This document shows, piece by piece, positions 1 through 33,648 of a stretch of DNA of 33,648 nucleotides; position 1 is the stretch's first letter, and the number at the start of each line of letters is the position of its first letter. This stretch comes from Motilibacter deserti (lineage in GTDB: Bacteria; Actinomycetota; Actinomycetes; Motilibacterales; Motilibacteraceae). The notes beneath the pieces were generated by a model that saw only the letters and a list, made by a program, of their open reading frames with translations, was not told where the DNA came from and did no database searches. The stretch covers positions 1 to 33,648 of the forward strand of contig NZ_JAANNP010000018.1 of the NCBI RefSeq assembly GCF_011250635.1. The letters run 5' to 3'. The translations under genes were made by a program, and so were the position numbers.

Positions 1-2
1 GC

Positions 3-92
3 GCCGGCGCCCTCGGCGCCGCCGGCCTGGCCCTCACCGCGACGCCGCTGACGGCGTTCCACTCCCCGTCGCCCCCACCCACCCCGCGGTGA
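3..92 (+). CDS. 3' end of an unidentified gene (partial)
   Basis: One frame is open from the window edge to a TGA at 90-92 and encodes about 29 residues: a small-residue hydrophobic stretch (AGALGAAGLALTA), then a Ser/Pro-rich tail ending in PPPTPR. This would fit the C-terminal membrane anchor or tail of a membrane or secreted protein. Its stop codon lies inside the left arm of the inverted repeat at 84-166, and the next gene converges on it. It is too short to assign a family, and the reading frame rests only on the sensible stop position. Confidence 0.3.
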   Translation, partial: AGALGAAGLALTATPLTAFHSPSPPPTPR

Positions 93-166
93 TCATGCAC
101 ATGTGGCGAGTTGTCCCCAGGCCCAAGGCTTGTGGGCAACTCGCCATATGTGCATGATCACCGCGG
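84..166. repeat. Long near-perfect inverted repeat between convergent genes
   Basis: The 30-nt arms at 84-113 and 137-166 are reverse complements with a single mismatch. The 23-nt interior can pair further (CCCCAGGCC against GGCTTGTGGG, one bulge and one mismatch), so nearly all 83 nt fold into one hairpin. It lies between a plus-strand stop (90-92) and a minus-strand stop (176-178), which suits a bidirectional terminator. It has no U-tract, and it is much longer and less GC-rich than an ordinary terminator, so a dispersed palindromic repeat (REP or MITE-like) inserted here is equally possible. Confidence 0.85.
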
Positions 167-175
167 GAGTGGAGG

Positions 176-1234
176 TCAGAGGCGGCGCGAGGCGTCGGGG
201 TCGGTCCCGCTCATGCCGCCGCGCGTGGTGACGTCGGCCTCGCGGCCGGCGTCGAGGTCGATGCGCTCCTTGCGCACGTCCCCGGTCACCGTCTCCTCGT
301 GCGTCTCGGCCTCGGTCTCGAGCCGCACGCGCTCGACCGGGACCGTCTCGGTGGACACGACCGGGCGCTCGGCGTGCAGCGTCACCTCGTGCTCGGCCTC
401 GGAGATCGCCGGGCCGCTCGTCGCCCGGTCGTAGTTCTCGTCCGTGACGGGCTCGCTGACGAGCCGCGCCTTCTCCTCCGTGACCGGCACAGTCACCTGC
501 TGCTGCTCGGTCTCGACCCACTTGCGCAGCCGCGCGCGCCCCGTGCTCACCGTCTCGGTGTCGGCGCGCAGCCGCTCCTCCGACCGCGTCATCGCGTCGT
601 CCGTCGCCCCGGCTCGACCTGCACCGGACATCGCCGAACCGGACATCGCCGAATCGGACATCGCCGAACCCGACATCGCCGAACCGGACATCGCCGAGTC
701 CGTCGCCGCCATGTCCGTACGCGTCATGTCACCGCGTGCCATGTCGTCCCGGGTCATGTCCTCGTCCGCCGCCACGCCCGAGTAGCCCTGGAACGAGGTG
801 TCCCGGTCGCTGCCGACCCCCGCCGCCGCGTCGTCGCGGGCGCCCGCACCGATGCCGGCCATACCGCCCGTCATACCGCCGGCCGTGCCGCCCGTCATGC
901 CCTCGGAGGTGGCGTCGGACCTGGGCATCCCGTAGTAGCGGTAGAGCTCGGCCTCCTGGTCCTCGGAGAGGTGCCCCTCCTGCGGGTCGACGCTCGGCGC
1001 GTCCTTCACCGTCGTCTTGTCGAACGGCACGTGGACGTCGCCGCCCTGCAGGTCCGCCTCGGCGAGCGGTACGAAGCTCTCGTGCGTGCCGAACAGCCCG
1101 GTGTGCACGGTGGCCCACTCCGGGCGCCCGGTCATGTCGTCGACGAAGACCTGGCCGATCTTGCCGATCTTGCCGCCGTCGGACCCGTAGAGCGTGCCGC
1201 CGAGCATGCTGCCCGCCTGCTCCTGAGTGATCAT
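176..1234 (-). CDS. PRC-barrel and DUF2382 (YsnF/AvaK-type) domain stress protein
   Basis: The protein has 352 residues. An N-terminal PRC-barrel (about 1-100, starting MITQEQAGSMLGG, with KIGKIGQVFVDD) is followed by a Gly/Met/Thr-rich linker with a five-copy SAMSG-type pentapeptide repeat (about 178-203). The C-terminal DUF2382 domain (about 218-335) has its acidic, Glu/Val-rich pattern (RLRKWVETEQ, PVTEEKARLV, VPVERVRLE). Proteins with this architecture are common in actinobacteria and are linked to general stress, but their biochemical role is not established. The ATG at 1234 is chosen because GGAGGGG sits about 9 nt upstream; an in-frame start 60 nt further up lacks such a site. There is no signal peptide, so it is probably cytoplasmic. 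The neighbour pta lies 145 bp upstream on the same strand. Confidence 0.88.
   Translation of the reverse strand: MITQEQAGSMLGGTLYGSDGGKIGKIGQVFVDDMTGRPEWATVHTGLFGTHESFVPLAEADLQGGDVHVPFDKTTVKDAPSVDPQEGHLSEDQEAELYRYYGMPRSDATSEGMTGGTAGGMTGGMAGIGAGARDDAAAGVGSDRDTSFQGYSGVAADEDMTRDDMARGDMTRTDMAATDSAMSGSAMSGSAMSDSAMSGSAMSGAGRAGATDDAMTRSEERLRADTETVSTGRARLRKWVETEQQQVTVPVTEEKARLVSEPVTDENYDRATSGPAISEAEHEVTLHAERPVVSTETVPVERVRLETEAETHEETVTGDVRKERIDLDAGREADVTTRGGMSGTDPDASRRL
627..701. repeat. Five tandem 15-bp repeats inside the PRC/DUF2382 gene
   Basis: The unit GACATCGCCGAACCG, with 1-3 base differences between copies, starts at 627, 642, 657, 672 and 687. It encodes the pentapeptide SAM(S/D)G-type repeat in the low-complexity linker. 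The unit is a whole number of codons, so copy-number change by slippage would keep the frame and only change linker length. Confidence 0.9.
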
Positions 1235-1277
1235 CTTCTCTCGCCCCTCCGTCGTCGACGCTGTCCTGGCGGGGACC

Positions 1278-1290
1278 GGGGCGCCGCCCC
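1278..1290 (-). terminator. Weak candidate hairpin downstream of pta
   Basis: GGGGC-gcc-GCCCC forms a compact GC hairpin about 90 nt after the pta stop and 44 nt before the start of the next minus-strand gene. There is no U-tract. It could attenuate read-through from pta or be chance in a GC-rich spacer. Nothing else convincing was seen in the 145-bp gap. Confidence 0.3.
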
Positions 1291-1379
1291 GCACGGCGCG
1301 TTCCCCTTCCTCCCGGTTCCCCGGGCGCCAAGATCAGGAAACGGGCTGCCGACGGCTCGTACGGGCGACACCGGAGGCC

Positions 1380-3464
1380 TCAGCCGGCGGCCGCCTCCTC
1401 CTGTGCCTGCACGGCCGTGATGGCGACGGTGTGGACGATGTCGGGCACCGTGCACCCGCGCGAGAGGTCGTTCACCGGCCGGCGCAGTCCTTGCAGCACC
1501 GGGCCGACCGCGATGGCGCCTGCCGCGCGCTGGACGGCCTTGTAGGTCGTGTTGCCGGTGTTGAGGTCCGGGAAGATGAGGACCGTGGCGTGCCCGGACA
1601 CCGGGTTGCCCGGCAGCTTCGTCGCACCGACGCCCGGGTCCACGGCGGCGTCGTACTGGATCGGCCCGGCCAGCGGCAGGTCGGGCCGCCGCTCTGCGAC
1701 GAGCTCGGCGGCGCGCCGGACCTTCTCGACGTCGGCACCGCTGCCCGACGTGCCCGTCGAGTAGGACACCAGCGCGACGCGCGGCTCGATGCCGAACGCG
1801 ACGGCCGTCTGCGCGGTCGACAGGGCGATCTCGGCCAGCTGCTCCGGCCCCGGGTCCGGGTTCACGGCACAGTCGGCGAAGGCGAGCACACGGTCGGACA
1901 GGCACATGAGGAACGTGCTCGAGACGAGCGAGACGCCCGGCGCGGTCTTGATGATCTCGAGTGCCGGCCGGATCGTCGCGGCGGTCGTGTGCGCGGCCCC
2001 GGAGACCATGCCGTCGACGATCCCGGCGTGCACGAGCAGCGTGCCGAAGTACGACGGGTCCACCACGACGTCGTACGCCGCATCGAGCGTGACGCCCTTG
2101 TGCGCGCGGAGGGCGGCGTACGTCTCCGCGAACTCCTTGCGCAGCGGCGATGTCGTCGGGTCGAGCACCTCGACCCCGCGCAGGTCGATGCCGAGCTGGC
2201 CGGCGCGTGCGGCGACCGCGTCGGGGTCGCCGAGCAGGGTGATGCGCGCGACGCCGCGGCGCACGATCTCCTCGGCGGCGCGCAGGACCCGGTCGTCGTC
2301 GCCCTCGGGCAGCACGATGTGCCGCCGGTCGGAGCGGGCGCGCTCGAGCAGCTGCGCGGAGAACATCAGCGGCGTGACGGCCTCGCTGCGCGTGAGCCGG
2401 ACGCGGCTGGCCAGCTCGTCGGCGTCGACGTTGTCCGCGAACAGGCCGAGCGCGGCGGCGACCTTGCGCGTGCTGGTCGGGTGGATGTGCCCGCGCAGGC
2501 CCTCCAGGGCGTGCAGCGTGCCGTAGGTGTCCGGCTCGGTCATCAGCACCGGGAGCCCCGACGGGCGCAGCAGCTCCTCGATGTGCGGGCTCGGCGTCGC
2601 GCCGAGCGTGAGCAGGACCCCGGCCGGCGTGGGCAGTGCGGGGCTGGCGGCCGCCGCGGCAGCGGTGACGATCAGGTCTGTGCGGTCCCCCGCCGTCACC
2701 AGGAGCGTGCCGTCGCGCAGCAGCGGCAGCACGGCGTCGACGTGGCCGGAGCCGACGACGAAGGACTCGACCTCGCGCTGCAGGCTCGCGGCGTCCCCGT
2801 TGAGGTGCGCGGCGCGCAGCCGGGCGGAGACCTCCTCGACCGTGGGCGCCGACAGGAGCGGGAGCTCGGGCAGCACGTACGTCGGCGCGTCCCCTGCGGA
2901 CACCCGCTGCTGCTCGCGCAGCACGTCGGCGGTCTCGGGCGCAGCTCGGTTGACGATGGTGGCCACGAGGATGCACCCGTTGTCGCGCAGCACACCGAGA
3001 GCCTGCGCGGCGTCGCCGGCGACCTCGTGCGGCCTGCGCCCGAGCGCGGGCACCAGGGTGATCACGGGGGCGCCCAGGTTGGCGGCGAGGACGGCGTTGA
3101 GCTCCAGCTCGGTCGACGGCGACGGGCCCGTGTAGTCCGACCCGATGGACAGGACCAGGTCGGCGCGCTCGGCCAGCGCGGCGTAGCGCTCCATGACCCG
3201 CTCGACGAGCGGGCCGGTGCCGCCGGCGCTCAAGAGGGCCGCTTCCTCGTACGTCGCGCCCGCCCCGGCCTCGGGCGACTGGGCGAGCGAGTAGCGCGTG
3301 CGCAGCAGCTCGGCGATGCCGTCCGGCCGGTCGCCGTCCTCGACGAGCGGCCGGAACACCGCCAGCCGGTCGACGTGGCGCGCCAGCAGCTCGAGCACGC
3401 CGAGCGCGACGGCGGCCTTGCCCGAGCGCGGGCCGGTGGACAACAGGTAGAGGCTCTGGGCCAC
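1380..3464 (-). CDS. pta: Phosphate acetyltransferase, long three-domain form
   Basis: This enzyme interconverts acetyl-CoA and acetyl phosphate in the cytoplasm. The 694 residues match the long actinobacterial/enterobacterial type: an N-terminal BioD-like P-loop domain (STGPRSGK at about 9-16, VFRPLVEDGDRPDG after it), a DRTGG-type middle domain (about 207-322) and a catalytic PTA/PTB domain (about 362-687). The last carries LPEGDDDRVLRAA, SGAAHTT (488-494), YSTGTSGSG, GPIQYDAAVDP and FPDLNTGNTTYKA. The GTG start at 3464 follows AGGAGGA with good spacing; a longer in-frame extension reads as untypical Arg-rich sequence and is rejected. Acetate kinase, the usual partner, is not adjacent on either side in this window. 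Upstream lies a strong terminator of the preceding minus-strand gene, so pta probably has its own promoter in 3465-3561. Confidence 0.95.
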   Translation of the reverse strand: MAQSLYLLSTGPRSGKAAVALGVLELLARHVDRLAVFRPLVEDGDRPDGIAELLRTRYSLAQSPEAGAGATYEEAALLSAGGTGPLVERVMERYAALAERADLVLSIGSDYTGPSPSTELELNAVLAANLGAPVITLVPALGRRPHEVAGDAAQALGVLRDNGCILVATIVNRAAPETADVLREQQRVSAGDAPTYVLPELPLLSAPTVEEVSARLRAAHLNGDAASLQREVESFVVGSGHVDAVLPLLRDGTLLVTAGDRTDLIVTAAAAAASPALPTPAGVLLTLGATPSPHIEELLRPSGLPVLMTEPDTYGTLHALEGLRGHIHPTSTRKVAAALGLFADNVDADELASRVRLTRSEAVTPLMFSAQLLERARSDRRHIVLPEGDDDRVLRAAEEIVRRGVARITLLGDPDAVAARAGQLGIDLRGVEVLDPTTSPLRKEFAETYAALRAHKGVTLDAAYDVVVDPSYFGTLLVHAGIVDGMVSGAAHTTAATIRPALEIIKTAPGVSLVSSTFLMCLSDRVLAFADCAVNPDPGPEQLAEIALSTAQTAVAFGIEPRVALVSYSTGTSGSGADVEKVRRAAELVAERRPDLPLAGPIQYDAAVDPGVGATKLPGNPVSGHATVLIFPDLNTGNTTYKAVQRAAGAIAVGPVLQGLRRPVNDLSRGCTVPDIVHTVAITAVQAQEEAAAG

Positions 3465-3561
3465 GCGGGTCCTCCTGCGGGTGGATGCCCTCCTATCCTG
3501 CGCACTCCGCGCACGCCGCACACCCGCCGGGGTGCGCGCCGTGCGGACGTCCCCCGCAGAC

Positions 3562-3606
3562 GGGAAGAACGTCGCACCGTCGGTCCGACGGTGCGACGCC
3601 CTTCCC
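3562..3606 (-). terminator. Strong hairpin terminator of the phosphatase gene
   Basis: A perfect 13-bp stem (3570-3582 with 3586-3598, 3-nt loop) is extended by a further 6-bp stem (3562-3567 with 3601-3606). The two intervening positions are G-U pairs only if the minus strand is transcribed; on the plus strand they are A-C mismatches. This strand-specific pairing supports a transcript from the gene ending at 3646. It lies 40 nt past that stop, just before the pta promoter region. Confidence 0.8.
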
Positions 3607-3645
3607 GCGGTGGCGGCGGTCACGCGATGGTGCCGCCGCCCTGGG

Positions 3646-5034
3646 TCACTTCGCGGCCGCGGCCGAGGTGACCTTCTTGCCGTCCTCGTCGAGGTCGTAG
3701 ACGCGCTTGCGGTCGCGGTCGAAGTCCTTCTCGATCACGAAGCCGTCGTGCCACTCGCCGTTGGCCTTGCGGGCCTCGTAGCGCATGGTCTCGCCGTCGA
3801 CGTCGATGAGCTGGTAGAGCTGGTTGTCCTCCAGCTGCTTGGTCACCTCGGCGCCGTTGCTCGTCCAGTTGACGCCGCCGTTGAGCTCGTACATCTTCTC
3901 GCCCGAGACCGAGACGACGTAGACCGTGCCCTGCTGGTTGATGGCGTTCTTGCGGTTCACGGCGAGGTTGCCGCGGGCGTACGAGTGGTCGTGGCCCTGC
4001 AGGACCAGGTCCACGTTGTACTTCTCGAAGATCGGCAGCCAGTACTTGCGGACGTTCGGGTTGTTGCGCGTGCCGGTCGTGGAGAACGCCGGGTGGTGGT
4101 AGGTGACGACCGCCCACTCGTTCGGGTTGTCGCGCAGGACCTGCTCGAGCCACGCCGCCGTGGCCTCCATGTAGGCGGTGTTGCCCTGGAGGTTGGTGTT
4201 GAGGCCGATGAAGCGGACGCCCTGGTAGTCCGTGTAGTACGTGGTCTCGGGCGCCACGGTGTTGAACGCCTCGGGGCCGTTCTTCGGGAACTCGAACTGC
4301 TTGTCCCAGTAGCGCGCGAGCTGGCCACCGCTGTACTCGTGGTTGCCGGGGACGCCGAGCTGGTTGATCATGCCGGTGGTGAACCCGCCGGCGTAGAACC
4401 ACTCGCCCCACTGGGAGTCGCTGTTCGCCGAGTCCACCAGGTCACCGGCGTGGACCACGAGCTGGGCCTCGCTGCGGTCGCGGAAGGCCTGGCGGAACAC
4501 GCGCGAGGCGTGGTTCTTGATGCCGTTCTGCGCGTCGCCGTAGTAGATGAAGGAGAACGGCTCGGCCGTCGCGGCGGCCGTCTTGAACTGCAGCCACTCG
4601 GACCAGTTGACGCCGTCGCCGACGCGGTAGGTGTACATCGTGTCGGGCTCGAGGCCCGTGAACGTCGCCGAGTGGAACACGACCGGGTAGCCCAGGTCGG
4701 CCTGGACGGTCGGGCTCTTCGTGGCGGTCAGCCGGGTCGCCGTGAACGACGGGCCGCCGGCCGCCTTGGCGATCTCCGCGAAGCCCGGGTTCTCGGCGTT
4801 GTCCGAGCGCCACGAGACGCTCTGCGAGGTCGCCGGCGTCGTCGTCGGGTTCATGACGATGCGGTCCGGGACCGAGATGGCCTTGTAGTACGTGCTGGCC
4901 GGGTACGCCGTGGGGGCCGCACCGGTCGCCGTGGTGACCACACCGCCGGCGAGCGCCGCGGCGGCGACGCCGACCGCGGAGACTCGGGCCGCGCGCGAGT
5001 TGTAAACCCGCGAGCGCAGGGAGCTGCTGCTCAT
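3646..5034 (-). CDS. Secreted purple-acid-phosphatase-like metallophosphoesterase
   Basis: The protein has 462 residues. It starts with a signal peptide (Arg-rich n-region, Ala/Val-rich core about 18-35, ATGAAPTA near the cleavage site). A fibronectin-III-like purple acid phosphatase N-domain follows (about 50-155). The calcineurin-type metal centre is complete by eye: GDAQ (166-169), GDLVD (197-201), GNHE (230-233), HH (313-314) and GHDH (347-350). The family releases phosphate from phosphomonoesters outside the cell; here the substrate is unknown. The first motif is GDxQ, not the more usual GDxG, as in a subset of FN3-containing metallophosphoesterases. The ATG at 5034 has GAGGA about 11 nt upstream. 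A possible PHO box lies at 5107-5145, which would place it under phosphate control. Confidence 0.9.
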   Translation of the reverse strand: MSSSSLRSRVYNSRAARVSAVGVAAAALAGGVVTTATGAAPTAYPASTYYKAISVPDRIVMNPTTTPATSQSVSWRSDNAENPGFAEIAKAAGGPSFTATRLTATKSPTVQADLGYPVVFHSATFTGLEPDTMYTYRVGDGVNWSEWLQFKTAAATAEPFSFIYYGDAQNGIKNHASRVFRQAFRDRSEAQLVVHAGDLVDSANSDSQWGEWFYAGGFTTGMINQLGVPGNHEYSGGQLARYWDKQFEFPKNGPEAFNTVAPETTYYTDYQGVRFIGLNTNLQGNTAYMEATAAWLEQVLRDNPNEWAVVTYHHPAFSTTGTRNNPNVRKYWLPIFEKYNVDLVLQGHDHSYARGNLAVNRKNAINQQGTVYVVSVSGEKMYELNGGVNWTSNGAEVTKQLEDNQLYQLIDVDGETMRYEARKANGEWHDGFVIEKDFDRDRKRVYDLDEDGKKVTSAAAAK

Positions 5035-5106
5035 CAGTGCTCTGGTCCTCTTCGTCTAGGAGAGCGATTGCCGCGAGTGCGGCGCGCCCAGTCCTAGGCG
5101 GAGGCC

Positions 5107-5145
5107 GTGAACGGAAGGCCACGTGCGAACAGACGTACGGTGAAC
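5107..5145 (-). promoter_or_regulatory. Candidate PHO box (PhoP site) for the phosphatase gene
   Basis: Reading the minus strand, GTTCACC begins at 5145 and GTTCAC at 5112. They are exactly 33 nt (three 11-nt units) apart, with a third, out-of-phase GTTCGC at 5130. Streptomyces PHO boxes are direct repeats of an 11-nt unit beginning GTTCACC, so spacing and core fit; the two middle units are poor. It sits 73-111 nt upstream of a phosphatase start codon. The rest of the 326-bp divergent spacer (5035-5360) shows only this and the Nur box near its right end. Confidence 0.35.
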
Positions 5146-5318
5146 GGCGCTTCGGGGGATGGTGACGGCGGGCCGGACATGCGACGTTAACCCTGGCGCC
5201 ACTTCCTCGACAGGACAGGGCTTCCCGTCGTTCGCACCCGACGTCCACCGTGGCGCTGCCAACAGCGAGGCGGCCATCAGCTTGCCTCGTGCAACCTGTT
5301 CGGGCAACCCCTGGCCTG

Positions 5319-5335
5319 TTGCAACTTCTTCGCAA
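5319..5335 (+). promoter_or_regulatory. Nur box (nickel-responsive Fur-family operator)
   Basis: The sequence TTGCAA-CTTCT-TCGCAA matches the published Streptomyces coelicolor Nur consensus (tTGCaa-N5-ttGCAA) at 11 of 12 positions. It ends 25 nt before the start codon of the first gene of an operon encoding a NicO-type nickel/cobalt transporter. Nur with bound nickel represses uptake genes, so the operon is expected to be switched on under nickel shortage. The site would overlap the transcription start or -10 region. Confidence 0.75.
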
Positions 5336-5360
5336 TAAGCGTAGGACAAGGAGAGAGCGG

Positions 5361-6008
5361 ATGCCAGCCCGCCATCCCGTACGCCGCCTCGGCCTCTGCG
5401 CCGCGGCCGCGGCCGGCCTGGTCGTGGGCGTTCCCGCCGTCGCGTCCGCACACCCCTTCGGCCCGCCGCTCACCGCAAAGCTGAGCGCGCAGGGCAGCTC
5501 GGTCGAGCTCGAGCTGCACGCCGAGCCCGACGACTGGATGGCGATCGGCCAGCTGGTGCACGCGTTCGACGACGTCTCCGGCGACACCTCGACCACCGGC
5601 GAGCAGCGGCTCGTCACTTCGCCGAAGTTTGCTGCGTACGTCTTGGACAACGTGCGGGTCCGGCAGCACGGCGTGGACTGCACCGGCACGGTGGAACCGC
5701 GCCCGAGCCTGCTGAAGGACGGCATCGTCGTCGTCGCGGACTGCCCCGCCGACGTGGAGACGGTCACGGTGGACATCACCACGCTGCACGACGTGCACGA
5801 GAACTACCGCACCGTCGCCTCGGGCGACGGGGTGCCGCAGACCCTCTTCACGAGCACCGACTCCTCCCACGACGTCGCCTTCACCGGCGGCTCGTCGGCA
5901 CCGCTGCCCGGCCTGCTGACGGCGGGCGGGATCCTCGCCGTCGGGGCGGTCGGGGCCGTGGCCCTCCCCCTGCTCCGCCGGCGTACCCGAGAGGCTTCCC
6001 GTGCCTGA
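5361..6008 (+). CDS. Secreted, C-terminally membrane-anchored protein of the NicO operon
   Basis: The protein has 215 residues. A signal peptide (MPARHPVRRLGLCAAAAAG, with AVASA at the predicted cleavage site) is followed by an extracytoplasmic domain of about 155 residues with two widely spaced Cys (in VDCTG and ADCPA). A final hydrophobic helix (GLLTAGGILAVGAVG) precedes an Arg-rich cytoplasmic tail. Cleavage after ASA would leave His as the mature N-terminus (HPFGPP), a possible metal ligand. The ATG at 5361 is chosen for its strong AAGGAGA site; a longer in-frame frame would run through the Nur box. The stop overlaps the start of the transporter gene by 8 nt, so the two are probably translationally coupled. 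I do not recognise a named family. A role in metal capture is inferred from context only. Confidence 0.8.
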   Translation: MPARHPVRRLGLCAAAAAGLVVGVPAVASAHPFGPPLTAKLSAQGSSVELELHAEPDDWMAIGQLVHAFDDVSGDTSTTGEQRLVTSPKFAAYVLDNVRVRQHGVDCTGTVEPRPSLLKDGIVVVADCPADVETVTVDITTLHDVHENYRTVASGDGVPQTLFTSTDSSHDVAFTGGSSAPLPGLLTAGGILAVGAVGAVALPLLRRRTREASRA

Positions 6009-6840
6009 CCTGACTGCGCTCGACGACCGCCTGGTGCGGCTGTTCGACAGCCCCGGGACGCTCTGGGTGGTGCTCGCGATCGCCCTCGGCGTCGGCGCGT
6101 TGCACGCGGTGGCTCCCGGCCACGGCAAGAGCATCACGGCGGCGTACCTCGTCGGGTCGGCCGGCGGCTACCGGCACGCGGCGGCCCTCGGCGCGATCGT
6201 CGCGGCGATGCACACCGCCTCCGTGCTCGCCCTCGCGGTCGGCTGGGTCGCGCTGTCGGAGGGCACGTCGGTCGGGACCCTCGAGCTGACCTCGTGGCTG
6301 CAGGTGGCCGCGGGCGTCGTGTTCGTCGCGGTCGGCGGCTTCCTGGTCCGCCACCGGTTCCGGGCCCGCCGCCGGCCGGGCACCGGCCACACCCACGACT
6401 CTGGCCATCCCCACCCTCACGGCCACTCCCACGACCACCCGCACGAGTCCGGCCACACCCACGACCACGGCCCCCACGGCCACTCCCACACCCCTGCGGC
6501 CGGCACGGTCCCGTGGTCGCGCAAGGGGCTGGTGGCGCTCGGCCTGTCCGGCGGGCTGCTGCCGTCGCCGTCGGCGTTCATGGTCCTGGTCAGCGGGATC
6601 CTGGCCAACCGCGTCCCCTACGCGATGACGCTCATCCTCGCCTTCGGCGTGGGGATGGCGCTCACCCTCACCGCCGTCGGAGCGGCGAGCATCCGCGGCT
6701 CGGCGCTGCTGCAGCAGGCCGGGCGCTCGGGCGGCCTGGCGGCGGCGCTGGCCGTACGCCTGCCCTCGCTCGCGGCGCTGGGCGTGCTGCTCGGTGGCTG
6801 CGTCTACCTCGTCCGCGCCACCGCGGCGGTGGCGGCATGA
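6001..6840 (+). CDS. NicO-family nickel/cobalt transporter with His-rich loop
   Basis: This inner-membrane protein of 279 residues carries the NicO signature HAVAPGHGK (about 35-43) at the end of the first membrane helix. Further helices follow (LGAIVAAMHTASVLALAVGW, WLQVAAGVVFVAVGGFLV). A hydrophilic loop at 130-163 holds 15 His in 34 residues. The second half has LVALGLSGGLLPSPSAFMVL and three more helices. Members move Ni2+ or Co2+; some are importers and some (RcnA) are exporters. The Nur box upstream argues for import, because Nur represses uptake genes. The GTG start at 6001 lies inside the end of the preceding gene, and the stop overlaps the next start as ATGA, so this is the middle gene of a tight three-gene operon. 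No urease, hydrogenase or Ni-SOD gene is in the window to name the nickel consumer. Confidence 0.9.
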   Translation: MPDLTALDDRLVRLFDSPGTLWVVLAIALGVGALHAVAPGHGKSITAAYLVGSAGGYRHAAALGAIVAAMHTASVLALAVGWVALSEGTSVGTLELTSWLQVAAGVVFVAVGGFLVRHRFRARRRPGTGHTHDSGHPHPHGHSHDHPHESGHTHDHGPHGHSHTPAAGTVPWSRKGLVALGLSGGLLPSPSAFMVLVSGILANRVPYAMTLILAFGVGMALTLTAVGAASIRGSALLQQAGRSGGLAAALAVRLPSLAALGVLLGGCVYLVRATAAVAA

Positions 6841-7346
6841 GGCGGGCGGCCAAGGCTCCGGCCCTGCTCGGCGCGCTCGCCGGCCTGCTCCTGGCCGGCT
6901 GCACGGTGGTCGGCGCCGACGCGGACCTGGCGAGCGGCCAGGGCGACATCAAGGGCGCCGGCTGGATCGACCCCCGGTGGTCGGACGCGCGCAAGATCGT
7001 GCAGATGTTCCACAACGGCGGGGCGCCGGTCGAGCTGGCGAAGGAGTACGACGCCGACGACGACCCCGACGGGCTGCTGGGCGAGCCGGGGGGCTACGAG
7101 TCGAAGGCGGCGTACCGCGACACGCGGGTGCCCGACGACGAGGACCCCGTCGCGGCGGGCGGGGCGGTCGAGGTCTTCGAGCTGGACGCCGACGCGCAGC
7201 GGCGGCTGGACGAGCTCGCGGCCAGGCAGGCGGCCGGCGAGCTGCGCCGGGAGCACCACTTCCTCCACGGGCGGGTGGTGATCCGCGTCTCCGGGAGCCT
7301 CGACGAGTACGCGGCCATCGAGCTCGAGACGAACCTCGGGGACTGA
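6837..7346 (+). CDS. Small lipoprotein, third gene of the NicO operon
   Basis: The protein has 169 residues. A short signal ends in a lipobox (LLLAGC, Cys about 22), so it should be lipid-anchored on the outer face of the membrane. The mature part is acidic (DADDDPDG, VPDDEDP) with a later FELDADAQRRLDELAARQAAGEL helix followed by a HHFLHGRVVIRVSG strand pattern. No known family is recognised. The ATG overlaps the transporter stop as ATGA, so it is co-translated with it. A substrate-handling or metal-buffering role is possible from context, but nothing in the sequence proves it. Confidence 0.82.
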   Translation: MRRAAKAPALLGALAGLLLAGCTVVGADADLASGQGDIKGAGWIDPRWSDARKIVQMFHNGGAPVELAKEYDADDDPDGLLGEPGGYESKAAYRDTRVPDDEDPVAAGGAVEVFELDADAQRRLDELAARQAAGELRREHHFLHGRVVIRVSGSLDEYAAIELETNLGD

Positions 7347-7449
7347 CCTGCGCGGCCGGCCGGGACACGGGCCGACAGCTGGCTCCACGGGGGCGTTCGA
7401 GTTCGCGTAGCGTATGCGCCTACGGCAGGCCTGCCCTTCGAGAGGTGTC

Positions 7450-7482
7450 ATGCACGGGGACTTCGTGGGTCGACGCCTGTGA
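7450..7482 (+). CDS. Possible 10-codon leader ORF ahead of the phytochrome
   Basis: ATG at 7450 starts MHGDFVGRRL and ends at TGA 7480-7482. That stop overlaps the phytochrome GTG start (7479) as GTGA. A purine-rich GAGAGG lies 4 nt before the ATG, whereas the phytochrome GTG itself has only a weak site. This geometry would make phytochrome translation depend on re-initiation after the leader. It may also be chance, as such overlaps arise easily in GC-rich DNA. Confidence 0.3.
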   Translation: MHGDFVGRRL

Positions 7483-9716
7483 CGACCTACGAGCCCGTCT
7501 ACGGCCCGGTCGACCTCACGACGTGCGACCGCGAGCCGATCCACATCCCCGGGTCGATCCAGCCGCACGGCCTGCTGATGGCGGTCGACGAGGCGACGCG
7601 GACCACGGTCGTCGTGTCGGAGAACGTCCGGGCCCTGGCCGGCATCGACGCCGCCGACGTAGTGGGCGCCCGGCCGGCCACCGTGCTCGGCGACACGCTC
7701 TCCCCCGTCCTGCGCCGCCGCGCGAGCGCGGAGGACCTCATGGAGCCGATCCGGGTCCGGATGCCCGCGGGCCCCGGGTCGCTCGCCGGCACCGAGGTCG
7801 ACATCGTCATGCACCGCTCCGACGGGCTGGTCGTTGTCGAGCTCGAGCCGGCGGACGCGACGAGCGGGGTCTCGGCGGTGTCCTACCGCGCGGCGCGCGC
7901 CGCGATGACCCGGCTGACGGAGACGTCGAGCCTGCCCGAGCTGTGCGACGCGCTCGCCCGCGAGATCCGGTCGCTGACCGGCTTCGACCGCGTGATGGTC
8001 TACCGGTTCGACGCGGAGTGGAACGGCGAGGTCGTCGCCGAGGACAAGCGCGACGACCTGAACGCGTTCCTCGGCCTGCACTACCCGGCGACGGACATCC
8101 CCGTCCAGGCCCGCGCGCTCTACACCGTCAACTGGACGCGGCTCATCGCGGACGTGGGCTACCGCCCCGTCCCGCTGGTCTCCTCGCGCAGCGAGCCGCT
8201 CGACCTCTCGCACGCGGTGCTGCGCAGCGTCTCCCCGATCCACATCGAGTACCTCACCAACATGGGCGTCACGGCGTCGATGTCGGTCTCGCTGCTGCAG
8301 GACGGGCAGCTGTGGGGGCTCGTCGCGTGCCACCACTACTCCGGCCCGCACCGCCCGTCCTACGACGCCCGGTCCGCGGCGGAGTTCCTTGGCCAGACCG
8401 CCTCGCGGCTGATCGCCGAGCGCCGGCGCGCGGACGACAGCGTCATGGCGATGATCGCGCAGGCCCGGCTGACGCACATCGCGTCGGCGCTCGCCCGCGA
8501 CACCCGGGCGCCGCTCGAGGCCCTGGCCCACGCCCGCGAGCTGCTCCTCGGGCTCGTCGAGGCCGACGGCGCCGCGCTCACCACACCTGACGGGCTGCTG
8601 CTCGTCGGCGAGACGCCGGACGTCGACGCCGTCGCGCAGATCGCGCGCATCCTGGCCCGGCACGACCCGGCGCTCGCCTCGACGGACAACGTGCCGTCGC
8701 TGCACCCGGATCTCGAGCGGGCCAGCGAGCGTGCGGCCGGCGCGCTGCGGGTCGGGCTCGGCCCCGACGAGTGGGTGCTCTTCACGCGGGTGCAGCAGGA
8801 GCGCGTGGTCGACTGGGGCGGCGACCCCCACAACAAGGCGCTCGCCGCGGCCGAGGGGCCGGACGTCCGGCTCAGCCCGCGCAAGTCGTTCGACAAGTGG
8901 CGCGAGGTGGTCCGCGGCCGGAGCCTGCCGTGGGAGCGCTGGCAGCTCGACGCGGCGGACGGGCTGCGCACCCACATCGCCAGTGCGATCGTCCGCCGGT
9001 CGCGCGAGCAGATCGTGATGGCCGAGGCGCTGCAGCGGGCGATCATCCTGCACGAGGCGCCCCGCTTCCGTGGGCTCGAGGTCGCCGCCCGCTACGCCCC
9101 CGCCCAGGGCGGCCAGCTCGGCGGCGACTGGTGGGACGCGCTGCGGCTGGCCGACGGGCGCATTGCGCTGGTCGTCGGCGACGTGGCGGGGCACGGCGTC
9201 GCGGCCGCCGCCGCGATGGCGCAGGTCCGCACCGCGCTGCGCGCCTACCTGCTGGACGGGCACGGGCCGGCCGCGGCGCTGGACCGGCTGGACAACCTGG
9301 TCGACGCCCTGCTCGACGGCGAGATGGCGACCGCCGTCGTGGCCGCGGTGGACCCCTCGGCGGGCACCGTCGAGCTCGCCTGCGCGGGCCACCCGCCGCC
9401 CGTGCTGGCCCACCCGGAGGGGGCACACGCGCTCGACGTCCCGCCGCGCCCGCCGCTCGGCGTCGGCCTGCTCGGCCGCTCGGCCGCCGTGACCGTTCCC
9501 CTCCCGCCGGGCGCGGCCCTCGTGCTCTACTCCGACGGGCTGGTCGAGCGACGCGACGCGTCGGTCTACGACGGCGTGGGCCGCCTCTGCGCCACCGCCT
9601 CCGGCGGCCCCGGCGCGGACCTGCACGGGTGGGCCGACACGCTGCTCGCGGCGGGCACCGGCAGCGAGGGTGACGACACGACACTCCTGGTGGCGCGGGC
9701 GGGCTTTCACCTCTGA
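7479..9716 (+). CDS. Bacteriophytochrome (PAS-GAF-PHY) fused to a PP2C/SpoIIE phosphatase
   Basis: This cytoplasmic red/far-red photoreceptor has 745 residues. The PAS domain (about 10-115) has Cys16 in TTCDREPIHIPGSIQPHG, the position that binds biliverdin in bacterial phytochromes. The GAF domain (about 140-310) carries PATDIP (Asp206) and SPIHIEYLTNMG. The PHY domain (about 325-500) has WGG and the tongue motif PRKSF (467-471). The output is not a histidine kinase but a SpoIIE-type Ser/Thr phosphatase (about 510-742) with its metal aspartates in GGDWWD (Asp550), GDVAGHG (Asp568) and GDDTTLL (732-733). The family logic predicts light control of an anti-sigma-factor-antagonist phosphorylation switch; no such partner gene is adjacent. 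The GTG start is set by the protein beginning a few residues before the Cys motif. Confidence 0.95.
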   Translation: MTTYEPVYGPVDLTTCDREPIHIPGSIQPHGLLMAVDEATRTTVVVSENVRALAGIDAADVVGARPATVLGDTLSPVLRRRASAEDLMEPIRVRMPAGPGSLAGTEVDIVMHRSDGLVVVELEPADATSGVSAVSYRAARAAMTRLTETSSLPELCDALAREIRSLTGFDRVMVYRFDAEWNGEVVAEDKRDDLNAFLGLHYPATDIPVQARALYTVNWTRLIADVGYRPVPLVSSRSEPLDLSHAVLRSVSPIHIEYLTNMGVTASMSVSLLQDGQLWGLVACHHYSGPHRPSYDARSAAEFLGQTASRLIAERRRADDSVMAMIAQARLTHIASALARDTRAPLEALAHARELLLGLVEADGAALTTPDGLLLVGETPDVDAVAQIARILARHDPALASTDNVPSLHPDLERASERAAGALRVGLGPDEWVLFTRVQQERVVDWGGDPHNKALAAAEGPDVRLSPRKSFDKWREVVRGRSLPWERWQLDAADGLRTHIASAIVRRSREQIVMAEALQRAIILHEAPRFRGLEVAARYAPAQGGQLGGDWWDALRLADGRIALVVGDVAGHGVAAAAAMAQVRTALRAYLLDGHGPAAALDRLDNLVDALLDGEMATAVVAAVDPSAGTVELACAGHPPPVLAHPEGAHALDVPPRPPLGVGLLGRSAAVTVPLPPGAALVLYSDGLVERRDASVYDGVGRLCATASGGPGADLHGWADTLLAAGTGSEGDDTTLLVARAGFHL

Positions 9717-10023
9717 CGCCGGTCGTGTCGTTGCGGCATCGGCCATCGCCCTCGGCCGCGACGTCGATGCCTCCCCACGAGGCTCGTCGAGGGGCAGAAG
9801 CCCTCGTGGACCTGTCGCGCACCAACAGAAGCCCCGAAGGCGCCCTCAGGGCGAACCCGGGCTTGCACGGGCCATAAGCACCGAGCCCGGCGAATCCCCG
9901 AGTCGAACGGCACATCGCGAAGAATGCAGAGGTAGTTCGCCGAGCCGTGGCCTTGCATCGCCGGACGCCCTAAAGTCAGCGGGACGAGGCGCCTGTGGAA
10001 GCGCAGGCTGGAGGTGGAGTTCT
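9717..10023. other. Structured non-coding stretch, possible regulatory RNA or repeat
   Basis: This 307-bp gap has no convincing gene: the open frames on either strand lack the strong G/C third-position bias of all neighbours. It holds several hairpins. CCACGAGG 9775-9782 can pair with CCTCGTGG 9802-9809. An alternative, CGAGGG 9788-9793 with CCCTCG 9801-9806, is mutually exclusive with it. CGCCCT-c-AGGGCG spans 9841-9853, and CCGGGCT 9857-9863 pairs with AGCCCGG 9884-9890 with an inner TGC/GCA. A TAAAGT (9971-9976) could be the -10 of the next gene. No tRNA could be folded. The function is unknown. Confidence 0.45.
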
Positions 10024-10635
10024 GTGCCGGCTCACGCCTCCGATCAGGACAACAGGGCGCTCGCTCTCGCAGCAGGCAGAGCCCACCGCGATCGGCCGCG
10101 CGCCAAGGCCTTTCTCGTACTCCTGGGCGTCCTGCTCGGCGCAGCCTCGCTCTTCGTGATCGCTCTCGTCGTGCGAGCCGCCCTCGGCGAGCGGGAGTTG
10201 AGCTCCCAGCACGAGCGCACACGCCTCGCCGCGCGGGCGATCGACATCCCTGCGGGTTGGGGGCTGGTGGACAGCAGCGACGAGCCGGGCCAGGTGGGCC
10301 TCATGCATCAGGACCCGAGGCTGACGCGGCTCTACGAGGCGCCGGGGACGATCGACCGTCTGCAGGTCCAGGTGCAGCGCGTACTGGACCGAGCTGGTGT
10401 GGACGTGCCCACGGCCGGGTGGACGCCGGACTCGATCCCGCTGAGTCCCGGGGGCCCTGCGCCTTCGCGAAGCCTGATCGGCGCTCGTGACGAGGTGGAA
10501 GTCCGGGTGACGGTGGGCAACGGCCGGGTAGATGAGCCCGGGCTCAAGGACTTCACGACGGCTCCCGGATCCTCCTACGTCCTGATACGGCTGCAGCCGC
10601 TGAGCATCAGGTCTCACCAAGCCCTGTCCCGCTAG
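10024..10635 (+). CDS. Single-span membrane protein of unknown function
   Basis: The protein has 203 residues. A short basic cytoplasmic N-terminus is followed by one strong membrane helix (about 24-47, FLVLLGVLLGAASLFVIALVV) and an extracytoplasmic domain of about 150 residues. That domain includes DIPAGWGLVDSSDEPGQVG and RLQVQVQRVLDRAGVDVP. No family is recognised. The GTG at 10024 is preceded by a strong GGAGGTGGAG site, which decides the start. Codon use is slightly less extreme than in the neighbours. It stands alone between the structured gap and convergent genes, so it is probably monocistronic. Confidence 0.72.
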   Translation: MPAHASDQDNRALALAAGRAHRDRPRAKAFLVLLGVLLGAASLFVIALVVRAALGERELSSQHERTRLAARAIDIPAGWGLVDSSDEPGQVGLMHQDPRLTRLYEAPGTIDRLQVQVQRVLDRAGVDVPTAGWTPDSIPLSPGGPAPSRSLIGARDEVEVRVTVGNGRVDEPGLKDFTTAPGSSYVLIRLQPLSIRSHQALSR

Positions 10636-10691
10636 TCGCCCGTGCCGACGCGGCCTTGCGGCTGCCGTTCAGGTCTAGACGTCCTCGCCCC

Positions 10692-11558
10692 TCAGACGAT
10701 CGGCGGGCGGCCCGCGCGCGTCATGCGCCAGGCCGTCGCCCAGTGCATCGGCCGCCGGTCGACGACCGGCTCGCGGAAGCCCTCGAGGTAGCCGCGCAGC
10801 ACCTCGCGCAGCTCTGGGAAGGAGCGCAGCCGCACGAGCGTGAGCAGCGACCACGTCCCGAGGTACGCGACGGCGAGCGGCGCGGGCAGGTTGCGCCGCG
10901 CGATCCACACCCGGTTGCGGACGCTGTAGCGGGTGAAGCCGGGATGGCGGCCGGGGCCGACGCGCGCCGAGTGGTAGGCGATGAGGTCGCCGTCGTAGCG
11001 GACGGAGAAGCCCGCGTCCCAGGTGCGCCAGGCGAAGTCGATGCCCTCGTGCATGTAGTAGAACGCCTCGGGCCATCCGCCGGAGCGGTCGAAGGCCTCG
11101 CGGCGGCACATGACCGCGCCCTCCCAGACGGCGCAGACATCGCTGCTGCGGTCCTCGTCCCCGACGCGCAGCCGCGGGATCCACCGCCGGGGCGTGGGCA
11201 GCCCGTCCGGGTCGACGGGGTGGAACTGCACCAGGCCGAGCCCGGGGTCGGCCTCGAACCGCGCGACCGCCTCGGCGAGCGTCCCGCTGTCGGGCAGGCT
11301 GGCGTCGTCGTCGAGGAACACGACGAGCTCGCCCTCGACCGCACGCCCGCCGGCGTTGCGCCCCGCGGGGATGCCGAGGTTGCGCGGCAGGGCCAGTGTG
11401 CGGACCTCGGGCGGGAGCCCGTCGGGCTCCCAGCCGTTGCCGACGACGAGGACGTCGAGGCGTACGCCGGTCTGGCGCAGCAGCGACTCCACGGCCTCCT
11501 TGAGCTCCAGCGGCCGCTTGCCCTGGGTGAGGACGACGCACCCGATCAGCGGGCCCAT
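10692..11558 (-). CDS. GT2-family glycosyltransferase
   Basis: The protein has 288 residues and a GT-A fold. It has a nucleotide-binding start (GPLIGCVVLTQGKRP), NLGIPAGRNAGG (about 60-71) and a metal-binding FLDDDA (about 81-86). An acceptor-side HEGIDFAWR follows GGWPEAFYYM. It resembles rhamnosyl- or galactofuranosyl-type GT2 enzymes, but sugar and acceptor cannot be read from sequence. It is cytoplasmic or membrane-associated. Its ATG overlaps the stop of the CDP-alcohol phosphotransferase gene as ATGA, and that gene overlaps the G1P-dehydrogenase-like gene, so all three form one minus-strand operon read from about 13400. It converges with the membrane-protein gene ending at 10635, with only 56 bp between and no strong terminator. 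Confidence 0.88.
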   Translation of the reverse strand: MGPLIGCVVLTQGKRPLELKEAVESLLRQTGVRLDVLVVGNGWEPDGLPPEVRTLALPRNLGIPAGRNAGGRAVEGELVVFLDDDASLPDSGTLAEAVARFEADPGLGLVQFHPVDPDGLPTPRRWIPRLRVGDEDRSSDVCAVWEGAVMCRREAFDRSGGWPEAFYYMHEGIDFAWRTWDAGFSVRYDGDLIAYHSARVGPGRHPGFTRYSVRNRVWIARRNLPAPLAVAYLGTWSLLTLVRLRSFPELREVLRGYLEGFREPVVDRRPMHWATAWRMTRAGRPPIV

Positions 11559-12331
11559 CACGCCGCCCGCAGCCGGGAGGAGCGCAGCACGCTCAGCAGG
11601 TGCCCCGCGGCGGTGAGCACGGCGAGCGGGCCGAGGACGGCGACGAGCACCCGGGTGCCGGGAATGCCGTCGGCGAACGCATCGACGAGCGCGGCGGCGA
11701 GCGCCAGGAAGCTCAGCTCCACGGCGATGAAGGCGCGGAAGAACGGCGCGAAGCGCAGCGCCCGGCGCAGCGAGAGCGAGCGGCCACGCAGCGTCGACCC
11801 CTTGTCCTCGAGGAGCGGGAGCCGGGCGTAGGCGCGCGCGACGTGCACCAGGTCCGTCTCGGACTTGTTGAGCAGCACGAGCACCGCGATCGCCAGTCCC
11901 CACATCGTCCAGCCGTCCAGCGACCCCCAGCCGCCGGCCGCCCGCACGCCCAGCGCCGCGGCCATCGCCGCCTCGGTGGTGTAGTGCCCGATGCGGTCGA
12001 GGTAGACGCCTGTGGCCGAGGAGATGCCGCGCCAGCGCGCGACCTCGCCGTCGCTGCAGTCGAAGAGCAGCTGGGACTGGATCAGCACGACGGCCGCGAG
12101 CGCGGCCCACACGCCGGGCAGCGTGAGCGCCAGTGCGGCCAGCCAGCCGCTGACGATCATCAGCCAGGTGACCTGGTCGGGCGTAATGCGGGTGACGACG
12201 AGCCGCTGGGTGACGTGCAGCGACACCCGGCGCATGTAGAGCCGGCCGGCCCAGTGCTCGGCGTTGACGCGGCCGACCAGCGACTCCGGCTGGCAGGTGG
12301 CGCGCAGCTCAGTCAGCGAAGGCGTCGACAA
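11558..12331 (-). CDS. CDP-alcohol phosphotransferase with a variant active site
   Basis: This integral membrane enzyme of 257 residues belongs to the CDP-alcohol phosphatidyltransferase family, which moves a phospho-alcohol from CDP-alcohol to a hydroxyl acceptor, making phosphodiester lipids. The family pattern DxxDGxxAR...GxxxDxxxD is present as D91, D94, G95, A98, R99, G108 and D112. The last Asp, the proposed catalytic base, is His116 (LDRIGHY). About six hydrophobic segments follow the usual layout. The TTG start at 12331 overlaps the upstream gene by 23 nt and keeps a conserved-looking N-terminus (SLTELRATCQP); the next candidate, Met33, would cut into it. It is co-transcribed with the G1P-dehydrogenase-like gene upstream and the GT2 downstream. 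Confidence 0.85.
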   Translation of the reverse strand: MSTPSLTELRATCQPESLVGRVNAEHWAGRLYMRRVSLHVTQRLVVTRITPDQVTWLMIVSGWLAALALTLPGVWAALAAVVLIQSQLLFDCSDGEVARWRGISSATGVYLDRIGHYTTEAAMAAALGVRAAGGWGSLDGWTMWGLAIAVLVLLNKSETDLVHVARAYARLPLLEDKGSTLRGRSLSLRRALRFAPFFRAFIAVELSFLALAAALVDAFADGIPGTRVLVAVLGPLAVLTAAGHLLSVLRSSRLRAA

Positions 12332-13376
12332 AGTCGGCGACCGCCTTCCGGATGTCGTCGCCGTCCATCGCCAGGTGCTCGAGGACGGTGTAGCGGTCCG
12401 GCCGCGTGGAGGGAGCGAGCTCGACCGCGCGGGCGAACCCCTCCTTGCTGATGCCGATATCGGACGGGACGCGCGGCAGGCCGTGCCGTCGGAAGCACGC
12501 GTCGACCTGCGCGGTGCGCGGGTCGTCGCGCAGGAACAGGGCGAACAGCGCGCCGAGCCCGGCCTGCTCGCCGTGCGTGCCCTCCCCGAGCTGTAGCTGG
12601 TCCAGGGCGTGGCTGATCTCGTGGCAGCCGCCGCTGCACGGCCGGCTGCTGCCCGCGAACGTCATCGCCAGCCCGCTGAGGACGAGCGACTCGGCCAGCG
12701 AGTGCAGGAAGCCCTCCGAGTCGAGCCCGCCGGGATGGTGCAGGACCGCTTCACCGGCGTTGCGGGCGAGCATGGCGGCCAGCCCGTCGACCTGCTCGCC
12801 GCGGACGTCGCGGGCGAGCTCCCAGTCGGCACAGGCCGACAGGTTGCTGACCGCCTCGCCGACGCCGGAGCGGCGCAGCCGCAGCGGGCTGCGCCGGACG
12901 TAGTCGAGGTCGACGACGACGGCGATGGGCATCTGCACGCCGATCGAGGCCTTGCGCCCGGCCTGCGAGAGCGACGCGACGGGGCTGGCGAGCCCGTCGT
13001 GGGCGAGGCTGGTGGCGACGGCGACCATCGGCAGGCCGGCCATCGTCGCGGCGTACTTCGCGACGTCGAGGGTGCGCCCGCCCCCGATGCCGACGAGGGC
13101 GTCGTAGGACGAGCCGCCCGAGGAGCGCCGGACCTGCTCGACCAGCCGCCACGCCTCGTCGACGGTGCCGTCGGTGACCACGAAGGTGTCGCAGGCCGAC
13201 AGCGTCGACTCGAGCGCGGCGGCGACCTCCTCGCCGATGCCGGGGCCGACTGCGACCGCGACGCGCCCGCCGGAGGAGATCCGGCGGTCGCTCAGCAGCG
13301 GGGCGAGGCCCGCCACGGCGCCGCTGCCGATGTCGACGCTGACCGGCGCCCCCAACATCCTGGCCAGAATCGGCAC
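12309..13376 (-). CDS. sn-glycerol-1-phosphate dehydrogenase-like (AraM/EgsA family)
   Basis: This soluble enzyme of 355 residues belongs to the iron/zinc-containing alcohol dehydrogenase fold, closest by motif to glycerol-1-phosphate dehydrogenases, which reduce dihydroxyacetone phosphate to sn-glycerol-1-phosphate. Visible motifs are the dinucleotide-binding VGIGGGRTLDVAK, TSLAHDGLASP (substrate side), the SGGCHEISHALD metal region and GTHGEQAGLG. The position that is usually a metal-binding Asp (GDxxSN) is Glu174 here (GVGEAVSN). Generic annotation would call it an iron-containing alcohol dehydrogenase; the HDGxxSP and SHALD motifs favour the G1P group. The GTG start at 13376 has GGAAGG upstream. 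It is the first gene of the operon with a CDP-alcohol phosphotransferase and GT2, which suggests supply of a polyol phosphate to them. Confidence 0.82.
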   Translation of the reverse strand: MPILARMLGAPVSVDIGSGAVAGLAPLLSDRRISSGGRVAVAVGPGIGEEVAAALESTLSACDTFVVTDGTVDEAWRLVEQVRRSSGGSSYDALVGIGGGRTLDVAKYAATMAGLPMVAVATSLAHDGLASPVASLSQAGRKASIGVQMPIAVVVDLDYVRRSPLRLRRSGVGEAVSNLSACADWELARDVRGEQVDGLAAMLARNAGEAVLHHPGGLDSEGFLHSLAESLVLSGLAMTFAGSSRPCSGGCHEISHALDQLQLGEGTHGEQAGLGALFALFLRDDPRTAQVDACFRRHGLPRVPSDIGISKEGFARAVELAPSTRPDRYTVLEHLAMDGDDIRKAVADFVDAFAD

Positions 13377-13413
13377 CCGGTCCCGCCTTCCGCTCTGCCC
13401 CTGGGCAGGGCCG

Positions 13414-13438
13414 ATACCGCGTGAGCTACAAATGAAAC
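13414..13438 (-). promoter_or_regulatory. Candidate SigB/SigH-type promoter for the G1P-dehydrogenase operon
   Basis: On the minus strand GTTT (13438-13435) and GGTAT (13418-13414) are separated by 16 nt. This resembles the GTTT-N14-18-GGGTA pattern of actinobacterial stress sigma factors. It lies 38 nt before the GTG start. A CTGCCC-ct-GGGCAG palindrome (13395-13408) sits just downstream, in the leader. Moderate to weak evidence. Confidence 0.3.
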
Positions 13439-13614
13439 AACGTCCGGTGGACCAGGGACGTCACCAGGGTTAACGCTAGGTTTCAGCGCGCAGTCTACCG
13501 GAGCGGGCACCCCCTCCCTCTAGGCTGCGACGGGCGGACGACGTACCCCGTCAGCCGCTTCCGAACCGTGCACGACGCGCTCCGGCCCCGGCCGGCCGAG
13601 GAGGCTCCCACCCG

Positions 13615-15276
13615 ATGTCGGTCAAGGTCAGCGTCGTGGTGCCCGTCTACAACCCGGGCAGCCACATCGACGACTGCATCCGGTCGCTGCTGGAGCAGTC
13701 GCTGCCGACCGACGAGTACGAGGCGATCTTCGTCGACGACGGGTCGACGGACGAGACGCCCGCACGCCTCGACGCCCTCGCGGCCGAGCACGACCACGTC
13801 CGGGTCTTCCACATCCCGAACTCCGGGTGGCCCGGCCGCCCGCGCAACGTCGGCATCGACAACGCGCGCGGGGAGTTCGTCTACTTCGTCGACAACGACG
13901 ACTGGCTGGGCCCGGAGGCGTTGGAGCGGCTCTACGCGTACGCCGTCGAGCACGGCTCCGACGTCGTCATCGGCAAGCTGGTCGGCCACCGACGCGGCAT
14001 TCCCAAAGAGATCTTCAGGCGTTCGAAGCCGAAGGCCGTCCTCGGCCAGGACCCGCTGCTCACGCTTCTGACGCCGCACAAGCTCTTCCGCAAGGCGATG
14101 CTCGACAAGCACGAGATCCGGTTCCCCGAAGGGCGGCGCCGGCTCGAGGACCACCTGTTCGTGATGAAGGCCTACTTCGCCGCGGACACCATCTCGATCC
14201 TCGCCGACTACCCCGTCTATCACTGGGTCCGGCGCGACGACGACACCAACGCCTCGGTCAACCGCTTCGACCCGAAGGGCTACTTCGACAACGTCCGGGA
14301 GGTCCTCGACGTCGTCGTGGCCAACACCGAGCCGGGCGACCTGCGCGACAAGCTGCTGGCGCACTGGTACACCGGCAAGTCGCTCGGCCGGCTCGGGGCG
14401 GGCACGCTGCTCGGCTACCCGCCGGACTACCGCCGTGAGCTCTACGACGCGATCCGCGGCCTCGCGCTCGAGCGCTTCGCGCCCTCGGTCGACCGGTTCC
14501 TCCCGCCCAGCTTCCGGCCGCGCTCGGTGCTGCTGCGGGCGGGCTCGCTCGCGGGCCTGGAGGCGCTCGCCGGCGCGGAGCGCGGGCTAACGATCGAGCC
14601 CACGACGTCCGAGGTCGCCTGGGACGGGGACGTGCTGCAGGTGAGGGCCTCGGCCCGGCTCGTGTACGCCGACGGCCGGCCTGTCGTGTTCGTACGCCGC
14701 GAGGGCCGGCTGCTCTGGGAGCTGCCCGTGCGCCTCGACGTGCCCGTACCCGACGACGCGCTCGACATGACCTCCGCGCTCGCCGCCGCACGCGCGGACG
14801 TGCTCGTGCGCTCCCGCGAGCTGCGCGACGACTACTTCGTCCCGGGGGCCTGGACGGCCTCCCTCGAGGAGATCGACGCCGACCGGGTCTCGCTCGTGGT
14901 CGCCGTCGAGGCGCGGCTTGACGCGCAGACGGCGGCCGCCGGAGCGCCCTTGGCCAAGGGGACCTGGGACGTCCTGGTGCGAGTCGCCGCCTGCGGCTGG
15001 GGCCCGGGGGCCCGGCTGAGCGCGGCGTCCGCGCCCGGGCTCGGCGCGCTCGAGGTCGGCGAGTCCGGGCCGGACCGGCGGCCGGTGTCGCCCTACTGGA
15101 CGGTCAACGGCAACCTCAGCATCGCGGTCGGCACCCGGCGTGCACCCGCCCCGCCCCCGCCGCCGTCCGCGCCGGCCCCCCGCCCGCTGCCGGCCCCTCC
15201 CGCCCGCGGGCGCGCAGCCTGGCTCCCCGCCCCGGTCCGGCGACGGCTGCGCGGGCTCGCGCGACGACTGGGCTGA
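13615..15276 (+). CDS. TarS/TarP-like GT2 glycosyltransferase with C-terminal domain
   Basis: The protein has 553 residues. The N-terminal GT-A domain (about 1-250) starts VKVSVVVPVYNPG and contains VDDGSTDET (40-48), GWPGRPRNVGIDNARGEF, the DND(D) metal motif (93-96) and FPEGRRRLEDHLF. The order GRxRN, DxDD, LTPHKLF and RRLEDH is that of the wall-teichoic-acid GlcNAc transferases TarS/TarP of Staphylococcus. After a helical region, a beta-rich domain (about 330-510) and a Pro-rich basic tail follow. A role in decorating a phosphate-containing wall polymer is inferred from this resemblance. The ATG has GAGGAGG upstream. A typical actinobacterial -10 (TAGGCT, 13521-13526) lies in the leader. 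The next gene starts 6 nt after the stop. A longer paralogue lies at 20276-22249. Confidence 0.85.
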   Translation: MSVKVSVVVPVYNPGSHIDDCIRSLLEQSLPTDEYEAIFVDDGSTDETPARLDALAAEHDHVRVFHIPNSGWPGRPRNVGIDNARGEFVYFVDNDDWLGPEALERLYAYAVEHGSDVVIGKLVGHRRGIPKEIFRRSKPKAVLGQDPLLTLLTPHKLFRKAMLDKHEIRFPEGRRRLEDHLFVMKAYFAADTISILADYPVYHWVRRDDDTNASVNRFDPKGYFDNVREVLDVVVANTEPGDLRDKLLAHWYTGKSLGRLGAGTLLGYPPDYRRELYDAIRGLALERFAPSVDRFLPPSFRPRSVLLRAGSLAGLEALAGAERGLTIEPTTSEVAWDGDVLQVRASARLVYADGRPVVFVRREGRLLWELPVRLDVPVPDDALDMTSALAAARADVLVRSRELRDDYFVPGAWTASLEEIDADRVSLVVAVEARLDAQTAAAGAPLAKGTWDVLVRVAACGWGPGARLSAASAPGLGALEVGESGPDRRPVSPYWTVNGNLSIAVGTRRAPAPPPPPSAPAPRPLPAPPARGRAAWLPAPVRRRLRGLARRLG

Positions 15277-15282
15277 CCTCCC

Positions 15283-15711
15283 GTGGACGGCGGCCTGCAG
15301 CGCGCGGTGTGGGAGCCGCTGCGCGCGCTACGCCGCCGGGTCGCGGGCCCACGGGCGGACCGCGACCGGGTCGACCTGCTGCGCGGCCTGCCGGGCCTCG
15401 GCTGTCTCCCCGATGCCGAGCTCGAACGGCTCGCCCTGCTCCTGCAGCCGCACGTGGTGCACGGCGGCGAGGACGTGATCCGGCAGGGCGAGCCCGGCAG
15501 CGCGTACTGGATCGTGTCCGAGGGCGCGGTCGACGTGCTGATCGACGGCGAGGTCGTGTCCACGCTCGGCCCGGGCTGGGGGTTCGGCGACCTCGCGCTG
15601 CGTGGCGGCATCCCGCGCAGCGCGACCGTGACCGCCCACGGGCCGGCGACGCTCTACGCCCTCGACGGCGAGCACTACCTCGCCGCGCTCGGGGAGGACG
15701 CGCAGGGCTGA
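15283..15711 (+). CDS. Stand-alone cyclic-nucleotide-binding domain protein
   Basis: The protein has 142 residues: about 30 basic residues followed by one cNMP-binding beta-roll (about 30-138). Motifs are VIRQGEPGSAYWIVSEGAVDV and the phosphate-binding cassette FGDLALRGGIPRSATV (101-116), with Arg112 as the cyclic-phosphate ligand. The cassette Glu that contacts the ribose is Asp103. There is no helix-turn-helix, kinase, channel or other output domain, so it cannot be a CRP-type regulator by itself. The GTG starts 6 nt after the glycosyltransferase stop, so the two are almost certainly co-transcribed. It may act as a ligand-responsive partner of that enzyme, but this is inference. Confidence 0.85.
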   Translation: MDGGLQRAVWEPLRALRRRVAGPRADRDRVDLLRGLPGLGCLPDAELERLALLLQPHVVHGGEDVIRQGEPGSAYWIVSEGAVDVLIDGEVVSTLGPGWGFGDLALRGGIPRSATVTAHGPATLYALDGEHYLAALGEDAQG

Positions 15712-15739
15712 CGCCGCCGACGGCACGGACCGACGACTG

Positions 15740-15861
15740 CGAGCAGCTGCTCGGATCGGCTGGGAGCCGGGCGAGCTCGCGCCCCCGGAATCGACATCCG
15801 TAGGACGCGATCCGGCCGATCGGCCGGAGTTCTTCGACATCCTGTAGTTCCGCCGGGAACT
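15740..15861. other. Palindrome-rich spacer before the GH84 gene
   Basis: The 246-bp gap 15712-15957 holds three palindromes: CGAGCAGCTGCTCG (15740-15753), CCGGCCGATCGGCCGG (15812-15827, perfect 16-mer) and AGTTCC-gccg-GGAACT (15846-15861). The first could end the preceding transcript. The other two lie in the promoter region of the GH84 gene and could be operators. No sigma-type promoter is clear. Confidence 0.45.
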
Positions 15862-15957
15862 TGCCCCGCAAAAGCGCGCATTCGGTCTGGACCGGCGCAC
15901 AGCGGTCGGTCCAGGGTGTGGGACGACGCCCAGACCGCCTTCGTCGAGGAGCCGGAT

Positions 15958-18900
15958 TTGCCGTACTCGTCGTCCCCTTCCCTCCCGTTGTCGCGGCTTC
16001 GAGACCGTGTCCGGGCAACAGCCCTCGTGGCGGCGGTCGTGACCGCGCTCGCCGCACCGCTCGTCGGCCCGGGCGCCGCGCCGGCCTCCGCCGCAGCCGC
16101 CCCGCCCGACGTCCTCCCCACACCGCAGGAGCTCACCGCCCACGGGGCCGGCGTCGACCTCGAAGGCACCATCACCGTCGTCACGGGACCGGGCACGGAC
16201 GCCGCCGCCCTGCGTGTCGTGCGGAACGTGCTCGCCGCCGCGGGCGCGGTCGACGTGGACGTCGTCGACGACGTGGCGGCCGCTGCGGACGGCGGCCCCG
16301 TCGTCTTCGTCGACGGGACGAGCGACGTTCCCGGTGCCGCGGAGGCCCTGGCCGCGCTCGGTGCGCAAGGAGCGTCAGGCCTTCCCGCCGAGGGCTACGT
16401 TCTCGCCGCCGGGCGCGTGTCGAAGCGCGAGCTCGTCGTGCTCGACGGCGCCGACGCGGCCGGCGCGTTCTATGCCGCGCAGACCCTGCGCCAGCTCGTG
16501 CGCCGCCACGGCAGCCACGCCACCGTCGACGGCGTGGTCGTCCGCGACTGGCCGGAGCTGCCGCTGCGCGGGGTGATCGAGGGGTTCTACGGCACGCCGT
16601 GGTCGCACGCGGCGCGCAAGGACCAGCTCGCGTTCTACGGCCGGCACAAGATGAACATCTACGTGTACTCCCCGAAGGACGACCCCTACCTCCGGGAGCA
16701 GTGGCGGGCGCCCTACCCCGCGCCACAGCTCGCCGACATCAGCGACCTGGTGCGGACCGCCGCTGACAACCACGTCGCGTTCACCTACGCGCTCTCTCCC
16801 GGGCTGTCGATCTGCTACAGCTCCGAGTCGGACGTGCAGGCATTGATCGCGAAGTTCCAAACGCTCTACGACATCGGTATGCGCGACTTCGCGGTCCCGC
16901 TCGACGACATCAGCTACACGACGTGGAACTGCCCTGCGGACCAGGCCCGCTTCGGCACCGGCGGCGGCGCGGCCGGAGCGGCCCAGGCGTACGTGCTCAA
17001 CCGCGTGCAGCGCGAGTTCATCGAGACGCACGCCGGGGCCACGCCCCTGCAGATGGTGCCGACCGAGTACTACGACCAGGCCGAGACGCCCTACAAGGCC
17101 GCGCTGCGCACGCAGCTCGACAGCGACGTCATCGTGGAGTGGACGGGCCAGGGCGTCGTGCCGGGCACGATCACGACCGCGCAGGCCCAGCAGGCGAAGG
17201 CGGTGTTCGGCCACCCGGTCCTCGTCTGGGACAACTACCCGGTCAACGACTACGCGACCGACCGGCTGCTGCTGGCTCCCTACACCGGGCGTGAGGCGGG
17301 CATCGCCGGCTCGATCCTCGGCATCACCTCGAACCCGATGATCCAGCCGTACGCGTCGAAGACCTCGGTCGCCGGTGTCGGCGACTTCACCTGGAACCCC
17401 GACGCCTACGACCCGGAGCAGTCGTGGGCCGCAGCGCTGGACGAGCTCGCCGGGCCTGACGCGGACGTGCGAGAAGCACTGCGCGTGTTCGGAGACCTGA
17501 ATTGGACCTCCGTCCTCGACACCCGGCAGGCCCCGGTGCTCGCGCCGCGGCTGCAGGAGTTCTGGACCGCGTGGGAGCGCGGTGACTCCTCCGCCGCGGC
17601 CGCGGCCGAGCGCCTGCTCGACACCGTGGCCGAGGCTCCGGCCACGCTCCGCGCCGGGATGGCCGACCGCGGGTTCGTGCAGGACGCGGCACCGTGGCTG
17701 ACGGCGGCCGAGCTGTGGGGACGGGCCGACCTTGCCGCCCTGCAGATGCTCGTCGAGCTGCGCAACGGCCGGGTCGAGCGGTCGATCGAGTCCCGGCAGC
17801 GGGCACTCGACCTGGCCGCGCAGGCCGCCGCGGTCGTCTACCAGGGGCTCGGCGGCACCGTGCGCGTCCACGTCGGCGACGGCGTGCTCGACACGTTCGT
17901 CCAGCAGGCCGTGGCCGAGCACGACCGCGCCCTCGCCCTGCGGGCGGTCCGGCCGAGCGTCTCGACCAACCTGCCGACCTATCAGAGCTACGTCCCGGCC
18001 AACATGGCCGACGGCAACCCGGACACGTGGTTCTGGAGCAGCCGGGCGGTCGCGAACGGCGACTACGTCGGGGTCGACCTCGGGTCCGTCCGCGAGGTGT
18101 CCGGCGTCACCGTGCTCATGGCGAAGGCGACGAGCCCGCGCGACTTCATCCAGAACGGCGTGCTCGAGTACTCGGTCAACGGCACGACGTGGACGCCCGT
18201 GCGGACTCTCGTCGACACCGCCGAGGCCACCGCGACGCTGCCCGCCGGGACGAGCGCGCGCTACGTCCGGGTGCGCGCGACCGCCGCGCAGTCCGAGTGG
18301 CTCGTGGTCCGCGAGCTGACGGTCACGAGCGCGACCCCGACCTCGCCCACGGTCACCTCCGGCCCCGCGCCGGCGGCAGGCTCCTCCCTCGGCGCCGCGG
18401 CGGACGGCGACCTCACGACGGCGTACGCGGCGGCGGGCTCGGCGAAGGGCGCGGCCCCGCTCGTGGTGACGCTGCCCGCCGCCCGGCCGCTGTCCCGCGT
18501 CGGTGTGGTCGCGGACGCCGCGGCGACGGTCGAGGTCCGCAGCAACGGGGCCTGGCGGGCCGTCGGCAGCCTGTCGCGCGGCTACACCGAGCTCCCCGTC
18601 GGTGGCCCGGCGGTCGACGCCCTGCGCCTGGTGTGGGGCTCCACCTCCCGGCCGCCCGTCGTGACCGAGGTCCTGCCGTGGTACGCCGACGTCCCCGCCG
18701 TCGCGCTCGCCGGGCCGGCGGACGAGGTGGCGTTCGAGACGGGGTCGACCGCGACGGTGCCGGTATCGGTCACGTCCACCACCCCGGCTGCCGTGGCCGG
18801 CACGCTCTCGGCGGCCGCCCCCGCCGGCCTCACGGTCACACCGGCGAGCAGCGCCCTGACCGTGCCGCGCGGGGCGTCCGCCACGGTGGCGCTGACAATC

Positions 18901-19413
18901 GCCGGGGCGGCCGGGACGTACGACGTGCCCGTCACCTTCACGCCCTCGGGCGGGACGCCGGTCACCACGACCGTCCGCGTCTCCGTCCATCCGCGGGTGA
19001 CGGCGACGAACGTCGCGCTGGCCTCCGCGGGCACGGTCGCGACCGCGAAGAGCGTGGAGCAGGACCTCCCGCAGTTAGCGGCCCGCTTCGCCAACGACGG
19101 CGACACGTCGACCCGGTGGTCGTCGGGCTACGACGACACGGCCTGGCTGCAGCTGCAGTTCGCGGCCCCGCAGCGCGTGGGCAAGGTGGTGCTGCGGTGG
19201 GAGGCGTCGCACGCGGAGTCGTACCTGCTGCAGACCTCGGCCGACGGCACGACGTGGTCCACGGCGCGGGCCGTGACGGCGAGCCCGGGCGGCGTCGAGA
19301 CGCTGTGGCTCGACGGAGCGGAGGTGCGCTACCTGCGCGTGCAGGGCGTCAAGCGGTCGTCGACGTGGGGCTACTCGCTCTGGGAGGTCGAGGCGTACCC
19401 CGTCGCCGGCTGA
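15958..19413 (+). CDS. Secreted GH84 beta-N-acetylglucosaminidase with carbohydrate-binding domains
   Basis: The protein has 1151 residues. A signal peptide (about 1-48) precedes a GH20b-like N-domain (about 60-175). The GH84 catalytic barrel (about 180-470) has LRGVIEGFYGTPWS and the paired catalytic Asp316-Asp317 in PLDDIS. A helical stalk (about 480-675), an F5/8-type C (CBM32-like) domain (about 680-795), a second beta domain (about 800-925), a NEW3-like domain (about 930-1035) and a final F5/8-type C domain (about 1040-1150) follow. The family removes terminal beta-linked GlcNAc from glycans by substrate-assisted catalysis. The TTG at 15958 is preferred: GAGGAG lies 6 nt upstream and it gives a clean signal peptide. 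GTG 15916 is an alternative adding 14 residues. Its place among glycosyltransferases suggests turnover of a GlcNAc-decorated envelope polymer, though a nutritional role is equally possible. Confidence 0.92.
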   Translation: MPYSSSPSLPLSRLRDRVRATALVAAVVTALAAPLVGPGAAPASAAAAPPDVLPTPQELTAHGAGVDLEGTITVVTGPGTDAAALRVVRNVLAAAGAVDVDVVDDVAAAADGGPVVFVDGTSDVPGAAEALAALGAQGASGLPAEGYVLAAGRVSKRELVVLDGADAAGAFYAAQTLRQLVRRHGSHATVDGVVVRDWPELPLRGVIEGFYGTPWSHAARKDQLAFYGRHKMNIYVYSPKDDPYLREQWRAPYPAPQLADISDLVRTAADNHVAFTYALSPGLSICYSSESDVQALIAKFQTLYDIGMRDFAVPLDDISYTTWNCPADQARFGTGGGAAGAAQAYVLNRVQREFIETHAGATPLQMVPTEYYDQAETPYKAALRTQLDSDVIVEWTGQGVVPGTITTAQAQQAKAVFGHPVLVWDNYPVNDYATDRLLLAPYTGREAGIAGSILGITSNPMIQPYASKTSVAGVGDFTWNPDAYDPEQSWAAALDELAGPDADVREALRVFGDLNWTSVLDTRQAPVLAPRLQEFWTAWERGDSSAAAAAERLLDTVAEAPATLRAGMADRGFVQDAAPWLTAAELWGRADLAALQMLVELRNGRVERSIESRQRALDLAAQAAAVVYQGLGGTVRVHVGDGVLDTFVQQAVAEHDRALALRAVRPSVSTNLPTYQSYVPANMADGNPDTWFWSSRAVANGDYVGVDLGSVREVSGVTVLMAKATSPRDFIQNGVLEYSVNGTTWTPVRTLVDTAEATATLPAGTSARYVRVRATAAQSEWLVVRELTVTSATPTSPTVTSGPAPAAGSSLGAAADGDLTTAYAAAGSAKGAAPLVVTLPAARPLSRVGVVADAAATVEVRSNGAWRAVGSLSRGYTELPVGGPAVDALRLVWGSTSRPPVVTEVLPWYADVPAVALAGPADEVAFETGSTATVPVSVTSTTPAAVAGTLSAAAPAGLTVTPASSALTVPRGASATVALTIAGAAGTYDVPVTFTPSGGTPVTTTVRVSVHPRVTATNVALASAGTVATAKSVEQDLPQLAARFANDGDTSTRWSSGYDDTAWLQLQFAAPQRVGKVVLRWEASHAESYLLQTSADGTTWSTARAVTASPGGVETLWLDGAEVRYLRVQGVKRSSTWGYSLWEVEAYPVAG

Positions 19414-19422
19414 GCGCTCGCA

Positions 19423-19460
19423 GGGGATGAGCCGCACGCCGTCGGGTGCGGCTCGTCCCC
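19423..19460. terminator. Bidirectional terminator between convergent genes
   Basis: A 15-bp stem (19423-19437 with 19446-19460, one U-G wobble) with an 8-nt loop starts 9 nt after the GH84 stop and ends 7 nt before the stop of the convergent methyltransferase-like gene. Both strands would form the hairpin; no U-tract follows, as is common in actinobacteria. Confidence 0.82.
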
Positions 19461-19467
19461 GCGGGGG

Positions 19468-20205
19468 TCAGCCCCGGCCGAAGGACCGGGCGAGTGCGTC
19501 GGCCAGCTCGGCGGCGCCCTCGTCGGGCGTGGCGCCCCGCTCACGCAGCCTGCGCAGCACGTCCCAGACGGGGGCGGCGAGCACTCGCTCGGGCTCGACC
19601 GCGGCGTCACGGGCCAGGATCTCCGCCGGCACCTCGCGGACCATCACGTGCTGCTCCACGATGGAGGAGTACGCGTCGGCGAGCGTCGTGTCGCCCGGAT
19701 CGAGGCCCAGCACGAGCAGCAGCCCGGTCGGCCGCGTGTCGACCGGCACGACGGTCAGGCCGGGACGGTGCTCGGCGAGGACGGGCAGCAGCTTCCAGAC
19801 GTCGCCGGTCCACGCCTTGCCCACCGGCGTGCGCTGCGCCTCGGCGGCGTTGCGCGGCAGCACGTCGTCGAGGATCACCGCGGACCAGGGCGTGGACAGC
19901 GCCTCGGCGTGCAGGAAGTCGCGGAGCACGACCTCGAACAGGTGCAGCCCGTCGAGGAAGGCGAGGTCGTACGGCCGTCCCGCCGTCGGTGCGAGCGGCT
20001 CCGGACGGGCGAAGTACTCATCGCTGGTGGTGCGCAGCAGCGCGAGGTCGCCGTCGAGCTCGACGTCGATCGCGAACGCCGGGTCGACGCCCACGCTGCG
20101 CGCGCGGGACAGCGCCAGGCTGCGGCCGTCGCGCACGCCGACCTCGAGGTAGGTCGCGGGCCGGAGGCGGTCGTGGACCCCCCGGAGGAACTCCGTGTAG
20201 AACAT
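19468..20205 (-). CDS. Class I SAM methyltransferase-like protein (copy 1)
   Basis: The protein has 245 residues. Motif I is LEVGVRDGRSLALSR, the following acidic position is in VGVDPAF, and RTTSDEYFARP, DLAFLDGLHLFE and ILDDVLPR complete a Methyltransf_24-like fold. The C-terminal third (WTGDVWKLLPVL, TRPTGLLLVLGLDP) is shared with the copy at 22373-23209; the two look roughly half identical by eye. The substrate is unknown; such enzymes in glycan clusters O-methylate sugars. The ATG at 20205 has AAAGGA 4 nt upstream. It diverges from the TarS/TarP-like GT2 with 70 bp between start codons, so both promoters share that gap. Confidence 0.8.
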   Translation of the reverse strand: MFYTEFLRGVHDRLRPATYLEVGVRDGRSLALSRARSVGVDPAFAIDVELDGDLALLRTTSDEYFARPEPLAPTAGRPYDLAFLDGLHLFEVVLRDFLHAEALSTPWSAVILDDVLPRNAAEAQRTPVGKAWTGDVWKLLPVLAEHRPGLTVVPVDTRPTGLLLVLGLDPGDTTLADAYSSIVEQHVMVREVPAEILARDAAVEPERVLAAPVWDVLRRLRERGATPDEGAAELADALARSFGRG

Positions 20206-20275
20206 GATGTCCTTTCCGCGGCTGCGCCCGACCCTACCCAGCGGGCGCCCGGAGGCCCGGCGAAGGGACGCGTAC

Positions 20276-22249
20276 GTGGCGGTCAAGGTCAGCGTCGTGG
20301 TGCCGGTGCACAACCCGGGCGACCGGATCCTGCGCGTCATGAGATCGCTCGACCGGCAGACGCTGCCGGCCGACGAGTTCGAGGCGATCCTCGTCGACGA
20401 CGGGTCGACCGACGGGACCGCCGAGCGGCTCGGACGCATCGCGGCGCACCGGCCGTACGTCCGGCTCGCCCGGCTCGAGGGGTCGGGGTGGCCCAGCTGG
20501 CCGCGCAACCTCGGGATCGAGCTGGCCAGTGGCGAGTACGTGCTCTTCATGGACCACGACGACGAGCTCGGCGACGACGCGCTGCGCCGCGCGTACGACT
20601 ACGCGGTGGCGAACGGCTCGGACGTCGTGATCGGCAAGGAGGTGGCCGTCGGGCGCTCCGCCCTGGACTCGCGGATGTTCCGGCACAACGTCGCCCGCGC
20701 GTCGATCCTCGAGCACCGGCTGCTCGACCTGCTCACGGTGCACCGGCTCTTCCGCCGGGAGTTCCTCCTCGCGCACCGCATCCGCTTCCCCGAGCGCGTC
20801 GGCCTGCTCGAGGACCACCCCTTCGCCCTCAAGAGCTTCCTCGAGGCCGACGTGGTCTCGATCCTCGCGGACTACCCGGTCTACAAGTGGATCGTCTCGG
20901 ACGAGAACAACTCGCGCCAGACCCCGCAGACCGAGACCTACTTCGCCAACATCCGCGAGTGCCTGGACCTGGTGGAGTCGCACACGTCGCCGGGCCCGGA
21001 GCGCGACGCCATGATGCTGCGCTGGCTGCAGGGCTCGGTGGCCGGCAGCATCGGGCCGCGCATGCTGACCCGACCCGAGGGCCACTGGCGCGAGTGGGTC
21101 GACGCCGTACGGACGATTCTGGAAGAGCGCTTCCCCCGTCGGCTCGACGAGCTGGCCGCGCCCATGCACCGGCTGCGGCTCGCCGTCGGCCGGGCCGGGG
21201 ACCTCGACGCCGTGCTCGCGCTCGCGCGCTTCGAGCAGGGCAGCGCGGTGCGGGCCGAGGCGTCGTCGTACGTGTGGGTGGACGGCGCCCTGCAGGTGCG
21301 CGCCCGCGGCGTCCTGCTCGACGCGTCCGGCGCACCGATGGCGTTCGAGCGCGCCGGCGAGCGCGTGGTCCGGCGCCTTCCCGCAGAGCTCGCGGCGTAC
21401 GCCCCCGACGGGCTGCTCGACGTGACGTCCGCCGTCGAGGCCGCCGCCGCCGAGCTCAAGCTGCGCCACCGTGACAGCCGGGTGGAGTGGTACGTCCCCG
21501 GCACGTCGAGCGCACGCCTGGAGCAGGTGGACGGGCGGCTCGCGCTCGTGGCCGAGTGCACGTCGGAGGTCGACCCCGCGGTCGCGGCCCTGGGCGCCCC
21601 GCTCGAGCCGGGGGTGTGGGACGTCGTCTTCTGGATGCAGGCGCTGGGCTACGACCTACGCCCTCGGCTGGCCGCCGCCCCGGCCCGCCCCGCGCCGGCG
21701 CTCGTCGACGGCGAGCAGCTGGTGGCGTACCGGACCAAGGACGGGAGGCTCGCGCTCGACGTCGGCGCGACCGTGCGCACGCTCGTGGGGTCCGCCCGCC
21801 CCACGCCCGACGACGCGACGGTGCGGCCCGGGCCGGACGGCTCGCTGCTGAGGCTCGCGCTGCCGCGGGTGCACGTGCGCGGGCAGGCGTCGGTCCCGGG
21901 CGGCCTGGCGCTGGAGGCGGCGATCCTCGAGGGCTCGGTCGAGCTGCCGGCCCGGCTCGTCGCCGACGCGGGCGACGCGCGGGTCGAGGCCTACGTCACC
22001 GCCCTGGCCGGGCGCTACGGGCTGCGCGCCACGTTCGGCGAGGGGCCGACGACGCAGCCGTTCCTCGATCTCGAGGCGGCGGACGACGGGACGTACGCGC
22101 TGGTGCCCGTCGCTTCGCCGGACGCGAAGCCCGCCGCGGTGGGAGCCGCGCTCGCGCAGCGTCCGGCACCGCAGGCGATCCCCGTCGGGCGGCGGCCGGT
22201 GCTGGGCGGCCCTGTCCTCAGGCGGGTGCGCCGGCTGGGCGGGAGGTGA
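20276..22249 (+). CDS. TarS/TarP-like GT2 glycosyltransferase, longer paralogue
   Basis: The protein has 657 residues. It starts VAVKVSVVVPVHNPG, almost the same as the glycosyltransferase at 13615, and keeps VDDGSTDGT, GWPSWPRNLGIELASGEY, the MDHDDE metal motif and LLEDHPF in the same order. The C-terminal part is about 100 residues longer, with two beta-rich segments (about 330-480 and 480-640) and a basic end (RRVRRLGGR), suggesting peripheral membrane or polymer binding. The GTG at 20276 aligns with the paralogue start and has AAGGGA 8 nt upstream; an upstream in-frame ATG would overlap the divergent gene start. Terminators follow at 22257-22281 and beyond. The sugar donor is not known; GlcNAc is suggested by TarS/TarP resemblance and the nearby GH84 enzyme. 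Confidence 0.85.
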   Translation: MAVKVSVVVPVHNPGDRILRVMRSLDRQTLPADEFEAILVDDGSTDGTAERLGRIAAHRPYVRLARLEGSGWPSWPRNLGIELASGEYVLFMDHDDELGDDALRRAYDYAVANGSDVVIGKEVAVGRSALDSRMFRHNVARASILEHRLLDLLTVHRLFRREFLLAHRIRFPERVGLLEDHPFALKSFLEADVVSILADYPVYKWIVSDENNSRQTPQTETYFANIRECLDLVESHTSPGPERDAMMLRWLQGSVAGSIGPRMLTRPEGHWREWVDAVRTILEERFPRRLDELAAPMHRLRLAVGRAGDLDAVLALARFEQGSAVRAEASSYVWVDGALQVRARGVLLDASGAPMAFERAGERVVRRLPAELAAYAPDGLLDVTSAVEAAAAELKLRHRDSRVEWYVPGTSSARLEQVDGRLALVAECTSEVDPAVAALGAPLEPGVWDVVFWMQALGYDLRPRLAAAPARPAPALVDGEQLVAYRTKDGRLALDVGATVRTLVGSARPTPDDATVRPGPDGSLLRLALPRVHVRGQASVPGGLALEAAILEGSVELPARLVADAGDARVEAYVTALAGRYGLRATFGEGPTTQPFLDLEAADDGTYALVPVASPDAKPAAVGAALAQRPAPQAIPVGRRPVLGGPVLRRVRRLGGR

Positions 22250-22256
22250 GGCTGCG

Positions 22257-22281
22257 GGGCCTGGGCGATCTGACCAGGCCC
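22257..22281 (+). terminator. Terminator hairpin after the longer GT2
   Basis: A perfect 8-bp stem GGGCCTGG/CCAGGCCC with a 9-nt loop begins 8 nt after the stop codon at 22249. No U-tract follows. Confidence 0.6.
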
Positions 22282-22307
22282 GGGCTCACGCCTGGATCCG
22301 CGCAGTT

Positions 22308-22340
22308 GTGGAGTGCGACGCTCGCCAGAGCGGGCTCCAC
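22308..22340. terminator. Second hairpin in the convergent gap
   Basis: GTGGAG (22308-22313) pairs with CTCCAC (22335-22340), and inside it CGCTC-gcca-GAGCG (22319-22332) forms a second stem. The structure lies 33 nt past the stop of the minus-strand gene ending at 22373, and it could serve either strand. Confidence 0.5.
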
Positions 22341-22372
22341 GACCCCGACGCCACACCTGACGACGACCGCCG

Positions 22373-23209
22373 TCAGCGCGAGCGCAGCGCCTTGACCTGG
22401 CGCAGGCCCTGCTTGACCGTCCGGGTGGCCGTACGCCGCAGCTCGCGCCGCCGCGCGCGGTAGATCGTCGGGCGCTCGAGCGCCTCGGTCATCTCGACCC
22501 GCGCCCGCTCGCGGGAGACCCACGGCCGGCGGGACCGTCGCAGGGAGCCCCAGACCGGCGAGCGGAGCAGCTTCTCCGGCGCGAGTGCGCCCTCGCGGTT
22601 GAGGATCGCGGGCGGCACGTCCTGCGGGTCGTCCACGACGTACTTCTCGACGATCTCGTCGTAGTGGTCGGTGAGGACCGTGTTGTCGGGGTCGAGCCCG
22701 GTCACGAGCAGCAGCCCCGTGGGGCCGGTGTCGACGAGCAGGAGCGTCAGGTCGGGACGGTACTGCCGCAGCACCTCGACGATCTTGTAGACGTCGCCGG
22801 TCCAGACGCGGGTGTGGCGGTCACGGGCCGCCTCGTCGACCTTGCGCGGGAAGATGTCGTCGAAGACCACGACGCTGCTCGGGCTCGAGCAGCGCTCGAC
22901 GTTGATGAAGTCGCGCAGCGCGAACTCGAACAGGTGCATGCCGTCGATGAACGCGAGGTCCGCGGGCGCCCCGTGGAAGGGCGCGAGCGGGTCCGGACGG
23001 GAGAAGTACTCATCGCTCGTCGTCTTGAACAGCGCGACGTCGCACGTGATGGGGCACTTGATGGCGAAGTCGGGGTCGATGCCGATCGACTTCGACCGCG
23101 ACAGCGCGAGGCTGTCACCGGCGCGGACTCCGACCTCGAGGTACGTCGCCGGCCGCAGCGCCTCGTGCAACCGCCCGAGGAACTCCAGGTAGGGCATCTG
23201 GCCGGCCAC
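22373..23209 (-). CDS. Class I SAM methyltransferase-like protein (copy 2)
   Basis: The protein has 278 residues and is a paralogue of the protein at 19468-20205. It shares LRPATYLEVGVRAGDSLALSR, KTTSDEYFSRPDPLAP, DLAFIDGMHLFE, VVFDDIFPR, WTGDVYK and DTGPTGLLLVTGLDPD. It has a longer, very basic C-terminal tail (RRRELRRTATRTVKQGLRQ) absent from copy 1, which could bind membrane lipid or polymer. The GTG at 23209 has GGGAGG 4 nt upstream, the same short spacing as in copy 1; ATG 23197 would be too far from it. It is probably monocistronic: its own promoter lies in 23210-23258, and it ends at the convergent terminators. The substrate is unknown. Confidence 0.8.
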   Translation of the reverse strand: MAGQMPYLEFLGRLHEALRPATYLEVGVRAGDSLALSRSKSIGIDPDFAIKCPITCDVALFKTTSDEYFSRPDPLAPFHGAPADLAFIDGMHLFEFALRDFINVERCSSPSSVVVFDDIFPRKVDEAARDRHTRVWTGDVYKIVEVLRQYRPDLTLLLVDTGPTGLLLVTGLDPDNTVLTDHYDEIVEKYVVDDPQDVPPAILNREGALAPEKLLRSPVWGSLRRSRRPWVSRERARVEMTEALERPTIYRARRRELRRTATRTVKQGLRQVKALRSR

Positions 23210-23258
23210 GAGGCCTCCCGCATATCGATGGTGCTGGCTGTGTTCGCGTGCAAGGAAA

Positions 23259-23275
23259 CGGCCGCAGAACGGCCG
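23259..23275 (-). terminator. Candidate terminator of the 26662-23359 operon
   Basis: CGGCCG-5 nt-CGGCCG forms a 6-bp stem, followed on the minus strand by GTTTCCTTG, a short T-rich run. It lies 84 nt past the stop of the nucleotidyltransferase gene. Confidence 0.45.
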
Positions 23276-23358
23276 GGAAACGTGCCGCGACGCTAACCCG
23301 CGCCCCGCTACGGCAGCAAGGCGGCGCGCGTCAACGCCCTGTTACTACGGACGCCGCC

Positions 23359-24099
23359 TCAGCGGGCGGGCCACCGGGCCGCGATCGACTTCGCCCGCGC
23401 GTAGTCCTCGGGCGAGTCGACCTCGACCCAGTCGACCTTCCCGATGGGGGCGGTCCGAACCTCGCCGCCGCGGTCCACCAGCTCCTGGAACCCGTCCTCG
23501 TAGTACAGCCCCGGGTCGCGCTTCCACGTCGTCTCGAGCGCGTCGGCGAGCGCACCCGCCACGGCCGGCTCGATCACCGTGACGCCGATGTACTCCCCGT
23601 GCGCGCTCTCGGCCGGCATGAGCTTGGTGATCCGCTCGAGCCGCCCGTCGGCGGCGAGGACGACCTTCATCTCCTCCTCGCCGAGCTTCTTCTCGGTGTC
23701 CGTGGCGAGCAGCAGCTGCGGCCCGCGCGCGGCGAGCACCCGCTCCTCGACCACCGGCGGGTGGACGGTGTCGCCGTTCACCAGCAGCACGCCCTGCTCG
23801 AACTGCTCCCGAGCGACCCAGAGGGAGTAGCAGTTGTTCCACTCGAGGGCCTTCTCGTTGAAGATCAGCCGCAGCTTCAGGCCGTGGCGCTCCTCCAGCC
23901 GGGGCACCTGCTCCTCGATGCGCTCCGCCGCGTAGCCCGTGACGACCGCGACCTCGTCCAGGCCGGCCGCGCGCAGGTTCGCGAGCGTCGAGTCCAGGAT
24001 CGACTGCCCGTCACGCACCTCGAGCAGCGTCTTCGGCAGCTTGGCCGTCAGCTCACCCAGCCGGCTTCCCCAGCCCGCCGCGAGTACCAGCCCGATCAT
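23359..24099 (-). CDS. LicC-like nucleotidyltransferase (CDP-alcohol or sugar nucleotide synthesis)
   Basis: This cytoplasmic enzyme of 246 residues has the signature LAAGWGSRLGELTAKLPKTL (6-25) and VTGYAAE. NEKALEWNNCYSLW resembles the NNIYSL region of LicC phosphocholine cytidylyltransferases, and VNGDTVHP is the metal-binding site. The C-terminal EYIGVTVIEP, LYYEDGFQELVDRG and KVDWVEVDSPEDYARAK complete the LicC-type layout. It would activate a phospho-alcohol or sugar phosphate with CTP or another NTP. The ATG overlaps the upstream membrane-protein stop as ATGA, and that gene overlaps the fused CDP-alcohol phosphotransferase in the same way. It is therefore the likely source of the CDP-alcohol used by that enzyme; phosphocholine, polyol phosphate and inositol phosphate are all possible substrates. 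Confidence 0.87.
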   Translation of the reverse strand: MIGLVLAAGWGSRLGELTAKLPKTLLEVRDGQSILDSTLANLRAAGLDEVAVVTGYAAERIEEQVPRLEERHGLKLRLIFNEKALEWNNCYSLWVAREQFEQGVLLVNGDTVHPPVVEERVLAARGPQLLLATDTEKKLGEEEMKVVLAADGRLERITKLMPAESAHGEYIGVTVIEPAVAGALADALETTWKRDPGLYYEDGFQELVDRGGEVRTAPIGKVDWVEVDSPEDYARAKSIAARWPAR

Positions 24100-24767
24100 G
24101 CGTCTCCCTCGTCGTGCTCTCCGGACCCCTCGGCCGCGGTGGACCCCTCGCGGGCAGCGGCTCGTGCCGTACGCGCGTCCCGGCCCTCGCGGTTCGGGCG
24201 CAGCCAGCCTGCGGTGCTCTCCCCGACGTACAGCACGCCCAGGACCGCCGCCGCGACCGCAGCCCCCATACCCAGCCCGCCGACCCCGACGAGCAGGCAG
24301 GCCAGCAGCAGCCGGACGTCCCAGCCGCCGCCGGCGAGCCGCAGCCACGTCGGCGGGGCGACGCGGCGGTGCCGCAGCCGGTAGACCGTGTCGTAGTGGT
24401 GGAAGGCGAGCGCCGCGAGCAGCGCGTAGGCCGCGGGCTGCGCCGCCGGGTCCACCACCGCGACGACCCGGGCGAGCGTGAAGTACTCCACCGCCCGCAG
24501 GAGCGGCGGGATCACCCAGTCCAGCTTCGACACGTGCGAGCGCCCGGCGGCCGCTCCGGCGGTGAGGACGTACCAAGCGACCGCGACCGGGAGCGGCCAG
24601 CCGTCGACGGCGCCGCGGTCGAGCAGGACGAGGACGAGCGGCAGCGCGCCGGCCAGCGTGAGCAGCACCGGCGCGGCAGGCGCGGACGCGAGCGGGCCGC
24701 GGGCCGCGCGGGCCAGCGCGCCGGTGATCGCTCCGTCGTCGCGGTAGGAGTCGAGGACGCTGCTCAT
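24096..24767 (-). CDS. DUF5941-like multi-span membrane protein
   Basis: The protein has 223 residues and about five hydrophobic segments (VLLTLAGALPLVLVLL, PVAVAWYVLTAGAAAG, AAYALLAALAFHHYD, LLLACLLVGVGGLGMGAA). A conserved-looking cytoplasmic stretch, SHVSKLDWVIPPLLRAVEYFTL, is followed by HHYDTVYRLRHR. The C-terminus is charged. From memory this matches the DUF5941 type of actinobacterial proteins that occur next to or fused with CDP-alcohol phosphotransferases; a profile search is needed to confirm it. Both ends overlap neighbours as ATGA, so it is the middle gene of a tightly coupled trio and probably forms a complex with them. The function is not known. Confidence 0.72.
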   Translation of the reverse strand: MSSVLDSYRDDGAITGALARAARGPLASAPAAPVLLTLAGALPLVLVLLDRGAVDGWPLPVAVAWYVLTAGAAAGRSHVSKLDWVIPPLLRAVEYFTLARVVAVVDPAAQPAAYALLAALAFHHYDTVYRLRHRRVAPPTWLRLAGGGWDVRLLLACLLVGVGGLGMGAAVAAAVLGVLYVGESTAGWLRPNREGRDARTARAAAREGSTAAEGSGEHDEGDA

Positions 24768-26662
24768 CGGGCCACCGACCGGAGGATCTTGCCGAGGGTG
24801 CTGTACGCGGCGGCGAGCCCGCCCCACCACAGCAGCGCCAGGAAGGTGACGCGTGGGGTCCAGAAAGCCGCGGTGACCGAGATCAGCGCGAAGCGCTCGC
24901 CGATCGGCAGCACGAAGATCTTCTTCGCCCAGCGTGCCGCCTTGGCACGCTCGGTCCGTCGCGACAGCCGGACGGCCGCCTTGCCGACGCGGACGTGCAG
25001 CGGCAGTGCGGGCCGCTCGGGCTCGAGGGCCGCGTCGTGCTCCGCCTCCGCGGCGACGTCACCCGCCGGCACCGCGGGCGAGGGCGTGGCAGGCAGCGGC
25101 GCGGGCGGCCCGGAGACCGCGACCGGCGCGCCTACGGCGGCGGCGACAGGCACGTCGTCGGGGTCCACGACACCGCGCGCCGCCGCCGACTCGGTCGGGT
25201 CGACCGGGTCGTCCGGGCCGGCAGGCGCCTCGTCGGGGGCGACGAGCACGTCGGCGCTCTGCGCGAGCGGGAGGCGCGGAGCCTGCGCGATCGCCTGGTG
25301 CGCGCCCGCGGCGTACGAGAAGTCCACCGCGTGCCGCACGGTCTGCAGTGTGATGGCGGCGCAGGCCAGCGCCCACACGTCGTCGTCCCACCCGCGCGAG
25401 GCGCCGAGGGCCAGGCCGACGAAGACGAGGTACTCCTTGCCGCGGTCGAAGACGGAGTCGAGCCAGGCGCCGAGCGAGGAGAACTGCCGGGTGTAGCGCG
25501 CGAGCTGGCCGTCGACGCAGTCGAAGGTGAACGCCAGCTGGAGCAGCACGGCGCCGGCGACCATCCCCCACCGCTCTCCGGTCGCGAAGGCCGCGGCCGC
25601 GAGCGCCCCGAGGGCCATCGAGAAGGTCGTCACCGCATTGGGGGTCAGCCCGAGGCGGGCGGTCCAGCGCGCGATGTAGCGGGAGTAGGGGCTGACGAAG
25701 AAGGTGGTGAAGAAGCCGTCCGAGCCCTTCACCGCCGCGGCCAGCATCAGCCGCTCCTCGTCGTAGCCGGGCAGCGCCTCGGCCGCCGCCTGCGCCGCCG
25801 CGGCGTCGAGCGGGCGCGCCCAGAAGAAGCCGCGCAGCGCGCTGTTGGCGATCTGCACCCCGGACCGGACCAGGCCGACCAGGCAGAGCGAGGCCGCGTC
25901 CTCGCGCAGCGCCCGGGCCCGGCGGGCGAGCTCCGCGCCGGCCTCCGCGCTGATCGGGGCCTCGGCCGGGCCCTCCTCCGTCGGCGGCAGGCCGAGCTCG
26001 GCGGCCGCCCGACGGGCGAGGATCTGGTGCCACCGCTCGGTGCGGGCGGTGAGGGTCTCCTCCCACTCCGGCGGCGGCGCCGCCGCCAGCGTCGCCAGCT
26101 CGGCGGTGGACGCCGCGAGCGCGGCGAGATCGTCCGGGTGCACCTTCAGCACGCCGAGGAAGCGGCTCGTCGGCTGGCGGGTGGAGTGGAACGGCGAGGC
26201 CGCGCTGACCAACCGGCCGCGGACGGACCGGGTACGCGGCGCCCACGGCCGCGCGAGCGCGCCCCCGCCGGACAGCACGCCGGTGCGTACGCGCGGGTCG
26301 GCGAGCAGGCCGGCGAGCGAGTCGCGCTGCAGCACGACGTCGCCGAGGGCGAGGAGCAGCGCGTCGTCCCGCTCGGTCGCGAGCGCGCTCACCGTCCGCA
26401 GGTCGGCGGCGAGGTCCTCGGACGCGAGGACGCGGACGTCGGCGAGCCCGTGCACCGCGGAGACGCAGCCGGCCTCCCAGCCGGGCCGGGTGATGACGTG
26501 CACCGGCCGCGCCTGCAGCGAGGCCAGCTGCTCGACCAGCCGGCGCAGCACCGTGGCGCTGCCGAGCGGGAGCAGGGCGGCCGCGCCGCCGTCGTCGGTG
26601 GGCGCGGTCGCGAACACGACGGCCCCGACGGGGGCCGACACCCGTCCACCCGCCGCTGCCAC
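24764..26662 (-). CDS. Fusion of a degenerate nucleotidyltransferase domain and a CDP-alcohol phosphotransferase
   Basis: The protein has 632 residues. The N-terminal part (about 10-230) has the secondary-structure order of an NTP transferase (VVFATAPTDDGG in place of LAAGxGxR; LGDVV at about 106-110) but lacks the glycine-rich nucleotide loop and its Arg, so it is probably not catalytic. The C-terminal membrane domain (about 310-625) has KGSDGFFTTFFVSPYSRYIA and the full signature D381, D384, G385, A388, R389, G398, D402 and D406. A Pro/Ala/Val/Asp-rich insert (about 465-555) splits the last helices. The order resembles the inositol-phosphate cytidylyltransferase/DIPP-synthase fusions of archaea and Thermotoga. 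The GTG start at 26662 has GGAAGGG upstream. It is the first gene of the operon with the DUF5941-like and LicC-like proteins. Confidence 0.85.
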   Translation of the reverse strand: MAAAGGRVSAPVGAVVFATAPTDDGGAAALLPLGSATVLRRLVEQLASLQARPVHVITRPGWEAGCVSAVHGLADVRVLASEDLAADLRTVSALATERDDALLLALGDVVLQRDSLAGLLADPRVRTGVLSGGGALARPWAPRTRSVRGRLVSAASPFHSTRQPTSRFLGVLKVHPDDLAALAASTAELATLAAAPPPEWEETLTARTERWHQILARRAAAELGLPPTEEGPAEAPISAEAGAELARRARALREDAASLCLVGLVRSGVQIANSALRGFFWARPLDAAAAQAAAEALPGYDEERLMLAAAVKGSDGFFTTFFVSPYSRYIARWTARLGLTPNAVTTFSMALGALAAAAFATGERWGMVAGAVLLQLAFTFDCVDGQLARYTRQFSSLGAWLDSVFDRGKEYLVFVGLALGASRGWDDDVWALACAAITLQTVRHAVDFSYAAGAHQAIAQAPRLPLAQSADVLVAPDEAPAGPDDPVDPTESAAARGVVDPDDVPVAAAVGAPVAVSGPPAPLPATPSPAVPAGDVAAEAEHDAALEPERPALPLHVRVGKAAVRLSRRTERAKAARWAKKIFVLPIGERFALISVTAAFWTPRVTFLALLWWGGLAAAYSTLGKILRSVAR

Positions 26663-26691
26663 CGTCGCCGCACCCTTCCGCCGGACACCTG

Positions 26692-26729
26692 TCGTTCGCC
26701 GCCCGGACCATTGTCCGGCCAGCGAACGA
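26692..26729. repeat. Interrupted palindrome upstream of the CDP-alcohol operon
   Basis: TCGTTCGC (26692-26699) pairs with GCGAACGA (26722-26729), and inside it CCGGAC (26703-26708) pairs with GTCCGG (26713-26718), with symmetric 3-nt interruptions and a 4-nt centre. It lies 29 nt before the GTG start of the minus-strand operon. It could be a regulator operator or a leader hairpin; it is distinct from the terminator at 26742-26763. Confidence 0.7.
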
Positions 26730-26741
26730 TGCCATGCCCGG

Positions 26742-26763
26742 CTCCCCCTGCCCTGCAGGGGAG
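26742..26763 (-). terminator. Terminator of the CBS-domain gene
   Basis: CTCCCC-c-TGC / GCA-GGGGAG (one bulge, 3-nt loop) lies 16 nt after the CBS gene stop. It would separate that gene from the downstream CDP-alcohol operon on the same strand. Confidence 0.6.
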
Positions 26764-26778
26764 GGCCGACCGGGCGGG

Positions 26779-27213
26779 TCAGCCGCCGGAGCTGATGTAG
26801 CCGATCAGCTGCTCGCGCTCGGACTCCAGCTCGTCCATGCGCGTCTTCACCACGTCGCCGATGCTGACGATGCCGACGAGGGCGCCGTCGGCGAGCACGG
26901 GGATGTGGCGTACGCGGCGCTCGGTCATCTGGGCCATGAGCCGGTCGAGCGTGTCCCCCGGCGCCGCGACCGTGAGGTCCGTCGTCATGATCTCGCGCAC
27001 CGGGGCGTTGAGCACCTCAGGCCCGCGCGCAGCCAGCGTGCGGACGACGTCGCGCTCGGAGGCGACGCCCACGATGTCCATGCCGTCGTCGGTGACGAGC
27101 ACGGCGCCGATGTTGTGCTCGGTGAGCGTGGCCAGCAGGCCGTGGACGGTGAGGTCGGGTGGGACGGTCACGACGGAATTGCCTTTGTGGTGGAGCACAT
27201 CGCGGACGTGCAT
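26779..27213 (-). CDS. Two-CBS-domain protein
   Basis: The protein has 144 residues: two CBS motifs (about 8-62 and 72-128) and nothing else. Typical elements are IGAVLVTDDGMDIVGVASERDVV in the first repeat and MTERRVRHIPVLADGALVGIVSIGDVV in the second. Paired CBS domains bind adenine nucleotides and sense energy state; stand-alone forms are common in actinobacteria, and their targets are mostly unknown. The ATG has AGGAGG 5 nt upstream. It diverges from the c-di-GMP enzyme gene with 176 bp between start codons. It is probably cytoplasmic and monocistronic. Confidence 0.92.
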   Translation of the reverse strand: MHVRDVLHHKGNSVVTVPPDLTVHGLLATLTEHNIGAVLVTDDGMDIVGVASERDVVRTLAARGPEVLNAPVREIMTTDLTVAAPGDTLDRLMAQMTERRVRHIPVLADGALVGIVSIGDVVKTRMDELESEREQLIGYISSGG

Positions 27214-27389
27214 GGCGCCTCCTGGGGCGTGCGTCCAGCCGAGCCGTGCTTGGGAATGTAGTGGCCCGGGGGCGCGGTGAACAGCGGGCGGAATGCGAGG
27301 ACCGGCCGCAGCCGCTACCTTCGCGCGGGCCCTCAGGTCGGAGCCCGCGCCGCCGATTGTCGTATGTCGCGGGTGGAACGAGGAGAGTC

Positions 27390-29633
27390 GTGAACGAGAT
27401 TTCGCAGATCCTGGCGAGCGGGGACGTCCGGAGCGTCTTCCAGCCGATCGTCGACCTCGAGAGCGGCGCCGTCGTCGCGTACGAGGCGCTGGCGCGCGGG
27501 CCGCACGGCCCGCTCGAGCGCCCCGACCTGCTCTTCGCGGCCGCCCGGGCCGAGGGCCGGCTCGCCGAGCTCGACGAGCTCTGCCGCCGCCGCGCCCTCG
27601 AGGGCGCAGTGCAGGCCGGTGTCGTGCTGCCGCTGACGCTGTTCGTCAACGTCGAGCCGGAGATCCTCGACACCGCGCCGCTCGAGGAGCTGCTCGCGCT
27701 CAGCGACGGCGCGCCCGGCGGGATGCAGGTCGTCCTCGAGATCACCGAGCGGGCCATCGGCACCCGTCCCGCGGAGCTGCTGGCGACCGTCACCCGGCTG
27801 CGCGAGGCGGGCTGGCGCATCGCCCTCGACGACGTCGGCGCCGACGACCTGTCCCTCGCCTTCATGCCGCTGCTGCGCCCGGACATCGTCAAGCTCGACC
27901 TGCGCCTCGTCCAGCAGCGCCCCGGCCCCGCGGTCGCCGAGATCATGAACGCGGTCAACGCGTACGCCGAGCGCACCGGCGCGCTGGTCCTCGCCGAGGG
28001 CATCGAGGACGAGAAGCACCTCGCCGTCTCCCGCGCGCTCGGGGCACGCCTGGGACAGGGCTGGATGTTCGGCCGCCCCTCGCCCACGTTGGTCACGACC
28101 CTCCCGGTCGGCGGTCTCGAGCTCCCGCCGGCGGTCGAGGCGGAGACCCACGTCTCGCCGTTCGCGTGCCTGCCCGAGTCGACCCCGCTGCGCCGGTCGA
28201 GCAAGCCGCTGCTCATCGAGGTCAGCAAGCACCTCGAGCGCGAGGCGCTGCGCTTCGGCTCCACCTGCATGGTCGTCGCCGCGTTCCAGGAGGCGAAGCA
28301 CTTCACCCCCTCGACCACCGCGCGCTACCGCGAGCTCGCCGAGCGGACCGGCTTCGTCGCCGCCATCGGCCAGGGCCTGTCCTCGGAGCCGGCGGCGGGC
28401 GTACGCGGCGCCGACCTGCTCGCCGACGACCCCGTGCGCGGTGAGTGGAACATCGCCGTGCTCTCCCCGCACTTCGCCGCCGCCCTGCTCGCCCGCGACC
28501 TCGGCGACCGCGGCCCGGACCTGGAGCGCACGTTCGAGTTCGCGCTCACCTACGACCGCGACGTGGTCGCCGACGCGGCCGCCGCCCTGATGGCGCGCGT
28601 CCTGCCGCAGGACCCGGCGGCGGTGGAGGCACTGCGCGCGAGCACGGCCCTCGCGGGGCACGCCGGCGACCCGGCACACGCCCGCGCGTCGCAGTCCGCC
28701 CGCCGGACGGACTCGGAGCGGACCCTGCGCCGTGCCCTCGCCGCCACCGCGAACGGCGTCACCATCTCCGACGTCACCCGCCCCGACCAGCCCCTGATCT
28801 ACGTCAACACCGCGTTCGAGAAGCTCTCCGGCCTGCGCGCCGAGGACGTCATCGGGCTCAACTGCCGATTCCTGCAGGGCCCGGACACGGACGCGGCGGC
28901 GGTCGCGCGGCTGCGCGCGGCCATCGCCGAGGGCCGCGAGGTCCGCGAGACGATGCTCAACTACCGCGGCCCGGAGCGGACGCCGTGGTGGAACGAGATC
29001 TACCTCGCGCCGGTCTTCGACGAGAGCGGCCGTGTCGTGCAGTACATCGGCGTGCAGAACGACGTCACCGCCCGGGTCGAGGCCGAGTCCCGGCTGCAGC
29101 GCGAGCGCGAGCGCGCCGAGGCGTACGCCGCGGAGATCGAGCAGCTCGCGTGGCGCGACCCGCTGACGGGCGTGCTCAACCGGCGCCGGGTGCAGGAGGC
29201 GCTCGAGGGCACCGTCCTGCACGCGCAGATGAGCGAGACGGGCGCGGCGCTGCTCTACCTCGACCTCGACGGCTTCAAGCCGGTCAACGACCGCTTCGGC
29301 CACGCGGCCGGCGACGAGCTGCTGCGCGTCACCGCCGAGCGGCTGAAGGCGCGCCTGCGCCGCGGTGACCTCGTGGCGCGGTTGGGCGGCGACGAGTTCC
29401 TCGTGATCCTGCCCGGGCTCGACCAGGCCTCGGCGGGCGAGGAGGGCCGTCGCGTGGCCGCCGAGCTCAGCCGCCTGCTCAGCGAGCCGGTGTCCACCCC
29501 GCGCGGCGAGGTGCGCGTCACCGCGAGCATCGGGGTGAGCTCCTTCCCGGCCGACGGCGCGGAGTTCGACCAGCTGCTGCACGCCGCGGACAGCCGGATG
29601 TACGAGGTGAAGTCCGCGCACAAGGGCCGCTGA
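27390..29633 (+). CDS. EAL-DICT-LOV-GGDEF blue-light c-di-GMP enzyme
   Basis: The protein has 747 residues and no membrane helices. The EAL phosphodiesterase domain (1-245) keeps EALAR (32-36), FVNVEP, LEITE, DDVGAD, VKLDL, AEGIE and GQG, so it looks active. The middle (about 265-410) matches the DICT sensory domain (HFTPSTTARYRELAERTGFV, GEWNIAVLSPHF). A LOV domain (about 447-565) has GLNCRFLQGPDTD with the flavin-adduct Cys492, WWNEIYLAP and YIGVQNDVT. After a short coiled coil comes a diguanylate cyclase (about 587-745) with DPLTGVLNRR, LDLDGFKPVND, an RxxD inhibitory site and an intact GGDEF (666-670). Both c-di-GMP-making and -degrading domains thus appear competent. The GTG at 27390 has AGGAGAG 4 nt upstream. 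Blue light probably shifts the balance between the two activities. Confidence 0.94.
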   Translation: MNEISQILASGDVRSVFQPIVDLESGAVVAYEALARGPHGPLERPDLLFAAARAEGRLAELDELCRRRALEGAVQAGVVLPLTLFVNVEPEILDTAPLEELLALSDGAPGGMQVVLEITERAIGTRPAELLATVTRLREAGWRIALDDVGADDLSLAFMPLLRPDIVKLDLRLVQQRPGPAVAEIMNAVNAYAERTGALVLAEGIEDEKHLAVSRALGARLGQGWMFGRPSPTLVTTLPVGGLELPPAVEAETHVSPFACLPESTPLRRSSKPLLIEVSKHLEREALRFGSTCMVVAAFQEAKHFTPSTTARYRELAERTGFVAAIGQGLSSEPAAGVRGADLLADDPVRGEWNIAVLSPHFAAALLARDLGDRGPDLERTFEFALTYDRDVVADAAAALMARVLPQDPAAVEALRASTALAGHAGDPAHARASQSARRTDSERTLRRALAATANGVTISDVTRPDQPLIYVNTAFEKLSGLRAEDVIGLNCRFLQGPDTDAAAVARLRAAIAEGREVRETMLNYRGPERTPWWNEIYLAPVFDESGRVVQYIGVQNDVTARVEAESRLQRERERAEAYAAEIEQLAWRDPLTGVLNRRRVQEALEGTVLHAQMSETGAALLYLDLDGFKPVNDRFGHAAGDELLRVTAERLKARLRRGDLVARLGGDEFLVILPGLDQASAGEEGRRVAAELSRLLSEPVSTPRGEVRVTASIGVSSFPADGAEFDQLLHAADSRMYEVKSAHKGR

Positions 29634-29829
29634 CGCCGCGCGCTGTCCTCCGCCTGCGCGTCCATGCGCGCCAGCTCCTCCGGCGTCACGGTCGTCATCA
29701 CATGCGGGCGGAGTGGAAGCTGAAGCGCTCGGGCGCCAGCTGCTCGCGGCGCGCGAAGAGCTCGGGCAGCTCGGTCTCCATCGTCGTGTTCGAGCTGGGG
29801 ACGAGCAGGCCCACCCGCCGTCGCGTCAC
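29634..29829 (-). pseudogene. Maleate isomerase (Asp/Glu racemase superfamily) remnant
   Basis: From GTG 29829, 43 codons match the N-terminus of maleate isomerases/arylmalonate decarboxylases (VGLLVPSSNTTMETELPELF, APERFSFHSARM). A TGA (29698-29700) then interrupts the frame. The homology continues in another frame from about 29701 (VMTTVTPEELARMDAQAEDSA) and stops at the end of the c-di-GMP gene at 29633, so roughly three quarters of a normal protein of about 250 residues is missing. The start overlaps the upstream YrdC-like stop as GTGA, showing that it was once the second gene of that operon. A frameshift plus a deletion is the simplest history; a sequencing error could explain only the frameshift. 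Confidence 0.78.
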
Positions 29830-30722
29830 GCCTGCACCAGCCCGTAGTCGCGCTGCTGCAGGCGGGTCGCCGCGCCCGGCCCGAGGACGACGTCGTAGCC
29901 GAGCGGCGCGAGGACGGCGCGTACGCGCTCCACCGGCAGCGAGCCGTGGCGCTCGACGATCAGCCGCACCCGGCCGTCCGGGCCGGAGCCGGCCGTGCGG
30001 TGGAACGCGACGATCGTCGTGGACACGGGGTCGTGGTGCGGGTAGCGGGCACGAGCGGCCGCCTCGTCCCGGTGGGCCAGGAGCAGGAACCGCGGGTCGC
30101 CGCCGAACTCGGCCGCGAGCGCGTCCCCGCGAAAGTGCGCCGGCTCGTCGGACGCCCCGGACAGGTGGCGCGAGCGGTTCGCCGAGGTGATGTAGAGCAG
30201 GTCGGCGTCGGCGGCCGTGAGGCAGGACGCGAGGAACTCGTTGCTGGGGCAGGCATGGCCGGGGGCGATGACCTGGGCCGTGCGCACCCACCCCTCGTGC
30301 TGCGTCAGGTGGTCGGGCACGTCGCTCGCCGCCGGTCCACGGAATCCGAAGGGTCCTTCGGCGAAGAGTGCATCCATGATCTCGAGTACGTCGTGGCGGG
30401 CGAGCCCGGGAGGCAGCCGTGACCAGTCGTAGACGAAGGGGATGCGCGACGGCGTCGTGGTGATGCTTCCGACCTGCCCGATCGGCCTGCCCTTGAGCAG
30501 GTTCACCGACCGCACGGTCTCGGCGTCGGGCCGGGTGGTGATGGCGTAGAAGTTCGCGAAGGCGTGCGCCACGATGCCGCCCGCGGCCAGGGCCCGGGCC
30601 GCGATGGCGCGGTGCGCCTCCTCGTCCAGGAGCAGCGTCGTGTGCCGTGCGGCGGACCGCGGCGGCGGCAGTGGAGCCACGGGGAGCCGGGCGGTCGCTG
30701 CCGCCGCGGGGGTGTCGGACAT
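29826..30722 (-). CDS. YrdC/Sua5-like domain protein
   Basis: The protein has 298 residues. Features of the YrdC/TsaC fold are FYAITTRP, the nucleotide-binding LKGRPIGQV (Lys77, Arg79) and ITSANRSRHLSG, a divergent form of the SANxSG loop. True TsaC/Sua5 makes threonylcarbamoyl-AMP for tRNA t6A; the low similarity, altered loop and non-essential-looking context (operon with a maleate isomerase remnant, divergent MFS transporter) suggest a specialised relative with another carbamoyl or acyl adenylate chemistry. The ATG at 30722 has GAGGGAG 6 nt upstream. The N-terminal 25 residues are low-complexity. With its operon partner broken, its role may be lost or changed. Confidence 0.72.
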   Translation of the reverse strand: MSDTPAAAATARLPVAPLPPPRSAARHTTLLLDEEAHRAIAARALAAGGIVAHAFANFYAITTRPDAETVRSVNLLKGRPIGQVGSITTTPSRIPFVYDWSRLPPGLARHDVLEIMDALFAEGPFGFRGPAASDVPDHLTQHEGWVRTAQVIAPGHACPSNEFLASCLTAADADLLYITSANRSRHLSGASDEPAHFRGDALAAEFGGDPRFLLLAHRDEAAARARYPHHDPVSTTIVAFHRTAGSGPDGRVRLIVERHGSLPVERVRAVLAPLGYDVVLGPGAATRLQQRDYGLVQA

Positions 30723-30884
30723 GGTGCGCTCCCTCGTCGTGGGCGCCTCCTGCGCGGCACCCTCGCCGGAGCAGAGACGGCTCCCCCGGGCGCGAGATAC
30801 ACGCTGCGGCGGCGTGGTCCGCCCGACGGCGCCGTCGACCCGACGGTCGGCCTCGGCACGCTGGCCGATCCCTTGCCGAACGCC

Positions 30885-30948
30885 TTACTCCCGTCAACCC
30901 CGCTTTGCTCCCGCGACAACGGGAGCAAGGCAGTGTCGGCGGGAGCAA
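30885..30948. promoter_or_regulatory. Symmetric four-half-site operator array
   Basis: TTACTCCCG (30885-30893) and TTGCTCCCG (30905-30913) are followed by two copies of the reverse complement CGGGAGCAA (30920-30928 and 30940-30948). Spacing within each pair is exactly 20 bp, and the whole array is mirror-symmetric about 30916/30917. The central pair alone makes a 24-bp palindrome with a 6-bp spacer. It lies in the 325-bp divergent gap between the YrdC-like gene and the MFS gene, so one regulator could control both. No regulator gene is adjacent. Nothing else was seen in that gap. Confidence 0.8.
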
Positions 30949-31047
30949 TGTGCGCCTCAGCGGCGGAGCGGGTCGGCGGGAGCGGGCGCCACGAGGGATC
31001 GGTTGCCTGAGGTGCAGGACCCGCAGCCTAGGGGTAGAGCCGGGGGC

Positions 31048-32487
31048 GTGAACGGCCCCCACCTCTCGACGATCGAGACGAAGATCCCGGCCCGGCTCGA
31101 CCGGCTCCCCTGGTCGCGCTTCCACTGGCTGGTACTGGTCGGCCTCGGGACGGTGTGGATCCTCGACGGCCTGGAGGTGACGGTCGTCGGCTCGGTCGCC
31201 TCCCGCATGACGGAGGACGGCAGCGGCATCGCCATCTCCACCGGACAGATCGGCACGGCGGCCGCGTTCTACGTCGCGGGCGCCTGCGTCGGGTCGCTCT
31301 TCTTCGGCCAGCTGACGGACCGGTGGGGCCGCAAGAAGCTCTTCCTCATCACGCTCGGCCTCTACCTCGCCGCGACCGGCGCGACCGCGTTCGCCTGGAC
31401 GCCCTGGTACTTCTACCTGGCCCGCTTCTTCACCGGCGCGGGGATCGGCGGGGAGTACGCCGCGATCAACTCGGCCATCGACGAGCTCATCCCCGCCCGG
31501 CTGCGCGGCCGTGTGGACCTGCTCGTCAACGGCTCCTACTGGCTGGGAGCGGCCGGCGGGTCGGCTCTCGTCCTGCTGCTGCTGGACACCGGGATCTTCC
31601 CGCGCGCGGTCGGATGGCGGCTCGCCTTCGTGCTCGGCGTCGTGCTCGGCGCCGTGATCCTGGTCGTGCGCCGCCACGTGCCCGAGAGCCCGCGGTGGCT
31701 GTTCATCCACGGCCGCGAGGACGAGGCCGAGCGCATCGTCGGCGGCATCGAGTCCGAGGTCGAGCAGGGCACGGAGCGGCGGCTGGGGGACGTCGAGAAG
31801 TCCATCCGGGTGCGGCAGCGCGAGCGGATCCCGTTCCGCGTCATCGCGCAGACGGCGTTCCAGAAGTACCCCCGGCGCGCGGTGCTGGGGCTCGCGCTCT
31901 TCATCGGGCAGGCCTTCCTCTACAACGGGATCACGTTCAACCTCGGCGGCGTCTTCACGACCTTCTTCGACGTCGACTCGGGCCGGGTGCCGGTCTTCCT
32001 CATCGTGTACGCGGTGGGGAACGTGCTCGGGCCGGTGCTGCTCGGCCCGTTGTTCGACACCGTGGGCCGCAAGCCGATGGTGACCGTGTCGTACCTCGGG
32101 TCTGCCGCCGTCGGCGTCGTGATGGCACTGCTGTTCGGCAACGGCTCGCTGACCGAGTGGACGTTCCTCGCCCTTCTCGTCGCCACCTTCTTCCTCGCCT
32201 CGGCCGGGGCGAGCGCGGCATACCTCACGGTCAGCGAGATCTTCCCGATGGAGACGCGGGCGCTGGCCATCGCGTTCTTCTACGCGATAGGGACCGCAAT
32301 CGGCGGCATCACGGGACCGCTGCTGTTCAGCCGGCTCATCGAGAGCGGCGACCTGCGGCAGGGAGCGCTCGCCTTTTTGATCGGCTCGGCCGTGATGGCC
32401 GTCGGCGGGCTGGCCGAGCTGTTCCTCGGCGTCAAGGCCGAGCGCAAGTCGCTCGAGGACGTGGCCGAGCCGCTCACCTCCACCTAA
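31048..32487 (+). CDS. MFS transporter of the sugar/aromatic-acid type
   Basis: This protein of 479 residues has about 12 membrane helices. The loop motif DRWGRKK follows helix 2, FFTGAGIGGEYAAINS lies in helix 4-5, VPESPRWL closes the first half, and GPLFDTVGRKP repeats the loop motif in the second half. A 60-residue charged cytoplasmic loop (about 220-275) divides the halves. This pattern is shared by proton-coupled sugar and organic/aromatic-acid carriers; LDGLEVTVVG in helix 1 (a D-x-x-E pair) is frequent in the acid carriers. The GTG at 31048 lacks a strong ribosome site (only GGGGG just before it). The operator array 100-163 nt upstream, and the divergent operon with a maleate-isomerase remnant, hint at a dicarboxylate or similar substrate. 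Confidence 0.87.
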   Translation: MNGPHLSTIETKIPARLDRLPWSRFHWLVLVGLGTVWILDGLEVTVVGSVASRMTEDGSGIAISTGQIGTAAAFYVAGACVGSLFFGQLTDRWGRKKLFLITLGLYLAATGATAFAWTPWYFYLARFFTGAGIGGEYAAINSAIDELIPARLRGRVDLLVNGSYWLGAAGGSALVLLLLDTGIFPRAVGWRLAFVLGVVLGAVILVVRRHVPESPRWLFIHGREDEAERIVGGIESEVEQGTERRLGDVEKSIRVRQRERIPFRVIAQTAFQKYPRRAVLGLALFIGQAFLYNGITFNLGGVFTTFFDVDSGRVPVFLIVYAVGNVLGPVLLGPLFDTVGRKPMVTVSYLGSAAVGVVMALLFGNGSLTEWTFLALLVATFFLASAGASAAYLTVSEIFPMETRALAIAFFYAIGTAIGGITGPLLFSRLIESGDLRQGALAFLIGSAVMAVGGLAELFLGVKAERKSLEDVAEPLTST

Positions 32488-32497
32488 ACCGGCCCGA

Positions 32498-32510
32498 CTG
32501 CCCCGGGCAG
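32498..32510 (+). terminator. Short hairpin after the MFS gene
   Basis: CTGCCC-c-GGGCAG is a 6-bp palindrome 10 nt after the stop. Its loop is too short for full pairing and no U-tract follows, so it is a weak terminator candidate. Confidence 0.35.
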
Positions 32511-32589
32511 GGCCGCGCCCATCACCGGTCGGGGCCGCCCGACCGGCGCTGCCGCTCCGTGCACGCGACGTCGCTATAGGTGCTCCGGT

Positions 32590-32615
32590 GAACCGTTCGG
32601 GCCGTCGCGGCGTAT
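32590..32615 (+). promoter_or_regulatory. Candidate ECF-type promoter for the sigma factor gene
   Basis: GAACC (32590-32594) and CGTAT (32611-32615) are separated by 16 nt. This fits the GGAAC-N16/17-CGT layout of ECF-dependent promoters, about 60 nt before the sigma-factor start. It suggests autoregulation, as is usual for sigma/anti-sigma pairs. Confidence 0.45.
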
Positions 32616-32677
32616 CCCGGGTATGAGGTGTGCGCAGGAGCTCCCGCGCGCGGCCGGTCGTGAGTAGCCTCGCGGCC

Positions 32678-33199
32678 GTGAGGGCGCGCGACGAGGACCT
32701 GCTGCGCGCGCTGCACGAGGAGCACGGCGCCGCGCTCTGGTCCTACGTGGTGGGGCTGACGGCAGGGGACGGCGCGCGGGCGCAGTACGTGGTGGAGCAG
32801 ACGATCCTGCGGGCCTGGCGCAGCCCCGAGCTGCTCTCCCGGCCGGGGCTGTCCGCGCGGGGCTGGCTCTTCTCCACGGCCCGCCACCTGCTCGACACCG
32901 ACCACGCGCACGCGCGGCGCGGCCCGGGGGCGCACGTCGCGGCGCTCCGCGTCCCGGCGGCGGCCCGCCCCTCTGGAGACGCCGCGCCCGGCCGCCCGGA
33001 CCGGCAGCTGGTGCTCGCCGCGCTGCGCGAGCTGGCGCCCGAGCACCGCGAGGTCCTCGTCGAATGCCACTTCGCCAACGCCTCGGTCGGGCAGGCCGCC
33101 GACCGGCTCGGCCTTCCTCCGGACGCCGTGAAAGCGCGCATCCGGGACGCGCTGCACGCGCTGCGCCGCGCGGTCACCGAGCTCGGGGGCCTGGCGTGA
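32678..33199 (+). CDS. ECF-family RNA polymerase sigma factor
   Basis: The protein has 173 residues. Region 2 (about 5-75: DLLRALHEEHGAALWSYV, ILRAWRSPE, GWLFSTARHLLDTDHAHARR) and region 4 (about 110-168: ALRELAPEHREVLVECHF, SVGQAADRLGLPPDAVKARI, DALHALR) are both present and of normal length, joined by an Ala/Pro-rich linker. It directs transcription of a small stress regulon; the target promoter is perhaps like the one at 32590-32615. The GTG at 32678 aligns with the usual ECF start; an in-frame ATG 48 nt upstream would add Arg/Ser-rich sequence not seen in the family. The stop overlaps the anti-sigma start as GTGA, so the two are translationally coupled. Confidence 0.92.
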   Translation: MRARDEDLLRALHEEHGAALWSYVVGLTAGDGARAQYVVEQTILRAWRSPELLSRPGLSARGWLFSTARHLLDTDHAHARRGPGAHVAALRVPAAARPSGDAAPGRPDRQLVLAALRELAPEHREVLVECHFANASVGQAADRLGLPPDAVKARIRDALHALRRAVTELGGLA

Positions 33200-33648
33200 A
33201 CGCGACCGACCCCTTCGAGCTCGATGACGGGGCGTACGTCCTCGGCGCGCTCTCGGCCTCCGAGCGTGCCGCGTTCGAGACCCATCTGCTGACCTGCGCG
33301 GACTGCCGGGAGCGCGTCCGGCAGGCCCGGGCGGCGAGCAGCATGCTCGACGGGCTGCGCGTCAGCGACCTCGTCGCTCCGGCGCCGCCCCCGGCCGCCA
33401 CCAGCTCCGCGCCGACCGGCACCGGGCGTACGCGCAGAGCGCTGCTCGCCCTCGGCGGCCTCGCAGCGGCAGCGGTCGTCGCGTTCGGCGCCGTGGCCGT
33501 CGCGTCGTTCGTCGACGGGGGCTCGCCGGCGACCACGGCGATGACGCCGCTGGTGGACACGCCGGTGCGGGCGGCGGCCGCCCTGGTCCCGAAGCGATGG
33601 GGCACCGAGATCGAGGTGGACTGCGAATACCGCACGGTCCCGTCGGAC
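33196..33648 (+). CDS. Zinc-type transmembrane anti-sigma factor (3' end outside window)
   Basis: The first 151 codons are visible. The N-terminal anti-sigma domain (about 1-45) reads LDDGAYVLGALSASERAAFE and then THLLTCADC, giving the H-x3-C-x2-C zinc motif of ZAS proteins. A Pro/Thr-rich linker leads to one membrane helix (about 80-104, LLALGGLAAAAVVAFGAVAV). The extracytoplasmic domain has begun (SPATTAMTPLVDTPVRAAAA) when the window ends. It should hold the sigma factor encoded just upstream at the membrane until a signal, often redox or envelope stress, releases it. The GTG start overlaps the sigma stop. Confidence 0.9.
   Translation, partial: MNATDPFELDDGAYVLGALSASERAAFETHLLTCADCRERVRQARAASSMLDGLRVSDLVAPAPPPAATSSAPTGTGRTRRALLALGGLAAAAVVAFGAVAVASFVDGGSPATTAMTPLVDTPVRAAAALVPKRWGTEIEVDCEYRTVPSD

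Follow-up and report, generated by a model that had tools for sequence, protein, structure and literature searches.

The window, i.e., the whole 33,648-nucleotide stretch that was analysed (positions 1 to 33,648 of contig NZ_JAANNP010000018.1, assembly GCF_011250635.1, Motilibacter deserti), was searched with Pfam and NCBIfam profiles, which gave the following domain calls in the region 10692-26662.

10692..11561, minus strand: GT2a, glycosyltransferase family 2 (PF00535), end gene of the conserved operon
11558..12331, minus strand: CdpA, second CDP-alcohol-transferase-like protein (PF01066)
12309..13376, minus strand: G1PDH-like dehydrogenase (Fe-ADH_2, PF13685), gene 1 of half-operon 2
13615..15276, plus strand: TarS1, GT2 plus TarS_linker (PF22181, 115 bits), interrupting block
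15283..15711, plus strand: cyclic-nucleotide-binding (cNMP) domain protein (PF00027), interrupting block
15916..19413, plus strand: GH84-type beta-N-acetylglucosaminidase (NAGidase; PF07555, 391 bits), probably secreted, interrupting block
19468..20340, minus strand: MT1, Methyltransf_24 protein (PF13578, 26.4 bits, cut-off 26.3), interrupting block
20204..22249, plus strand: TarS2, GT2 plus TarS_linker (PF22181, 85 bits), TarS1 paralogue, interrupting block
22373..23209, minus strand: MT2, Methyltransf_24 protein (PF13578), interrupting block
23359..24099, minus strand: NTP, LicC-like nucleotidyltransferase (PF12804/PF00483)
24096..24767, minus strand: DUF5941 membrane protein (PF19365, 117 bits)
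24764..26662, minus strand: CdpB, CDP-alcohol phosphotransferase (PF01066 at residues 340-438), gene 1 of half-operon 1

All the genes named in the first-pass annotation were present with profile matches, and each had coding-like codon use. The small cNMP-binding protein (15283-15711, plus strand) was absent from its gene list. An ARAGORN tRNA-Pro call at 11870-11959 lies within CdpA and is probably false.

The locus had been read as a single 16-kb unit, a view that we rejected on the basis of gene-order comparison and tblastn. The conserved operon is present in the window as two halves, CdpB–DUF5941–NTP and G1PDH–CdpA–GT2a, with genes overlapping by 4 to 23 bp inside both minus-strand triplets; a non-recurring 10-kb block of TarS-like, methyltransferase and GH84 genes separates the halves. 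Since the identical six-gene order recurs without the block in other loci (e.g., L013, L046, L069, and L085), this gene set goes beyond chance. The middle block is outside the conserved unit: at E 1e-10, tblastn found no homologues of the GH84 and cNMP genes in the loci of this study, methyltransferase homologues in one locus (L050), and TarS-like matches in L014, L111, L098, L099, and L126 of the own genome. Within the block, TarS1 matched the PDB profiles 8bz4 (192 bits) and 5tze (160 bits), the latter of which we take to be Staphylococcus aureus TarS, and TarS2 was 43-44% identical to TarS1. MT2 was 54% identical both to MT1 and to its homologue in the operon locus L050, and the alignment with MT2 suggested that the real start of MT1 is probably about 45 codons further in. 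The N-terminus of the GH84 protein is hydrophobic and, by eye, signal-peptide-like.

For the dehydrogenase, the NCBIfam search returned 231.7 bits against the G1PDH model NF002022 (cut-off 413) and 61.6 bits against the glycerol dehydrogenase model; because the score is below the equivalog cut-off, we labelled the enzyme G1PDH-like, not proven G1PDH. The best match in the PDB profile search was 3ce9 (214 bits), deposited as a glycerol dehydrogenase; archaeal G1PDHs scored 177-208 bits, Bacillus subtilis AraM (9h4x) 115 bits, and the other glycerol dehydrogenases at most 72 bits. Comparison of the predicted structure gave Z-scores of 42.2, 40.3, and 37.1 for G1PDHs and 3ce9, and at most 35.9 for the remaining glycerol dehydrogenases. 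The motifs HDG..SP, SRPCSGxxHE..HA.D, and HGE were found, and residue 174, presumably a ligand position, is Glu, with Asp in 17 of 20 aligned rows. Judged by sequence and model, the enzyme resembles G1PDHs (EgsA/AraM) more closely than it does most glycerol dehydrogenases, with 3ce9 as the exception, so the G1PDH-like assignment made earlier was upheld with this caveat. The three sets of scores disfavoured a general alcohol or glycerol dehydrogenase, a grouping that would have spoken against that assignment.

The family profile of NTP had CTP:phosphocholine cytidylyltransferase (1jyk) as the best of 39 PDB relatives, followed by 4jd0 and 6pd1, which are titled only nucleotidyl transferase and which we assume to have inositol-1-phosphate and PntC roles, respectively. 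NTP is proposed to be a CTP:sn-glycerol-1-phosphate cytidylyltransferase. CdpB carries a long N-terminal extension before its PF01066 domain and a complete motif (DCVDGQLAR..G..LD...D, fitting D1xxD2G1xxAR...G2xxxD3xxxD4), and the best PDB relative of its family profile was AF2299. A degenerate NTP domain in this extension, an idea taken from the AF2299 layout, was not supported (hhalign probability 2.2). CdpA does not have the full motif, and we call it CDP-AP-like because its D4 is His; this position was His in 34, Asp in 43, and Ala in 1 of 78 clustered CdpA homologues from other loci. The fold of the CdpA model matches, being closest to AF2299 (4o6n; Z 18.1, rmsd 3.1, 210 residues). In four further loci (L014, L016, L022, and L032), DUF5941 and CdpB are one fused protein.

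In all 80 named loci that were analysed, NTP and G1PDH are no more than 500 bp apart; a CDP-alcohol transferase (CDP-AP) gene adjoins G1PDH in 75 of them, and a GT2a homologue occurs within 10 kb of G1PDH in 29. In a draw of 246 genomes, NTP (E ≤1e-20) was present in 29 of the 30 genomes with G1PDH (≥200 bits) and in 5 of the 216 others (Fisher p 2e-31, kinship ignored), and it was located directly upstream of G1PDH, within 500 bp, in 25/30. G1PDH matches occurred in 47 genomes in total. The count of 30 excludes G214 (160 bits) and 16 genomes scoring 78-112 bits, whose matches are probably other Fe-ADH or dehydroquinate-synthase-like proteins; the 200-bit limits for G1PDH and for PF04464 were set after the tables had been seen. 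Four genomes of the same family as the window (G001-G004) were without G1PDH. Seven plasmid hits were also obtained. Among those inspected (all except H1, H2, and the duplicates H5 and H6 from Nitratidesulfovibrio), the G1PDH homologues on Nitratidesulfovibrio and Cytobacillus plasmids had no gene with an NTP or CDP-AP product name in the surrounding 12-15 kb of an incomplete gene table, which implied that the G1PDH–NTP–CDP-AP pairing is not universal. Failure of these genes to co-occur elsewhere would have counted against the first-pass annotation; instead, the gene set co-occurs across loci and genomes.

The genomic partners of the module point toward a teichoic-acid-like polymer. The own genome (G000) holds an exporter module and a PF04464 glycerophosphotransferase (C269:33587-34636, 326 bits). 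PF04464 matches above 200 bits were found in 11/30 genomes with G1PDH and 5/216 without, counts that are not independent of kinship, as 7 of the 11 belong to one family. These 16 genomes with a strong TarF/TagF-type match comprised 11 with G1PDH and NTP and no TagD over the cut-off, 3 with TagD and no G1PDH, and 2 with neither. Six of the 246 genomes had TagD over the cut-off, all of them lacking G1PDH; none of the 14 relatives examined did, and the best TagD match in the own genome was 43.5 bits (cut-off 165.4). Weak TIGR01518 matches (34-66 bits) occurred in 9/30 G1PDH-bearing genomes, and most controls were also weakly positive. Among 40 relatives, which share G000 and G022 with the larger draw, PF04464 was present in 6/6 genomes with and 3/34 without G1PDH. 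In the actinobacterial order of G155, picked after its contiguous island of GDPD, TarF-like, NTP, and G1PDH genes had been seen, the proportions were 10/17 (the 17 being all G1PDH genomes at E ≤1e-40) and 1/64, with G1PDH within 1 kb of PF04464 in 5 of the 10 genomes holding both; exclusion of G155, which is part of both draws, gave 9/16 vs. 1/64 and 4/9. In family-f19 genomes, PF04464 is far from the operon. ABC pairs and LCP genes each occur within 10 kb in 22/80 loci, and in G042 the genes for TagA and CDP-AP overlap. These results supported the activated polyol-phosphate pathway suggested earlier. With regard to its proposed product, a phosphodiester-containing glycolipid or wall polymer, a phosphodiester envelope polymer is likely, and the glycolipid is now less likely than a teichoic-acid-like glycopolymer because the module adjoins TarF/TagF-type transferases, TagA, ABC-2 exporters, and LCP ligases elsewhere.

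From gene content, homology, order, and co-occurrence, we infer substrates, handedness, step order, and a polymer as follows. G1PDH would reduce DHAP to sn-glycerol-1-phosphate, which the LicC-like NTP would convert with CTP to CDP-(sn-1)-glycerol. Glycerophosphotransferases would then transfer glycerol-1-phosphate to a lipid-linked surface glycan. In the operon type of the window, these would be CdpB (together with DUF5941) and CdpA, both AF2299-like membrane proteins, and in other genomes TarF/TagF-type PF04464 enzymes. GT2a may add sugar, an ABC-2 exporter and subsequently LCP enzymes would export and anchor the polymer, and TarS1/2, the methyltransferases, and GH84 of the inserted block may decorate or trim it. 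That G1PDH and NTP form a TagD-independent CDP-(sn-1)-glycerol donor pathway for a teichoic-acid-like surface glycopolymer is the reading that we consider reasonably probable. Points against it include Glu at residue 174 of the dehydrogenase, the missing last Asp of CdpA, the weak TIGR01518 matches, the absence of G1PDH from G001-G004, and the distance of PF04464 from the operon in family f19. With the conserved set, bacteria would have a second route, hitherto unrecognised, to teichoic-acid-like wall material. More tentatively, many actinobacteria may make wall (perhaps lipo-) teichoic acids from the archaeal-handed sn-glycerol-1-phosphate, with the G1PDH and LicC-like pair replacing TagD.

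The donor might instead be used only by membrane CDP-alcohol transferases for a small phosphoglycolipid or lipid anchor with no polymer, the proximity of PF04464 reflecting general clustering of envelope genes. The greater generality of CDP-AP adjacency (75/80) compared with PF04464, the 19/30 G1PDH-bearing genomes without strong PF04464, and the hopanoid genes downstream of the operon in S. fungicidicus agree with this explanation; we nevertheless regard it as unlikely in view of the five genomes of another order with G1PDH within 1 kb of PF04464, and of the ABC-2 exporters, LCP ligases, TagA, and Bac_transf genes close to the operon in some genomes. Quite unlikely, in our estimate, is a route in which the dehydrogenase acts on another ketose phosphate or NTP on another alcohol phosphate, so that the donor is another CDP-polyol or a G3P-derived CDP-glycerol and the teichoic acid contains no G1P. 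G3P as the substrate would make a dedicated G1PDH beside NTP unneeded, the solved G1PDHs score above all glycerol dehydrogenases except 3ce9 in sequence and model, and AF2299 binds CDP-glycerol according to PMC4634129. In G155 and in G000 (C269), moreover, the PF04464 protein matches TarF, a glycerol-phosphate transferase, better than TarL, with 268 vs. 77 bits in G155 and 251 vs. 65 bits in G000 (TarF cut-off 550). On the other side stand the sub-cut-off dehydrogenase score, the deposition of 3ce9 as a glycerol dehydrogenase, an IspD+SDR fusion beside the operon in L015 that could make CDP-ribitol, and NTP-like genes (66-82 bits) adjoining PF04464 without G1PDH in G002, G003, and G184, which imply that G1P is not an obligatory substrate for a LicC-like enzyme and that G1P is not proven.

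An archaeal-type ether lipid like that of Bacillus AraM/PcrB would account for a G1PDH-like enzyme, and would be possible in some Streptomyces, where G1PDH, GGGPS, and DGGGPS occur together according to PMC6431249. For M. deserti, we consider it very improbable because a search of the own genome gave no PcrB match, extending the earlier statement on PcrB to the whole genome, and the NTP–CDP-AP pairing is foreign to the AraM/PcrB route. In the 246 genomes, PcrB matches of only 35-73 positions occurred in 46, with six over the family cut-off and none in family f19.

The glycerol phosphate in CDP-glycerol is regarded as the sn-3 form. PMC7086022 relates to this the mirror-image wall and lipoteichoic acids of B. 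subtilis, and sn-1 CDP-glycerol, as described in PMC5974469, is a non-natural substrate of the tested capsule polymerases, yet used by them. If true, a G1P donor route would break the sn-3 rule, give bacterial G1PDHs a job beyond ether lipids, and leave an actinobacterial wall polymer with a handedness known elsewhere from lipoteichoic acid; it could explain the very similar lipo- and wall teichoic acid backbones of Streptomyces hygroscopicus without a clear LtaS. It would also bear on glycerol-containing teichoic acids in actinobacteria without TagD and on actinobacterial lipoteichoic acid synthesis without a clear LtaS (PMC3196553), and provides a first functional context for DUF5941 and an unusual CDP-alcohol-transferase subfamily. 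Actinobacterial G1PDHs have been published (PMC5059525; PMC6431249), as has a syntenic Streptomyces region that, judged by its gene names (crtB, tagG, tagH, and araM), corresponds to the operon of S. fungicidicus (PMC13118837); in the part of that paper on the region, the teichoic-acid association comes from the gene names, with no pathway or product. Among open-licence PMC papers, we found none on DUF5941, glycerol-1-phosphate cytidylyltransferase, or CDP-sn-glycerol-1.

Bacterial synthesis of G1P by a G1PDH would be common to this pathway and the AraM/PcrB ether-lipid system of B. subtilis, but here PcrB is missing from the own genome and G1P would enter CTP-dependent activation. Archaeoglobus AF2299 and IPCT-DIPPS share the CDP-alcohol transferase fold and a small, soluble donor of the CDP-alcohol type, which for AF2299 is CDP-glycerol, whereas they are archaeal and of other context, DIPPS having an osmolyte role; the genes described here form an envelope-type actinobacterial operon, and CdpA is without the last Asp. 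Another close parallel is the Bacillota TagD-TagB/TagF (TarD/B/F) wall teichoic acid pathway, in which a cytidylyltransferase makes CDP-glycerol for glycerophosphotransferases and to which the TagA-, TagGH-, and LCP-like partners close to the module in some genomes correspond. The differences are that membrane CDP-alcohol transferases would take part and that LicC-like and G1PDH-like enzymes stand in place of TagD, for which no match exceeds the cut-off; this implies an sn-1 rather than an sn-3 donor.

The window (73.8% GC), contig C195 of the 5.0-Mb, 269-contig M. deserti assembly, contains all the genes listed in the first-pass annotation, including two tightly packed triplets:

26662 down to 23359, minus strand: CdpB (a CDP-alcohol transferase), DUF5941 (a membrane protein) and NTP (a LicC-like nucleotidyltransferase), with 4-bp overlaps
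13376 down to 10692, minus strand: G1PDH (the putative sn-glycerol-1-phosphate dehydrogenase), CdpA (a second CDP-alcohol-transferase-like protein) and GT2a (a family 2 glycosyltransferase), with 23- and 4-bp overlaps

The triplets are separated by TarS1, a cNMP-binding protein, a GH84 enzyme, MT1, TarS2 and MT2. TarS1 and TarS2 are paralogues (44% identity), as are MT1 and MT2 (54%). For MT1 (19468-20340) and TarS2 (20204-22249), the longest-ORF starts overlap, and alignment to their own paralogues suggests that the true starts lie further in. The tRNA-Pro called by ARAGORN at 11870-11959 (minus strand) falls within the CdpA gene and is probably false. Outside the triplets, the product of 7479-9716 (plus strand) joins a phytochrome-type PAS_2-GAF-PHY module to a SpoIIE phosphatase domain; three Nocardiopsis loci (L044, L066, L072) have phytochrome–SpoIIE-like genes at a distance of about 8-10 kb from the operon. 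An EAL-DICT-PAS-GGDEF protein, with EAL first and both cyclic-di-GMP domain types present, is encoded at 27390-29633 (plus strand).

Scanning of genome contigs with a G1PDH alignment gave at least 586 confirmed stretches, the best 80 of which, nearest relatives with many from few families, were taken as named loci. The order CdpB–DUF5941–NTP–G1PDH–CdpA–GT2a was found without the interrupting block in several of them (e.g., L046, L069, L071, L085, L088), and likewise in L013 and L015 outside this set. Because the block-free order stands in other loci, the window triplets represent a single operon, interrupted at the NTP–G1PDH junction. The single locus of the first-pass annotation thus holds for the two triplets as one conserved operon, and not for the block, without which the order runs uninterrupted elsewhere. 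Of these best 80 of at least 586, all 80 have NTP at most 500 bp from G1PDH, and 75 have a CDP-alcohol transferase equally close to it (exceptions L018, L021, L022, L040 and L061). Within 10 kb of G1PDH in the same 80 we counted GT2a in at least 29, DUF5941 in at least 28, GDPD and IspD-like genes in at least 24 each, an ABC-2 exporter pair and LCP in at least 22 each, and CdpB in at least 11, these being lower bounds because some loci are short. CdpB and DUF5941 form a single fused protein in L014, L016, L022 and L032. The S. fungicidicus record names a DUF5941 protein, a phosphocholine cytidylyltransferase family protein, an iron-containing ADH, a CDP-alcohol phosphatidyltransferase, a glycosyltransferase, an ABC permease and an ABC ATPase, with hopanoid genes next after the operon.

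In a less biased draw of 246 genomes of the phylum, G1PDH (at least 200 bits) was detected in 30 genomes and NTP (E of at most 1e-20) in 34. The co-occurrence check proposed for these genes was borne out: NTP was present in 29/30 genomes with G1PDH versus 5/216 without, and in 25/30 it lies on the same strand within 500 bp upstream of G1PDH. The exceptions are M. deserti itself (10.0 kb), G142 (15.4 kb, in the other order), G042 (3.3 kb), G093 (different contigs) and G254, without NTP. In G142 the operon is split into the same two triplets as in the window; genes for TarS-like proteins, an ABC pair and a Bac_transf gene lie between the triplets or next to them, and NTP overlaps the gene of a protein that matches PF04464 weakly (24.5 bits). 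The order is NTP–SpoIID-like–G1PDH–CDP-alcohol transferase–WecG/TagA in G042, and ABC pair–NTP–G1PDH–CdpA–GT2a, without CdpB, in G081.

Among PDB entries, the dehydrogenase profile matched 3ce9 best (214 bits), deposited as a glycerol dehydrogenase, then M. jannaschii G1PDH (208), 5fb3 (177) and B. subtilis AraM (9h4x, 115), versus at most 72 bits for the remaining glycerol dehydrogenases. The model (pLDDT 91.7) gave Z scores of 42.2, 40.3, 39.2 and 37.1, respectively, versus at most 35.9 for the latter, so that the gap is clear by sequence and small by Z. The top of 39 PDB matches of NTP was CTP:phosphocholine cytidylyltransferase (1jyk, 69 bits), followed by 4jd0 and 6pd1. The CdpA model (pLDDT 80.6) was nearest to AF2299 (Z 18.1 over 210 residues), then IPCT-DIPPS (16.5) and PIP synthases (about 15). 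The AF2299 donor pocket is described as holding the glycerol of CDP-glycerol, with the last motif Asp as the likely base (PMC4634129); CdpA has His at this position and CdpB retains Asp, and 78 clustered CdpA homologues from other loci have 34 His, 43 Asp and 1 Ala.

PF04464, the family of TagB/TagF/TarF-type glycerophosphotransferases, exceeded 200 bits in 16/246 genomes, namely 11/30 with G1PDH versus 5/216 without (p 4e-8, uncorrected for kinship, one family supplying 7 of the 11). TagD (TIGR01518) was over cut-off in 6/246, none with G1PDH. Of the 16 PF04464 genomes, 11 have G1PDH and NTP without TagD over cut-off and three have TagD, while G119 (with a 132-bit TagD-like match) and G208 have neither G1PDH nor TagD over cut-off. 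Among 40 relatives, two of them shared with the draw, PF04464 exceeded 200 bits in all 6 with strong G1PDH (G000, which is M. deserti, G010, G012, G020, G022, G039) and in 3/34 of the others (G002, G003, G032); TagD was over cut-off in none of the 14 relatives searched, which covered all four groups and left out G022. In the 81-genome order of G155, picked because of that genome, PF04464 exceeded 200 bits in 10/17 with G1PDH versus 1/64 without. The distance between the PF04464 and G1PDH genes is 50 to 861 bp in five of these ten (G155, G283, G301, G342, G345), 6.9 kb in G352 and 101 kb in G303; in G295, G297 and G343 they are on different contigs. The G155 island runs GDPD, PF04464 protein, NTP, G1PDH; its PF04464 protein has TarF as best NCBIfam match (268 bits, cut-off 550) and is 59% identical to one on M. 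deserti contig C269.

M. deserti probably has a second G1PDH-like gene, in two contig-end pieces:

C165:8-565: residues 1-190
C140:2-457: residues 204-353

A PF04464 gene (54 bits) adjoins the C165 piece in divergent orientation; next come a PM0188 sialyltransferase-type gene and a GT2. Contig C222 carries an ABC pair and GT2 like those adjoining the operon in G010. This exporter pair and its glycosyltransferases (L125) lie near DegT aminotransferase, hexapeptide transferase and Gfo/Idh genes, a set resembling diamino-uronate sugar genes.

Against this association, NTP-like genes (66-82 bits) adjoin PF04464 genes without G1PDH in G184 and in two members of the window's family, where a TarF/TagF-type gene directly adjoins a LicC-like gene:

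G002 C4:254715-256557
G003 C12:113392-115200

The product of these NTP-like enzymes may be ordinary CDP-glycerol, formed from G3P, or a different donor, and the G002 and G003 pairs might represent the same donor route running on G3P. Strong PF04464 is absent from 19/30 genomes with G1PDH, and therefore the CDP-alcohol transferase would have to be the donor user there. Weak TIGR01518 matches (34-66 bits) occur in 9/30 genomes with G1PDH, and also in 12/14 control genomes, two over cut-off. Near plasmid G1PDH homologues of Nitratidesulfovibrio and Cytobacillus, an incomplete gene table names no NTP or CDP-alcohol transferase. GGGPS and DGGGPS are reported together with G1PDH in some Streptomyces (PMC6431249); in the 246-genome draw, PF01884 had no match in family-f19 genomes and short matches only elsewhere.

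The enzymes converge on CDP-glycerol: the dehydrogenase is of glycerol-phosphate type, NTP is of CTP:alcohol-phosphate type, and two transferase families unrelated to each other (AF2299-like CDP-alcohol transferases and PF04464) are able to use CDP-glycerol. G3P is already present in cells, and therefore a dedicated G1PDH would be best explained by a need for the sn-1 form. Searches of open-licence PMC papers gave no earlier proposal that CDP-(sn-1)-glycerol serves naturally as a donor in bacteria. In vitro, TagF-like capsule polymerases are reported to use CDP-(sn-1)-glycerol as donor (PMC5974469). B. subtilis is described as having sn-3 wall teichoic acid and sn-1 lipoteichoic acid, and GlpQ as cleaving polymers of sn-3 glycerol phosphate (PMC7086022); wall and lipoteichoic acid are described as very similar in S. 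hygroscopicus, the same account stating that actinobacterial genomes known in 2011 lack clear LtaS orthologues (PMC3196553). The EgsA/AraM tree already includes actinobacterial G1PDHs (PMC5059525, PMC6431249), and synteny of tagG, tagH, araM, CDP-alcohol transferase, GT2 and nucleotidyltransferase genes in Streptomyces was listed in 2026 (PMC13118837). UtrC, a TarS-like protein of S. griseus, has a predicted role in joining a teichuronic-acid-like chain to ribitol teichoic acid, and mutation of its active site is reported to abolish toxin sensitivity (PMC13274773), which fits TarS1 and TarS2 as decorating enzymes.
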